From: Streptomyces agglomeratus
Lineage (GTDB): Bacteria > Actinomycetota > Actinomycetes > Streptomycetales > Streptomycetaceae
Assembly (NCBI RefSeq): GCF_001746415.1
Contig: NZ_MEHJ01000001.1
Span: 3,431,001-3,495,000 of the forward strand
Direction: 5' to 3'
Length of the DNA: 64,000 nt
Shown: positions 1 through 64,000 of the stretch, piece after piece
Layout: each line of letters begins with the position of its first letter
Numbering within the stretch: the first letter of the stretch is position 1
The notes under the pieces: generated by a model
The model's database searches: none
What the model was told of the DNA's origin: nothing
Seen by the model: the letters and a program-made list of their open reading frames with translations, nothing else
Program-made: the position numbers and the translations under genes

Positions 1-71
1 ACTCGACCCTCGACGCCCTCGCCACGGGCGGCAGGACCTGGCGACAGGTGAAGGAGGACACCGATGCCTGA
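1..71 (+). CDS. 3' end of an unidentified phage-type protein (partial)
   Basis: An open frame read from base 3 runs off the left edge and stops with TGA at 69-71. It gives about 22 residues ending GRTWRQVKEDTDA. The stop lies just inside the next gene, whose ATG is at 64, so the two overlap by 8 bases. The AAGGAGGA ribosome site of the next gene is at 51-58. That tight coupling, typical of phage structural operons, is the main reason to accept this as a real gene end. Too little is left to assign a function. Confidence 0.5.
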   Translation, partial: STLDALATGGRTWRQVKEDTDA

Positions 72-330
72 GACACCACCGGAGACCGGCCCCGCGGCGC
101 CGGTAACCCTCGACGACGAGCAGCTGCTGCGGCTCGCCTCCTCGGTGGCGGCGGAACTCGCCACCCACCTGGGAGTGCCCGTCGTCGAGACGGCGGACCC
201 CGGACAGGGCGGACAGCCCGTCTCGGTCTCCCTGGAACTGCACCCTGATCCGCCGGCCCCGGAGCCCGCCCCCGCCGAAGCCGTCGTCCCCGTCGTACCC
301 GTACAGCGCAAGGAGGAGGGTCCCGCATGA
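64..330 (+). CDS. Small hypothetical protein of phage-type cluster (88 aa)
   Basis: I do not recognise the family. The protein is acidic and Pro/Glu/Ala rich, with one likely helical segment (about residues 15-40, LDDEQLLRLASSVAAELATHL) followed by a disordered Pro-Ala-Glu tail. It starts at ATG 64 behind AAGGAGGA. Its TGA overlaps the ATG of the next gene (ATGA at 327-330). The position directly before a tail-fibre-like gene suggests a small accessory or chaperone-like phage protein, but that is inference from context only. Confidence 0.6.
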   Translation: MPETPPETGPAAPVTLDDEQLLRLASSVAAELATHLGVPVVETADPGQGGQPVSVSLELHPDPPAPEPAPAEAVVPVVPVQRKEEGPA

Positions 331-977
331 CCACTCAGTACACGCCGCTCAGCAACCTGCCCTACCCGCAGCCGAGCGATCCCGCCAACCTGCCCGCGCA
401 CATGCAGTCCCTCGCCCAGTCCCTCGACGGGCGTACGGTGCTGCGCTTCGCCACCGCGACGGAGCGCGACGCCAAGCTGCCCACGCCCGTCGCCGGCACG
501 GTCGCGTGGATCGCCTCGCCCGGACGGCTCATGAACTACACCGGCTCGGCATGGGTGCCCGTCGGCGCGGTGCCGGTCTTCCGGGTGAACTCCGACGGCG
601 GCACGACCACGTCCGCCGCGTACGTGGAAACCCTGACGAGCGCCACCGGCGACCCGATGAACGCGGTGTTCACCGTCCCCGCCTCCGGCCAGGTCATCAT
701 CAGCGTCGGCTGCTACATGTTCAGTACGGCGACGAACGTCGGCACCTACATGTCGGCCAACATCCGCAACGCCGCGGGAACCGTCGTGCTCAGCGCCAAC
801 GACGCCCGCGCCGCCCTGGTGAACTCCCCCAACCGGGCGTCCGTGTCGACCCAGTTCCTCGTCACCGGACTGGCCGTCGGCACCACGCACACCGCCACAC
901 CGGCCTACCGGTCGGGGGGCACCACGAACACCGCCAACTACGACACTCGTTACATCAGGGTCGACCCGATCATGTGA
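327..977 (+). CDS. Phage tail fibre / receptor-binding-like protein (216 aa)
   Basis: The N-terminus (NLPYPQPSDPANLPAHMQSL) resembles the start of actinophage minor tail proteins, where a YP.P.DPA..P.HM segment precedes a short helix. After it come a region (about 45-75) with an AWIASPGRLMNYTGSAW pattern common in tail-fibre trunks, and a beta-rich C-terminal domain (about 80-216) full of Thr, Val and Asn that looks like a fibre tip or C1q-like fold. Translation is coupled to the upstream gene through ATGA. The gene precedes an endolysin, as in many actinophages. The product would decorate a tail or tail-like particle and bind a surface. Family assignment is by pattern only. Confidence 0.55.
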   Translation: MTTQYTPLSNLPYPQPSDPANLPAHMQSLAQSLDGRTVLRFATATERDAKLPTPVAGTVAWIASPGRLMNYTGSAWVPVGAVPVFRVNSDGGTTTSAAYVETLTSATGDPMNAVFTVPASGQVIISVGCYMFSTATNVGTYMSANIRNAAGTVVLSANDARAALVNSPNRASVSTQFLVTGLAVGTTHTATPAYRSGGTTNTANYDTRYIRVDPIM

Positions 978-1066
978 CGCCGCTCCCCACCCCGCCCCGG
1001 CCCGCCGCTGACCAGAGCGGCGGGCCGGGGCGTTCTCACCTCCAGGCGACCCGAAGGAGAACCTCC

Positions 1067-1966
1067 ATGGCCACCCTGTCCGCCGACGCCGTCGTACGAG
1101 CCCTGCGCGCCGAGGGCCTGCGCGTCGTGGAACACCGCGACTGGCGCACCCACAACCGCAACCACAAGGGGCGCTGGGGACCCGTCCACGGCGTGATGAT
1201 CCACCACACCGTCACCAGCGCCACCGCCGATTCGGTCGGGTTGTGCTACAACGGCCACGCCTCGCTCCCCGGACCGCTCTGCCACGGCGTGATCGACAAG
1301 GCCGGCACCGTCCACCTCGTCGGCCACGGCCGGACCAACCACGCCGGCTCCGGCGACGGCGACGTGCTGCGGGCGGTCGTCGCCGAGAGGGGCGCTCCCG
1401 CTCCCGGCAGGAACACCGCGGACGGCAACGCCCACTTCTACGGCTTCGAGTGCGTCAACCTCGGCGACGGGGCCGACCCCTGGCCGAAGGCACAGCTCGA
1501 CGCCATCGAGCGGGCGTCGGCCGCCCTGTGCCGCGCCCACGGCTGGTCTGCCGCCTCGGTCATCGGCCACAAGGAGTGGACGAACCAGAAGATCGACCCG
1601 CGCGGCTTCAGCATGTCGTCCATGCGGGAGCGGATCGCGGCACGTCTCGCGTCGCCGCCCTCCGCGCCGTCCGGTTCCGGCGGCCCGGCCGGCCCCGGCG
1701 AACCCTCCGGGTCCCGTTACGAGCCGTTCCCCGGCTCGGCGTTCTTCCGGCCCGGCGCGAACTCGCCGGTCATCACCGCCATGGGCCGCCGACTGGCCGC
1801 CGAGCGCTGCGCCGCGTACACCGTGGGCCCCGGCCCGCGCTGGTCGGAGGCGGACCGGCGTTCGTACGCCAGGTGGCAGCGCAAGCTCGGCTACACGGGC
1901 GCGGACGCCGACGGCGTGCCCGGCCGGGCCTCCTGGGACGCCCTGAAGGTCCCGCGCGTCCGCTGA
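1067..1966 (+). CDS. N-acetylmuramoyl-L-alanine amidase endolysin with C-terminal peptidoglycan-binding domain (299 aa)
   Basis: Type-2 (PGRP-like) Zn amidase that cleaves the bond between MurNAc and L-Ala of peptidoglycan. The catalytic domain is roughly residues 1-190, with the Zn-ligand motif MIHHTVT near residue 46 and the second ligand motif VIGHKEWT near 167. A Gly/Pro/Ser linker (about 190-215) leads to a C-terminal peptidoglycan-binding segment ending YARWQRKLGYTGADADGVPG. The frame is open far upstream, but the start at ATG 1067 is supported by GAAGGAGA at 1053-1060 and by the domain beginning there. There is no signal peptide, so export would need a holin; two small membrane proteins follow. 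It fits a phage or tailocin lysis enzyme. Confidence 0.85.
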   Translation: MATLSADAVVRALRAEGLRVVEHRDWRTHNRNHKGRWGPVHGVMIHHTVTSATADSVGLCYNGHASLPGPLCHGVIDKAGTVHLVGHGRTNHAGSGDGDVLRAVVAERGAPAPGRNTADGNAHFYGFECVNLGDGADPWPKAQLDAIERASAALCRAHGWSAASVIGHKEWTNQKIDPRGFSMSSMRERIAARLASPPSAPSGSGGPAGPGEPSGSRYEPFPGSAFFRPGANSPVITAMGRRLAAERCAAYTVGPGPRWSEADRRSYARWQRKLGYTGADADGVPGRASWDALKVPRVR

Positions 1967-2009
1967 CCGGTACCTCGCCGCCCGCCCGCTCCCCCAGAAA
2001 GGCACCCCG

Positions 2010-2270
2010 ATGTCGGAAGCCACCCAGCGGACCGTCCGCACCGTCCTCCAGACGGCCATCGCCATCGCCGTCGTCCTGCCGGCGCTCGTCGAGTCGTCCG
2101 GACTCGCGCGGAGCCTGCCGTGGGCCGCCGGGGCGGTCGCCGCCGCCGGCACGCTCAGCCGGCTGATGGCGCTCGACTCCGTACAGCGACTGCTGCCCCG
2201 GTCCCTGCGCATCCCCCGCCGTGACAGTGACCTGCTGTCCCTTCTCCAGCAGCACCGGAGCCGCCCATGA
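2010..2270 (+). CDS. Putative holin (86 aa, two membrane segments)
   Basis: Small protein with two hydrophobic segments (about residues 13-30, TAIAIAVVLPALVES, and 35-52, LPWAAGAVAAAGTLSRLM), a short turn, and a basic C-terminus (LRIPRRDSDLL). Size, topology and the position directly after the endolysin gene match phage holins, which let the amidase cross the membrane. Its stop overlaps the start of the next gene (ATGA, 2267-2270). I cannot assign a holin family. Confidence 0.6.
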   Translation: MSEATQRTVRTVLQTAIAIAVVLPALVESSGLARSLPWAAGAVAAAGTLSRLMALDSVQRLLPRSLRIPRRDSDLLSLLQQHRSRP

Positions 2271-2530
2271 CCGAGCCCGCACCTCACGACCCGGCGGCCG
2301 TCGCACTGGAGCTGGAGCGACTGCGCGGCACCGTGGAGGTGGGATTCGCCCGGGTCGACGGATCACTCGCCCTGCTCGTGCAGCGCAGTGACCAGAGCGA
2401 CCGGCAGCTGGCCGACCACGAGACACGGATCGACACGCTGGAGCGCGGCCGGTGGCCGCTGCCCAGCCTCGCGGCCGTCACGGCCATCGCCGGAATGCTG
2501 CTGTCCCTCTGGCAGCTCAGCACGCGCTGA
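2267..2530 (+). CDS. XhlA-like lysis accessory protein (87 aa: coiled coil plus C-terminal membrane anchor)
   Basis: Residues 12-58 form an amphipathic coiled-coil-like helix (VALELERLRGTVEVGFARVD onward). A single hydrophobic C-terminal segment (about 65-83, LPSLAAVTAIAGMLLSLWQL) ends in STR. This architecture matches the XhlA family of PBSX-type phage lysis cassettes, where such a protein works with a holin and an amidase. It is translationally coupled to the putative holin and is the last gene before the rpoC terminator. Function is inferred from architecture and neighbours. Confidence 0.55.
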   Translation: MTEPAPHDPAAVALELERLRGTVEVGFARVDGSLALLVQRSDQSDRQLADHETRIDTLERGRWPLPSLAAVTAIAGMLLSLWQLSTR

Positions 2531-2550
2531 ACCGGCCCCGGAAACGCCGC

Positions 2551-2582
2551 AGGGCGGCCACCCCGTGAAGGGTGACCGCCCT
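2551..2582. terminator. Hairpin terminator between the lysis cassette and rpoC
   Basis: Thirteen-base arms at 2551-2563 and 2570-2582 enclose a six-base loop. The only imperfection is a C/A pair on the plus strand, which becomes a U-G wobble in the minus-strand RNA. The hairpin is therefore fully paired only for rpoC transcripts. It lies between convergent genes (lysis cassette +, rpoC -). A nearly identical hairpin follows rplL at 10531. Confidence 0.8.
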
Positions 2583-2604
2583 GTGGACGTACAGACACGC
2601 GCTC

Positions 2605-6504
<3,900 letters not shown>

Positions 6505-6602
6505 TTGTCGTCAATCCCTCTTTCGGGGTCGAGAGTCAATCATGGTCTGAACGGGTCCGGGGAGAGCCGGCCGCTGCGGTGAAGCAGCGGCCGGACAACC
6601 CG

Positions 6603-10085
<3,483 letters not shown>

Positions 10086-10246
10086 GAGGGGGTCCTTCCG
10101 AGGGCTCGGACTCACTACGCGCGTACCGGTCCCAAGCTGGCACAGCGGCAGAATTCCCTGGTCAGGGAAGTCGGCCATCAGATGCTCGAGCGAGGGTATG
10201 CCCCTGGTGACGGGCAGGAGGCAGCTAACAGGCAGCGCAAAGGGTC

Positions 10247-10275
10247 AGTGTAGCCACTTGGCTCACTGATGTCCA
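10247..10275 (-). promoter_or_regulatory. Likely sigma-70-type promoter of rpoBC with a long leader
   Basis: On the minus strand TGGACA (10275-10270) and TACACT (10252-10247) are separated by 17 bases, a good housekeeping (HrdB-type) promoter. Transcription would start near 10240, leaving a leader of about 155 bases before the TTG at 10085. The rest of the 510-base gap between rplL and rpoB (10086-10596) holds the rplL terminator and no gene I can support. The long leader leaves room for post-transcriptional control, but I see no defined structure. Confidence 0.6.
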
Positions 10276-10530
10276 GAGCGGGTCGTTCGACACCCTCGCT
10301 GTACTCAACTCCTGCGGAAAGCCATGCGCTCGATGCGCATATCAGTACTGCCCTCTACGTCGCCGATCCATGCCTCGGATCCGGATCGGTATGACGACGC
10401 GTCCTGAGAATTGCGCGCCTCGTGCGGTTCGTCAAGGCCCCCAGGCTCCCGGGCTCCCCCGGGGCGTACGGCGAAGATCACGATACTCGCCCCGACGCGA
10501 AGAGCAAGGAAGGCATCCCGGGAACGCCTC

Positions 10531-10560
10531 AGGGCGACCACCCGAACGGGTGATCGCCCT
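10531..10560 (-). terminator. Terminator downstream of rplL
   Basis: Thirteen-base arms (10531-10543 and 10548-10560) with a four-base loop. The single plus-strand C/A mismatch becomes a U-G wobble in minus-strand RNA. It lies 37 bases after the rplL stop and separates rplJL from the rpoB promoter. The stem is almost the same sequence as the rpoC terminator at 2551. Confidence 0.75.
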
Positions 10561-10596
10561 GAGGACGTGGAGCGCTGAGTCAGAGACTCAACGAGG

Positions 10597-10983
10597 TCAC
10601 TTGACCTCGACAGCCGCGCCGGCGGCCTTGAGGGACTCGGCGGCCTTCTCAGCGGCCTCCTTGGCGACCTTCTCGAGGACCGGCTTCGGAGCGCCGTCGA
10701 CGAGGTCCTTGGCCTCCTTCAGACCCAGCGAGGTCAGCTCACGCACGACCTTGATGACCTGGATCTTCTTGTCGCCGGCACCGGTGAGGATGACGTCGAA
10801 CTCGTCCTGCTCCTCGGCGGCCTCGGCGGCGCCACCGGCGACACCACCGGCGACGGGGGCGGCAACCGCGGCGGCGGCGGTGACGTCGAACTTCTCCTCG
10901 AAGGCCTTCACGAACTCAGAGAGCTCGATGAGGGTCATCTCCTCGAACTGCGCGAGCAGGTCGTCCTGGGTGAGCTTCGCCAT
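10597..10983 (-). CDS. rplL: 50S ribosomal protein L7/L12 (128 aa)
   Basis: Stalk protein that recruits translation factors to the ribosome. The N-terminal dimerisation domain ([20 protein letters not shown]) is followed by an Ala/Gly/Val hinge (about 36-55) and the conserved C-terminal domain (about 60-128, with [21 protein letters not shown]). Length and both domains are canonical. It follows rplJ by about 108 bases, giving the standard rplJL pair, and ends before the hairpin at 10531. Confidence 0.98.
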
Positions 10984-11091
10984 GATGGCGTCCTTCCACT
11001 AATTCGGCTGGTGCCGATGTACATGTGAGGCGGGCGTACTTCCGGCCCGCTGCGACCTGCGCCTGCGGCGTCGGTCAAAAAGCGAGCCGAA

Positions 11092-11622
11092 TTACTCGGC
11101 ACCGCCCTGCTCGGCCTGCTTGGCACGAAGCGCCTCCGCGGTGCGGACGAACTTCGACGGAAGCGCCTTGAACAGCGAGGCAGTCTGCGACTGCTTGCCC
11201 TTCATGGCGCCCGCCAGCTTGGCGAGCAGAACCTCGCGGGACTCGAGGTCCGCGAGCTTCTTGATCTCATCGGCGGACAGCGCCTTACCGTCAAGGACAC
11301 CGCCCTTGATGATCAGGTTGGGGTTGTCCTTGGCGAAGTCACGAAGACCCTTCGCCGACTCCACCGGGTCACCGGTGATGAAGGCAACCGCCGTCGGACC
11401 TGCGAACAGGTCGTCCAGCGTGTTGATCCCGGCCTCGTTGGCCGCAATCTTGGTCAGCGTGTTCTTCACCACGGCGTACTGGGCGTTCTCACCGAGCGAA
11501 CGACGCAGCGTCTTGAGCTGCGCCACGGTGAGACCCCGGTACTCGGTCAGCACGGCGGCGTGCGAGCTACGGAACTGGTCCGCGAGCTCGGCTACCGCGG
11601 CAGCCTTGTCGGGCCTTGCCAT
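11092..11622 (-). CDS. rplJ: 50S ribosomal protein L10 (176 aa)
   Basis: Binds 23S rRNA and anchors the L7/L12 dimers to form the ribosomal stalk. The frame stays open upstream to 11820, but the family start [17 protein letters not shown] is at ATG 11622 with GGAAGGAGG about ten bases ahead. The C-terminal helix that binds L12 is present ([18 protein letters not shown]). The long non-coding leader with an attenuator-like hairpin upstream fits autoregulation by L10-L12. Confidence 0.97.
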
Positions 11623-11882
11623 AGAGCGTCGGCCTCCTTCCGGGTGATGAGGACCGCTCAGAAGGGGCTGGGCAAAACGAAACGCCCCGGCGCAGGCGCA
11701 CGGGGCTGAGCTCGACCGACTGCGCTCTTGAAGAGCGTGTCCGGGAGCTTTCCACGACACCTGCGCGGGTCGTCCGCACCTAGCGGATCCTTCGGCCACC
11801 GCGCCCTCTTGCGAAGACACAGCAACGACCAGCGGTCTTTGGCTTCTGGGGAAGACTACGCGAACGGCTCACCCACAAGCAA
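11623..11882 (-). promoter_or_regulatory. rplJ leader with attenuator-like hairpin (L10 leader)
   Basis: There are 348 bases between rplA and rplJ. The part nearest rplJ holds a hairpin at 11684-11706 (arms GCCCCG..GCGC and GCGC.CGGGGC in the minus RNA with one bulged base). The T-rich stretch GTTTCGTTTTG (11683-11673) follows directly. This is a classic intrinsic terminator inside the leader rather than after a gene. Further upstream a small CGCTCTT/AAGAGCG hairpin (around 11725-11738) could be part of the L10-binding fold. Position and structure match the ribosomal protein L10 leader family, in which L10 binding controls read-through. I could not place the promoter confidently. Confidence 0.6.
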
Positions 11883-11925
11883 ATCGGGCCCCGCGCCTCC
11901 CCTGGGGGGAAGTACGGGGCCCGAT
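11883..11925 (-). terminator. Strong terminator after rplKA
   Basis: A perfect 11-base inverted repeat (11883-11893 and 11915-11925) flanks a 21-base loop. It is followed on the minus strand by TTTGCTT. A second perfect 8-base hairpin (11942-11949 and 11954-11961) lies between it and the rplA stop. Together they separate rplKA from the rplJ leader. Confidence 0.8.
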
Positions 11926-11970
11926 CAGAGCCGCTCAGTGAGCCCTGGGAGAGCCCAGGGCCCGACCCGG

Positions 11971-12693
11971 TCAGACGGCGACCGGGTCCTCCTCGACGAG
12001 GAGGTTACGGGTGCGGTTGGGGTCCAGCGGGATGCCGGGGCCCATCGTCGTGGCGAGGGCGGCCTTCTTGATGTAGCGGCCCTTCGCGGCGGACGGCTTG
12101 AGACGGAGGATCTCCTCCAGCGCCGCGGCGTAGTTCTCGACCAGCTTCGTCTCGTCGAAGGAGACCTTGCCGATGATGAAGTGCAGGTTCGAGTGCTTGT
12201 CGACGCGGAACTCGATCTTGCCGCCCTTGATGTCCGTGACAGCCTTCGCCACGTCCGGGGTGACCGTTCCGGTCTTCGGGTTCGGCATCAGACCACGCGG
12301 ACCGAGCACGCGGCCGAGGCGGCCGACCTTGCCCATGAGGTCCGGGGTGGCGACGACGGCGTCGAAGTCCAGACGGCCCTTCGCGACCTCGTCGATGAGC
12401 TCGTCGGAGCCGACGATGTCGGCGCCGGCGGCCTCCGCGGCCGCAGCACGGTCACCGGTCGCGAAGACCAGGACCCGGGCGGTCTTGCCGGTGCCGTGCG
12501 GCAGGTTCACGGTGCCGCGGACCATCTGGTCGGCCTTGCGCGGGTCGACGCCCAGACGCATGGCGACCTCGACGGTGCCGTCGAACTTCGTGGTGGAGGT
12601 GTCCTTGGCGATACGGACGGCCTCGAGCGGGGCGTACAGGCGCTCCCGGTCGATCTTCGCGTCCGCGCTGCGGAAGTTCTTGCTGCGCTTCAC
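11971..12693 (-). CDS. rplA: 50S ribosomal protein L1 (240 aa)
   Basis: L1-stalk protein that binds 23S rRNA and helps move the E-site tRNA; in many bacteria it also represses its own operon. It begins [20 protein letters not shown] at a GTG (12693). The conserved block around [20 protein letters not shown] and the C-terminal [11 protein letters not shown] are present. It follows rplK by about 78 bases and ends at tandem hairpins. Confidence 0.98.
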
Positions 12694-12771
12694 TTCTGCT
12701 CCTGGGGTATGGAGGTGGAGTCGTGGTGCGGACCAGCGCTTGGCCCTACCACTGAGGTGCTACGGGGACTT

Positions 12772-13206
12772 TCAGCCCTCGACGGTGATGCCCATGGAAC
12801 GGGCGGTACCGGCGATGATCTTGTCCGCGGCCTCGAGGTCGTTGGCGTTCAGGTCGGGGAGCTTGACCGTCGAGATCTCACGCACCTGAGCGGCGGTGAG
12901 CTTCGCGACCTTGGTCTTGTGGGGCTCGCCCGATCCCTTGTCCACACCAGCGGCCTTGAGGATCAGCTTCGCGGCCGGCGGGGTCTTCGTCACGAAGGTG
13001 AAGGAGCGGTCCTCGTAGACCGTGATCTCCACCGGCACGACCATGCCACGCTGCGACTCGGTCGCGGCGTTGTAGGCCTTGCAGAACTCCATGATGTTGA
13101 CGCCGTGCTGGCCGAGCGCGGGGCCGACCGGCGGAGCCGGGTTGGCCGCGCCGGCGTTGATCTGGAGCTTGATGAGCCCCGTGACCTTCTTCTTCTTGGG
13201 AGGCAT
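12772..13206 (-). CDS. rplK: 50S ribosomal protein L11 (144 aa)
   Basis: Part of the GTPase-associated centre, binding site of thiostrepton-class antibiotics and needed for RelA activation. Begins [20 protein letters not shown] and carries the hallmark [20 protein letters not shown]. Start at ATG 13206 with GGAGAGAG ahead. First gene of rplKA; it lies after the nusG terminator, so it probably has its own promoter in 13207-13307. That gap also contains an inverted repeat (CCGCACA/TGTGCGG around 13265-13295). Confidence 0.98.
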
Positions 13207-13307
13207 TGCTCTCTCCGGGTCCTAGTGAGAGTTTCCTGCCATCCGATCACCGGACGGAGGCATACCGCACAACGATAACGGGTATAGCTGTGCGGCTAAA
13301 AACCGAG

Positions 13308-13342
13308 CAGGTCAGACCGGCTGCGAGAGCCTGTCTGACCTG
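13308..13342 (-). terminator. Terminator after secE-nusG
   Basis: Perfect ten-base arms (13308-13317 and 13333-13342) enclose a 15-base loop. On the minus strand they are followed within a few bases by TTTTT (13302-13298). This is one of the most canonical intrinsic terminators in the window and separates secE-nusG from rplKA. Confidence 0.85.
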
Positions 13343-13367
13343 GTCGGAAGCGGGGGTCCAGAGAAGA

Positions 13368-14270
13368 TCAGTTCTTCTGGATCTGGTCGAAGCTGAGCTC
13401 GACCGGGGTCTCGCGACCGAAGATCTCGACGAGGCCCTTGACCTTCTTGGAGTCGGCGTTGATCTCGTTGATCGTCGCCTGGAGGGTCGCGAAGGGGCCG
13501 TCGGTGACGGTGACCGAGTCGCCCACCTCGAAGTCCAGAACCTGGACCTCCATCTTGCGGCTGGGCGCCGGCTTGCCCTCGGCCTCGGCTGCCTCGCGGG
13601 CGGCCTTCTCCTCGGCCTCCGGAGCGAGCATCTTGACGATCTCGTCCAGGGTCAGCGGGTACGGGTCGTAGGCGTTGCCGACGAAGCCCGTGACGCCGGG
13701 GGTGTTGCGGACAACGCCCCAGGACTCGTTGGTGAGGTCCATGCGGACCAGGACGTAACCGGGAAGCTTGTTCTGGCGGACGTTCTTGCGCTCGCCGTTC
13801 TTGATCTGGACGATCTCTTCCTCGGGCACTTCGGCCTGGTAGATGAACTCCTCGACGTTCAGCGAGACCGCGCGCTGCTCCAGGTTCGCCTTCACGCGCT
13901 TCTCGTACCCGGCGTAGGTGTGGATGACGTACCACTCGCCGGGCAGGGTGCGGAGCTCCTCGCGGAGCGCGGCGATCGGGTCGGCGGGCGCGGCGGGCTC
14001 GGCGGCCTCTTCCTCGTCCGACTCGGCGTCCTCGCCGGACTCGGCGTCGGCGGCGTCCACAGCTTCGTCTTCGTCGGCCTCTGCGGCTTCCTCGGCGACG
14101 GCCTCTTCGGACTCGACGTGCACGGCGGCCTCTTCCGCCGGCTCGCCCGCAGCGACGTCAGCAGCTTCCGCCTGGTCCTCGTCGGCCGCCTCGACGATGT
14201 CGAGCTGGTCCTCAGCGGACTCCGGGCTTTCGCTCGGCTCAACGGCGTCGTTCAGGTTCGGGTCAGACAC
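13368..14270 (-). CDS. nusG: Transcription elongation/antitermination factor NusG (300 aa)
   Basis: Binds RNA polymerase and links it to Rho or ribosomes. Residues 1-110 form a strongly acidic Ala/Glu/Asp extension typical of actinobacterial NusG. The NGN domain follows ([20 protein letters not shown], about residue 112 on), and the C-terminal KOW domain carries [18 protein letters not shown]. The GTG start at 14270 begins [15 protein letters not shown]. It lies 73 bases after secE in the normal order and ends at the terminator 13308-13342. Confidence 0.97.
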
Positions 14271-14343
14271 GGTGGCTGCTTCTTCCTGGATACATATGGG
14301 TGGAACGGCGAAAGGGGCGCCGGGTGAGGCGCCCTACGCGGGA

Positions 14344-14631
14344 TCAGCCGAAAACGTACTTGACGGCTCGGGCGAAGCCCATGTCGATCACGGTCACGAT
14401 GCCGATCATGATGACGACGAAGACAATCACCACGGTGGTGTAGGTCGTCAGCTGGCTGCGCGTGGGCCAGACGACCTTGCGGAGTTCTGCGACGATCTGG
14501 CGGTAGAAGAGCGCGAGACGGCCCAGGGGGCCCTTCTTGCCGCGCTTGCCGCCTTTGCGAGACTTCTTGCTGGAATCCGGCGTCTCGTCCTGGGCATCAG
14601 GCATGTCGATGGAGCCCACGGCGTCCGTCAC
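14344..14631 (-). CDS. secE: Preprotein translocase subunit SecE (95 aa)
   Basis: Essential partner of SecY in the protein-export channel. An extended frame reaches 14715, but the family start is the GTG at 14631 (MTDAVGSIDMPDAQDE), giving the usual 95 residues. A basic segment (KKSRKGGKRGKKG) precedes the conserved amphipathic helix FYRQIVAELRKVVWPTR and one membrane helix (YTTVVIVFVVIMIGIVTVI). It sits between tRNA-Trp and nusG as in most actinobacteria. Confidence 0.96.
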   Translation of the reverse strand: MTDAVGSIDMPDAQDETPDSSKKSRKGGKRGKKGPLGRLALFYRQIVAELRKVVWPTRSQLTTYTTVVIVFVVIMIGIVTVIDMGFARAVKYVFG

Positions 14632-14737
14632 GCTACTCACCTGATTCCGGGTCGTGGCCGTGCCGCGCCCGGTGGAGCCGCACGGCAGTGCATAGAAGTA
14701 CGTACATGCGCACACATCCTGGCGAAGATGTGTGTAG

Positions 14738-14810
14738 CAGGGCCGGAGGGACTTGAACCCCCAACCGCTGGTTTTGGAGACCAGTGCTCTACCAATTGAG
14801 CTACGACCCT
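14738..14810 (-). tRNA. tRNA-Trp (anticodon CCA)
   Basis: The minus strand folds as a complete cloverleaf of 73 bases including the discriminator. The acceptor starts AGGGTCG and pairs with CGGCCCT. D-arm GCTCAATTGGTAGAGC. Anticodon loop CTCCAAA with CCA. T-arm GGGGGTTCAAGTCCCTC. Discriminator G. The 3' CCA is not encoded. Located just upstream of secE, the usual place for trpT in actinobacteria. Confidence 0.95.
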
Positions 14811-15015
14811 TTGTGGTTCCCCCAACCTACCGCATCCGGCCGAGTGCACGGAGTGCGCACGGCGGAGTGGCTGATGAGGGGCCAACGACGAGTGAGTGTA
14901 CGTGGTCACAGGCCCGGCGTCGAACAGATACCGCCCGGACGCTTCCTGTCCGCCGCCTGTCCGCCCCTCGGTATCCATGTGCTGAGCGGGATCGCGGTCT
15001 GGGACGATGGCCCGT

Positions 15016-16242
15016 ATGAGCGCTGCAACTCCTCCCACCGAGCGCCGGGTCTCAGCCCGAATCGGCGCGATTTCCGAGTCCGCAACCCTTGCCGTGGACG
15101 CCAAGGCCAAGGCCCTGAAGGCCGCCGGCCGGCCGGTCATCGGCTTCGGCGCGGGCGAGCCCGACTTCCCTACGCCCGACTACATCGTCGAGGCCGCGAT
15201 CGAGGCCTGCCAGAACCCGAAGTACCACCGCTACACCCCGGCCGGCGGGCTCCCCGAGCTCAAGTCCGCGATCGCCGCGAAGACCCTGCGTGACTCCGGC
15301 TACGAGGTGGACGCCTCGCAGGTGCTGGTCACCAACGGTGGCAAGCAGGCCATCTATGAGGCGTTCGCCACGATCCTCGACCCGGGCGACGAGGTCATCG
15401 TCCCGGCGCCGTACTGGACGACGTACCCGGAGTCGATCCGTCTCGCGGGCGGTGTCCCGGTGGACGTCGTGGCGGACGAGACGACCGGCTACCGGGTCTC
15501 GGTCGAGCAGCTGGAGGCGGCGCGGACGGAGAAGACCAAGGTCGTCCTCTTCGTCTCCCCGTCGAACCCGACCGGCGCGGTCTACACCGAGGCCGAGACC
15601 GAGGCGATCGGCCGCTGGGCCGCCGAGCACGGGCTGTGGGTGCTGACGGACGAGATCTACGAGCACCTGGTCTACGGCGACGCGTCCGCGGTCTCCCTCC
15701 CGGCCGTCCTGCCGGAGCTGCGCGACAAGTGCGTCGTCGTCAACGGCGTCGCCAAGACGTACGCGATGACCGGCTGGCGGGTCGGGTGGATCATCGGCCC
15801 CAAGGACGTCATCAAGGCCGCGACGAACCTCCAGTCGCACGCCACGTCCAACGTGTCGAACGTCGCCCAGATCGCGGCTCTCGCGGCGGTCTCCGGCAAC
15901 CTCGACGCGGTCGCCGAGATGCGTTCCGCCTTCGACCGACGCCGGCAGACGATGGTGCGGATGCTCAACGAGATCGACGGCGTCGTCTGCCCGGAGCCGG
16001 AGGGCGCGTTCTACGCGTACCCCTCGGTCAAGGGGCTGCTCGGCAAGGAGATCCGCGGCAAGCGTCCGCAGAGCTCGGTCGAGCTGGCCGCGCTGATCCT
16101 CGACGAGGTCGAGGTCGCGGTCGTACCGGGCGAGGCGTTCGGTACGCCGGGCTACCTGCGGCTGTCGTACGCGCTGGGTGACGAGGACCTGGCGGAGGGT
16201 GTGTCCCGCATCCAGAAGCTGCTGGCCGAGGCGCGGGACTGA
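15016..16242 (+). CDS. aspC: Pyridoxal-phosphate aspartate-type aminotransferase (408 aa)
   Basis: Class I aminotransferase that exchanges amino groups between aspartate (or a related amino acid) and 2-oxoglutarate. Visible motifs are [10 protein letters not shown], the [10 protein letters not shown] loop, DEIYEHLVY, and the PLP lysine in [15 protein letters not shown] (about residue 245). The substrate-carboxylate Arg is in GYLRLSYA near the C-terminus. ATG 15016 matches the streptomycete start [11 protein letters not shown]; an in-frame ATG at 15007 is less likely. The gene ends in a hairpin whose loop contains the stop codon (16233-16250), then a stronger terminator at 16264. Confidence 0.92.
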
Positions 16243-16263
16243 GGTCCCGCTTCCCCTGCTTCG

Positions 16264-16293
16264 ACGGGCTCCCGGCTTCGGCCGGGGGCCCGT
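16264..16293 (+). terminator. Terminator after the aminotransferase gene
   Basis: Thirteen-base arms (16264-16276 and 16281-16293) with a TTCG tetraloop, followed by TTTCT. The only non-Watson-Crick pair is a U-G wobble on the plus-strand RNA, matching the direction of the upstream gene. It separates aspC from the deaminase gene. Confidence 0.85.
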
Positions 16294-16366
16294 TTCTGCG
16301 TTCGGGGACTTACTCGTTCGGGCAAAGTCGCTTCCCGGCGGCTCGTGCGTGCGGCAGGATCTTGGG

Positions 16367-17386
16367 ATGTTGAGTGCGCGCGATGTCCGACTGCTGCCGA
16401 AGGCCCATCTGCATCTGCATTTCACCGGGTCGATGCGGCCCAGCACGCTCCTCGAGCTGGCCGACAAGTACGGCGTACACCTGCCGGAGGCGCTGACCAG
16501 CGGCGAACCGCCGAAGCTGCGGGCGACGGACGAGCGCGGGTGGTTCCGGTTCCAGCGGCTGTACGACGCCGCCCGGGCGTGTCTGCGGGAGCCCGAGGAC
16601 ATCCGGCGGCTGGTGCGCGAGGCGGCCGAGGAGGACGTGCGGGACGGTTCCGGGTGGCTGGAGATCCAGGTCGACCCGACCTCGTACGCGCCGATGCTCG
16701 GTGGCCTGATTCCGGCCCTGGAGATCATCCTCGACGCGGTGGACAGCGCGTCGCGGGAGACCGGGCTCGGGATGCGGGTGGTGGTCGCGGCGAACCGGAT
16801 GAAGCACCCGCTGGACGCGCGGACGCTGGCGCGCCTGGCGGTGCGGTACGCGGACCGCGGGGTCGTGGGCTTCGGGCTCTCCAACGACGAACGCAGGGGG
16901 ATGGCGCGGGACTTCGACCGTGCCTTCGCGATCGCGCGGGAGGGCGGGCTGCTCGCGGCGCCGCACGGCGGGGAGCTGACCGGGCCCGCGTCCGTCCGGG
17001 ACTGTCTGGACGATCTGCGCGCGTCGCGGATCGGGCACGGGGTGCGGGCGGCCGAGGACCCCCGGCTGCTGCGGAAGCTGGCCGAAAAGGGTGTGACGTG
17101 CGAGGTGTGTCCGGCCTCGAACGTGGCGCTGGGTGTGTACGAGAAGCCCGAGGACGTGCCGCTGCGGACGTTGTACGACGCGGGGGTACCGATGGCGCTG
17201 GGCGCGGACGACCCGCTGCTGTTCGGGTCGCGGCTGGCGGCGCAGTACGAGCTGGCGCGGCGGCACCACGGGTTCACGGACGCGGAGCTGGCCGAGCTGG
17301 CGCGGCAGTCGGTGCGGGGGTCGGCGGCGCCGGACGACGTACAGGCGAAGCTGCTGACGGGGATCGGCCACTGGCTGGAGGGCTGA
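16367..17386 (+). CDS. add: Adenosine deaminase family enzyme (339 aa)
   Basis: Zn-dependent deaminase of the adenosine/adenine deaminase family. Residues 12-19 (HLHLHFTG) carry the HxH metal pair. APHGGEL (about 203) supplies the third His and catalytic Glu. SRIGHGVRA (about 223) supplies the next His, and LGADDPLLFG (about 282) the metal Asp. The family more often has TDDP where this protein has ADDP. ATG 16367 gives MLSARDVRLLPKAHLHL, with the fold starting immediately. The substrate cannot be fixed from sequence: adenosine is most likely, adenine or another adenosyl nucleoside possible. Confidence 0.8.
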   Translation: MLSARDVRLLPKAHLHLHFTGSMRPSTLLELADKYGVHLPEALTSGEPPKLRATDERGWFRFQRLYDAARACLREPEDIRRLVREAAEEDVRDGSGWLEIQVDPTSYAPMLGGLIPALEIILDAVDSASRETGLGMRVVVAANRMKHPLDARTLARLAVRYADRGVVGFGLSNDERRGMARDFDRAFAIAREGGLLAAPHGGELTGPASVRDCLDDLRASRIGHGVRAAEDPRLLRKLAEKGVTCEVCPASNVALGVYEKPEDVPLRTLYDAGVPMALGADDPLLFGSRLAAQYELARRHHGFTDAELAELARQSVRGSAAPDDVQAKLLTGIGHWLEG

Positions 17387-17398
17387 GGCGCGCTCACT

Positions 17399-17467
17399 GG
17401 GTGCCGAGTCGTGGGTGCCGGACTCGTGGGTGCCGGACTCGTGGGTGCCGGAGTCGTGGGTGCCGGG
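17399..17467. repeat. 15-bp tandem repeat downstream of the deaminase gene
   Basis: Four to five imperfect copies of a GGGTGCCGGACTCGT unit (one copy is 14 bp) start 12 bases after the deaminase stop. There is no spacer variation of CRISPR type. The region is non-coding and lies between convergent genes. Confidence 0.85.
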
Positions 17468-17540
17468 ACCCGGCGGGCTTCGGGAGCGGTGCCGGGCGGG
17501 CCTCGCCGTCAGGGGCTGCGGGGTCGGTGCCGCGCCGGGG

Positions 17541-17672
17541 CGTCTCCTCGGGTGCCGAACGTGCGGCGGCGCTGCTTCGCGACGCCCAAGGTTGCGTTCG
17601 ACACCCTGCGGGGAGCGCCCCGGCACGTCCCCTCCCGGCAACGTGGAGTGCGAGGGCGGCGCGGCCCCCCGG
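17541..17672. repeat. Dispersed intergenic repeat, copy A (about 130 bp)
   Basis: Shares four ordered blocks with 28271-28400: a perfect 21-base block (17541-17561), TGCGTTCGACACCC (17593-17606), GAGCGCCCCGG (17613-17623) and CCCTCCCGGCA (17630-17640). Spacing between blocks agrees to within one base. Both copies lie between convergent genes. No open frame is conserved between the copies. Confidence 0.75.
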
Positions 17673-17718
17673 CGTCACCCATCCCGGCAGAGTGACGGGC
17701 GAAGCCAGTGGGGGCGGG

Positions 17719-18774
17719 TCAGAGGGTTACGCCCACCGTCACCGGTTCGTTCACCAGGGTTACGCCAAATGCCTCGCGGACGCCCGCGACCACTTCGCGC
17801 GCCAGTGCCAGCAGGTCCTCCGTGGTGGCCTCGCCCCGGTTGGTGAGGGCCAGCGTGTGCTTGGTGGAGATGCGGGCCGGACCCGTCCCGTACCCCTTGG
17901 TGAAGCCGGCCTTGTCGATCAGCCAGGCCGCCGAGGTCTTCGTCCTGCCGTCGCCGGCCGGGAACGCCGGAGGCGTCACCTCGGCTCCGAGGCGCTCCTG
18001 GGCGCGGGCGAGGAAGGCCGCGTACTCCTGGTCCGAGAGGATCGGGTTGGTGAAGAAGGAGCCCGCCGACCACGTGTCGTGGTCTTCCGGGTCCAGCACC
18101 ATGCCCTTGCCCGCGCGCAGTTTCAGGACCGTCTCGCGGGCGACGGCTGCCGGCACGCGGTCGCCGGCTTCGACGCCGAGGGTCCGGGCGGTCTCCGGGT
18201 ACTTGATCGGCGCCGACATGCCGTCCGCGTCCTCCAGGGCGAAGCGGACGCGCAGCACGACGAAGCGGTCGGGGTGCTGCTTGAAGCGGCTGTGGCGGTA
18301 CGAGAAGTCGCACGCGGCGGCGGGCAGGGTCACCGTCTCGTCGGCGCGGCGGTCGTAGGCCACGACCTCGGTGATGACGCTGGACACCTCCTGGCCGTAC
18401 GCCCCGACGTTCTGGATCGGGGTGGCGCCGGCCGAGCCGGGGATCCCCGCGAGGCACTCGATGCCCGCGAGGCCCGCTTCGACCGTGCGGGCGACGGCGT
18501 CGGTCCAGACCTCGCCGGCGGCCAGTTCCAGCGACGTACCGTCGAGCCGGAAGCCGGTGGTCGCGATGCGCAGGGCGGTGCCGTCGAAGCCCTTGTCGCC
18601 GATGACCAGGTTGCTGCCGCCTCCGATGACGAGCAACGGGGTGCCGGCCGCGTCGGCCTCGCGCACGGTGGCGATCACCTCGTCGTCGGTGGTGGCCGTG
18701 ACGAGGCGGGTCGCTGGGCCGCCGAGCCGGAAGGTGGTCAGGGGGGCGAGGGGGGCGTCGTGGAGTTCCTGCAC
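17719..18774 (-). CDS. murB: UDP-N-acetylenolpyruvoylglucosamine reductase (351 aa)
   Basis: FAD enzyme that reduces the enolpyruvyl group to make UDP-MurNAc, the second committed step of peptidoglycan synthesis. The FAD-binding motif is LLVIGGGSNLVIGDKG (about residues 46-61), followed by LAGIPGSAGATPIQNVGAYG (about 110-130). The type-I pattern with SYRHSRFK and the catalytic Ser in SAGSFFTNPIL is present. Begins MQELHDAPLAPLTTFRLGG. Encoded alone; the MFS terminator lies just upstream of it. Confidence 0.95.
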   Translation of the reverse strand: MQELHDAPLAPLTTFRLGGPATRLVTATTDDEVIATVREADAAGTPLLVIGGGSNLVIGDKGFDGTALRIATTGFRLDGTSLELAAGEVWTDAVARTVEAGLAGIECLAGIPGSAGATPIQNVGAYGQEVSSVITEVVAYDRRADETVTLPAAACDFSYRHSRFKQHPDRFVVLRVRFALEDADGMSAPIKYPETARTLGVEAGDRVPAAVARETVLKLRAGKGMVLDPEDHDTWSAGSFFTNPILSDQEYAAFLARAQERLGAEVTPPAFPAGDGRTKTSAAWLIDKAGFTKGYGTGPARISTKHTLALTNRGEATTEDLLALAREVVAGVREAFGVTLVNEPVTVGVTL

Positions 18775-18785
18775 GGGGACAAGCG

Positions 18786-18820
18786 TACGGGGCGCCTCCG
18801 ACAGCCAGAGGCGCCCCGTA
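18786..18820 (-). terminator. Terminator of the MFS exporter gene
   Basis: Perfect 13-base inverted repeat (18786-18798 and 18808-18820) with a nine-base loop. It sits in the 57 bases between the MFS stop and the murB start, so it should insulate murB from the regulated exporter gene. Confidence 0.8.
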
Positions 18821-18831
18821 CCGCCGGGAGG

Positions 18832-20271
18832 TCAGTGGTGGACGAGTTCCGTCCGTGCGGCACCGGATCCGGCTCCGGCCGCCGGGACCGGAACGGCCCG
18901 GGACGGGATCAGCAGCGCCACCGCGGCTGCCAGGGCCACGACGGCCGCGCCTGCCCACAGGGCCGGGACGGCGCCGTCGGTGAAGGCGTCGGCGGACTCG
19001 TAGCCGCCCCGCGCGGCGAACACCGCGCCCAGGACCGCGATGCCGAGGGCTCCGCCGACCTCGCGCAGCGCGTTGTTGGCGCCGGAGGCGATGCCCTGCT
19101 CGGCGGGGCGGACGCTTGACATGACCAGGCTGGCGGCGGGGGCGAAGTACAGCCCCATGCCGATGCCGCTGAGGACCAGGGCGGGGAGCTGGGCGGCGTA
19201 CGAGACGTCCGGGCCGAGGACCGCGGCGTACCACGCGAGGCCGATCGCCTGGAGGGCGAGACCGGCCGCGACCACGGGGCGGCCGCCGACGCGGTCGGAG
19301 AGGTATCCGGCGAGGGGCGCCACGATCAGCGGCATACCGGTCCACGGGAGCATCCGCAGGCCGGCTTCGGTGGGCGAGTGACCGAGGACGGTCTGGAGGA
19401 ACTGGCTGAGCAGGAAGATCGAGCCGAACATGCCCAGGAACATCAGCAGGCTCGCGATGTTGATGCCGAAGAAGGCACGGTTGCGGAAGAGCCGCATGGG
19501 AAGCATGGGGTTCTTGTTCCGGAAGCCGTGGTGGACGAACCCGCCGAGGAGCGCGCTGCCGAGGACCAGGCCGGTGAGGACCGGGGTGCTGGTCCAGCCG
19601 TCCGACTGCCCGTTGACCAGGGCGTACACGATCCCGAAGAGGCCGCCGCTGACGAGGAGTGTGCCGGGGACGTCGAGCCGGGCGCCGGGTGCGTACGACT
19701 CGTTCAGGCGCAGCCGGGCCAGGGGCAGCAGGACGAGGCCGATCGGTACGTTCAGCCAGAAGATCCACTGCCAGGACAGGTGCTCGGTGAGGCTGCCGCC
19801 GATCAGGGGGCCGCCGGCCACGGCGAGGCCGGTGACGGCGCCGAACATGCCCAGGGCCGCACCGCGGCGGGCCGGGGGCACAGCCGTGACGAGCAGGGTG
19901 AGGGTCAGCGGCATCATGACCGCCGCGCCCACGCCCTGGAGGGCGCGGGCGGCGACCAGCGCGTCGATCCCGGGGGCGAGCGCGGCCGCCGCCGAGGCAC
20001 CGGTGAAGATCGCCAGGCCGGCCATGAAGAGCCTGCGGCGGCCGAACCGGTCGCCGAGGGCGGCGCCCAGCATGAGGAGTACAGCGAAGGTGAGCGTGTA
20101 CGCGCTCACCGTCCACTCCAGGTCTTCGAGACCACCGCCGAGGTCCTCGCGGATGGACGGCAGTGCCGTGGTCACGACGAGGTTGTCGAGCGCCGCCATG
20201 AAGCCGGCGACGCTGGTGATGACCAGGGCCCACGTGGCTGTGGAGCGGTCGGAGCGGCTGGGTGTCGGCAT
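18832..20271 (-). CDS. MFS multidrug exporter, DHA2 (14-helix) type (479 aa)
   Basis: Proton-driven drug exporter. About 14 hydrophobic segments are visible. The family motif between helices 2 and 3 is GDRFGRRRLFM (about 74-84), and motif C-like GLAVAGGPLIGGSL (about 147-160) marks antiporters. The N-terminal AALDNLVVTTALPSI is typical of DHA2 proteins. ATG 20271 has AAGGGGGA ahead. The divergent-style operator TTAGT..ACTAA 14-31 bases upstream, also found before the neighbouring tetR, shows which repressor controls it. Substrate unknown. Confidence 0.88.
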   Translation of the reverse strand: MPTPSRSDRSTATWALVITSVAGFMAALDNLVVTTALPSIREDLGGGLEDLEWTVSAYTLTFAVLLMLGAALGDRFGRRRLFMAGLAIFTGASAAAALAPGIDALVAARALQGVGAAVMMPLTLTLLVTAVPPARRGAALGMFGAVTGLAVAGGPLIGGSLTEHLSWQWIFWLNVPIGLVLLPLARLRLNESYAPGARLDVPGTLLVSGGLFGIVYALVNGQSDGWTSTPVLTGLVLGSALLGGFVHHGFRNKNPMLPMRLFRNRAFFGINIASLLMFLGMFGSIFLLSQFLQTVLGHSPTEAGLRMLPWTGMPLIVAPLAGYLSDRVGGRPVVAAGLALQAIGLAWYAAVLGPDVSYAAQLPALVLSGIGMGLYFAPAASLVMSSVRPAEQGIASGANNALREVGGALGIAVLGAVFAARGGYESADAFTDGAVPALWAGAAVVALAAAVALLIPSRAVPVPAAGAGSGAARTELVHH

Positions 20272-20284
20272 GTTTCCCCCTTGG

Positions 20285-20302
20285 TTAGTTATTGATTACT
20301 AA
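20285..20302. promoter_or_regulatory. TetR operator in front of the MFS gene
   Basis: TTAGTTATTGATTACTAA is an inverted repeat with TTAGT/ACTAA half-sites. It matches the reverse complement of the element in front of tetR (20922-20939) at 15 of 18 positions. A weak promoter (TGTCCA, 18 bases, TAACTA on the minus strand) would overlap it, so bound repressor would block transcription of the exporter. Confidence 0.75.
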
Positions 20303-20342
20303 CTTTCATGGACAGCGGAAGGCGCGGCGTCCTCCCCCGCCC

Positions 20343-20912
20343 TCACTGCTCGCGCTTCGGCACCGGCACCTTGGTCATGTCGAAGCCGGACCACACCCGG
20401 TGGCCGGCGGGGAATCCGAGCGAGACCAGTACGTTGATCAGCATCCCGAAGGACATGAAGTGCGCCGTTTCCTTCTCGTCCGCCCCGAGCCGGAGGTGGC
20501 AGGAGTCCCAGAGCTCCTCCCAGCCGGCCCGGATCGGCTCGCCGAAGGCGTGCTCCCCGGCGGCCTCGGCCGCGGACACCGCGACGAACATCTGCATCTG
20601 GAGGAGCAGCCGGTCGGGGTCCTCGACGATGAGCCGCTTGTACGCCTCGGCCATCGCCATGTGGGCGTCCTCGCCCTCCAGACCGCGCGCCGCCTCCGCC
20701 ATCGCCAGACGGGTGTCCGTCAGACAGCGGGTGGCGGCGGCGAGGAAGAGCTCCTGCTTGTTCTTGAACAGGCGGAAGAGGTACGGCTGCGAGACACCCA
20801 CCCGCCGGGCGATCGCCTCGGTGGAGGTGCCGTTGTAGCCTCCCCGCGCGAACTCGGTGATCGCCGCGCGGATGACACTCTCGCGCCGCTCTTCTGCGCT
20901 CATCCTGACCAT
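20343..20912 (-). CDS. TetR-family repressor of the adjacent exporter (189 aa)
   Basis: The N-terminal helix-turn-helix reads IARRVGVSQPYLFRLFKNKQ (about residues 34-53), the rest a helical ligand-binding domain. Start at ATG 20912 (MVRMSAEERRES). A good promoter puts the predicted start of transcription on that ATG itself, suggesting a leaderless mRNA; a second ATG at 20903 is possible. The operator is inside its own promoter and again before the MFS gene, so it probably represses both. The inducing ligand cannot be told from sequence. Confidence 0.88.
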   Translation of the reverse strand: MVRMSAEERRESVIRAAITEFARGGYNGTSTEAIARRVGVSQPYLFRLFKNKQELFLAAATRCLTDTRLAMAEAARGLEGEDAHMAMAEAYKRLIVEDPDRLLLQMQMFVAVSAAEAAGEHAFGEPIRAGWEELWDSCHLRLGADEKETAHFMSFGMLINVLVSLGFPAGHRVWSGFDMTKVPVPKREQ

Positions 20913-20918
20913 GCGAGT

Positions 20919-20948
20919 AAGTTAGTGGTCAATCACTAATGACGTCAA
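20919..20948 (-). promoter_or_regulatory. tetR promoter with embedded operator, probably leaderless
   Basis: On the minus strand TTGACG (20948-20943), 18 bases, then TAACTT (20924-20919). The -10 box ends six bases before the ATG at 20912, so transcription should start at the start codon. The operator TTAGTGGTCAATCACTAA (20922-20939) fills the spacer and overlaps the -10 box, which is ideal for autorepression. Confidence 0.7.
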
Positions 20949-20953
20949 GCCGG

Positions 20954-20988
20954 GTAAGGGGCACATCGCAATTGCGTGTGCCCCTTAC
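20954..20988 (-). terminator. Terminator after the MaoC-type gene pair
   Basis: A near-perfect inverted repeat: GTAAGGGGCACA, a bulged T, CGCAA, then TTGCG and TGTGCCCCTTAC. Together the arms are about 17 bases with almost no loop. It lies 13 bases after the stop of the HadB-like gene and before the tetR promoter. Confidence 0.75.
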
Positions 20989-21000
20989 CGAGAGCGTGCT

Positions 21001-21429
21001 TCAGGCGAGCTGCACCACGGCGCGGGACATACCCAGCACCTTCTGGCCGTCGCTCGTGGCCGTCAGGTCCACCCGGACGCGGTTGCCGTCCAGCAGCGCG
21101 GCGACCTTGGCGCCGACCTCGATCAGCGCGCCCTTGTCGTCGTTCGGGACTATGACCGGCTTAGTGAACCGCACGCCGTACTCCACGACGGCGGCCGGGT
21201 CGCCGACCCAGTCGGTGACCACCCGGATCGCCTCGGCCATGGTGAACATGCCGTGCGCGATCACGTTCGGCAGCCCGACCTCGGTGGCGAACTTCTCGTT
21301 CCAGTGGATCGGGTTGAAGTCCCCGGAGGCGCCGGCGTACCGCACGAGCGTGTCGCGCGTCACGGGGAAGGACTGGGCCGGCAGCTCGGTGCCGACCTCG
21401 ACGTCCGCGTAAGAGATCTTCGCCGCCAT
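21001..21429 (-). CDS. MaoC/HadB-like (R)-hydratase (142 aa)
   Basis: Hot-dog fold enzyme that would hydrate or dehydrate 2-enoyl/3-hydroxyacyl thioesters. The catalytic MaoC motif is AGASGDFNPIHWNEKFA (about residues 31-47, with the Asp and His), followed by AHGMFTMA. The start ATG 21429 overlaps the upstream stop (TGATG) and has GGAGGAGG ahead. The pair with the next gene resembles HadA-HadB of mycobacterial FAS-II. Streptomyces makes no mycolic acids, so the substrate here is unknown. Confidence 0.85.
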   Translation of the reverse strand: MAAKISYADVEVGTELPAQSFPVTRDTLVRYAGASGDFNPIHWNEKFATEVGLPNVIAHGMFTMAEAIRVVTDWVGDPAAVVEYGVRFTKPVIVPNDDKGALIEVGAKVAALLDGNRVRVDLTATSDGQKVLGMSRAVVQLA

Positions 21430-21881
21430 CACGCCTCCTCCGCCGCGCGTGCGACGAGCTTCGTCCACGCCGTCACCACATGCTCGCCGGACTCGTCGTG
21501 GACGTCGCCGCGGATGTCCAGGATGTCGTTGCCGGCCATGGACCTGACCGCCTCTATGGTCGAGGTGACCGACAGCCGGTCCCCCGCCCGTACCGGGCGC
21601 TTGTACGCGAACTTCTGGTCGCCGTGCACGACCCGGCTGTAGTCCAGTCCGAGCTGCGGGTCCTGGACGACCTGCCCGGCCGCCTTGAACGTAATGGCGA
21701 AGACGAAGGTCGGGGGTGCGATCACATCGGAGTGACCGAGTGCCTTGGCGGCTTCCGGATCGGTGTACGCGGGATTGGTGTCGCCCACTGCCTCGGCGAA
21801 CTCCCGGATCTTCTCCCGGCCGACCTCGTACGGTGCGGTGGGCGGATAGGCCCGCCCCACGAAGGACTGGTCGAGCGCCAT
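21429..21881 (-). CDS. FAS1-like dehydratase / HadA-like protein (150 aa)
   Basis: Hot-dog fold partner of the HadB-like protein. MALDQSFVGRAYPPTAPYEV begins at ATG 21881; the frame is open further upstream but without a start site as good. It carries the N-terminal MaoC dehydratase pattern (AVGDTNPAYTDPEAAKALG, about residues 31-49) but with NPAY where active MaoC proteins have NPIH. This fits the non-catalytic, substrate-binding role of HadA in HadAB heterodimers. It is translationally coupled to the HadB-like gene and follows rpmG. Confidence 0.82.
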   Translation of the reverse strand: MALDQSFVGRAYPPTAPYEVGREKIREFAEAVGDTNPAYTDPEAAKALGHSDVIAPPTFVFAITFKAAGQVVQDPQLGLDYSRVVHGDQKFAYKRPVRAGDRLSVTSTIEAVRSMAGNDILDIRGDVHDESGEHVVTAWTKLVARAAEEA

Positions 21882-21928
21882 GGACTCGTACCTCCTGATG
21901 AGCGATGAACTGACTGAACCAAACGACA

Positions 21929-21959
21929 CGAGGCCGCCCCCGAAGTGGGGACGGCCTCG
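21929..21959 (-). terminator. Terminator after rpmG
   Basis: Arms 21929-21941 and 21947-21959 pair as CGAGGCCG/CGGCCTCG plus CCCC/GGGG, with one plus-strand C/A mismatch that becomes a U-G wobble in minus-strand RNA. GTTTGGTTC follows on the minus strand. It lies between rpmG and the HadA-like gene, so at least part of rpmG transcription should end here. Confidence 0.7.
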
Positions 21960-21974
21960 CATACGAGCCTGTGT

Positions 21975-22139
21975 TTAGCGGGTTTCGCGGTGCGCGGTGT
22001 GCGAGTTGCAGCGCGGGCAGTGCTTCTTCATCTCAAGACGGTCCGGGTTGTTACGCCGGTTCTTCTTGGTGATGTAGTTCCGCTCCTTGCACTCCACGCA
22101 GGCCAGCGTGATCTTCGGGCGGACGTCGGTGGCAGCCAC
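21975..22139 (-). CDS. rpmG: 50S ribosomal protein L33, Zn-ribbon form (54 aa)
   Basis: Small 50S protein beginning at GTG 22139 ([20 protein letters not shown]) behind AAGGAGC. It keeps both cysteine pairs, CVEC and CPRC, so it is the Zn-binding (C+) form. Many actinobacteria carry a second cysteine-free copy that replaces this one under Zn starvation. It lies between tRNA-Met/tRNA-Thr and the HadA/HadB-like pair, the same order as in mycobacteria. Confidence 0.95.
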
Positions 22140-22227
22140 GTGAGTGCTCCTTGGACGGACGGTTGACGGATGAACGCATAAAAGAGTAGCCGATCGAAGG
22201 ACCGACCCCACAATCGGCTACCGTGTG

Positions 22228-22300
22228 TAGCGGTGACCGGACTTGAACCGGTGACACAGCGATTATGAGCCGCTTGCTCTACCGACTGAGCTACACCGCT
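22228..22300 (-). tRNA. tRNA-Met (anticodon CAT)
   Basis: 73-base cloverleaf on the minus strand. Acceptor AGCGGTG pairs with CACCGCT, D-arm GCTCAGTCGGTAGAGC, anticodon loop CTCATAA, T-arm CCGGTTCAAGTCCGG, discriminator A, no encoded CCA. It lacks the initiator hallmark of three G-C pairs in the anticodon stem, so it is an elongator type. A CAT anticodon could in principle be tRNA-Ile2, but the locus matches metT of other actinobacteria. Confidence 0.9.
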
Positions 22301-22348
22301 TTGATGTCCGGATCACCCCGCCCGAAGGCGGGGATCCCCGATCACCAG

Positions 22349-22421
22349 AGCCCCAATACGGAATCGAACCGTAGACCTTCTCCTTACCATGGAGACGCTC
22401 TACCGACTGAGCTATTGGGGC
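22349..22421 (-). tRNA. tRNA-Thr (anticodon GGT)
   Basis: 73-base cloverleaf on the minus strand. Acceptor GCCCCAA pairs with TTGGGGC, D-arm GCTCAGTCGGTAGAGC, anticodon loop ATGGTAA with GGT, T-arm TACGGTTCGATTCCGTA, discriminator T, no encoded CCA. It is 48 bases upstream of tRNA-Met and probably co-transcribed with it and rpmG. Confidence 0.93.
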
Positions 22422-22661
22422 GAGCGATGAAGACATTACACGGTCGCCCGCCGATCGCCCAAATCCGTTTCCCGTACCCCTTCACGTGCCCGTCACAGCG
22501 GTCCCGTACGCCACTCGTGCGCCACTGGTGCGCCACTCGTGCCCTCACCGGTACGACTATTTCGCTCCTCCTCGAAGGCTGGTTTGCGGCGCCCTAGGCT
22601 CGACTCACGCTGCGTGATCTTGATCTTGCGCGCCCGAGCCCCACGCCCCACCAGGAGCCCG

Positions 22662-23921
22662 ATGTCCGACAGCCAGCCGCAGCCGCCCCGTTCGCCCGGC
22701 GGCCCCCCTGGGAACAGCGAGGGCTCGCCCAGCACCGAAAGCACCACGCTCCTGCTGTGCTCGGCCCGCCTCACCGACGGCCGCACGGTGGACGTACGGC
22801 TCAGTGGCGGCCGTATCGAGGCCGTCGGGACCGCGGGCAGCCTTCCCGCCGTGGGCGCGCGCGTGGACCTCGGCGGCCACCTCCTGCTCCCCGCGGCGGC
22901 CGAACCGCATGCCCACAGTGACACTGCTCTCACCGCCGACGCCGGCGGCCCCGTGTCGTACAGCGCCGAGGACGTCCAGCGCCGGACCACCGAGGCCGTG
23001 CTGTTGCAGCTGGGGCACGGCGCGACCGCGGTGCGTTCGCACGTACGGATCGGGGACGTGCAGGGGATCAGGTCCATGGAAGCGGTGCTCCAGGCCCGGC
23101 GCTCGCTGCGCGGTCTGGCCGATCTGACCGCCGTGGCCGTTCCCCGGCTGCTCACCGGGCTGGCGGGCGCCGACGGGCTCGCCATGCTGCGGGACGCCGT
23201 GAAGATGGGCGCCGGTGTGGTGGGCGGCTGCCCGGACCTCGACCCCGATCCGGCCGGGTACACGGAGGCCGTCCTGGAGATCGCCGCCGAGCACGGCTGC
23301 CCGGTGGACCTCCATACGGAGGGTGACGATCCGGCCCGGCTCGCGCGGCTCGCGGCCATGGCGGGCGGGCTGCGGCCCGGGGTCACCATCGGGCCGTGCG
23401 CCGGGCTCTCCCGGCTCCCCCTGGACGCCGCCACCCGCGCGGCGGGGCAGTTGGCGGCCGCGGGAGTGACCGTGGTGTGCCTGCCGCAGGGCGACTGCTC
23501 GGGGGTGGAGCGCCGGGGCGGCGGCCCGGCGCCCGTACGGCTGCTGCGTGCGGCCGGGGTGCGCGTCGCCGCGGGCAGCGGGGCGCTGCGGGACGTGGCC
23601 AATCCGGTGGGGCGCGGGGACCCGCTGGAGGCGGCCTACCTGCTGGCCTCGCAGGGCGGGATGCGTCCGGCGGACGCGTACGGCGCCGTGAGTTCCGCGG
23701 CGCGGGAGGCGATGGGGCTGCCCGAGGTACGAGTGGAGGCGGGCTTTCCGGCCGAGTTGGTCGCCGTACGCGGGGACCGGCTCGGGGGGGTGCTGTCCCT
23801 GGCGTACAGCCGCGTCGTCATCCACCGCGGGCGGGTCGTGGCCCGTACCAGCGCCGTCCGCGAGTACTGCGACTCGGCGGCGGCCGTCGCACTCGATCTG
23901 CCGCGGCAGGGGCGGGGCTGA
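22662..23921 (+). CDS. Amidohydrolase-fold protein related to cytosine deaminase, metal site partly missing (419 aa)
   Basis: ATG 22662 follows CCAGGAG. A disordered Pro/Ser/Gly leader (1-28) precedes the small beta domain (LTDGRTVDVRLSGGRIEAV) and the barrel. The first metal pair is present (AEPHAHSDTAL), and VDLHTEGDDP offers a further His. Where cytosine deaminases carry a metal His (SHTTAM-type) this protein reads IGPCAGLSRLPL, and where they carry the essential Asp (GHDD-type) it reads AAGSGALRDVANP. The fold is clear but catalysis is doubtful. It could be a divergent hydrolase or a pseudoenzyme. The next gene follows on the same strand after 66 bases. Confidence 0.7.
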   Translation: MSDSQPQPPRSPGGPPGNSEGSPSTESTTLLLCSARLTDGRTVDVRLSGGRIEAVGTAGSLPAVGARVDLGGHLLLPAAAEPHAHSDTALTADAGGPVSYSAEDVQRRTTEAVLLQLGHGATAVRSHVRIGDVQGIRSMEAVLQARRSLRGLADLTAVAVPRLLTGLAGADGLAMLRDAVKMGAGVVGGCPDLDPDPAGYTEAVLEIAAEHGCPVDLHTEGDDPARLARLAAMAGGLRPGVTIGPCAGLSRLPLDAATRAAGQLAAAGVTVVCLPQGDCSGVERRGGGPAPVRLLRAAGVRVAAGSGALRDVANPVGRGDPLEAAYLLASQGGMRPADAYGAVSSAAREAMGLPEVRVEAGFPAELVAVRGDRLGGVLSLAYSRVVIHRGRVVARTSAVREYCDSAAAVALDLPRQGRG

Positions 23922-23987
23922 TCCCCTGTCAGGCGTGTGCGGCCCGGCCTTGAGCACCATCCCGCCGAGGCGCGTACGGTCGGAGAC

Positions 23988-24644
23988 ATGCGCATTGTCA
24001 TCGCGGGTGGACATGGTCAGATCGCGCTGCGGCTGGAGCGGTTGCTCGCCGCGCGCGGGTACGAGGTGGCGGGCATCGTGCGCGATGCCCGGCAGAGCGA
24101 GGATCTGCGGACGGTCGGCGCCGAACCGGTCGTGCTGGACTTGGAATCGGCCTCCGTCGAGCAGGTCGCCGAGGTGCTGGCGGGCGCCGACGCCGCCGTC
24201 TTCGCGGCCGGCGCGGGGCCCGGCAGCGGCACGGAACGCAAGGACACGGTGGACCGGGGAGCGGCCGTGCTCTTCGCGGACGCGGCGGAGCGGGCCGGCG
24301 TACGCCGGTATCTCATCGTGTCGTCGATGGGCGCGGACGCGGGGAGGGCGGGTGACGAGGTGTTCGACGCGTACCTGCGTGCCAAGGGGGCGGCCGACGA
24401 CGATGTGCGCTCCCGGTCCGGTCTGGACTGGACGGTCCTGCGGCCGGGCAGCCTGACGAACGACGCCGGGACCGGGCTGGTGTCCCTCGGGGTCTCGACG
24501 GGGCGCGGTCCCGTGCCGCGCGACGACGTGGCGGCGGTCCTGGCCGAGCTGCTGGAGACGCCTTCGACGGCGGGGCTGACGCTGGAGCTGGTCAGCGGGT
24601 CCGTGCCGGTCACGGTCGCGGTGAAGGACGTCGCCGGCAACTGA
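23988..24644 (+). CDS. NAD(P)-binding atypical short-chain dehydrogenase-like protein (218 aa)
   Basis: Rossmann protein of the YtfG/NmrA-like atypical SDR group. The N-terminal nucleotide motif MRIVIAGGHGQIALRLERLL begins at ATG 23988. SSMGADAG (about residue 110) lies where SDRs have the catalytic Ser, and VLRPGSLTNDAGTG (about 150) is the usual substrate-loop pattern of this group. No YxxxK is obvious, which fits a sensor or isomerase-like role as well as a reductase. A strong terminator follows at 24683. Confidence 0.8.
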   Translation: MRIVIAGGHGQIALRLERLLAARGYEVAGIVRDARQSEDLRTVGAEPVVLDLESASVEQVAEVLAGADAAVFAAGAGPGSGTERKDTVDRGAAVLFADAAERAGVRRYLIVSSMGADAGRAGDEVFDAYLRAKGAADDDVRSRSGLDWTVLRPGSLTNDAGTGLVSLGVSTGRGPVPRDDVAAVLAELLETPSTAGLTLELVSGSVPVTVAVKDVAGN

Positions 24645-24682
24645 GCGCGGGCCGCACCGCCGAACGGGGCGCGGTAACGAGA

Positions 24683-24720
24683 AAACCCCCTCCGGCTGCT
24701 TTCGCAGTCGGAGGGGGTTT
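24683..24720. terminator. Bidirectional terminator between the SDR-like gene and tRNA-Tyr
   Basis: Perfect 12-base arms AAACCCCCTCCG and CGGAGGGGGTTT (24683-24694, 24709-24720) with a 14-base loop. T-runs are on both strands, so it can stop both the SDR-like gene (+) and tRNA-Tyr (-). Confidence 0.9.
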
Positions 24721-24729
24721 CCCTACCTG

Positions 24730-24811
24730 TGGCGGCGCCAGGATTCGAACCTGGGAAGGCTAAGCCGGCGGATTTACAGTCCGCTCCCATTGGCCACTCG
24801 GGCACACCGCC
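24730..24811 (-). tRNA. tRNA-Tyr (anticodon GTA)
   Basis: 82-base class II tRNA on the minus strand with a long variable arm. Acceptor GGCGGTG pairs with CGCCGCC (one G-U), anticodon region GGACTGTAAATCC with GTA, T-arm CCAGGTTCGAATCCTGG, discriminator A, no encoded CCA. It stands alone, ending at the shared terminator. Confidence 0.93.
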
Positions 24812-25035
24812 ATGGGATGCCGCCTCGGTACTCCCGCCGGGGCGGTTGTTCCGTGGCAACGACGTAAACGATACCTGATGCCCGGGGGTGCTCCGCCACC
24901 GGATTGATCAGCCCTCGGGGCGGGTCCGGGTGGCTAGGCTTTACGGCAGCGGCCCGGGACGCCCGGCCGCGCGCCCGCCCCGTGCGGCACCCGATACCGG
25001 TACCCCCGTCCCCCGATCACAAGGAGCCACAGGAC

Positions 25036-25524
25036 ATGGCCGACTCCAGTTTCGACATCGTCTCGAAGGTCGAGCGGCAGGAGGTCGACAACGCCCTCAA
25101 CCAGGCCGCGAAGGAGATCTCGCAGCGCTACGACTTCAAGAACGTCGGCGCCTCGATCGATTGGTCCGGCGAGAAGATCCTGATGCAGGCCAACTCCGAG
25201 GACCGGGTCAAGGCGATCCTCGACGTCTTCGAGACCAAGCTGGTCAAGCGCGGGATCTCGCTCAAGGTGCTGGACGCCGGCGAGCCGCAGCTCTCCGGCA
25301 AGGAGTACAAGATCTTCGCGTCCATCGAGGAGGGCATCTCCCAGGACAACGCCAAGAAGGTGGCGAAGATCATTCGCGACGAGGGCCCCAAGGGCGTCAA
25401 GGCGCAGGTCCAGGGCGACGAGCTGCGGGTCAGCTCGAAGAGCCGTGACGACCTCCAGGCCGTGCAGGCGCTGCTGAAGGGCAAGGACTTCGACTTCGCG
25501 CTGCAGTTCGTGAACTACCGCTGA
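25036..25524 (+). CDS. yajQ: YajQ-family nucleotide-binding protein (162 aa)
   Basis: Small cytosolic protein with two ferredoxin-like domains; family members bind nucleotides (c-di-GMP in some proteobacteria). [20 protein letters not shown] starts at ATG 25036 behind AAGGAG. The conserved QRYDFKN and the C-terminal [11 protein letters not shown] are both present. Full family length. Its last codons and stop codon are repeated twice more downstream (25507-25563). The role in Streptomyces is unclear. Confidence 0.92.
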
Positions 25525-25563
25525 CGTTTGTGGACCACCGCTGACCTTCGTGGCACCGCTGAC
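25507..25563 (+). repeat. Triplicated 3' end of yajQ
   Basis: Three units of TTYGTG..ACCGCTGAC at 25507-25525, 25527-25545 and 25547-25563. The first encodes the natural C-terminus FVNYR plus stop; the two others, about 20 bases apart, lie in the 3' flank. Confidence 0.85.
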
Positions 25564-25766
25564 CGCGGGGCGCCGGTCGCGAGCGTGGTGGCGTCGGGAC
25601 GGGGGTGGAGGCGGCGTCGTCGGCTCCACCCCCGTCGCGGCTTCGCCCCGGCGTGACGTCCGAATCCCGCCAGCGGGGTGTGGCGCGGCGTCGCAGACTC
25701 GTCGTGACGGACCGAGGCATGCGGCGTGTGAGCCGTCACGGACATGACGCGAGGAAGGACCCAGCC

Positions 25767-26285
25767 ATGACGCTGTACGCGACCCTGGACAGCCCGCTCG
25801 GTGAGCTGCTGCTGGCCGGCGAGGAGTCCGCGACCGCCACCGGCGGTACGGCGCTGGCCTCGCTGTCCGTGCCGGGGCAGAAGGGCGGGGTCGCCCTCGA
25901 CGACGTACCGGGCGACTGGAGGCACGCGCCCGGCGCCTTCGAGGAGATCGCGCGGCAGGTCCGTGCCTACTTCGGCGGGGAGCTGACGCGCTTCGACGTC
26001 GAGTACGCCGCCGGAGCCGGTACGGAGTTCCAGCGGCGGGTGTGGGACGCACTGGAGAGCGTCCCGTACGGCACCACGACGTCGTACGGGAGGCTCGCCG
26101 AGCGGATCGGGGTCTCGCGGGCCGGGGTGCGGGCGCTGGGGACGGCCATCGGACGCAATCCCCTGCTCGTCGTGCGGCCGTGCCACCGGGTGATCGGGGC
26201 GGACGGGTCCCTGACCGGGTACGCGGGCGGTCTTGAGCGCAAGCGGCAGCTGCTGGAGCTCGAGGGAGTGGGGGCCCGGCCGTGA
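25767..26285 (+). CDS. ogt: Methylated-DNA-protein cysteine methyltransferase (172 aa)
   Basis: Removes alkyl groups from O6-alkylguanine onto its own cysteine. The active-site motif PCHRVIG is at about residues 138-144, with the preceding GTAIGRNPLLVV and the Arg-finger helix GTTTSYGRLAERIGVS. Start ATG 25767 has GAGGAAGGA ahead. It has no Ada-type transcription domain, so it is an Ogt. The stop overlaps the GTG of alkB (GTGA), making a two-gene alkylation-repair operon. Confidence 0.93.
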   Translation: MTLYATLDSPLGELLLAGEESATATGGTALASLSVPGQKGGVALDDVPGDWRHAPGAFEEIARQVRAYFGGELTRFDVEYAAGAGTEFQRRVWDALESVPYGTTTSYGRLAERIGVSRAGVRALGTAIGRNPLLVVRPCHRVIGADGSLTGYAGGLERKRQLLELEGVGARP

Positions 26286-26965
26286 CCGGGCTGTTCCCCC
26301 GGGAGCGGGCGCGGATCGCGCCGGGGGCGGTGCACGTGCCCGGCTGGCTTTCGGTGGACGAGCAGCGGGAGCTGGTCGGGGCGTGCCGGGATTGGGCGCG
26401 GGGTCCGGTGCCGATCCGGCATACGCGGCTGCCCAACGGCGGGGTCATGTCCGTGCGGACGGTGTGCGTGGGGTGGCACTGGCAGCCGTACCGGTACACG
26501 CGCACGGCCGACGACGTGAACGGGGCGCGGGTCGCGGAGTTTCCCGGGTGGCTGGCGGAGCTGGGGCGGCGGGCGGTGAGCGATGCGTACGGGGGTGGCC
26601 CGGACGGGGCCGGGGGGCCGGAGTACGGGGAGTACAGCGAGTACAGCCCTGATACCGCGCTGGTCAACTTCTATGACGGCGACGCGAAGATGGGCATGCA
26701 CCAGGACAAGGACGAGCGGTCCGGGGCTCCTGTGGTGTCGCTGAGCATCGGTGATTCCTGTGTCTTCCGGTTCGGCAACACGGACGGGCGGGGGCGGCCG
26801 TACACGGATGTGGAGCTGGCCTCCGGGGATCTGTTCGTATTCGGGGGGCCTTCGCGCTTCGCCTACCACGGGGTGCCGAAAGTGCTGCCGGGGACTGGGG
26901 ATCCGGCCTGTGGGATGTCGGGTGGGCGGCTCAACATCACGCTGCGGGAGACCGGGCTCGGATAG
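26282..26965 (+). CDS. alkB: AlkB-like Fe(II)/2-oxoglutarate DNA dioxygenase (227 aa)
   Basis: Oxidatively demethylates 1-methyladenine and 3-methylcytosine in DNA. The double-stranded beta helix shows NFYDGDAKMGMHQDKDE (about 138-154, with HxD iron ligands). The third His is in RFAYHGVPKV (about 197), and the 2-oxoglutarate arginines are in RLNITLRETG at the C-terminus. GTG 26282 overlaps the ogt stop. An acidic insert (EYGEYSEYSPD) precedes the core. The pairing with ogt strongly supports a repair role. Confidence 0.92.
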   Translation: MTGLFPRERARIAPGAVHVPGWLSVDEQRELVGACRDWARGPVPIRHTRLPNGGVMSVRTVCVGWHWQPYRYTRTADDVNGARVAEFPGWLAELGRRAVSDAYGGGPDGAGGPEYGEYSEYSPDTALVNFYDGDAKMGMHQDKDERSGAPVVSLSIGDSCVFRFGNTDGRGRPYTDVELASGDLFVFGGPSRFAYHGVPKVLPGTGDPACGMSGGRLNITLRETGLG

Positions 26966-26983
26966 CTCAGTAGGGTGCGGCGC

Positions 26984-28213
26984 ATGACACAGGGACTGCG
27001 CCGGACGCTCGGGGTCTTCGATGCCGTCGTGATCGGGCTCGGGGCGATGCTGGGCGCGGGGATCTTCGTGGCGCTCGCGCCGGCGGCACGGGCGGCCGGC
27101 TCCGGGACGCTGCTGCTGGCGGGGCTGGCACTGGCCGCCGTGGTGGCGTACTGCAATGCGATGGCGTCGGCGCGGCTGGCCGCGCTGTACCCGGCCTCGG
27201 GCGGCACGTACGTGTACGGGCGGGAGCGGCTCGGGCCCTTCTGGGGCTACCTCGCGGGCTGGGGTTTCGTCGTGGGGAAGACCGCCTCGTGCGCGGCCAT
27301 GGCTCTGACGGTCGGGGCCTATGTGTGGCCCGAGCAGGCGCAGGTGGTGGCGGTCGGCGCGGTCGTCGTGCTGACTGCCGTCAATTACGGGGGTGTTCAG
27401 AAGTCGGCCTGGGTGGGTCGGGTCATTGTGGCGGTGGTGCTGGCGGTTCTCGCGATGGTGGTGGCCGTGTGCGCGGGGGGCGGCGGTCCCTCGCTGGGGT
27501 CCGGGGGCGGCGGGTCGGCTGGCGGGGTGCTTCAGGCCGCGGGGCTGCTGTTCTTCGCCTTCGCCGGGTACGCGCGGATCGCGACGCTGGGTGAGGAGGT
27601 ACGCGATCCGGAGCGTACGATTCCGCGCGCGATTCCGGTGGCGCTGGGGATCGCGCTGGTCGCGTACGGGTGCGTGGCGGTCGCGGTGCTGTCGGTGCTG
27701 GGGGCCGGGGAACTGGCCTCGTCGGCGGCACCGTTGGCGGATGCGGTGCGCGCGGCGGGCTTCGGGGAGCTGGCGCCGGTGGTGCGGGTGGGTGCGGCCG
27801 TGGCGGCGCTCGGGGCGTTGCTGGCACTGATTCTCGGAGTGTCGCGTACCACGCTGGCGATGGCGCGGGACGGGCATCTGCCGAGGGTGCTGGCCGCCGT
27901 GCATCCCCGGTTCCAGGTGCCGCACCGGGCGGAGTTGGCGGTGGGGGCGGTGGTCGCGGTGGTGGCCGCGACGGGTGACGTGCGCGGGGCGATCGGGTTC
28001 TCGTCGTTCGGCGTGCTGGCCTACTACGCCGTGGCCAATGCTTCGGCGTGGACCCTGGGGCCGGGGCGCGGGCGGGTGTTGGCCCTGGTGGGGCTTGTGG
28101 GGTGCGTGGGACTGGCGTTCGCGCTGCCGGTGTCTTCGGTGGTGGCGGGGGCTGCGGTGCTGGCGGCGGGTGCCGCGGCGTACGCGTGGCGGGTACGGAG
28201 GGGGCGTCGGTGA
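26984..28213 (+). CDS. APC-family amino acid/polyamine permease (409 aa)
   Basis: Integral membrane transporter with about 11-12 hydrophobic helices. The N-terminal signature GVFDAVVIGLGAMLGAGIF (about 9-27) is the unwound helix 1 of APC proteins. Helix 2-3 reads ARLAALYPASGGTYVYGRE and helix 6 GLLFFAFAGYARIATLGEEV. Length is slightly short of the usual 430-480. ATG 26984 is favoured over a GTG at 26975. Substrate not predictable. The 3' end is duplicated downstream, just ahead of the dispersed repeat. Confidence 0.85.
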   Translation: MTQGLRRTLGVFDAVVIGLGAMLGAGIFVALAPAARAAGSGTLLLAGLALAAVVAYCNAMASARLAALYPASGGTYVYGRERLGPFWGYLAGWGFVVGKTASCAAMALTVGAYVWPEQAQVVAVGAVVVLTAVNYGGVQKSAWVGRVIVAVVLAVLAMVVAVCAGGGGPSLGSGGGGSAGGVLQAAGLLFFAFAGYARIATLGEEVRDPERTIPRAIPVALGIALVAYGCVAVAVLSVLGAGELASSAAPLADAVRAAGFGELAPVVRVGAAVAALGALLALILGVSRTTLAMARDGHLPRVLAAVHPRFQVPHRAELAVGAVVAVVAATGDVRGAIGFSSFGVLAYYAVANASAWTLGPGRGRVLALVGLVGCVGLAFALPVSSVVAGAAVLAAGAAAYAWRVRRGRR

Positions 28214-28235
28214 TGCCGCGGGGCGTCCGCGGCTG

Positions 28236-28265
28236 CGGCGTACGCGTGGGCGGTCGGTGACGCCC
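28236..28265. repeat. Partial duplication of the permease gene 3' end
   Basis: GCGGCGTACGCGTGG followed by GCGGTCGGTGACGCC repeats the last codons and stop of the permease gene (28176-28217) with about 12 bases missing inside. It lies immediately before dispersed repeat copy B. Confidence 0.65.
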
Positions 28266-28270
28266 CGGTG

Positions 28271-28400
28271 CGTCTCCTCGGGTGCCGAACGGTTCGGGCA
28301 TTCGGGGTGGTTCGGGGCGGCTGCGTTCGACACCCCGTGGAGAGCGCCCCGGTGCGTCGCCCTCCCGGCACCGCAGAGCGCGAAGCCCGCGCAGCCCCGG
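28271..28400. repeat. Dispersed intergenic repeat, copy B (about 130 bp)
   Basis: Second copy of the element at 17541-17672, in the same orientation. The blocks are at 28271-28291, 28322-28335, 28342-28352 and 28360-28370, with matching spacing. It sits between the permease (+) and the YccF gene (-), again a convergent gap. The remaining bases to 28471 show no gene. Confidence 0.75.
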
Positions 28401-28471
28401 AGAGCGCCTGGTCCCGTCGGCCCGCGGTACGTTCCCCGCCCGTCCGGGCCCGGTGCGCGCGCGGTGTGGTG

Positions 28472-28864
28472 TCAGCGGGTGGCGAACGGGCGGTCCGTCG
28501 GGACGATTTCGCGGCCCAGGGGGAGCAGCGAGATGGGGATCATCTTGAAGTTCGCTATGCCGAACGGGATACCGATGATCGTCACGCACAGGGCGATGCC
28601 CGTGACGATGTGGCTCAGCGCCAGCCACCAGCCCGCCAGGACCAGCCACAGGACGTTGCCCACCATGGACGGTGCTCCCGCGTCGCGGCGCTCGGTCGTG
28701 GTGTGGCCGAAGGGCCAGAGCGCGTAGAGGCCGATGCGGAAGGACGCCAGGCCGAAGGGGATGCCGATGATCGTTATGCAGAGGATCAGCCCGGCGGCGA
28801 TGTAGCCGAGGAAGAGCCAGAAGCCGCTCAGTACCAACCATATGACGTTCAGGATTGTCTTCAT
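28472..28864 (-). CDS. YccF-domain membrane protein (130 aa)
   Basis: Two tandem copies of the YccF (DUF307) unit: residues 1-55 ([17 protein letters not shown].. [20 protein letters not shown]) and 66-120 ([18 protein letters not shown].. [20 protein letters not shown]). Each has two hydrophobic helices and the IIGIPFG motif. Function is not known for the family. ATG 28864 overlaps the htpX stop (ATGA), so it is co-translated with the protease. Confidence 0.88.
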
Positions 28865-29724
28865 GGGCGGTGACCTGCCATCTGCTCGAGTCGGGAAATG
28901 CGTTCCGCCATCGGCGGGTGGGTCGAGAACAGCTTCGCGGCTCCCTGCCCGGGGCGGAACGGGTTCGCGATCATCATGTGGCTCGCGGTCTCGATGCGCG
29001 GTTCGGCGGGCAGTGGGAGCTGTTTCGTGCCCGCGTCGAGCTTGCGCAGGGCGCTCGCGAGGGCGAGCGGGTCGCCGGTGAGCTGGGCGCCGGAGGCGTC
29101 CGCCTGGTACTCGCGGGAACGGCTCACCGCGAGTTGGATGACCGAAGCGGCGAGGGGGCCCAGGATCATGATCAGCAGCATGCCGAAGAGGCCGGGGCCC
29201 TCGTCGTCGTCGGAGCGGCCGATGGGGATCAGCCAGGCGAAGTTGACGAGGAACATGATCACTGAGGCCAGGGCGCCGGCGACGGAGGAGATCAGGATGT
29301 CCCGGTTGTAGACGTGGCTCAGCTCGTGGCCGATGACGCCCCGGAGTTCGCGCTCGTTGAGGAGCTGGAGGATCCCCTCGGTGCAGCACACCGCCGCGTT
29401 GCGCGGGTTTCGGCCGGTCGCGAAGGCGTTGGGTGCCTGGGTGGGCGAGATGTACAGGCGGGGCATCGGCTGGCGGGCCTGGGTGGAGAGCTCGCGGACC
29501 ATGCGGTACAGCTGTGGCGCCTCGAACTCGCTCACGGGGCGGGCGCGCATGGCCCGCAGGGCGAGCTTGTCGCTGTTCCAGTACGCGTAGGCGTTGGTGC
29601 CGAGTGCGACGAGAACCGCGACGATCAGGCCCGTACGGCCGAAGAAGCTGCCGATGACGATGATGAGTGCTGACAGTCCCCCGAGGAGTACGGCGGTCCT
29701 CAGCCCGTTGTGCCGGCGGTGCAC
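28861..29724 (-). CDS. htpX: Membrane-bound zinc metalloprotease HtpX (287 aa)
   Basis: M48 protease that degrades misfolded membrane proteins. GTG 29724 ([20 protein letters not shown]) follows GGAGGG and gives the typical 287 residues. Two N-terminal helices are followed by the catalytic [13 protein letters not shown] (about 137-149), two more membrane helices ([37 protein letters not shown]) and the third Zn ligand in [11 protein letters not shown]. Operon with the YccF gene; lies downstream of nuoN with a 144-base gap. Confidence 0.95.
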
Positions 29725-29868
29725 GGTGCGCCCTCCAAATGGTGCGGCGGGGGAACCCCTTGCTGTGGGGGTGCTTCCACATCCAGTGGACCCTCCCTTA
29801 CTGGTCAACGCCAAGCGAGGGGTGCTAGTTCCCTTGTGCTACCGGGCCGTCCGTTGGGCCGTACGTGG

Positions 29869-31377
29869 TTACTGGAAGAGATTGCCGGTGGCGAAGCGCA
29901 GTGCCAGCTGCGGTACGCCGGACAGGGCGATGCCCAGGACGGCGGTGAGAACGATGGCGAGGGTGACCGGCACGGGGACCGCGTGCTTCGGCTGCTCGCC
30001 CTCGGGGGCGCGGAAGAGGACCGCTGTCCACTTGAGGTAGTAGTAGAGGGCGATCACGACGTTGGCCGCCATGACGACCGCCAGCCAGCCGAGGCCCGCG
30101 TCGACCGCCGCGGAGAAGACGGTGACCTTGGCGAAGAGGCCGATGATGCCGGGCGGCAGGCCCGCGAGGCACAGGAGGAAGAAGCCCAGGGCGAGCGCCG
30201 CGAGGGGGCGGGTCGCGTAGAGGCCCCGGTAGTCGGCGATCCGGTTGAGCGGGTGCGTACGGGCGACCAGGGCGGCGACGGCGAACGCGCCCAGGTTCAC
30301 CACGGCGTACATCAGGGCGTACGCGACCGTGGAGCCGATCTGGTTGTCGCTGGAGTACGCCGCTGCCGCGATCGGGACCAGGATGTAGCCGGCCTGGCCC
30401 ACGGAGGACCAGGCGAGCAGGCGGACCGCGCTGTACGCGCGCGTGGCCGACTGGCGCAGGGCGGCCACATTGCCCACCGTCATGGTGAGCGCCGCCAGCA
30501 CGGCGATGGCCGGGCCCCATACGTCGGCGTACGACGGGAAGGCGATGACGGTGACCAGGATGAGGCCCGTGAAACCGACGGCCTTGCCGATCACCGAGAG
30601 GTAGGCGGCCACCGGGAGGGGTGCGCCGACATAGGTGTCCGGGACCCAGAAGTGGAAGGGGACCGCCGCCGTCTTGAAGGCGAAGCCGACGAGGGTCAGG
30701 GCGACGCCCGCCTTGGCGAGGGTGTCGAGCTGCGCCGGTACGTCGTCCAGGCGTACGGCGATCTCGGTGAGGTGCAGGGTGCCCGTCGTCGCGTACACGA
30801 AGCTGACTCCGAGCAGCATCACGGCGGTGGCCGTGACGGAGGAGAGGAAGAACTTCAGGGCCGCCTCGGAGGAGAGGCGGTCGCCGCGCTTCATGCCGAC
30901 CAGGGCGAAGGCCGGCAGCGACGCCACTTCGAGGGCCACGACGAGGGTGGCCAGGTCTCGGGAGGCGGGGAGCAGGGCGGCGCCCGCCGCCGATGACATG
31001 AGGAGGAACCAGAACTCGCCCGCGGGGAGCTTGTCCTTCGTCGTCTCGGTGACGGAGAGGAGGGCGGTGAGCAGCGCTCCGCCGAGTACCAGGAGCTGGA
31101 TGACCAGGGTGAAGTGGTCGGCCGTGTAGCTGCACACGTCGTTGTCGGCGGTCAGGCAGAAGGTGGAGCGGTCGCCGTCGAGGAGGGGCAGGAGGGCGAG
31201 GAGCGCCGCGGCCAGACCGGCGATGGAGAGCCGGCCCAGGAGCTGCTTCTTGTCCTCGGGTACGAAGAGGTCCGCAACCAGGACGATCAGGCCCACCGTC
31301 GCGGCGATCGTCGGCGGGGCGATCGCCGCCCAGTCGACGGACTGGACGAGGCTGGCGGTTTCGGCGGCCACGGTCAC
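29869..31377 (-). CDS. nuoN2: NADH-quinone oxidoreductase subunit N of the short nuo cluster (502 aa)
   Basis: Antiporter-like membrane subunit with about 14 helices. The catalytic Glu is in VVALEVASLPAFALVG. The Lys sites are in FKTAAVPFHFWVPDTYVGAP and SVIGKAVGF. GTG 31377 overlaps the nuoM stop (GTGA), which fixes the start although the frame is open far upstream through nuoM. It is the last gene of nuoABCHIJKLMN and, unlike the nuoN at the right edge of the window, belongs to the cluster without nuoDEFG. Proton-channel residues look intact. Confidence 0.93.
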   Translation of the reverse strand: MTVAAETASLVQSVDWAAIAPPTIAATVGLIVLVADLFVPEDKKQLLGRLSIAGLAAALLALLPLLDGDRSTFCLTADNDVCSYTADHFTLVIQLLVLGGALLTALLSVTETTKDKLPAGEFWFLLMSSAAGAALLPASRDLATLVVALEVASLPAFALVGMKRGDRLSSEAALKFFLSSVTATAVMLLGVSFVYATTGTLHLTEIAVRLDDVPAQLDTLAKAGVALTLVGFAFKTAAVPFHFWVPDTYVGAPLPVAAYLSVIGKAVGFTGLILVTVIAFPSYADVWGPAIAVLAALTMTVGNVAALRQSATRAYSAVRLLAWSSVGQAGYILVPIAAAAYSSDNQIGSTVAYALMYAVVNLGAFAVAALVARTHPLNRIADYRGLYATRPLAALALGFFLLCLAGLPPGIIGLFAKVTVFSAAVDAGLGWLAVVMAANVVIALYYYLKWTAVLFRAPEGEQPKHAVPVPVTLAIVLTAVLGIALSGVPQLALRFATGNLFQ

Positions 31378-32957
31378 GACTTGCCTCCTGCGAGGAGCTT
31401 CTGCACGGCCGGGTCGGTGAGGCCGAGGAGGACCGCGGGCCAGAGTCCGGCGAGGACGGTGAGGGCGACGAGGGGGGTCCAGGCGGCGAACTCGTAGCCC
31501 TGGACGTCGGCGATCGCCGCCGGCTCGGCCGCTTGCCGCTCGGGTACGCCCATGCAGACGCGGCGTACGACGACGAGCAGGTATGCGGCGGTCAGCAGGG
31601 TGCCGACGCCGGCGATCGCCATGAAGGTGAGGAAGGCGGGGCGGCTGAGGCCCTCGGCGGGGTCGAAGGCGCCGAACATCGTCAGCATCTCGCCCCAGAA
31701 GCCGGCGAGACCGGGGAGTCCGAGGGAGGCGACGGCCGCGAAGGCGAGGAGGCCGCCGAGGCGGGGGGCGCGGCCGTAGAGGGCCGCGCCGGTGGCGCCG
31801 GCGAGGGTGTCGAGGTCGGCGGTGCCGTAGCGGTCCTTGAGGGCGCCGACCAGGAAGAAGAGCAGGCCGGTGATCAGGCCGTGGGCGATGTTGGCGAAGA
31901 GCGCGCCGTTGACGCCGGTGGGGGTCATGGAGGCGATGCCGAGGAGTACGAAGCCCATGTGACCGACGGAGGAGTACGCGATCAGGCGCTTGAGGTCGCC
32001 CTTGGCTCCCTTGCGGGCCAGCGCGAGGCAGGCGAGGGAGCCGTAGATGATGCCGACGACCGCGAAGGCGGCGAGGTAGGGCGCGAACGTGCGCATGCCG
32101 TCGGGGGCGATGGGGAGTGCGATGCGGACGAATCCGTACGTACCCATCTTCAGCAGGACACCCGCGAGGAGGACCGAGCCGACGGTGGGGGCGGCGGTGT
32201 GGGCGTCGGGCAGCCAGCTGTGCAACGGCCACATCGGGGTTTTGACGGCGAGGCCGAGGCCGATCGCCAGAACGGCGATGACCTGCACGGATGTGGTCAG
32301 TCCACGGCCGTTGTCAGTGGCGAGTGCCACCATGTCGAACGTGCCCGACTGCAGTCCGATGAGGAGGAGACCGAGCAGCATCACGACGGAGCCGAGCAGC
32401 GTGTAGAGGATGAACCTCCAGGCGGCGGGCTGCCTCTGGTCGCCGCCCCACCGGGCGATGAGGAAGTACATCGGGATGAGGACCATCTCGAACGCCAGGA
32501 AGAAGAGCAGCAGGTCGAGGACGGCGAAGGTCGCGAGGGTGCCGGACTCCAGGACGAGGAGGAGCGCGACGAACGCCTTCGGGGAGGGGCCCGCGGGCAT
32601 CTTGGAGTAGCTGTAGAGCGCGCAGAGGAAGGTCAGCAGCGCGGTCAGGACGAGGAGGGGGAGCGAGATGCCGTCGATGCCGAGGTGGATCCTGACGTCG
32701 AGCGCCGGGATCCAGCTGATGTCGGTCGTGGCCTGCATCTTCGACGGGTGGTCGTGGTCGAAGCCCAGCGTGAGGACGACGGCCGCGATGAGGATCGCGG
32801 CGGTGACCGTCACGCCGTGGCGGAGCACGGCCTGGTCCGGGTTCTTGCCCTTCAGGCCGGGCGGGGCCGGGAGAAGGGCCGCGGCGGCGCCGAGGAGCGG
32901 GCCGACGACGATGAACGCCAGAAGGAACTGCATCACGGACGGGCTGATATCGATCAC
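31374..32957 (-). CDS. nuoM2: NADH-quinone oxidoreductase subunit M of the short cluster (527 aa)
   Basis: Antiporter-like subunit. The essential Glu is in FFLAFEMVLIPMYFLIARWGG. The Lys and His positions are in KTPMWPLHSWLPDAHTAAPT and GVLLKMGTYGFVRI. GTG 32957 lies three bases after the nuoL stop. About 14 membrane helices; normal family length. Conservation of all pumping residues argues that the module still moves protons. Confidence 0.94.
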   Translation of the reverse strand: MIDISPSVMQFLLAFIVVGPLLGAAAALLPAPPGLKGKNPDQAVLRHGVTVTAAILIAAVVLTLGFDHDHPSKMQATTDISWIPALDVRIHLGIDGISLPLLVLTALLTFLCALYSYSKMPAGPSPKAFVALLLVLESGTLATFAVLDLLLFFLAFEMVLIPMYFLIARWGGDQRQPAAWRFILYTLLGSVVMLLGLLLIGLQSGTFDMVALATDNGRGLTTSVQVIAVLAIGLGLAVKTPMWPLHSWLPDAHTAAPTVGSVLLAGVLLKMGTYGFVRIALPIAPDGMRTFAPYLAAFAVVGIIYGSLACLALARKGAKGDLKRLIAYSSVGHMGFVLLGIASMTPTGVNGALFANIAHGLITGLLFFLVGALKDRYGTADLDTLAGATGAALYGRAPRLGGLLAFAAVASLGLPGLAGFWGEMLTMFGAFDPAEGLSRPAFLTFMAIAGVGTLLTAAYLLVVVRRVCMGVPERQAAEPAAIADVQGYEFAAWTPLVALTVLAGLWPAVLLGLTDPAVQKLLAGGKS

Positions 32958-32960
32958 GGC

Positions 32961-34955
32961 TCACGCTCCGACGGCGGCGACGATGACGGCGGCGATCGCC
33001 AGGACGACGGAACCGGCGAGCAGGGCACTGAGGTAGGTCTGCACATTGCCGGTCTGGGCTCGGCGGACGACGGCGCCGAGGAGGCGCGGGACGGTGCCCG
33101 CACCGCGTACGTACGTCTCGACGACCTCGCGGTCCAGGAAGCGGACCAGCTCGGCGCCCGCCAGGACGGGCCGCACGAAGAGGGTGTGGTAGACGGCGTC
33201 GAGGTGGAAGCCGGCGGCGGCGTGCCGGTGCAGGGGGCCCAGCAGGAGCCGGCCGGGGTCGGCGGGGTCGGGGGCCGACGCGATGTCGCCGTAGGCGGGG
33301 GCGTGGGTGGCGATGGCCTCCGCCTCGGAGACGGCCGGGCTCTTTTCGGGGTGGGCGGCCACGGCGCCGATCGGGGGGCGGGCGGCCATGGCCGTGGTGT
33401 GGCGCCAGGCGCCGTACGTGACCAGTCCGCCGACGAGGGCGACGCCGGTGCCGAGGACCGCCGTGGTGACGGTCGGGGTGAGCGCGTGGCCGTCGAACCA
33501 GTCGTCGAGGTAGGTGACGGCGAGGCCGAAGGCGAGGGAGGGGACAGCGAGGACCCACAGGACGCCGTTCATGACGAGGGGCTGCTTGCCGTGATCCGGG
33601 GCGGCGGGGCCTCGGCCCCGGAAGGCCAGCAGCCACAGGCGGGTGGCGTACGCCGCCGTGAGGAGGGCGGTGAGCAGGCCCGCGACGAGCACGGTCAAGC
33701 CCGCACCGGAGGGGACGCCCGTGGTGTCGCCGAGCGAGGCGTGCTCGGCGGCGACGAGGACGGCTTCCTTGGAGAAGAAACCGGCGAACGGCGGGATCGC
33801 GGCGAGGGCGAACAGGGCGATCGTCATCGTCCAGTAGGCGTCGGGGATGCGCTTGGGCAGGCCGCTCATGCGGGACATGGCGGCCAGCGAGTTGGTACCG
33901 GCGGCGTGGATGATCACGCCGGCGCCGAGGAAGAGGAGCGCCTTGAAGGCGCCGTGGGAGATGAGGTGGAAGACGGCGGCGCCCCGGTCGCCGACGGCCA
34001 GTGCGCCGGTCATGTAGCCGAGCTGGCCGATCGTCGAGTACGCGAGGACGCGCTTGATGTCGTCCTGGGCGAGGGCGGCGAGGGCCGAGCCGACCATCGT
34101 GACGGCGGCCATCACGGCGAGGACGGTCAGGGCGGCGGCGGACGCGGCGAAGACGGGGAGGAGACGGGCCACGAAGTACACACCGGCGGCGACCATCGTC
34201 GCGGCGTGGATCAGCGCGGAGACGGGCGTGGGGCCCGCCATCGCGTCGGGCAGCCAGGTGTGCAGCGGGAACTGGGCCGACTTGCCCGCCACACCGGCGA
34301 GGAGCAGCAGCGCGATCAGCGTCGGGTGGTCGAGCCCGCCGCTGCCGACGGCGCCGAGGATGCCGGTGATCCGGAAGGTGCCGGCGTCGGCGGCGAGCGC
34401 GAAGAGGCCGAAGAGGAAGGGGACGTCGCCGAGCTTGGTGACCAGGAATGCCTTGAGGGAGGCGGCGCGCGCTTCGGGCGTCTCCCAGTAGTGGCCGACG
34501 AGGAAGTACGAGCAGATGCCCATGATCTCCCAGCCGACCAGCAGCACCATCAGGTCGCCGGAGTAGACGACGAGCAGCATCGCGGAGGTGAAGAGGGAGA
34601 CGAGAGCGGCGTACGAGGGGTAGCGCGGGTCGTCGCGCAGGTAGCCCGTCGAGTAGAGCTGCACGCAGGTGGCGACGACCCCGACCAGGACGGCGACGAG
34701 GACCGCGAAGCCGTCGAGGTGCAGGGCGAGGTCGATGGGGACCGAGCCGGTGGGGGTGAGCTGCGTCGACGCGTCGATCGCCCGGCCGCCGCCCTGGCGT
34801 ACGGCGACGATCACGGCCAGCACGGCGGCGGCGAGGGTCGGCAGTACGGCGAGGGGCCGGACGAATCCGGGTGCGGTGCGGCCGAGCAGCAGGCCGGCGG
34901 CGGCGCCGAGGAACGGGAGGAGGGGGACGAGGACGGCGAGGGTCGTGGTCGTCAC
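32961..34955 (-). CDS. nuoL2: NADH-quinone oxidoreductase subunit L of the short cluster (664 aa)
   Basis: Distal antiporter-like subunit. The Glu is in [19 protein letters not shown], and the Lys in [22 protein letters not shown]-terminal region (about 520-664) contains the long lateral helix and last membrane helix ([22 protein letters not shown]). GTG 34955 overlaps the nuoK stop by 4 bases (GTGA). The residues shared by all proton-translocating NuoL proteins are kept. Length is in the usual range. Confidence 0.94.
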
Positions 34956-35338
34956 GCGGCGGCCTCAGCCTTCTGTGCGGCCTCGTGTGCGGCCTTGTCT
35001 GCCATGGCGGAAGCCTCGTCGTCGGCGGTCCGGCCCTCGGCGGTGTCGCGCAGCTTGTCGATGTCCGAGGTGCCGCGGTTGCGGTAGACCATCAGGACGA
35101 TCGACAGGCCGATGCCGATCTCCGCCGCGGCGATGGCGATGGTGAACAAGGTCAGTGCCTGGCCGGCGTGGAGGGTGTCGCGCAGCCAGACGTCGAAGGC
35201 GACCAGGTTGAGGTTGACGGCGTTGAGCATCAGCTCGACGGACATCAGGACCAGGATCGCGTTGCGGCGCGCGAGCACTCCGTACAGCCCGGTGCAGAAG
35301 AGAAGGGCGGCGAGCACGGCGGGATAGGCGAGGTGCAT
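34952..35338 (-). CDS. nuoK2: NADH-quinone oxidoreductase subunit K of the short cluster (128 aa)
   Basis: Three-helix membrane subunit. Conserved membrane Glu residues are in [18 protein letters not shown] (about 35) and [18 protein letters not shown] (about 73). The first 100 residues are a standard NuoK. An extra charged tail (about 100-128, [20 protein letters not shown]) is not part of the usual protein. The ATG overlaps the nuoJ stop (TGATG). Confidence 0.94.
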
Positions 35339-35898
35339 CAGCGCTGCTCCTTGTCGCTGTCGCTCTTGCGGGAGAGGACGATGGCGCCGACGAGGGCGGC
35401 GAGCAGCAGGACCGAGAGCGCCTCGAAGGGCAGCACCCAGTGCTGGAAGAGGATCTCGCCGGTCACTTTGGTCGAGCCCTGGGACGGTCCGTCCAGGTCG
35501 ATCCACTGGGTGCGGAACGCGTCCACGACCACCCAGACGAGTGCGGCGGCCGCGGCGACGGCCACCGTGAGGGCGGCCCAGCGGTTGCCCGAGTCGGCGT
35601 CCGGGGAGCGGCCGATGGGGGCCTTGGTGAGCATCAGACCGAAGAGGAGGAGGACGACGACGGAGCCGACGTAGATCAGGACCTGGACCCAGGCGATGAA
35701 CTCGGCTGTGAGCAGGAGGTACTCGACGGAGAGGCCGCCGAGCGCGACGACCAGCCACAGGGCGGCGTGCACCAGCTGCTTGGTGGTGACGGTGACGACG
35801 GCCGCGCCGAGGGTGGCGATGCCGACGAGGACAAAGGCGATCTCGACGCCGGTCGGGGAGAGGAAGCCCTGCTCGGCGGCTGCGGCGAGGTGGCTCAT
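35338..35898 (-). CDS. nuoJ2: NADH-quinone oxidoreductase subunit J of the short cluster (186 aa)
   Basis: Membrane subunit with five helices. The signature segment [20 protein letters not shown] holds the pi-bulge helix with its Tyr/Gly pattern. ATG 35898 overlaps the nuoI stop (ATGA), fixing the start although the frame is open upstream. The central loop ([17 protein letters not shown]) and last helix are normal. Confidence 0.93.
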
Positions 35899-36521
35899 TC
35901 GGCGGGCCCCTCTTCTTCCTGCTGAGCTGCTTGTTCCTGGGCCGCCGGCTTCTGGGCCGCTTGTTCCTGTGCCGCCTGCTCCTGGGCCGCCTGTTCCTGG
36001 GCCGCGGCGAGCTTTTCGGCGGCCTTGCGGGCCGCCGCGAGCTCCTTGGGCTCCTCGGCGCCGGGGTCGAGCGCGGGCGGCTCGGGCACGGTCCACATCC
36101 ATTCGCGGAGCTTGTCCCGCTCGTGGGTGAGCTCGTGGATCTCGGTCTCGGCGTACTCGAACTCCGGGGACCAGAAGAGCGCGTCGAAGGGGCAGACCTC
36201 GATGCAGATACCGCAGTACATGCAGAGCGAGAAGTCGATCGCGAAGCGGTCGAGGACGTTGCGGCTGCGTTCGCGGCCGCCGGGGACTGCCGCCGGGACC
36301 GTCTCCTTGTGCGAGTCGATGTAGATGCACCAGTCGGGGCACTCGCGCGCGCAGAGCATGCAGACCGTGCAGTTCTCCTCGAAGAGGCCGATCACGCCGC
36401 GCGAGCGCGGCGGCAGTTCGGGCTGGACGTCCGGGTACTGCGCGGTGACGGTCTTCTTCGTCATCGTGCGCAGCGTGACGGCCAGGCCCTTGGCGAGGCC
36501 GGAGCCGGGGATCGGGGGCAT
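35895..36521 (-). CDS. nuoI2: NADH-quinone oxidoreductase subunit I (two [4Fe-4S]) of the short cluster (208 aa)
   Basis: Peripheral-arm subunit that carries clusters N6a and N6b. The cysteines are C51/C54/C57/C61 ([12 protein letters not shown]) and C100/C103/C106/C110 ([12 protein letters not shown]). The core ends near residue 160. After it comes an Ala/Gln/Glu-rich tail with repeated AAQEQ units (about 172-200), not part of the family. ATG 36521 overlaps the nuoH stop (TAATG). In the absence of nuoE/F/G this subunit is the likely electron entry point. Confidence 0.93.
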
Positions 36522-37489
36522 TACTGGATCGCCACCTTCACGATTCCGGTCAGCGCGATCTGCGCGAGAGCGAGTGGGATGAGTACGGTCCAGGCGAGCT
36601 TCTGGAGCTGGTCCTCGCGCAGCCGGGGGTAGGTCACGCGCAGCCAGATGACGCCGAAGGCGAGGATCGCGGTCTTCAACAGCGTCCAGACCCAGCCGAG
36701 GCCGTCCGCGCCCCAGGGGCCGTGCCAGCCGCCGAGGAACAGGACGGTGGTCAGGCCGCACAGGACGACGATTCCGGCGTACTCCGCGAGCAGGAACAGC
36801 GCGAAGCGCAGGCCCGTGTACTCGGTGTACGCGCCGAAGATGATCTCGGAGTCGGCGACCGGCATGTCGAAGGGCGGCCGCTGGAGTTCCGCGAGGCCGG
36901 CGACGAAGAACACGATCGCGCCGACGATCTGCCACGGCAGCCACCACCACTCGAAGGCGTTCAGGATGCCCGGCAGCGAGACGGTGCCGGCCGCCATCGC
37001 CACGGAGGCGGCGGCGAGCAGCATCGGCAGTTCGTACGCGAGGAGCTGGGCGGCGGTGCGCAGGCCGCCGAGCAGGGAGAACTTGTTGGCCGAGGCCCAG
37101 CCCGCCATCAGCGAGCCGAGCACGCCCACGCCCATGACGGCGAGCACGAAGAAGATGCCCGCGTCGATGACCTGGCCGACCGCGCCCTCGCTCGGGCCGA
37201 TCGGGATCGCGACGAGCACCAGGAGGTACGGGAGGAGCGCTACGGCGGGGGCGAGCTGGAAGATGCGGCGGTCGGCGTTGGCCGGGACGATGTCTTCCTT
37301 CTGCGCGAACTTCACGCCGTCGGCGACGAGCTGGGCCCAGCCGTGGAAGCCGCCCGCGTACATGGGGCCGAGGCGGCCCTGCATGTGTGCCATCACCTTG
37401 TGCTCGGTCTGCCCCACGACGAGGGGAAGGACCATGAACACGGCGAAGACGATGACCAGGCGCAGGGCGACATCGAGTACGTCGTTCAC
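36521..37489 (-). CDS. nuoH2: NADH-quinone oxidoreductase subunit H of the short cluster (322 aa)
   Basis: Membrane subunit that forms part of the quinone chamber and couples redox to pumping. Eight helices; the signature [21 protein letters not shown] (about 39-59) and [20 protein letters not shown] (about 205-225, with the conserved acidic loop) are present. GTG 37489 overlaps the nuoC stop (GTGA). In a full nuo operon nuoDEFG would lie between nuoC and nuoH. Here the two genes are directly fused by overlap, so nothing was lost by a local gap in the window. Confidence 0.94.
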
Positions 37490-38856
37490 GCGTCGTCGCT
37501 CCCTCGGTCCGGGGTGGGGCCGGTCGTGTCCTCGTCTGTGGAGCCGGCGGCCGGCCGGCCGGGCTCCTTCGCGGCGGCCGCGTCACCGCCCAGGGCTTCT
37601 TCGGCGGCCGCGTCGGCGGCTTCCGCCGCGTCGGCGTCGGTGTCGGCGGAAGCGCCCGTTCTGGTGGCGGCTTCCTTGCCCGGTTGCGTCTTCCGCCGCT
37701 TCTGCGGACCGGTCTCCGCCTGCGCGTCCTCGTCCTGGAAGGCGGGGCGTGCGTGGTGCCAGGGCGCGTCCGCGCTGCGCGCGGGCGGCGCGGGCGGTGC
37801 CGCCGGGGCGTCGGACCCGGCTTCGGCGGATGCCGCCGACGGTGTCGGGGCCTCCAGCTCGGGGGACGGCTCCGGCGCGGCTGCTGGGGTGGCTGTCGCG
37901 TCCGCCGCCGATGCGCCGGCGGCGGCCTGGCTCGCCGAGCCCTCGGCCGCGCTGCGGGTACGGCGCGGGGGCCTCGCCGGAGTGCCTTCCTCCGCCGGTG
38001 CGGCCGCCGGTGCGGCGGCTTCCGCCGCCTGGCTCGCCGAGCCCTCGCTCACGCTGCGGGCGCGGCGCGGGGGCCTCGGGGCGGTGCCTTCCGGTGCGGT
38101 GCCTTCCGGTGCGGTGCCTTCCGGTGCGGGGGTCGCCGCCTCCGCCGCCTGGGTCGCGGAGCCCTCGGCCACGCTGCGGGCGCGGCGCGGCGGACGGTCA
38201 CCTGCCGCACCTGCCGCACCTGCCGCACGCGGGGTGCGGGCGGGGCGGGCCGGCGCGGGCGGGAGCTGGCCCTTCAAGGGGCCCCACTCGTTCGGGTCCG
38301 GAACGCCCGGCGGCAGCATCTGGCGGCGCTTCGGCCCACCGTGGTCCGACTCCCCCGGCTCCTTCGCGCCCGGCCACGCCTTGGCGACCCGGGCCGCCAG
38401 GACGAAGTCCTTGCGCAGCGGATGTCCCTCGAAGCCCTCGGGCAGCAGGAGCGGAACCAGGTGCGGGTGGCCGGTGAAGTCGACACCGAACATCTCGTGC
38501 GTCTCACGCTCGTGCCACTGCGCGCCGGCGTAGACCTCGACGGCGGACGGTACGGCGGGCGCCGCGTGCGGAACGGTCGTGCGCAGCAGAAGGCGCCGTA
38601 CCGTACGGCCTTCGAGGGCGACGACGTGGGCGCACACGCGGAATCCCGTGCCCGGCTCGTCGACCGCGCTCAGCCAGTCGAAGTACGTGCAGCCCAGCTT
38701 GTCGCGCGCGATCTCCAGCGCCGCGATCCAGGAGCCGACCGGGACGTCGACGGTCAGCAGGTCGTAGCTGTGCTCGGCGGTCGCTTCCTCGCCGAAGATC
38801 TCGGTGACGGCGCCGGGCAGGGCGTCGTACGCCGTCGTGCGGTTCGCGTCGCTCAC
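37486..38856 (-). CDS. nuoC2: NADH-quinone oxidoreductase subunit C with long repeat-rich tail (456 aa)
   Basis: The NuoC core (30-kDa subunit) is about residues 1-190: [20 protein letters not shown], the [19 protein letters not shown] signature and [15 protein letters not shown]. The remaining 260 residues are disordered Ala/Pro/Glu with three copies of a [23 protein letters not shown] unit and three EGTAP repeats. There is no NuoD sequence in the tail, so it is not a NuoCD fusion. GTG 38856 overlaps the nuoB stop (GTGA). The tail is unlike any NuoC I know and may be fast-evolving linker. Confidence 0.9.
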
Positions 38857-39443
38857 TTCACGTCCTCCCCGGGGGCCGGCGGCGGAGTGACGAGTCCGCT
38901 GCGCAGCGCCGCGGTGGACGGCCGGCTGCCGTGGCCGTAGCGCTCGCTCAGCGACTCGCGGGCGATCTTCTCCTGGAGCTTGAGGATGCCCTGGAGCAGG
39001 GCCTCGGGCCGCGGCGGGCAGCCCGGTACGTACACGTCGACCGGGATGATCTGGTCGACGCCCTTCGTCACGGAGTACGAGTCCCAGTAGGGGCCGCCGC
39101 AGTTGGAGCAGGCGCCGAAGGAGATGACGTACTTCGGCTCGGGCATCTGCTCGTACAGCCGCTTGACGGCCGGGGCCATCTTGTCCGTGACCGTGCCGGA
39201 GACGACCATCAGGTCGGCCTGGCGCGGTCCCGGCGCGAAGGGGATCACGCCGAGCCGGATGAAGTCGTGGCGCGCCATCGACGCGGCGATGAACTCGATC
39301 GCGCAGCAGGCGAGACCGAAGTTGAAGACCCACAGGCTGTAGCGGCGACCCCAGTTCAGGACCACCTTCATGGGCTCCGGTGCGAGGCGGGCGAGAGCTC
39401 CCAGGCGCTTGGGCTCGGGGAGGTCGACAGGGGTCACGTCCAT
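38853..39443 (-). CDS. nuoB2: NADH-quinone oxidoreductase subunit B (N2 cluster) of the short cluster (196 aa)
   Basis: Carries the terminal [4Fe-4S] cluster N2 that reduces quinone. The ligands are C46/C47 (LACCAIEF), C112 ([11 protein letters not shown]) and C142 ([10 protein letters not shown]), all present. C115 is an extra cysteine. ATG 39443 overlaps the nuoA end by 10 bases; a GTG at 39437 (GTGA overlap) is an alternative start. The C-terminal 25 residues are a Pro/Gly-rich extension. Confidence 0.94.
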
Positions 39444-39826
39444 TCGAGGACGCCCTTCTTCCATGCGTACAGCAGTCCCACGGCCAGGAAGCCGAGGAAG
39501 ATGAACATCTCGACCAGCGTCGTCGCGCCGTACTCCGGCGCGGCGAAGACCGTCGCCCAGGGGAAGAGGAAGATCGAGTCGACGGCGAAGATCACGTACA
39601 GGAAGGCGTAGACGTAGTAACGGACCTGCGTGTGCGCCCAGCCCTCTCCGACCGGGTCCACGCCGCATTCGTACGTCAGCAGCTTCTCCGGCGTCGGCAC
39701 GACCGGCCGCAGCAGTCGCCCGGCCCCGAAGGCCACGGCGACGAAGAGGACGCCGATGACTGCGAGCAGTCCGACGACCGAGTAACTCTGGAAGTACCCG
39801 TCCGCGAGAACCGTCGGTTCCGGCAC
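39434..39826 (-). CDS. nuoA2: NADH-quinone oxidoreductase subunit A of the short cluster (130 aa)
   Basis: Three-helix membrane subunit and first gene of the operon. GTG 39826 ([20 protein letters not shown]) has AGAGGGG ahead. The conserved loop is [24 protein letters not shown], and the second helix has [15 protein letters not shown] with its Glu/Asp pattern. The loop Cys that shields the quinone site is present (YECG). Confidence 0.94.
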
Positions 39827-39893
39827 GTCCGCCCCTCTCGCTCCCTGGCTGCGTCGGCCACATCGGCCGCGTTCGACGATCTGTACGCACGGG

Positions 39894-39921
39894 AGTCTAG
39901 GCCCTGGTAAAGACCCGGTAA
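39894..39921 (-). promoter_or_regulatory. Possible nuoA2 promoter
   Basis: Minus-strand TTACCG (39921-39916), 16 bases, TAGACT (39899-39894). The spacer is one short and the -35 box is weak. It is the best candidate in the gap shared with the divergent sensor-kinase gene. Confidence 0.35.
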
Positions 39922-40014
39922 GCAGCCGTCTCACGCAGGGGTGGGGTTATCCCTACTTCCGCGCACCCAGTTACCCCATGGCATCCCTCGCCGGCGCCCG
40001 GCAGGGTGAGCGTC

Positions 40015-41379
40015 ATGACCGCCAGCGCCAGCGACCACATCCCAGATTACGACCGGTCAGACCGGCCGGAGGGCCCGTCCGGCCCACCCGGCCCGTCCGG
40101 CACGCCCGAGCTGTCGGGCGGGCCGCGGACCCGCCCCCCGGCCCGGCCCGAGCCCGTCCGCTTCCCGTACGGCTCCGGCACCTGGAAGGAGATCGCGCAT
40201 CTCCTCCTCAACCTGCCGATGGCTCTCATCGGCTTCGTGTTCGTCGTGGTGGCTCTCGTCCTCGGGGGCGGCCTCTCGGTCACGGTGATCGGCCTGCCCG
40301 TGGTGGTGGCGGGGCTGTTGGGGGCGCGCCTGCTCGGCGCGGTCGAGCGGGCGCGGGCACGCGCGCTGCTCCGCCTGTACGTCGACGAGCCGAGCCCGGC
40401 GGCCGCGGGACGGCCGGGCGGCTTCCTCCCGTGGCTGTGGAACGGCCTGAAGGATCCGGTGGGCTGGCGGACGGCGCTGTTCGCGTTCATCCGGCTGCCG
40501 TGGGGGGTGCTCACCTTCGCCGTCACGTTGACCGGGCTCTTCGTGCTGTGGCCGGTGCTGCCGTACCTCGCGCGGGCGATGACCAATGCCGACCGGGCGA
40601 TGGTGCGCGGTCTGCTCTGTCCCTCCGGCGAACTGGAGAGGCGCATCGCCGAGCTGGAGGTGGACCGGGGCGTCGTCGTCGACACCGCGGCCGCCGACCT
40701 GCGGCGCATCGAACGCGACCTGCACGACGGGGCCCAGGCCAGGCTCGTGGCGCTCGCCATGGGGCTCGGCATGGCGAAGGAGAAGCTGACCGGCGACTTC
40801 AAGGACCCGGTCGCCGCCGCGGCGATGATCGGCGAGGCGCACGGCGAGGTGAAGCTGGCCTTGCAGGAGCTGCGCGACCTTGCGCGCGGCATCCACCCCG
40901 CCGTGCTGACCGACCGAGGTCTGGACGCGGCGCTCTCGTCGATCGCGTCGCGCTGCACGGTTCCGGTGCGGGTGAGCGTCGACCTGACGGAACGTCCGGC
41001 CGAGGCGATCGAGGGCATCGCGTACTTCACGGTCTCCGAGCTGCTCCAGAACGTCAGCAAGCACAGCGGCGCGCGGTCCGCGTCGGTGGATGTGCGGCGC
41101 GGCGGCAAACGCCTGCTGATCCGGGTGCGGGACGACGGGCGGGGCGGCGCGCGGCTGGACGGTGGTACGGGCATGGCCGGTCTGGCCGACCGGCTCGGTG
41201 CGGTGGACGGCCTGTTCGCCGTCGACTCCCCGGTGGGCGGGCCGACCACGGTGACGGGCGAACTGCCGTGGCGGGGCCGCCACAGGACTCCCGGAGCGCC
41301 GGCGAGGGCCGGGAGTACGGACAAGGGTGTGGCCAAGCGCGACGCCGGGGTGGGGAAAACCCCCGGTCGTAAACGGTGA
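40015..41379 (+). CDS. Two-component sensor histidine kinase, NarL-partner type, copy 1 (454 aa)
   Basis: Membrane sensor kinase. A Pro/Gly-rich N-terminus (1-45) precedes a sensor domain with about four hydrophobic helices (LLLNLPMALIGFVFVVVALV; VTVIGLPVVVAGLLGARLL; LTFAVTLTGLFVLWPVLPYL). The HisKA_3 helix has ERDLHDGAQARLVALAM, where the His is phosphorylated. The ATPase domain has ELLQNVSKHS and DDGRGGARLDGGTGMAGL. ATG 40015 is taken; GTG 40006 is possible. It is followed by a paralogue and one response regulator, and is divergent from the nuo cluster, which makes respiration genes a plausible target. Confidence 0.88.
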   Translation: MTASASDHIPDYDRSDRPEGPSGPPGPSGTPELSGGPRTRPPARPEPVRFPYGSGTWKEIAHLLLNLPMALIGFVFVVVALVLGGGLSVTVIGLPVVVAGLLGARLLGAVERARARALLRLYVDEPSPAAAGRPGGFLPWLWNGLKDPVGWRTALFAFIRLPWGVLTFAVTLTGLFVLWPVLPYLARAMTNADRAMVRGLLCPSGELERRIAELEVDRGVVVDTAAADLRRIERDLHDGAQARLVALAMGLGMAKEKLTGDFKDPVAAAAMIGEAHGEVKLALQELRDLARGIHPAVLTDRGLDAALSSIASRCTVPVRVSVDLTERPAEAIEGIAYFTVSELLQNVSKHSGARSASVDVRRGGKRLLIRVRDDGRGGARLDGGTGMAGLADRLGAVDGLFAVDSPVGGPTTVTGELPWRGRHRTPGAPARAGSTDKGVAKRDAGVGKTPGRKR

Positions 41380-41469
41380 CCGGCCTCATGGTCCGGGCCC
41401 GGCCGTCCCAGCATTCTTGAATCGCACGGCAACTTGTCGGAACGACCAGAGCAGAAACGGACGGCAGCG

Positions 41470-42816
41470 ATGGCCACGGAGTACGCACCGCAGACCCGGG
41501 ACCAGTGGGCTCCCCAGGGCCGGCCCCCGAGGAGGCACGTCCTTCCCCCCGCGCTGCGCGCGCCGATCGAGGCCCGGACCTGGCGCGAGTTCGGCTACCT
41601 GATGCTCAGCCTGCCGATCAGCGTGCTGCTCTTCGTCTTCGCGGTCACGATGACGTCGCTGGGCATGGGCCTGCTGATCACCTTCCTCGGCGTACCGGTA
41701 CTGGCGTTGTGCCTGGCCGGCTGCCGCGGTCTCGGGGCGATGGAACGGGCCCGCGCCAGGGTGCTGCTCAAACTGGACGTGGCGGACCCGGCGCCCGTAC
41801 GGCCCAAGCCGGGCGGCGGCCCGATGTCCTGGATGGGCGCGATGCTCAAGAGCGGGACGTCCTGGCGGCATCTGCTGTACGCCGTCCTGCACATGCCGTG
41901 GGCGGTGTTCGCGTTCAGTGTGTCGCTGACCTTCTGGTCGTACGGCTGGGCGATGCTCACGTATCCGCTGTGGCAGTGGACGTTCCCGGTCTATGCCGGA
42001 GTCGACGGACTTCAGCTGTACGGCGACAGCACGCACAACGTCTACCTCGACAGCCCCGTCGAACTGGGCCTTACCGGCGCGGTCGGCCTGCTCCTCACCC
42101 TCGCCACCCCGTGGCTCATCCGCGGCCTGGCGGCCGCGGACCGGGTGATGGTGGCCGGGCTGCTCGGCCCGTCGAGGCTCGCCACCCGCGTCTCCGAGCT
42201 GGAGTCGGACCGGGGCGTCGTCGTCGACACGGCGGCCGCCGACCTGCGGCGCATCGAACGCGACCTGCACGACGGGGCCCAGGCCAGGCTCGTCGCCCTC
42301 GCCATGGACCTGGGCCTGGCCAAGGAGAAGCTGACGGACGACCCGGAGGCCGCGGCGCGCATGGTGGACGAGGCGCACGGCGAGGTGAAGATCGCCCTTC
42401 AGGAACTGCGGGACCTGGCCCGCGGCATCCACCCGGCGGTCCTCACCGACCGCGGGCTGGACGCGGCGCTCTCGGCGGTGGCCTCCCGGTGCACGGTGCC
42501 GGTGCGGGTCGAGGTGGACCTTCCGGCGCGGCCGGCCCCGGCCATCGAGGGCATCGCGTACTTCACCGTCTCGGAGCTGCTCCAGAACGTCAGCAAGCAC
42601 GCACGGGCCTCCCGGGCCACGGTCGAGGTGTGGCAGACGGCGGACCGGCTGATGCTCCAGGTGAGCGACGACGGGCAGGGCGGGGCGGACACAACGGCCG
42701 GCTCGGGCCTGGCGGGGCTCGCGGAGCGGCTCGACGCGGTCGACGGAATCCTGGTCGTCGACTCCCCGGCGGGCGGCCCGACCACCGTTACGGCGGAGCT
42801 GCCCTGGCGCGGCTGA
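41470..42816 (+). CDS. Two-component sensor histidine kinase, copy 2 (448 aa)
   Basis: Paralogue of the preceding gene with the same layout: N-terminal sensor domain with helices, HisKA_3 ERDLHDGAQARLVALAMDLG, and HATPase LLQNVSKHARASRA and DDGQGGADTTAGSGLAGL. The sensor part differs from copy 1 (an extra extracytoplasmic stretch LQLYGDSTHNVYLDSPVELG), so it probably senses a different signal. 87 bases around the phospho-His (42207-42293) match 40662-40748 with a single difference. ATG 41470 is chosen; an upstream TTG (41434) has no better support. Ends at hairpin 42871. Confidence 0.88.
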   Translation: MATEYAPQTRDQWAPQGRPPRRHVLPPALRAPIEARTWREFGYLMLSLPISVLLFVFAVTMTSLGMGLLITFLGVPVLALCLAGCRGLGAMERARARVLLKLDVADPAPVRPKPGGGPMSWMGAMLKSGTSWRHLLYAVLHMPWAVFAFSVSLTFWSYGWAMLTYPLWQWTFPVYAGVDGLQLYGDSTHNVYLDSPVELGLTGAVGLLLTLATPWLIRGLAAADRVMVAGLLGPSRLATRVSELESDRGVVVDTAAADLRRIERDLHDGAQARLVALAMDLGLAKEKLTDDPEAAARMVDEAHGEVKIALQELRDLARGIHPAVLTDRGLDAALSAVASRCTVPVRVEVDLPARPAPAIEGIAYFTVSELLQNVSKHARASRATVEVWQTADRLMLQVSDDGQGGADTTAGSGLAGLAERLDAVDGILVVDSPAGGPTTVTAELPWRG

Positions 42817-42870
42817 CGCGCCGGCCGGCCCGCCGACCTGTCACCCGCCGACCTACCCCCGCCGCCACCC

Positions 42871-42901
42871 CCGCCACCCGGCGTTCCTCGCCGGGTGGCG
42901 G
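42871..42901 (+). terminator. Terminator after the second kinase gene
   Basis: Perfect 13-base arms (42871-42883 and 42889-42901) with the loop TTCCT. There is no T-run after it, as often in high-GC actinobacteria. It would separate the kinases from the response regulator, which has its own 214-base upstream gap. Confidence 0.65.
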
Positions 42902-43030
42902 GCCCGCTCCCCCGATCCCCTGAGAGTCGTACACCACGAATCCCCGCACCCGGCCGCACATCAGTCCGGTTCCTGGGATGCTGGGTCCGACGTTACGGGG
43001 AGAGATCAATTACTGGGGGGCTGCGGGGCC

Positions 43031-43702
43031 GTGGGAGACAGAGTGCGGGTCGTCATCGCCGAGGATTCAGTGTTGCTGCGGGAGGGCCTGACGCGGCTTC
43101 TGACCGACCTCGGACACGATGTCGTCGCGGGCGTCGGGGACGGAGAAGCCCTGATCAAGACCGTCGGCGACCTGGCGTCGCAGGGCGAACTGCCGGACGT
43201 GGTGGTGGCGGACGTACGGATGCCTCCGACCCACACCGACGAGGGCGTGCGGGCGGCGGTGCGGCTGCGCAAGGAGTACCCCGGAATCGGCGTACTGGTG
43301 CTCTCGCAGTACGTCGAGGAGCAGTACGCGACGGAGCTGCTGGCCGGGTCGAGCCGGGGCGTCGGTTATCTGCTGAAGGACCGGGTGGCGGAAGTACGCG
43401 AATTCGTGGACGCCGTCCTCCGGGTGGCCCAGGGCGGGACCGCGCTCGATCCCGAGGTCGTGGCGCAGCTGCTGGGCCGTAGCCGCAAGCAGGACGTCCT
43501 GGCCCGGCTGACGCCGCGCGAGCGGGAGGTCCTGGGCCTCATGGCCGAAGGACGGACGAACTCGGCGGTCGCCAGGCAACTGGTGGTGAGCGACGGCGCG
43601 GTCGAGAAGCACGTCAGCAACATCTTCCTTAAGCTCGGACTCGCGCCGAGTGAAGGTGATCACCGGCGGGTGCTGGCGGTGCTGACCTACCTCAATACGT
43701 GA
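43031..43702 (+). CDS. NarL/LuxR-type response regulator (223 aa)
   Basis: Receiver domain with acidic pocket (VVIAEDSVLLREGL) and phospho-Asp in VVVADVRMPPTHTDEG (about residue 60), Thr/Ser and Lys positions VLVLSQYVE and GYLLKDRV. The C-terminal LuxR DNA-binding domain has LTPREREVLGLMAEGRTNSA, AVEKHVSNIFLKLGL. GTG 43031. It is the only regulator next to the two kinases, so both may signal to it. Confidence 0.92.
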   Translation: MGDRVRVVIAEDSVLLREGLTRLLTDLGHDVVAGVGDGEALIKTVGDLASQGELPDVVVADVRMPPTHTDEGVRAAVRLRKEYPGIGVLVLSQYVEEQYATELLAGSSRGVGYLLKDRVAEVREFVDAVLRVAQGGTALDPEVVAQLLGRSRKQDVLARLTPREREVLGLMAEGRTNSAVARQLVVSDGAVEKHVSNIFLKLGLAPSEGDHRRVLAVLTYLNT

Positions 43703-43957
43703 CATGAGCACCTGAGCGCCTGAAGGCGATACCAGCGAGACACCCGTAACACGTAATCCGAGGATGAGCACAGAGCGTAATCGATCAGAAGCCGGGGGGC
43801 TGGCGAATCGTGACAAAACAGGGCAGCAGAGCGTCTCAAAACGGGGTCCACTATGTGACTGCTCCAGGGAAGGAGACCCTTACCGACGTAGGGTGGGCCC
43901 TGGGGCCACCGCTGGCCGGCCGGCCCCGAGCAGCCGCCTCGAGGGAGGTCCAGTTCA

Positions 43958-45925
43958 GTGACCAGCCAGGTCAGTAGCCCGGCCGAGAAGGCCGACGGAA
44001 CCGATGGTGCCGACGGAGCGAGTGACACCGTCGTCGGGGAACAGCGCAGCACGCCGAGCGGGAAGGTCTCCGAGAAGGAGGTCCGCCGGCTGGACCGGGT
44101 GATCATCCGTTTCGCGGGCGACTCCGGTGACGGAATGCAGCTCACGGGAGACCGCTTCACTTCCGAGACGGCGACCTTCGGAAACGATCTTTCGACGCTG
44201 CCCAACTTCCCGGCCGAGATCCGGGCGCCCGCCGGCACTCTGCCGGGTGTGTCCAGCTTCCAGCTGCACTTCGCCGACCACGACATCCTGACGCCGGGCG
44301 ACGCGCCCAACGTCCTGGTGGCCATGAACCCGGCCGCGCTGAAGGCGAACATCGGGGACGTGCCGCGCGGCGCCGACATCATCGTCAACACCGACGAGTT
44401 CACCAAGCGCCCGATGGCGAAGGTCGGCTACGAGACCTCTCCGCTGGAGGACGGCTCGCTGGAGGCGTACAACGTCCATCCGGTGCCGCTGACCACGATG
44501 ACGATCGAGGCGCTCAAGGAATTCGGCCTGTCCCGGAAGGAGGCCGAGCGCTCCAAGAACATGTTCGCGCTCGGACTGCTGTCGTGGATGTACCACCGGC
44601 CGACCGAGGGCACCGAGAACTTCCTGCGCACGAAGTTCGCCAAGAAGCCCGAGATCGCCGAGGCGAACGTCGCGGCGTTCCGGGCCGGCTGGAACTTCGG
44701 CGAGACGACCGAGGACTTCGCGGTCTCGTACGAGGTCGCCCCGGCGACCCGTGCGTTCCCCCCGGGGGCGTACCGCAACATCTCCGGGAACCTGGCCCTG
44801 TCGTACGGGCTGATCGCCGCCGGTCAGCAGGCGGACCTGCCGCTCTACCTGGGCTCGTACCCGATCACGCCGGCGTCCGACATCCTGCACGAGCTGAGCC
44901 GGCACAAGAACTTCGGCGTGCGGACCTTCCAGGCCGAGGACGAGATCGCGGCCATCGGCGCGGCGCTCGGCGCCGCGTTCGGCGGACAGCTCGCCGTCAC
45001 CACCACCTCGGGTCCGGGTGTGGCGCTCAAGTCGGAGACCATCGGGCTGGCGGTGTCGCTGGAGCTGCCGCTCCTGGTGGTCGCCATCCAGCGCGGCGGA
45101 CCGTCGACCGGCCTGCCGACCAAGACGGAGCAGGCCGACCTGCTCCAGGCGATGTACGGGCGCAACGGCGAGGCCCCGGTGCCGATCGTCGCGCCGCGCA
45201 CCCCCGCCGACTGCTTCGACGCGGCCATGGACGCGGCGCGGATCGCGCTGACCTACCGGACGCCGGTGTTCCTGCTGTCCGACGGCTACCTGGCCAACGG
45301 CAGCGAGCCGTGGCGGATCCCGGAGATCGACGAGCTGCCGGACCTGCGGGTGCAGTTCGCGACCGGGCCGAACCACGAGCTCGCCGACGGCACCGAGGTC
45401 TTCTGGCCGTACAAGCGCGACCCGCAGACCCTGGCCCGCCCGTGGGCCGTGCCCGGTACGCCCGGTCTCGAACACCGCATCGGCGGCATCGAGAAGCAGG
45501 ACGGCACGGGCAACATCTCGTACGACCCGGCCAACCACGACTTCATGGTCCGCACCCGCCAGGCCAAGGTCGACGGCATCGAGGTCCCGGACCTGGAGGT
45601 CGACGACCCGGACCAGGCCAGGACCCTGGTGCTGGGCTGGGGCTCGACGTACGGACCGATCACGGCCGCCGTACGCCGGCTGCGTGCCGCCGGGACGCCC
45701 ATCGCACAGGCGCACCTGCGCCATCTCAACCCGTTCCCCCGGAATCTGGGCGAAGTCCTGGGGCGCTACGACAAGGTGGTCGTGCCCGAGATGAACCTCG
45801 GACAGCTGGCCACCCTGCTCAGAGCGAAGTATCTGGTCGACGCCCACTCGTACAACCAGGTCAACGGCATGCCGTTCAAGGCCGAGCAGCTGGCCACGGC
45901 TCTCAAGGAGGCCACCCATGACTGA
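43958..45925 (+). CDS. korA: 2-oxoacid:ferredoxin oxidoreductase, fused gamma-alpha subunit (655 aa)
   Basis: Half of a thiamine-diphosphate enzyme that oxidatively decarboxylates a 2-oxoacid (2-oxoglutarate in the mycobacterial homologue) to acyl-CoA and reduces ferredoxin. The gamma domain (about 45-220) shows IRFAGDSGDGMQLTGDRF. The alpha domain (about 270-640) shows YPITPASDILHEL, QAEDEIAAIGAALGAAFGG and TTTSGPGVALKSETIGLAV. GTG 43958 follows GAGGGAGGT. Operon with korB (8-base overlap). The enzyme supplies an alternative, NAD-independent step of the TCA cycle. Confidence 0.94.
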   Translation: MTSQVSSPAEKADGTDGADGASDTVVGEQRSTPSGKVSEKEVRRLDRVIIRFAGDSGDGMQLTGDRFTSETATFGNDLSTLPNFPAEIRAPAGTLPGVSSFQLHFADHDILTPGDAPNVLVAMNPAALKANIGDVPRGADIIVNTDEFTKRPMAKVGYETSPLEDGSLEAYNVHPVPLTTMTIEALKEFGLSRKEAERSKNMFALGLLSWMYHRPTEGTENFLRTKFAKKPEIAEANVAAFRAGWNFGETTEDFAVSYEVAPATRAFPPGAYRNISGNLALSYGLIAAGQQADLPLYLGSYPITPASDILHELSRHKNFGVRTFQAEDEIAAIGAALGAAFGGQLAVTTTSGPGVALKSETIGLAVSLELPLLVVAIQRGGPSTGLPTKTEQADLLQAMYGRNGEAPVPIVAPRTPADCFDAAMDAARIALTYRTPVFLLSDGYLANGSEPWRIPEIDELPDLRVQFATGPNHELADGTEVFWPYKRDPQTLARPWAVPGTPGLEHRIGGIEKQDGTGNISYDPANHDFMVRTRQAKVDGIEVPDLEVDDPDQARTLVLGWGSTYGPITAAVRRLRAAGTPIAQAHLRHLNPFPRNLGEVLGRYDKVVVPEMNLGQLATLLRAKYLVDAHSYNQVNGMPFKAEQLATALKEATHD

Positions 45926-46967
45926 GGCGCTCTCGCTGGTGCCCAAGGCCGAGGCCAAGCAGTCCATGAAGGACTTCAAGTCCGATCAGGAAGTGCGCTG
46001 GTGCCCCGGATGCGGCGACTACGCGGTCCTCGCCGCCGTGCAGGGCTTCATGCCCGAGCTCGGACTGGCGAAGGAGAACATCGTCTTCGTCTCCGGGATC
46101 GGCTGCTCGTCCCGCTTCCCGTACTACATGAACACGTACGGCATGCACTCGATCCACGGCCGCGCGCCCGCGATCGCGACCGGCCTCGCGTCCTCGCGGC
46201 GTGACCTGAGCGTGTGGGTGGTGACCGGTGACGGCGACGCGCTGTCCATCGGCGGCAACCACCTGATCCACGCGCTGCGGCGCAACGTCAACCTGAAGAT
46301 CCTGCTGTTCAACAACCGGATCTACGGGCTGACCAAGGGCCAGTACAGCCCCACCTCCGAGATCGGCAAGATCACCAAGTCGACGCCGATGGGCTCGCTC
46401 GACGCGCCCTTCAACCCGGTGTCGCTGGCGATCGGCGCGGAGGCGAGTTTCGTCGCCCGTACGGTCGACTCCGACCGCAAGCACCTCACCGAGGTGCTGC
46501 GGCAGGCCGCCGACCACCCCGGCACGGCGCTGGTGGAGATCTATCAGAACTGCAACATCTTCAACGACGGCGCGTTCGACGCCCTGAAGGACAAGCAGCA
46601 GGCCGAGGAGGCCGTGATCCGGCTGGAGCACGGGCAGCCGATCCGCTTCGGTGCCGAGGGGTCGAAGGGCGTCGTACGGGACGCGGCGACCGGAGATCTC
46701 AAGGTGGTGGCGGTGACCGCCGAGAACGAGTCGCAGATCCTGGTCCACGACGCACACGCGGCGTCGCCCACGACGGCCTTCGCGCTCTCGCGCCTCGCGG
46801 ATCCGGACACGCTGCACCACACCCCCATCGGGGTGCTGCGCAGCGTCGACCGCCCGGTCTACGACACTCTGATGGCCGACCAGCTCGATGCCGCCATCGA
46901 GCAGAACGGCAAGGGCGACCTCGCGGCGCTGCTGGCGGGCAACGACACGTGGACGGTCGTCGGCTGA
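45918..46967 (+). CDS. korB: 2-oxoacid:ferredoxin oxidoreductase, beta subunit (349 aa)
   Basis: Binds thiamine diphosphate and one [4Fe-4S]. The cluster cysteines are C29 and C32 (RWCPGCGDY), C63 (SGIGCSSRF) and that in EIYQNCNIFNDG. The TPP-Mg motif is GDGDALSIGGNHLIHALRRN followed by NNRIYGLTKGQYSPTS. It starts within the korA end. The last bases and stop are perfectly duplicated (46958-46985) and then a 17-bp-stem terminator ends the operon. Confidence 0.95.
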   Translation: MTEALSLVPKAEAKQSMKDFKSDQEVRWCPGCGDYAVLAAVQGFMPELGLAKENIVFVSGIGCSSRFPYYMNTYGMHSIHGRAPAIATGLASSRRDLSVWVVTGDGDALSIGGNHLIHALRRNVNLKILLFNNRIYGLTKGQYSPTSEIGKITKSTPMGSLDAPFNPVSLAIGAEASFVARTVDSDRKHLTEVLRQAADHPGTALVEIYQNCNIFNDGAFDALKDKQQAEEAVIRLEHGQPIRFGAEGSKGVVRDAATGDLKVVAVTAENESQILVHDAHAASPTTAFALSRLADPDTLHHTPIGVLRSVDRPVYDTLMADQLDAAIEQNGKGDLAALLAGNDTWTVVG

Positions 46968-46985
46968 CGTCCGTCGGCTGACGTC
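46958..46985 (+). repeat. Perfect 14-bp tandem duplication spanning the korB stop
   Basis: CGTCGGCTGACGTC occurs twice in a row. The first copy contains the native TGA (46965-46967); the second is in the 3' flank. Confidence 0.9.
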
Positions 46986-47001
46986 ACCGCGCCGGTGGGT
47001 G

Positions 47002-47039
47002 AGAGGGGCGCCCGGTCCTGAGGGACCGGGCGCCCCTCT
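47002..47039 (+). terminator. Terminator of korAB
   Basis: Perfect 17-base arms (47002-47018 and 47023-47039) with a TGAG loop, followed by TTTC. It is the longest perfect stem in the window. Confidence 0.92.
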
Positions 47040-47077
47040 TTCACGCCCCGCGCGCCCGCCTTTCCGTGCCCCGCGCG

Positions 47078-47119
47078 CCGGATGTCATGACCGTATGGGG
47101 ATACGGACATGACATCCGG
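47078..47119. promoter_or_regulatory. 42-bp near-perfect palindrome upstream of rarD
   Basis: Nineteen-base arms (47078-47096 and 47101-47119) pair with one A/A mismatch around the loop GGGG. It ends 52 bases before the rarD start and lies after the korB terminator, so it is not needed as a terminator. It could be an operator, a leader hairpin or the relic of a second terminator. Confidence 0.6.
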
Positions 47120-47171
47120 GCCAGGTCGGCGCTACCTTCAGCAGGATGATGTGCGCGGGTCGGGAGGGCGA

Positions 47172-48318
47172 GTGAAGTCGGTCAACGAACAGCGGTCGGG
47201 GTTGCTGTACGGCATCGGCGCCTACGGAATGTGGGGCTCGTCCCCTCTTCTGGCCGCTCCTCAAACCCGCCGACGCGATGGAGATCCTGGCCCACCGCAT
47301 GGTCTGGTCCCTCGCCGTCGTCGGCTTGGCGCTGGTGGTGGTACGCCGGTGGGCATGGGTCGGGCAGCTCGTCCGTCAGCCCCGGAAGCTGGGGCTCATC
47401 GCCCTCGCCGCGACCGTCATCACCGTCAACTGGGGCCTCTACATCTGGTCCGTCAACAACGGCCAGGTCGTCGAGGCATCGCTCGGCTACTTCATCAATC
47501 CGCTGGTCACGATAGCCATGGGCGTGCTGCTGCTGAAGGAACGCCTGCGCCCGGCCCAGTGGGCGGCGGTCGCGGTGGGCCTCGCGGCGGTGCTCGTACT
47601 GGCCGTCGGGTACGGGCGGCCGCCGTGGATCTCGCTGGTCCTGGCCTTCTCGTTCGCGACGTACGGCCTGGTCAAGAAGAAGGTCAATCTGGGCGGCGTG
47701 GAGTCGCTGGCCGCCGAGACCGCCGTCCAGTTCCTGCCGGCGCTGGGCTACCTGCTGTGGATCGGGTCGCACGGTGGCGCGACCTTCGGTACGCAGGGAC
47801 CGGGCCACGCGGCGCTGCTCGCCGCCACCGGCATCGTGACCGCCGTGCCGCTGGTGTGCTTCGGGGCGGCGGCGATACGGGTGCCCTTGTCGACGCTGGG
47901 GCTGTTGCAGTATCTGGCGCCGGTCTTCCAGTTCGGGCTCGGCGTCGTGTACTTCCACGAGGCGATGCCGCCGGAGCGGTGGGCCGGGTTCTCGCTGGTG
48001 TGGGCGGCACTGGCGCTGCTGACGTGGGACGCGCTGCGGGCGGCCCGGCGTGGGCGGGCGCAGGCGCTGCGGCTTGCCGCGGTGGCCGCGGGCGCTAGTG
48101 CGGGTGCGAGTGCGGCGGGTGCGGGTGCGGCGGGTGCCTCGGGTGCCGGTACGGGCGCGGGGGCCGGTGCGGGTGAAGGCGCCGGTGCTGCCGCAGGCGC
48201 CGGTGAGGGTACGGGTGTGTGCGCGGGTGCCGCAGCGGGTGGTGCGTCCGGCACCGGCCCCGTGCCGGCCGAGCCCGCGCCGACGTCCACGTCCGCACCG
48301 TGGGCGGCGCGGCCCTGA
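47172..48318 (+). pseudogene. rarD: RarD-type EamA transporter gene with frameshift near the 5' end
   Basis: RarD proteins are ten-helix DMT-superfamily permeases. GTG 47172 opens with the normal family start (MKSVNEQRSGLLYGIGAYGM), but the frame is lost within 47232-47246. The rest of the protein continues in another frame from about 47252 (MEILAHRMVWSLAVVG from 47278 on). Compared with the expected WG-LVPLFWPLLKP segment, one G of a G-run and one C of a C-run are missing. The remaining body (346 aa) is intact and ends in an unusual Ala/Gly-rich tail of about 90 residues. Either a real inactivation, an N-terminally shortened protein from 47278, or a sequencing error in homopolymers. Confidence 0.75.
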
Positions 48319-48438
48319 GCCGGAACATGGCTGCGGCAGAGCACTGACCGGCTCCCGCAACCACGTCCAGCCCTTCTGCGTCCGGGGAGCAAGGGCCGGG
48401 GCTCACCCCCCGCACGCCCGCACCCCCCGCGCCTCCGC

Positions 48439-49881
48439 CTACGCCACCGGGACCGACCCCGGCCGAGCCGCGGCGGGCGCCGTGGCCCCGGGTGCGTCGA
48501 CCGCCCGCCTCCGCCCGCCCCGCAGGCCGAACGCCGTGATCACCGCTCCGACGACCACCATCACCGCCGGTACCGCCAGCGCCGCGCGGAAGGCGTCGAG
48601 GGTGGCTCCGGGGGAACCGTCACCGCCGGCCACCACCAGGCCGTACACCGCCGTCACCGCCGAGATGCCGACGGCGGAGCCGAACTGCGTCGCGGTCGCG
48701 AGCAGGCCGCCCGCCACACCCTGCTCCCGCTCCTCGATGCCGTCCGTCGCCGCGATCGTCAGCGGTCCGTACGCCAGCGCGAACGCCGCGCCCGTCAGGA
48801 ACAGCGTCGGCAGCATGAGGGCGTACGACCAGTCGAGCCCCACCGGCAGGAACAGCGCGTACGACACGATCGCCAGCAGGAATCCGCCGAAGATCACCCG
48901 CGCGTTGCCGAAGCGGTTGACCAGGCGCGGGGGGAGCGTCGGAGCCAGCACCGCGTCCACTCCCATGATCACCAGGGCCAGTGCCGTCTCCAGCGACGAC
49001 CAGCCGCGCAGTTCCTGGAGGTAGAGCGTCACCATGAACTGGAAGCCGAAGAAGGAGCCGACGAACAGCAGGGCGCCCAGATCGGCTCGGACCATCGACG
49101 CCTTGCGCAGGATGCCGAGCCGTACGAGGGGCGCGGGCGAGCGGCGCTCGACCGTGACGAACGCCGTCGCGAGCAGCAGCCCGGCCGCCACCACGGCCCC
49201 CGTGAGCTGCCAGCCGTCGAAGCCGTGCTCCAGCCGTACGATCCCGTACGCCAGCAGCAGCATCGCCCCTGCGGCCGTCGCCGCGCCGGCGAAGTCGAAG
49301 GAGCCGCCGCGGCGGGCGGGCCGCGCCTCCGCCGGCAGCAGCCGCAGCGCGGCCAGCAGGACGGCCCCGCCCAGCAGGACCGGGGCGAAGAAGACCCACC
49401 GCCAGCCGAACTGGGTCAGCAGTCCGCCGATGACCAGCCCGAGCGAGAAGCCGCCCGCGGCCGTGCCGGCGAAGACGAGCAGGGCCTTGTTGCGCTGCGG
49501 GCCCTCCTCGTACGAGGTGGTGATGATCGACATCGCGGCGGGGGTCATGAAGGCCGCGGCCACGCCCGTCACGAAGCGGGCGACGACGAGCATCCATCCC
49601 TCGGTGGCGAAGCCGCCCAGCATGGAGAAGCCCAGGAAGACCGTGAGCCAGGTCAGGAACATCCGCCGTCTGCCCAGCAGGTCGGCCGCACGGCCGCCGA
49701 GCAGGGTGAATCCGGCGTAACCGAGGACGTACGCGCTCATCACCCACGCCGCGGTGCCGGTCGGCAGCTCCAGGTCGGATCTGATGGACGGCACGGCCAC
49801 CGAGAGCATGGCGACGTCGATGCCTTCGAGGAAGATGGTGCCGCAGAGGACGAGCAGAAGTGCCCACGCGCGTCGGGTCAT
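48439..49881 (-). CDS. MFS multidrug exporter, DHA2-like (480 aa)
   Basis: About 14 hydrophobic helices. N-terminal FLEGIDVAMLSVAVPSIRSD, the helix 2-3 loop GGRAADLLGRRRMFL (about 62-76), and the motif C-like GFSLGLVIGGLLTQFGWRW (about 143-161). ATG 49881 (MTRRAWALLLVLCG); the frame stays open upstream without a better site. Only 85 bases separate it from the divergent HxlR regulator gene, the usual design of a regulator controlling its neighbour. Substrate unknown. Confidence 0.87.
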   Translation of the reverse strand: MTRRAWALLLVLCGTIFLEGIDVAMLSVAVPSIRSDLELPTGTAAWVMSAYVLGYAGFTLLGGRAADLLGRRRMFLTWLTVFLGFSMLGGFATEGWMLVVARFVTGVAAAFMTPAAMSIITTSYEEGPQRNKALLVFAGTAAGGFSLGLVIGGLLTQFGWRWVFFAPVLLGGAVLLAALRLLPAEARPARRGGSFDFAGAATAAGAMLLLAYGIVRLEHGFDGWQLTGAVVAAGLLLATAFVTVERRSPAPLVRLGILRKASMVRADLGALLFVGSFFGFQFMVTLYLQELRGWSSLETALALVIMGVDAVLAPTLPPRLVNRFGNARVIFGGFLLAIVSYALFLPVGLDWSYALMLPTLFLTGAAFALAYGPLTIAATDGIEEREQGVAGGLLATATQFGSAVGISAVTAVYGLVVAGGDGSPGATLDAFRAALAVPAVMVVVGAVITAFGLRGGRRRAVDAPGATAPAAARPGSVPVA

Positions 49882-49966
49882 GGGGAGCCTCGTATCGGGT
49901 CGGTTATCGGGATGCCGGTCGGTTCTCTCTTGTAACCATTGGCATCCTGAGGCAGCATCAGGTCCC

Positions 49967-50449
49967 ATGGAAGAAGGCACTTTGAAGTCACCGAGTAACT
50001 GCGAAGTCACCGACTCCCAGGGGACGTACGGCGACACCGACCCCTTCCAGTGGGACACCCGCGAGGACTGCGAGGTGCGGCAGATCCTCGACCGCGTGGC
50101 AGACAAGTGGTCGCTGCTCGTCATCGCGCTGCTCGACAGCCACGTACTGCGCTTCACCGAACTGCGGCGCAAGATCGACGGCATCAGCCAGCGCATGCTG
50201 ACAGTGACGCTGCGCCAACTGGAGCGCGACGGGCTCGTCAAGCGCACGGTACATCCGGTGGTGCCGCCGCGCGTGGAGTACGAACTCACTCCGCTCGGAG
50301 CGACGTTGCACACCACGATCCGCTCGCTCGTCACCTGGACCGAGAAGCACCAGAACGAGATCGCGGCCGCCCGGGCCGACTACGACGCCCGTGCCGCGGC
50401 CGGGGAAGAGACCCCTGCCGCCGCCCCCGCCACGGCTTCCGCACGCTGA
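49967..50449 (+). CDS. HxlR-family transcription regulator (160 aa)
   Basis: Winged-helix regulator. The family signature WDTREDCEVRQILDRVADKW (with the near-N-terminal Cys) is at about residues 24-43. The recognition region is FTELRRKIDGISQRMLTVTL and the wing GLVKRTVHPVVPPRVEYELT. ATG 49967. A C-terminal Ala/Pro tail follows. Divergent from the MFS gene with a shared 85-base promoter region, so it is the likely local regulator. Ligand or redox signal unknown. Confidence 0.9.
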   Translation: MEEGTLKSPSNCEVTDSQGTYGDTDPFQWDTREDCEVRQILDRVADKWSLLVIALLDSHVLRFTELRRKIDGISQRMLTVTLRQLERDGLVKRTVHPVVPPRVEYELTPLGATLHTTIRSLVTWTEKHQNEIAAARADYDARAAAGEETPAAAPATASAR

Positions 50450-50454
50450 CTCCG

Positions 50455-50515
50455 CTCCTCAGCCGCCCCCAGCCGTCCCCCAGCCGTCCCCCAAGTCGTC
50501 CCTCAGCCGTCACCC
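50455..50515. repeat. 11-12-bp tandem repeat spanning the stop of the SRPBCC gene
   Basis: About five copies of a CAGCCGTCCCC-type unit fill the gap between the convergent HxlR and SRPBCC genes. The last copy contains the SRPBCC stop (TGA on the minus strand, 50505-50503). Confidence 0.75.
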
Positions 50516-50901
50516 AGTGCGGCCGCGATCTCGTCCATGACCGCGCGCCAGTGGGTCCGCCTCGCCTCGCGCTCCCCGGCGTCGGCCAGGTGTTCCTGAT
50601 GGAAGCGGAGTACCGCCTTCTCGCCGCTCGCTCCGGCGGCGGAGACAGCGACCTGCACCGTCGTACTCCCGTACGTGAGGCGGACGCGGTCACCCGGCCG
50701 GTAGCTGCGGACCTCGCCCGTGACCCCGTCGGCCGTACGGTACGGGGCGCCCTTCTCGGCGGTCAGTTCCGCACCGGGGCCCAGCCAGAGCCCGACACCC
50801 TCGGGGCTCGCGATGAACTCCCATACGGCGGCGGGCGGGCGGGGCAGCGTACGGGAAACCCCGATCTCCCAGCCCGCGTCCTTCGTGAGTCCGGTCGGCA
50901 T
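50503..50901 (-). CDS. SRPBCC (AHSA1/polyketide-cyclase-like) domain protein (132 aa)
   Basis: Small hydrophobic-pocket protein of the START-like fold: VSRTLPRPPAAVWEFIASPE at the N-terminus, GEVRSYRPGDRVRLTYG in the middle and the long C-terminal helix (RRTHWRAVMDEIAAALGDG). The ATG overlaps the stop of the CGNR gene (TGATG). Members bind lipids or help folding of clients; no specific function can be assigned. The 3' end is part of a tandem repeat. Confidence 0.85.
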   Translation of the reverse strand: MPTGLTKDAGWEIGVSRTLPRPPAAVWEFIASPEGVGLWLGPGAELTAEKGAPYRTADGVTGEVRSYRPGDRVRLTYGSTTVQVAVSAAGASGEKAVLRFHQEHLADAGEREARRTHWRAVMDEIAAALGDG

Positions 50902-51566
50902 CAGCTCTCTCCTTCGCTTCCGGCGTGCTGCCCGGCCGGGTCCTCGGCCCGCGTCCCGGCCTGGTTCTCGCTCTGGCGGGCCCGGTGGGCGCGCGCCTTG
51001 CTGCGGTTGCCGCACCGCTCCATCGCACACCAGCGACGGCGGCCGGGGCGTGAGGTGTCGACGAACAGCAGGGAGCAGTCGTGCGAGCCGCAGGCCCGGA
51101 TGCGGCGGGCGTACGGCCCGGTGAACAGGTCTATCGCGTCGCGGGCGACCGTCGACAGCAGCTGGGACCCGGTGGCGCCCGGAGCCCACGCCCGCACGGC
51201 GCCCACGCCCGCGCCCACGTCGATCCGGGCGACCAGCGGCTCCCGCGCGGCGAACCGGTTGACCACGTCGAGGTCGGACGCGCCCAGTGCGCGGCCGTGG
51301 GCCCGGTCGGTCGCCAGGCGGTGGAGCGCGTCGCGCAGGGTGTGCGCGTCCACCAGCTCGCTCGCGCTCACGGCGGGGGCGAGCCCGGCCGGCAGCCGGC
51401 TGCGCTCCGCCCAGCGCACCAGATCGGCCGGCTCGTGCAGCACCTCGTACCGGGCGAGCAGGCCGGGGCCGCCGGTCGGCAGCAGTTCGAGGCACAGGGC
51501 GCCCGGGTCGAAGAGATACGGGCGGCCCTCCGGAGTACGCAGAGTCAGTCCGGGCGGCGAATCCAT
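50901..51566 (-). CDS. CGNR zinc-finger regulator (ABATE domain) (221 aa)
   Basis: Typical two-part protein. An N-terminal helical ABATE domain (about 1-165, DPGALCLELLPTGGPGL.. RDALHRLATDRA) is followed by the C-terminal Zn finger IRACGSHDCSLLFVDTSRPG, RRWCAMERCGNRSKARAHR, which gives the family its name (CGNR). A basic disordered tail follows. ATG 51566; a GTG at 51581 is possible. It is a probable DNA-binding regulator co-translated with the SRPBCC gene. TAACCGGTTA (51592-51601) just upstream could be its operator. Confidence 0.87.
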   Translation of the reverse strand: MDSPPGLTLRTPEGRPYLFDPGALCLELLPTGGPGLLARYEVLHEPADLVRWAERSRLPAGLAPAVSASELVDAHTLRDALHRLATDRAHGRALGASDLDVVNRFAAREPLVARIDVGAGVGAVRAWAPGATGSQLLSTVARDAIDLFTGPYARRIRACGSHDCSLLFVDTSRPGRRRWCAMERCGNRSKARAHRARQSENQAGTRAEDPAGQHAGSEGES

Positions 51567-51943
51567 TGCAGGCGCGATCACGTAACCACTATAACCGGTT
51601 AGCGCAATCCCGGCTCGCCGACCGCCCGACGCGATCGGCCCAACGCCCCTTTCGCGGCCCGACTTACCGGGCCGACTTTCGTGGCCCACTTTCCGGGCCG
51701 ACCGGCATGACGGGATCCGGTCGCCGTCCGGCATCCGGACGATCCGTACGACGGGGACAGCCGGACCCGCCCGAGGGCGACGGATCGGCCTCCGTCGAAT
51801 CCGCGCCCACCGCTTTGCGCGCCCACCGAATCCGCGCCCCACGGAATCGCGCGCCCACCGAAGCTCTGACTTGGCTCAAGTGGGGGGCGGCGCGCCCCGC
51901 ATGGCGCCATGGTGCCTTGACCGGACCGACCGACGGGGGACAC
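51567..51943. other. 377-base intergenic region with degenerate GC-rich repeats
   Basis: This divergent gap holds the TAACCGGTTA palindrome next to the CGNR start. It also has a stretch of repeated GGGCCGACTTTC-like units (51655-51700) and three to four copies of GCGCCCACCG..AATCC (51800-51860). No coding region can be supported. Promoters for both flanking genes should lie here, but none is clear. Confidence 0.5.
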
Positions 51944-52462
51944 ATGAAGAACGCTGTACGCCCGGCCGGCGCGGCACTCGCCGCGTTCACCTTTCTCGCC
52001 GGCACGGCCGCCTGCACCACACCATCAGCGCCGGAGTCACCTCCCAGGGCGGTGAGCACCCTGCCCCGCAAGACTCACGAGCCCGGCCCGCCCAGCGAGC
52101 AGCAACTCAGTGACGCGGCAACGGCGGCCCTGACCGATTCCGACGCGCTCTCCGACGCGGGCACGTTCGTACTGTCGGCGGCCGGCGGTATCGACGGCTC
52201 CGACAACCAGAGCCAGATCGAACCCGGCACCCGCCTTGCCGTCGAGGCCGCCTGCGCGGGCCGGGGCTCGGTGACCCTCACCGTCACCTCGGGCAGCGCC
52301 GAGACCCGGCGGCGCCTCGACTGCGGCGACACGCCACACGCGAAGACCTTCCCCTTCACCACTCGCGCGGACTCGATCTTCTTCGCCGTCGACCGGGGCG
52401 CGGCCACGCACGGCGGGCTCGCGTACCTCGCGTACCGCCGTCCGGCATCCGAACACCGGTGA
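51944..52462 (+). CDS. Putative secreted lipoprotein of unknown function (172 aa)
   Basis: I do not recognise the family. The N-terminus MKNAVRPAGAALAAFTFLAG is a signal peptide, ending in AGTAAC, a weak lipobox with Cys at 24. The mature part has a Pro/Ser linker and a beta-rich domain (about 85-165) with two cysteines (AACAGRG, RLDCGDT) that could form a disulphide. The ATG has GGGGGA ahead. It stands alone between the CGNR regulator and the aminopeptidase. Confidence 0.65.
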   Translation: MKNAVRPAGAALAAFTFLAGTAACTTPSAPESPPRAVSTLPRKTHEPGPPSEQQLSDAATAALTDSDALSDAGTFVLSAAGGIDGSDNQSQIEPGTRLAVEAACAGRGSVTLTVTSGSAETRRRLDCGDTPHAKTFPFTTRADSIFFAVDRGAATHGGLAYLAYRRPASEHR

Positions 52463-54001
<1,539 letters not shown>

Positions 54002-54004
<3 letters not shown>

Positions 54005-54080
54005 TCCCCGGCAGTCGCCTGTGATGCCCGGCGGCACCGCCGGTGATCCCCGGCAGTCCCTTGTGATCCCCGGCGCCGCG
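54002..54080 (+). repeat. Tandem repeat beginning at the aminopeptidase stop codon
   Basis: Four units starting TGATCCCCGGC (one TGATGCCCGGC) at 54002, 54022, 54044 and 54064, so units are 20-22 bp. The first TGA is the native stop. Confidence 0.85.
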
Positions 54081-54119
54081 GCTGGTCCGCCGCGGCCGCA
54101 CGGCTCGTGAACCCCACCT

Positions 54120-54153
54120 GTACGGCCCGGCCCCGGCGGGGGCCGGGCCGTAC
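54120..54153. terminator. Bidirectional terminator between aminopeptidase and ABC permease
   Basis: Perfect 15-base arms (54120-54134 and 54139-54153) with the loop GGCG. It lies between convergent genes and can serve both. Confidence 0.85.
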
Positions 54154-54164
54154 GGCGCCGTCTC

Positions 54165-55070
54165 TCAGGCCGTGATGTCCTTCGTCGTGAAGCGCGCCCA
54201 GGCGGCGGAGCCGAACACCGCCGCGTACAGCGCCTGGAGCCGGAGATTGTCGATCACGCCGTCCCAGGGGACCGGCTCGCGCAGCAGGTCGGCGAAGGAC
54301 AGCCAGTGGTTCGGGAAGAGGTACGGGTGCAGCGCGTCCAGTTGCGGGATCGCGTTCACGATCTGCACCGTGATCAGCAGCCCGACCGTCGCCGCCATCG
54401 CCGCGATGCCGCTGTTGGTGAGAGTCGAGAGGAACAGGCCGATCGCCGCTATCCCGACCAGCGAAGCCGCCACGACCACCGCGATCAGCAGGGCCCGAAG
54501 CAGGCCGTCACCGAACCCGATGCGCGTACCGGAGATCGTCGTGACGTCGCCCAGCGGGAACAGCACGGCCCCCGTGACCACCGCCGATACCGCCACGACC
54601 AGGGTCGCCACCAGGCAGAAGACCATCGTGGAAGCGAACTTGGCGAGCAGCAGCCGGGTCCGGCCGGCCGGCGCGACCAGCAGATAGCGCAGCGTGCCCG
54701 CGTTCGCCTCGCCCGCCACCGCGTCGCCGGCGACGACGCCGACGGTCATGGGCAGGAAGACGGGGAGGGTCGCGGCCAGGGCCGCGAAGACCAGGAAGAG
54801 CCCGTTGCCGGTGACCTGGGTGAGGAAGGCCGGGCCCGCGGCGCCTCCGCCTCCGCCGCCACCGGACGGCGAACCGTCGCCCGCCCCGGTCTTCACGGCG
54901 ATGGCGATGAGTACGGGTACGGCCGCCAGCACCCCCAGCAGCGCGAGCGTGCGCCAGCGCCGGAACGTGAGGGTCAGCTCGGACCGGAAGAGGCCGAGGG
55001 TCCACAGTGGGCTGCGGCCCCGCGCACTCTCCTCCGGCCGCGGCCGCACTTCCGGTTCAGCCCGCGACAT
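54165..55070 (-). CDS. ABC-2 type exporter membrane subunit (301 aa)
   Basis: About six hydrophobic helices (for example LALLGVLAAVPVLIAIAV, NGLFLVFAALAATLPVFLPM, ALLIAVVVAASLVGIAAIGL). A glycine run (residues about 69-78) lies in the first external loop. The segment TLRYLLVAPAGRTRLLLAKF matches the coupling helix region of ABC-2 permeases. It overlaps the ATPase gene by 14 bases, so they form one exporter. Substrate unknown. Confidence 0.87.
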   Translation of the reverse strand: MSRAEPEVRPRPEESARGRSPLWTLGLFRSELTLTFRRWRTLALLGVLAAVPVLIAIAVKTGAGDGSPSGGGGGGGAAGPAFLTQVTGNGLFLVFAALAATLPVFLPMTVGVVAGDAVAGEANAGTLRYLLVAPAGRTRLLLAKFASTMVFCLVATLVVAVSAVVTGAVLFPLGDVTTISGTRIGFGDGLLRALLIAVVVAASLVGIAAIGLFLSTLTNSGIAAMAATVGLLITVQIVNAIPQLDALHPYLFPNHWLSFADLLREPVPWDGVIDNLRLQALYAAVFGSAAWARFTTKDITA

Positions 55071-56010
55071 CGAAACCGTCCCCCGTCAGTGCCACGAACG
55101 CGTCCTCCAGCGAGGCCCGTTCGACGCCGAAGGACCTCACCCGTACTCCGTCCCGCACGAGTGCGGTGTTGAGGTCCGCCAGGTCCGTGTCTCCCGGCGG
55201 CAGTTCCCCGGTGACCCGCTCCCGCGTGACATCGAGGCCAGTGACGCCCAGCTCCTTGAGCACCCGCGTGGCGTCCGCCGTGTCCGGTGTGGTGACGGCG
55301 AGCCGCCCACGCGCCCCTGCCGCCAGCTCGGCGACGGTGCCCTGGACGACGAGCCGCCCCCGGGCCATCACCGCCGCGTGCGTGCACACCTGCTCGATCT
55401 CGTCGAGCAGGTGCGAGGAGAGGAAGATCGTCGTACCCTCCGCCGCCAGCTCACGCACCAGCGAGCGGATCTCGCGCATGCCCTGCGGGTCGAGACCGTT
55501 CGTCGGCTCGTCGAGCACGAGCAGCTTGCGCGGCTGGAGAAGCGCGGACGCGAGCCCGAGCCGCTGCTTCATCCCGAGCGAGTACGCCTTGGCCTTCTTG
55601 CCGCCGGCCGCCGTCAAACCCACCCGGTCCAGCGCGGCCGCGACGCGCGCGCGGCGGGTGCGCGGATCGGCCGCCGGGTCGGCCGCGTCGTAACGGATCA
55701 GGTTGTCGCGGCCCGACAGGAACCCGTACAGCGCCGGCCCCTCGATGAGCGCGCCCACCTGCGGCAGGACGGCGCGGGCGGCGCGCGGAACGGGCCGGCC
55801 GAGCAGGGTCGCCGTACCCGAGGTCGGTTCGATCAGCCCCATCAGCATCCGGATGGTGGTCGTCTTCCCCGAGCCGTTGGGCCCGAGGAAGCCGAAGACA
55901 CTGCCGGCGGGCACGGTGAGATCGAGGCCGTCGACGGCGAGCTGCCCGCCGCGGAAGCGTTTCGTGAGCCCACGTGTGGCGATGACGGCCTCACTCTCCA
56001 CGGCGGACAC
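55057..56010 (-). CDS. ABC transporter ATPase (317 aa)
   Basis: Walker A LGPNGSGKTTTIRM (about 43-56), signature YSLGMKQRLGLASAL (about 143-157), Walker B LLVLDEPTNGLDPQGM and switch His SSHLLDE. A C-terminal accessory domain (about 235-317) is typical of ABC-2 exporters. GTG 56010 (MSAVESEAVIATRGLTKRF). Operon with the permease; the LolA-like gene upstream on the same strand may be part of the same unit. Confidence 0.92.
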   Translation of the reverse strand: MSAVESEAVIATRGLTKRFRGGQLAVDGLDLTVPAGSVFGFLGPNGSGKTTTIRMLMGLIEPTSGTATLLGRPVPRAARAVLPQVGALIEGPALYGFLSGRDNLIRYDAADPAADPRTRRARVAAALDRVGLTAAGGKKAKAYSLGMKQRLGLASALLQPRKLLVLDEPTNGLDPQGMREIRSLVRELAAEGTTIFLSSHLLDEIEQVCTHAAVMARGRLVVQGTVAELAAGARGRLAVTTPDTADATRVLKELGVTGLDVTRERVTGELPPGDTDLADLNTALVRDGVRVRSFGVERASLEDAFVALTGDGFDVAG

Positions 56011-56017
56011 CCCCGTC

Positions 56018-56095
56018 CCGTACCTGCTCGCTCGTCCGCTACCTGCTCGCCGTTTACTTGCTCAGCCGTTACCTGCTCGGCCGTTGCCTGCTCAG
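56018..56095 (-). repeat. Tandem repeat spanning the stop of the LolA-like gene
   Basis: Five units of CCGTTACCTGCTCRG type, 14-18 bp each, at 56018, 56036, 56050, 56066 and 56081. The last contains the LolA-like stop (TGA on the minus strand, 56094-56092). They fill the whole gap to the ABC ATPase gene. Confidence 0.85.
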
Positions 56096-57348
56096 CCGGC
56101 CGCGTTCGCGGCCTTGACCAGTGCTTCCTTGGTGACCGCGCCGACGTACACCTTGCCGTCGTCCGTCATCAGCGCGTTGACGAGGCGGGTCTTGAACACC
56201 GTGCCCGAGCCGAACTCGCCGGACACCTTGTCACCCAGGGCGTCCATGAACTGCTCGGCCTCCGGCGGCAGTTCGCCCTTCTCCGGCGCCTTGACCCCGG
56301 CTTCGCCGCCGGGGGACGAGATCTCGGCGACCGAGGTCCAGCCCTCGCCGATCACGTTGAGCCCCTCGAAGTCCTTCAGGTCCTCCTGGCCCTTGAAGTC
56401 CTTCCCGTGCCCCTTGAACTCCTTCTCGGGGGAGTCCAGCTCGTCGGCCTCGGTCACCTTCACGCCCTTGGGCGGGCTGAACTCGAAGGTGTCCGCGGAC
56501 GGCTTCCCGAAGTCGACCTTCGTGAAGCCCGCGTCGATCGCGGCCTTGCCGCCGCTGCTCGGCGTGAGCGTGAACTTGAGCGGTACGCCGTGCTCGGCGT
56601 CGACCGCGATCCGGATGGCCCCGATCGTCGAACCGGACTGCTTGGGCTTGATGAGCAGCTGGTACGCGTCCCGGCCCGCGACCTGCGCCGTACCGTCGAC
56701 CGTCACCGACGTGGTCTCGTCCGCGGCCTTCAGCGCCTCTTCGGCCAGACCCTTGGGGGTCGTCGGGAGGCCCTCGGGCAGCTGCTCGTGCCGACCGGAG
56801 TCCTTGCCCGAGCCCTTGCCGGAATCCCCGGCGCCCTCCGGCGCCTTGGCGTGGAATGCCTCGTTCGAGGCGCTGTCGTACGCCCAGACCTCACCGGCGT
56901 TGTGGATCAGGCTGTACTCCGCCGCCTTGCCCATGATCGAGAGGCGCTGGCGGTCCGGGCCGTCGGCCGCGACGCGCAGCGTGTGCGTACCGGAGGCGAG
57001 TTCCATCAGCTTGGCCTGCGGATCAGCGGCGGAACCCTCGCCGCCGGTCCCGCCCTCGGGCGCCAGGCTGCCGGCGATGCCGCCGAGCGAGGGAATGCCC
57101 AGGTCGGTGCTGATCTTCACGGTGCCGGAGAGCCGCTGCGTGTCCGACGCCGCGATCTTCTCGATCAGCTGCTGAGCGGTGATCTTCGGAAGGTCGGGGT
57201 CAGAGGAGTCGGCGAGCGCCGGGACGAGCCCGATGGTCGCCGCCGCCACCCCCGCCACCGCGACAGGGACGACGTAGCGCGCGGCCTTGCGGCGGTTCGC
57301 GGTGAAGTCCTTGCCCTCGGTGGTCTGTGCGCTGTCGTTCGGTGCCAT
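56092..57348 (-). CDS. LolA-fold secreted protein (418 aa)
   Basis: N-terminal hydrophobic anchor or signal (RRKAARYVVPVAVAGVAAAT, about 19-38), then PALADSSDPDLPKITAQQLI. The LolA/LppX-like half-barrel shows LSGTVKISTDLGIP, HTLRVAADGPDRQRLSIMG, NAGEVWAYDSASNEAFHAKA, YQLLIKPKQSGSTIGAIRIA and KFTLTPSSGG. Lys/Gly/Asp-rich linkers interrupt it. ATG 57348 has GGAGG ten bases ahead. In actinobacteria such proteins sit outside the membrane and may carry lipids or sense the envelope. Next to an ABC exporter, but a functional link is unproven. Confidence 0.78.
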   Translation of the reverse strand: MAPNDSAQTTEGKDFTANRRKAARYVVPVAVAGVAAATIGLVPALADSSDPDLPKITAQQLIEKIAASDTQRLSGTVKISTDLGIPSLGGIAGSLAPEGGTGGEGSAADPQAKLMELASGTHTLRVAADGPDRQRLSIMGKAAEYSLIHNAGEVWAYDSASNEAFHAKAPEGAGDSGKGSGKDSGRHEQLPEGLPTTPKGLAEEALKAADETTSVTVDGTAQVAGRDAYQLLIKPKQSGSTIGAIRIAVDAEHGVPLKFTLTPSSGGKAAIDAGFTKVDFGKPSADTFEFSPPKGVKVTEADELDSPEKEFKGHGKDFKGQEDLKDFEGLNVIGEGWTSVAEISSPGGEAGVKAPEKGELPPEAEQFMDALGDKVSGEFGSGTVFKTRLVNALMTDDGKVYVGAVTKEALVKAANAAG

Positions 57349-57580
57349 GTGTGCCCTACCTCCGTGGTTGGCGGCCGTCGTCCAGTTGCACTCGTCCACC
57401 CCGCGCCGCCATTCTCACCCGAATTGGTGTGGAGTGGTGGTCTCCATCAGACCAAACCGGCGGGCTGGAAGCGTCAGACCCCGGGATCAACTCCATCTAC
57501 TGCTCGGGGATGACATACGGCGCCGGCGCCTCCCCCGCCAGAGAGGGAAGACGCCGAGTGCCCCTTGCACGTAGTTGTGG

Positions 57581-58555
57581 CTAGCCCTGGATGAAGACGT
57601 AGTCCGCCTGGTACGGAACGGCCGCGACCGACCCCTCCTCGCAGCTCCCGGCCGGCGCCACGCCGCCCACCGTGTTCAGGCGCAGGATCTCGGTGGTCCG
57701 CGCCAGCAGCCCGCGCTTCTTGCCGGACTGCTCGGCCCTGAGGTCGAGTTCGGGGATGTTGCCCGCGCCGTTGGGGCTCCTGCTGATGAGCGAGCCGGTG
57801 ACCGCGCTGCGATCGGGCGCGATCCACTGCGGCGTACCGGAGTTGGGCCGTACGAAGGAGTGGTCGATGCCGCCGGCGAGTACGGCCCGTACGTCGCTCT
57901 GCTGGAACGCGCGCTTGCCGTCCGCCCCCTCCACGCACGCATAGATCTGCCTGCCCTTGAGGACCGGCGCCTGGAAGCTGCGCAGCGCGCGGTCGACGTC
58001 GAAGCCGTGGGTGACCCGGTGGAACTGGCCGCGCACCGCGCCGCCCGGGAAATCGGCGGTGTGCAGGTTGGTGTAGAAGCCGGCCGGGTTCGACGTGAAC
58101 TCCTTGAGCACCGCCGCGTCCGCGACCTCGACCGACCCGGTGGCGGTCCGCGCCGCGCCCTTGCCCCTGCCCTTGTCGAGCCGCGGGGTGAGGTCGATCC
58201 TGACGCCGCCGTTGACGCCCTTGCCACCCTGGTGGATGTGGAGCGCGGTCGGCTTGCCGGTGCCGCTCCACTTCACGGCGAAGGTCACCGTGGCGCCCTT
58301 GACCTCGACGAACTGCAACGCGGCGGCGTCCTGGTCACCGGCGGCGGGGCCACCCGGGACCGGCACCTCGTTGGCGGCGTTCAGGCTGGCGACGAAGTAC
58401 GACGCGCCGCTCCCGCTGCCGCCGCCGCTCCCACCGCCGTCATCGGCGACGGCCGGCGCCCCGGCGAGCGCGACGCCCGCCGCTGCCGCGACCGCGGTGA
58501 TGGCGATGACGACGCTGCCGCGCCGGCGAATGTGAGTCCTCGCGATACCGCTCAT
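57581..58555 (-). CDS. Secreted CHRD-domain protein (324 aa)
   Basis: A signal peptide (RRRGSVVIAITAVAAAAGVA.. PAVADD, about 10-38) and Gly/Ser linker precede the CHRD domain: ASYFVASLNAANEVPVPGGP, HIHQGGKGVNGGVRIDL, GFYTNLHTADFPGGAVRGQF. The HIH and NLHT histidines are the usual CHRD hallmarks. A C-terminal region (about 220-324) is unassigned and holds two cysteines. ATG 58555 has GGGGAGA ahead. Extracytoplasmic; function of the family is largely unknown. Confidence 0.8.
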   Translation of the reverse strand: MSGIARTHIRRRGSVVIAITAVAAAAGVALAGAPAVADDGGGSGGGSGSGASYFVASLNAANEVPVPGGPAAGDQDAAALQFVEVKGATVTFAVKWSGTGKPTALHIHQGGKGVNGGVRIDLTPRLDKGRGKGAARTATGSVEVADAAVLKEFTSNPAGFYTNLHTADFPGGAVRGQFHRVTHGFDVDRALRSFQAPVLKGRQIYACVEGADGKRAFQQSDVRAVLAGGIDHSFVRPNSGTPQWIAPDRSAVTGSLISRSPNGAGNIPELDLRAEQSGKKRGLLARTTEILRLNTVGGVAPAGSCEEGSVAAVPYQADYVFIQG

Positions 58556-58675
58556 GCCCGGAAATCTCCCCGTTCCGGCGCCGTCGCCCTGCTGCGCCGG
58601 CGTCCGGGCATGAGTACGCAGAGGATCCGCGTCCACACTCAACGCGACCATGTGACCTGGGTCACACTTGAGCCA

Positions 58676-59686
58676 CTAACCCGCGCGATGCACCACCGCG
58701 TCGCACAGCTCCTCCAGAGCCGACTTCGCGTAGCACTCCGGCAGCGGCGCGAGCGACGCCCTGGCGGCCTCGGCGTACTGGACAGTGTCCCGCCGCGCCT
58801 GCTCCAGCGCCGGGTGCGCGCGCAGCCGGCGCAGCACCTCGGCGAGCCGGGCGTCGTCCGAGAGGTCCCCGTCCAGCAGCGCGCACAGTTCGAGATCTTC
58901 CGGACGCCCGTGCTCGGCGGCCTGTGCGCGCAACAGCAGCACCGGAAGCGTGGGAATGCCCTCGCGCAGGTCCGTCCCCGGGGTCTTGCCGGACTCGTGG
59001 CTGTCGCTGGCGATGTCGAGTACGTCGTCGGCCAGCTGGAAGGCGGTGCCGAGGCGCTCCCCGTACTGGGTGAGGATGTCGACGACCCGCTCGTCGGCGC
59101 CGGACATCAGCGCACCGAAACGCCCCGAGACCGCGATCAGCGAGCCGGTCTTGCCCGCGATGACATCCAGGTAGTGCCCGACAGGCTCCTGGCCCTCGCG
59201 CGGGCCGGCCGTCTCCAGGATCTGGCCGGTGACCAGACGTTCGAACGCCTCCGCCTGGATCCGTACGGCCTCGGGCCCGAGGTCCGCCAGGATGTGCGAG
59301 GCCCGCGCGAAGAGGAAGTCGCCGGTGAGGACCGCGACCGAGTTGCCCCAGCGGGCATTGGCGCTGGCGACCCCGCGGCGTACGTCCGCCTCGTCCATCA
59401 CGTCGTCGTGGTACAGCGTCGCCAGATGCGTCAGTTCCACGACCACGGCGGAGGGCACGATGCCCGGCGCGTGGGGGTCACCGAACTGCGCGGCCAGCAT
59501 GACCAGCAGCGGCCGGAACCGCTTGCCCCCGGCCCGGACCAGATGCTGGGCGGCCTCCGTGATGAAGGGGACGTCGCTCTTGGTAGCGTCGAGGAGTCCC
59601 TCCTCGACGGCTGCCAGCCCGGCCTGGACATCGGTCTCAAGAGCCTGGTCCCGCACGCTCAGTCCGAACGGCCCGACGACGGTCAC
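58676..59686 (-). CDS. Trans-polyprenyl diphosphate synthase (336 aa)
   Basis: Builds a long prenyl diphosphate from IPP, probably the menaquinone side chain. First Asp-rich motif YHDDVMDEADVRRG (about 94-107), second ADDVLDIASDS (about 213-223), and KRFRPLLVML near residue 56. The chain-length position before the first motif has small residues, as in long-chain enzymes. GTG 59686 is eight bases after CAGGAG and gives the usual 336 residues; a GTG at 59695 lies too close to that site. Menaquinone is the quinone used by nuo complexes encoded on both sides. Confidence 0.88.
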   Translation of the reverse strand: MTVVGPFGLSVRDQALETDVQAGLAAVEEGLLDATKSDVPFITEAAQHLVRAGGKRFRPLLVMLAAQFGDPHAPGIVPSAVVVELTHLATLYHDDVMDEADVRRGVASANARWGNSVAVLTGDFLFARASHILADLGPEAVRIQAEAFERLVTGQILETAGPREGQEPVGHYLDVIAGKTGSLIAVSGRFGALMSGADERVVDILTQYGERLGTAFQLADDVLDIASDSHESGKTPGTDLREGIPTLPVLLLRAQAAEHGRPEDLELCALLDGDLSDDARLAEVLRRLRAHPALEQARRDTVQYAEAARASLAPLPECYAKSALEELCDAVVHRAG

Positions 59687-60239
59687 GAGGGTCACTCCTG
59701 TCTGCTGACGATCACACGGATTGTCGATGTGTCGCTGTCTTCACTCAAGTCAGCGTATCCGGTCGCGTTTCGATCACAGTGAGCGCCTTCCCGTCGCCCC
59801 GAGCACAGTCCGAAGGGCGCCGGTATCCACCCTTCTCGCCGAAAACCAGCAGGAACACACGCTTTGCCCTGAGTCGTGTCCAGCACCCTGTCCGGCACCG
59901 ACTCCGGCACCGGTCCAGCACCCGGCCCGACACCCCGAACGGCCCGCCGAGCGCCCCGAAACGGCCACCGGACCGCCCCCAGAGACGATCATGCCCTCCG
60001 CGGACAGCCTCTGCGGCCCGATGGCGCCGTCCGGCCTGTCGGCGCCGCCCCGACCGAGCCGGCGCGGTGGTGCCGCCGTCTGCGGACCGGGGGCGGATGA
60101 GGCCGGACGGAGACCGGCCCCGACAGCCCCGAGCGGACCAGGGCTTTCCCGGACATCGCACACTCTTTGGGCACTGCCGTCGCAGGCAGCGGCCACGTAA
60201 CGTGTTGTCTTCCACGACCTGGAAAGCGAGGCAGCACCG
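59687..60239. other. 553-base divergent intergenic region
   Basis: Between the prenyl synthase (-) and fumarylacetoacetase (+). 59880-59990 is a degenerate CCGGCACC/CCCGAC-rich repeat. An 11-base palindrome CACGTAACGTG lies at 60194-60204, about 36 bases before the fumarylacetoacetase start, and CTGCC/GGCAG flanks it. Open frames here have no ribosome site or recognisable family. It probably holds two promoters and perhaps an operator. Confidence 0.5.
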
Positions 60240-61466
60240 ATGCCCGAGCAGAGCCCGCTCGACCTGGCCGAAGGCGACCTCTTCGGCCCGCACAACCTCC
60301 CCTACGGCGTCTTCTCCACCCCGGACGAGCCAGAGCGCCGCCGGGTCGGTGTCCGTATCGGCGGCCATGTGCTGGACGCGGGGGCGGCGGCGCTCGCCCT
60401 GGGCTCTCCGTACGCCGCGCTGCTCGCCCAGCCGTCGCTCAACCCGCTCCTCGCGGCGGGGCGTACCGCTTGGCGCGATGTACGCCGGGCGCTCACCGCG
60501 TGGGTGACGAGCCCGGCCCACCGCGCCGACATCGAGCCCCTGCTGCATCCCGTCACGGGCGTCACACTGCACCTTCCGTACGACGTGGCCGACTACGTCG
60601 ACTTCTACGCGAGCGAGCACCACGCCACGAACGTCGGCCGGATCTTCCGGCCCGACGGCGACGCGCTCACCCCCAACTGGAAGCACCTGCCCATCGGTTA
60701 CCACGGCCGGGCCGGCACGGTCGTGGTGTCCGGTACGGATGTGGTGCGCCCCAGCGGCCAGCGCAAGGCCCCCGCCGACCCGGCCCCGGCCTTCGGCCCT
60801 TCCGTCAAGCTCGACATCGAGGCGGAGGTCGGCTTCGTCGTCGGCACCCCTTCGGCCCACGGCACCCCGGTCCCGCTCACCGACTTCCGGGAGCACGTCT
60901 TCGGACTGTTCCTGCTCAACGACTGGTCGGCCCGGGACATCCAGGCGTGGGAGTACGTCCCCCTCGGCCCCTTCCTCGGCAAGTCCTTCGCCACGTCGGT
61001 GTCGGCGTGGGTGACGCCGCTCGAAGCCCTTGACGCGGCTCAGGTGGCGCCGCCGGCCCGGGACTTCCCCCTCCTCCCCTACCTCGACGACTCCCACGAG
61101 GAGGAGCCCGGCGGCTACGACGTGCGCATCGAGGTGAAGATCAACGGCGAGGTGGTCTCGGCTCCCCCGTTCTCCACGATGTACTGGACGGCGGCGCAGC
61201 AGCTGGCGCAGATGACGGCGAACGGAGCGTCGCTGCGTACGGGCGACCTCTTCGGCTCCGGGACGGTCAGCGGCCCCGAGGTGAACCAGCGGGGCTCCCT
61301 CCTGGAACTCACTTGGAACGGCCGCGACCCGATCGAACTCACCACCGGCAAGCGGACCTTCCTGGAGGACGGCGACGAGGTGACGATGACGGCGTGGGCG
61401 CCGGGTCCGCACGGGACGAGGGTCGGCCTGGGCGAGGTAACGGGCCGGATCACCCCAGCCATCTAG
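60240..61466 (+). CDS. fahA: Fumarylacetoacetase (408 aa)
   Basis: Last enzyme of tyrosine/homogentisate breakdown, splitting fumarylacetoacetate to fumarate and acetoacetate. The metal/active-site segments are VDFYASEHHATNVGR (Asp and catalytic His, about 120-134), DIEAEVGFVVG (about 196-206), LLNDWSARDIQAWEYVPLGP and FLGKSFATSVS. The N-terminal SH3-like domain GVFSTPDEPERRRVGVRIGG is normal. The ATG has GAGG ahead. No other homogentisate gene is in the window. Confidence 0.92.
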   Translation: MPEQSPLDLAEGDLFGPHNLPYGVFSTPDEPERRRVGVRIGGHVLDAGAAALALGSPYAALLAQPSLNPLLAAGRTAWRDVRRALTAWVTSPAHRADIEPLLHPVTGVTLHLPYDVADYVDFYASEHHATNVGRIFRPDGDALTPNWKHLPIGYHGRAGTVVVSGTDVVRPSGQRKAPADPAPAFGPSVKLDIEAEVGFVVGTPSAHGTPVPLTDFREHVFGLFLLNDWSARDIQAWEYVPLGPFLGKSFATSVSAWVTPLEALDAAQVAPPARDFPLLPYLDDSHEEEPGGYDVRIEVKINGEVVSAPPFSTMYWTAAQQLAQMTANGASLRTGDLFGSGTVSGPEVNQRGSLLELTWNGRDPIELTTGKRTFLEDGDEVTMTAWAPGPHGTRVGLGEVTGRITPAI

Positions 61467-61641
61467 CCCTTCCGCCTGCCACGCGCCGGTGGGGCGGGGC
61501 GGGTGGGTGCCGGTGGGCGGTGCCGGTCGGGCGGTGGCGGGTGGACGGGAGCGGGTGGACGGGTGCCGCGCAGCACCCGGCCCGACGCCGGACCGGGCCC
61601 CCGCTCTCGTCCGGCGTCGTCCGAGGACCCGGCGCGCCGGT

Positions 61642-63702
<2,061 letters not shown>

Positions 63703-63776
63703 CGCCCTGTCCCCCGTACGTACCGTGCCCGGCTCCCCACGATAGGGGCACCCACTGACACTCCCGCCCGAAAGCA

Positions 63777-63813
63777 GCCGCCCGGCACCCCTACGAGGAG
63801 GGCGCCGGGCGGC
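63777..63813 (-). terminator. Terminator after the second nuoN
   Basis: Fourteen-base arms (63777-63790 and 63800-63813) with one plus-strand A/C mismatch that becomes a G-U wobble in minus-strand RNA. Located 28 bases after the nuoN stop. Confidence 0.7.
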
Positions 63814-63841
63814 GGTCGCGCGGATGGGACAGGCCGTACGG

Positions 63842-64000
63842 TCAGCGGACGAAGACTCCCGCCTGGCCGGCCAGATCAAGGAAGTACTGCGGCGCCACAC
63901 CGAGCACCAGCGTCACCACGACGCCCGTCCCGATCGCCACCATCGTCAGCGGCGACGGCACGGCGACCGTCGGGCCCTCCGGCTTCGGCTCGCTGAAGAA
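63842..64000 (-). CDS. nuoN: 3' end of a second nuoN (partial, 52 codons plus stop)
   Basis: The minus strand from the edge reads [20 protein letters not shown], then a membrane helix ([17 protein letters not shown]) and ends [15 protein letters not shown]. This is the C-terminal end of a NuoN, clearly different from the nuoN2 at 29869 (which ends RFATGNLFQ). It most likely closes a complete nuoA-N operon beyond the window. That matters for the short cluster, because missing subunits could come from it. Confidence 0.85.

Follow-up and report, generated by a model that had tools for sequence, protein, structure and literature searches.

The window analysed here (64,000 nucleotides of a Streptomyces agglomeratus contig) encodes ten subunits of an 11-subunit complex I that has no NADH-input module. 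The eleventh subunit comes from a second nuoD (nuoD2) at C1:3653193-3654335, 182 kb from the nuo2 cluster and beside midA. We consider it likely that one explanation covers the whole system: a complex lacking the N-module, its electron route, a role for MidA, the relocation of nuoD2 and repeated loss of the membrane arm. A sequence-only reading of this DNA had recognized a relative of complex I without the NADH-input module, and this holds, the genes for A, B, C, D and H to N being present and those for E, F and G absent from the nuo2 set.

Organization of the nuo2 locus

The ten genes, identified by NCBIfam profiles and ordered nuoA2-B2-C2-H2-I2-J2-K2-L2-M2-N2, occupy 29869-39826 on the minus strand (Table 1). 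Eight of their nine joints are overlaps (10, 4, 4, 4, 4, 1, 4 and 4 bases), and a gap of 3 bases separates L2 from M2; these lengths depend on the chosen gene starts. All nine agree with the tight linkage of the sequence-only reading, including the direct overlap of nuoC2 with nuoH2 at the place of nuoDEFG. NuoE, F and G, correctly reported missing from the cluster, are found in nuo1 of the same genome, a neighbouring 14-gene operon with its own nuoD past the right edge of the window. The nuo2 genes are divergent from the two-component system and korAB, and the two kinases, the regulator and korAB lie where they had been placed.

Table 1. Features of the nuo2 locus, in window positions
Feature	Position	Strand	Basis and remarks
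nuoA2	39434..39826	-	NCBIfam; GTG start picked by overlap
nuoB2	38853..39443	-	NCBIfam; four N2-cluster cysteines retained
nuoC2	37486..38856	-	NCBIfam; long C-terminal tail rich in Ala/Pro/Arg/Ser
nuoH2	36521..37489	-	NCBIfam; Val at E. coli Glu216 position, His at Arg37 position
nuoI2	35895..36524	-	NCBIfam; eight Fe-S cysteines retained
nuoJ2	35338..35898	-	NCBIfam
nuoK2	34952..35338	-	NCBIfam; Glu36, Glu72 retained
nuoL2	32961..34955	-	NCBIfam; Glu144, Lys229, His254, His338, Lys342, Lys399 retained
nuoM2	31374..32957	-	NCBIfam; Glu144, Lys234, Lys265, Glu407 retained
nuoN2	29869..31377	-	NCBIfam; Glu133, Lys217, Lys247, Lys395 retained
Divergent putative promoter region, nuoA2 / kinase genes	39827..40014	.	
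Sensor histidine kinase 1	40015..41379	+	AbrC1-like by position; name from S. coelicolor papers
Sensor histidine kinase 2	41470..42816	+	
LuxR-type response regulator	43031..43702	+	
korA, 2-oxoacid:acceptor oxidoreductase alpha	43958..45925	+	TIGR03710, 661 bits vs cut-off 483
korB, beta subunit	45918..46967	+	TIGR02177, 247 bits, under cut-off 262
htpX	28861..29724	-	Behind nuo2 or its nuoBCI remnant in many fetched loci

The relocated nuoD2 gene

The earlier statement that nuoD is absent is right for the cluster itself and not for the genome, where a search for an unlinked nuoD found nuoD2 in addition to the nuoD of nuo1. In other classes of the phylum nuo2 is a contiguous, self-contained 11-gene operon, with nuoD2 between nuoC2 and nuoH2 in 12 of the 14 loci of its clade. 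This contiguous arrangement marks the window's complex as of the 11-subunit type, its nuoD2 having moved out. (Full, reduced and contiguous are our own labels by gene content.)

The genome survey covered 197 genomes of the window's class, 53 with nuoH2 (rows of at least 61% identity to the window's protein) and 144 without; presence lists were transcribed by hand, and related genomes in the counts are not independent of one another, so that Fisher tests on them do not yield true probabilities. At least 51 of the 53 nuoH2 genomes have nuoD2, the two without it being 72 and 80% complete; presence here means among the matches listed, and weak NuoD2 may be overlooked (7 genomes show midA only). 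The idea that nuoD2 is lost when nuoH2 is lost proved false, since at least 35 genomes of the class have nuoD2 without nuoH2, and this failure led to the nuoBCI remnants described below.

The NuoD2 proteins of the window's class group as a single clade (SH-aLRT 100) among those of the contiguous type, in a tree from which four very long rows (G137, G157, G047, G194) were omitted, as they were from the AU-test tree; nine same-genus rows were left out of all NuoD2 trees. At one locus of another family (L143) nuoD2 likewise lies outside the operon, so that a single relocation at the base of the class is not proven. Against the FpoD model NuoD2 scores 306 (cut-off 600).

Functional residues

E. 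coli numbering is used for the residues of NuoH and NuoK to N. The Fe-S cysteines of NuoB2 (N2) and NuoI2 (N6a/N6b) are all kept, as had been noted. The accompanying claim that the pumping Glu and Lys residues of NuoH, K, L, M and N are kept stands for K, L, M and N, where Glu, Lys and His are present at the positions tested with the exception of NuoL Asp400 (Glu), and fails for NuoH, in which Glu216 has become Val and Arg37 His. Position 216 of NuoH2 is Val or Ile in 49/49 further rows of the window's class and in 12/12 rows of other classes. In NuoD2 the quinone-site His is kept; the quinone-site Tyr is Trp in all 47 window-class rows of an alignment that excludes rows below 36% identity. 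The nuo1 proteins have Tyr (NuoD) and Glu (NuoH) at the two positions altered in nuo2. With both substitutions in the cavity, the quinone site may be poor or of a different kind.

KorAB and the two-component system

In 33 of the 53 nuoH2 genomes korA is no more than 15 kb from nuoH2; in the other 20 it is far away on the same contig (1), on other contigs (13) or not among the matches listed (6). Co-presence was set aside as a test because korA is found almost throughout the class (at least 157 of 197 genomes) and its co-presence therefore says little; adjacency was used instead. No korAB is found at any of the 12 fetched contiguous nuo2 loci of other classes, and amongst the reduced loci korAB stands beside 20 of 34 and is not beside 13. 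Such korAB-free loci, contiguous and reduced, make korAB a frequent and not an obligatory partner: the proximity at full clusters supports the link with korAB drawn in the sequence-only reading, and these loci weaken it. NuoI2 matches TIGR02179 (the ferredoxin-like delta subunit of 2-oxoacid oxidoreductases), under its cut-off, and within the window there is no delta-subunit gene beside korAB.

Kinase and regulator genes like those of the window (at least 50% identity for the kinases and 70% for the regulator) occur in the stretch with korA at 36 of 48 Streptomycetaceae loci. Outside that family they occur at 0 of 32 loci, korA being seen at 22 of these; 79 of the 80 loci listed hold nuoH2 and one is cut off by a contig end. 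The core module does not include the kinase/regulator set, which is the AbrC1/2/3 system, published as a regulator of antibiotic production. A Rex-operator motif, with up to 3 mismatches, has 0 matches in the whole window (0.21 expected by chance).

MidA

The midA product carries a PF02636 domain (64.3 bits against a cut-off of 23.3) and belongs to the NDUFAF7/MidA family; NDUFAF7 is a PF02636 member as well. The midA product has no match to the NCBIfam models and one solved relative, 1zkd. The gene is present in 53 of 53 nuoH2 genomes, some by partial matches, and in at least 32 of the 144 without nuoH2. A midA-nuoD2 operon in every genome was considered and rejected: in 12 of 16 genomes of the window's genus the two genes are neighbours but lie on different strands.

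In mitochondria NDUFAF7 methylates an Arg of NDUFS2, in the peptide ...HIGLLHR (PMC3829151). The bacterial pair is alike in its PF02636-type methyltransferase and in that the target Arg aligns with HRGAEKL of NuoD2; it differs in that midA adjoins nuoD2, and in NuoD1 of the window's genome Thr takes the target position. The Arg is present in 47/47 NuoD2 rows of the window's class. It is not peculiar to NuoD2, a candidate we rejected because NuoD of other complex I types has it too (L137-L141), and thus the Arg alone does not point to MidA. Given the co-occurrence, the neighbourhood and the target Arg, MidA probably methylates NuoD2 or helps to assemble it, by analogy with the mitochondrial pair.

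Loss of the membrane arm

The membrane arm has been lost in at least three lineages. NuoH, NuoJ-N and mostly NuoA went; NuoB, NuoI, usually NuoC, the unlinked nuoD2, the Fe-S ligands, often korAB and mostly MidA stayed. AU tests, run after the first tree had been seen, reject monophyly both of the NuoD2 proteins from nuoH2-less genomes (p 0.0017) and of those of the full-cluster type (p 0.0001). In the NuoB+C+I tree, which omits L070, L078, L086, L088, L100, L125 and ten further loci, as well as L089 for lack of nuoC2, the reduced form is nested inside the full form and the window's class does not come out as a single clade, the fork with L069 staying open. Every tree comes from a quick search, and the reduced forms sit on long branches. 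In the oldest reduced lineage, the large reduced clade, NuoI2 is without the amphipathic N-terminus, as judged with the window's NuoI2 as reference peptide and the more distant contiguous type as control. In several arm-less genomes nuoBCI2 lies directly behind nuo1. One genome counted without nuoH2 (G070, 91% complete) has a full-type nuoB2 beside korA and may reflect an assembly gap; completeness is 78% for G060 and 77% for G097.

The reduced form looks like a soluble Q-module. We propose, tentatively and with somewhat less than even confidence, that at least three lineages of actinobacteria freed a Q-module (NuoB, NuoI, usually NuoC and unlinked NuoD) from the membrane arm and kept it as a soluble Fe-S enzyme. 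This enzyme, in many cases linked to KorAB, would be a 2-oxoacid- or ferredoxin-driven oxidoreductase whose acceptor is reached from the cytosol. Taken with the Trp and Val/Ile cavity changes, this raises the prospect that the whole nuo2 family natively reduces something other than ordinary menaquinone, pumping being an optional add-on.

Discussion

Donor, acceptor and pumping of the nuo2 complex are what we infer from its proteins. Reduced ferredoxin, or KorAB directly, would feed the two [4Fe-4S] clusters of NuoI2, from which electrons would pass to cluster N2 in NuoB2, whose ligands are conserved, and on to a quinone-type acceptor in the cavity between NuoB2, NuoD2 and NuoH2, where the observed substitutions would make their effect felt. 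The membrane arm (NuoA, H and J-N), with its pump residues, would translocate protons, and MidA would methylate NuoD2 or help in its assembly, in the manner of NDUFAF7 with NDUFS2. The ancestor would have been a contiguous A-N operon without E, F and G; nuoD2 would have left this operon no later than the base of the window's class, and the later losses of the arm, three or more, would have left B, I, usually C and the unlinked D2. One genome (G190), which holds nuoD2 and midA yet only one NuoB, counts against this account.

The complex could instead be a generic ferredoxin:quinone pump that takes any ferredoxin as donor, the korAB neighbourhood being inherited synteny and not partnership. The near-universal korA, the contiguous operons without korAB nearby and the 13 of 34 reduced loci without it make this quite possible, if short of an even chance; against it are the proximity of korA to 33/53 full clusters and 20/34 reduced loci in many families, and the sub-threshold TIGR02179 match of NuoI2, set beside a window korAB with no such subunit gene next to it. 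That the two-component system switches the nuo2 module, as the sequence-only reading had it, fits the divergent region shared in streptomycetes; like kinase and regulator genes at none of the 32 loci listed outside the Streptomycetaceae, and the published part of AbrC in antibiotic production, make such switching unlikely.

PMC9239103 suggests for S. coelicolor that nuo2 subunits are isoforms swapping into the complete NADH-driven enzyme to give a hybrid machine. The adjacency of the nuo1 and nuo2 operons, and of nuoBCI2 and nuo1 in several arm-less genomes, would suit a hybrid. However, counting NuoD2, nuo2 owns a complete Q-module and membrane arm; it is a self-contained operon in other classes; its family-wide NuoD2 and NuoH2 changes are missing from nuo1; and NuoB, I and usually C stay with NuoD2 after the loss of H and J-N. 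The NuoI2 of the large reduced clade, without its amphipathic N-terminal part, is also a poor fit to docking on the nuo1 membrane arm, and we judge the hybrid improbable. More improbable by far is a decaying relic: nuoH2 is fragmented in one genome (G030) and the arm is lost in others, but the window's ten frames are all open with the tested functional residues present, and the S. coelicolor nuo2 genes are reported as a single transcribed operon whose proteins were detected.

The closest described counterpart of the 11-subunit complex is the nuoABCDHIJKLMN complex of Desulfitobacterium, for which PMC11238625 gives a ferredoxin-type donor as working model. Both lack NuoE, F and G and have all other core subunits, and nuo2 keeps the Fe-S ligands and pump residues. 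The nuo2 complex differs in its unlinked nuoD2 (in the window's class), in Trp for the quinone Tyr and Val/Ile for NuoH Glu216, in having MidA nearby and korAB often adjacent, and in a membrane arm that is dispensable in relatives. The 14-subunit nuo1 of the same genome has a homologous Q-module and membrane arm and differs by NuoE, F and G. In Streptomyces, nuo2 is already known as SCO4599-4608 with a separate nuoD2 (PMC3765725, PMC9239103, PMC8388888), the same arrangement as here, the SCO genes being equated by the papers' description and not by sequence. These texts leave nuo2 function open or suggest a hybrid; the parts accessible are silent on MidA, on the changes in the cavity, on a contiguous ancestor and on the arm-less form, and literature searches gave nothing on this remainder.

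A streptomycete operon that was annotated yet unexplained becomes a defined 11-subunit machine, with the eleventh subunit identified, a candidate assembly factor and site residues that can be tested. Its arm-less relatives offer a natural experiment for the study of complex I, in which it can be seen which parts stay without the pump and which go. If the Q-module works alone, this would inform how electron transfer became coupled to pumping and what serves as electron acceptor for KorAB-type enzymes in aerobic actinobacteria.

The detached nuoD2

The second complex I set of the window (nuo2), which has no NADH-input module, is, together with a nuoD2 relocated elsewhere on the same contig, an 11-subunit complex I in its predicted function. 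The ten-gene cluster in the window was confirmed as the sequence-only reading had described it, by gene reading and NCBIfam. Neighbouring genes overlap by 1-10 bases, except at one joint with a 3-base gap. Transcribed divergently from the cluster are the genes of two 'Sensor'-domain histidine kinases and of a LuxR-type regulator, as well as korAB, for the alpha and beta subunits of a 2-oxoacid:acceptor oxidoreductase. The same reading held nuoD to be absent, which is true of the cluster but not of the 9.1 Mb genome: a search with the 49-kDa family returned both the nuoD of nuo1, the NADH-type operon, and the separate nuoD2.

Features on the window's contig (C1) and in fetched loci (L numbers)
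Feature	Position	Strand	Remarks
nuoA2-B2-C2-H2-I2-J2-K2-L2-M2-N2, ten genes	window 29869-39826	minus	subunit names by NCBIfam
NuoC2 tail beyond NuoC domain	window 37486-38391		~300 residues, Ala/Pro/Arg/Ser-rich
NuoI2	window 35895-36524		extra Cys (CPDWC) past first Fe-S motif
nuo1, complete 14-gene operon	L003, C1:3495001-3512000		from window's right edge, running outward
nuoD2	C1:3653193-3654335		182 kb from nuoA2
Stretch just upstream of nuoD2	L004 9380-9880		~120 bases seemingly repeated ~3 times (by eye)
Ser/Thr protein kinase gene	L076 7588-9063		inserted between nuoH2 and nuoI2
korAB slot by nuoA2, G022	L081 8085-13957		
Remnant cluster, G030	L089 12547-16079		

Outside the genus NuoC2 is shorter than in the window, and in L073 about 5 kb is inserted between nuoB2 and nuoC2 and also between nuoH2 and nuoI2.

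A Streptomyces nuo2 with a separate nuoD2 has already been stated (PMC3765725, PMC8388888), and the cluster itself is already known. Its function has been called unclear and a hybrid with nuo1 suggested (PMC9239103); the 11-subunit enzyme and a ferredoxin model for it come from PMC11238625. PMC12361115 surveys complex I variants, and 'Streptomyces' is absent from its main text. In the literature searched, most subscription journals aside, nothing was found on a form without the membrane arm, on a bacterial MidA-nuoD2 link or on the cavity changes. As far as this literature goes, what is new is the contiguous ancestor, the MidA link, the cavity changes across the whole family, and the finding that the membrane arm was lost repeatedly while the Q-module was retained.

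Association of nuoD2 with midA

The gene adjoining nuoD2 in the same orientation (midA) encodes a methyltransferase with a PF02636 domain; MidA and NDUFAF7 belong to this family. NDUFAF7 dimethylates Arg85 in the mitochondrial counterpart of NuoD (PMC3829151), and the peptide reported in that study, ending in ...HIGLLHR, aligns with HRGAEKL of NuoD2. In NuoD1 of the window's genome, Thr occupies the target position and Tyr the quinone position.

Gene presence was tabulated by hand in 197 genomes of the class, and all the following counts are among the matches listed. nuoH2 occurs in 53, nuoD2 in 86 and midA in 85; nuoH2 and nuoD2 coincide in 51, and the genomes with nuoH2 and no nuoD2 (G014, G108) have a completeness of 72 and 80%. 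midA is found in 53/53 genomes with nuoH2, some as partial matches, compared with 32/144 without it, while 78 genomes have nuoD2 and midA, 8 nuoD2 alone and 7 midA alone. In 19 of the 20 fetched nuoD2 loci outside the genus, midA lies in the stretch on the same strand as nuoD2, and about 11 kb off in the twentieth; within the genus, all 16 genomes have both genes on one contig, at most 8 kb apart, with matching orientation in 4 and opposite orientation in 12; among more distant nuoD2 loci, midA is inside the stretch in 9/14. The residue after the target Arg is Ser (L113, L118, L120) or Gly (L107, L119) in five fetched nuoD2 loci of genomes without a midA match, and Ser in L117, where midA is present.

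Quinone cavity and pump residues

The position of the quinone Tyr is Trp in 47/47 class NuoD2 rows and in 14/14 rows that other classes contribute to the NuoD2 clade; Tyr is found in five NuoD rows that fall outside it. At the position of E. coli NuoH Glu216, Val or Ile stands in the window, in 49/49 additional rows of the class (with some genomes represented twice and one fragment that has no letters at 216 excluded) and in 12/12 rows of the contiguous type, in which nuoD2 is inside the operon. Glu is found there in E. coli, in 5/5 nuo1 rows and in 5/5 other NuoH rows. The earlier statement that all such residues are kept was therefore wrong for NuoH. It stands for the tested residues of NuoK, NuoL, NuoM and NuoN, at their E. 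coli positions, except for a conservative change of NuoL Asp400 to Glu. The position of the extra NuoI2 cysteine is Cys in the nuo2-type rows of the alignment and not in the nuo1-type row.

Origin of the split arrangement

Nineteen loci were read from other classes of the phylum, and in 14 the NuoD belongs to the NuoD2 clade. Twelve of the 14 have a contiguous operon, A-B-C-D-H-I-J-K-L-M-N, in which nuoC2 and nuoH2 flank nuoD2. Contiguous nuo2 immediately follows the nuoN end of a different nuo operon in L129, L130, L131, L134, L142 and L144, midA follows nuoN2 in L134, L135 and L144, and the stretches of L136 and L143 hold nuoD2 and midA with no nuo2 genes. When the NuoD tree is rooted on NuoD1, the NuoD2 of the class group in a single clade (SH-aLRT 100) that lies among the contiguous type; in the NuoB+C+I tree the class is not resolved as a single clade, leaving a fork with L069 open. 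The simplest history is that nuoD2 was relocated at the base of the class or earlier; in view of L143, this may have happened more than once.

Repeated loss of the membrane arm

Among the matches listed, nuoD2 occurs without nuoH2 in 35 genomes of the class. The 34 reduced loci read comprise 32 from these genomes, all but G070, G097 and G190 being covered, and L095 and L155, from G042 and G023 (85 and 80% complete, no nuoD2 among the matches listed). In 32/34, nuoB2, nuoC2 and nuoI2 are present with no nuoA, H or J-N of their own. L088 shows nuoB2 and nuoC2 and then the contig end, and L089 has nuoA2, nuoB2, a fragmented nuoH2 and nuoI2, with no nuoC2 match and no nuoJ-N, so that in G030 the loss is apparently in progress. 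One NuoH match was found in 31 of the 35 genomes, two in G011, five (fragments included) in G030 and none in G060 and G097, both incomplete. Within one genus, NuoL2 is found at 60-61% identity in G087 and G141, and only matches of at most 39% in G161, a single-contig genome, and G016. Since htpX and yajQ lie downstream of many reduced loci and likewise behind the full cluster, both forms occupy the same chromosomal place.

The reduced form is nested inside the full form (unlinked nuoD2) in the NuoD2 trees and the NuoB+C+I tree alike, and a single clade for the NuoD2 of genomes without nuoH2 is rejected by the AU test (p 0.0017); the membrane arm was therefore lost at least three times. Three losses appear in the NuoD2 tree and two in the NuoB+C+I tree, where G030 is missing.

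What remains is interpreted as a Q-module that is soluble and under selection. In a check that covered 24 of the 34 loci, each of the four N2 cysteines is present in 24/24 reduced NuoB2 and each of the eight cysteines in 23/23 reduced NuoI2; the second His of the NuoD2 HPxxH loop is kept in 16/20 rows of the large reduced clade. The score of the amphipathic NuoI2 N-terminus is at least 56 in 19/19 full and at least 51 in 12/12 contiguous loci, and at most 25 in 21/23 reduced loci; the exceptions, L087 (38) and L089 (101), belong to two other, shallower losses. G190 (L105) has nuoD2 and midA, but one NuoB and one NuoH match genome-wide; it represents either nuoD2 without partners or an assembly gap. 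In L148-L151, L154 and L157 a nuoBCI remnant follows the nuo1 nuoN at a distance of at most a few genes, with no adjacent korAB; between the two, in L148 and L150, which were read in detail, is a gene resembling by eye that for polyprenyl diphosphate synthase.

Electron donor and regulation

korA lies within 15 kb of nuoH2 in 33/53 genomes, none was found near contiguous operons of other classes in the fetched loci, and in L081 the korAB slot is taken by a NuoF-like gene. Thus, KorAB is likely to be the electron source of nuo2, though not an obligatory one. The NuoI2 of the window and of one reduced locus match, below the cut-off, a model of the 2-oxoacid oxidoreductase delta subunit, a likeness that would fit direct electron transfer from KorAB. 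Beside the reduced loci, korA is present in 20/34 (both subunits in 18), fragmentary in one (L153) and absent in 13, one of which, L155, is near a contig end.

The window's two-component system is AbrC, as identified from the literature. Among the loci listed, whose stretches span 10 kb either side, window-like kinase and regulator genes accompany korA in 36/48 from Streptomycetaceae and 0/32 others; one further genome (L080) has related kinases, at 49-52% identity. nuo1 is under Rex control (PMC5355995). In G022, the genes past the NuoF-like one encode both RuBisCO subunits, large and small, and an AAA protein.
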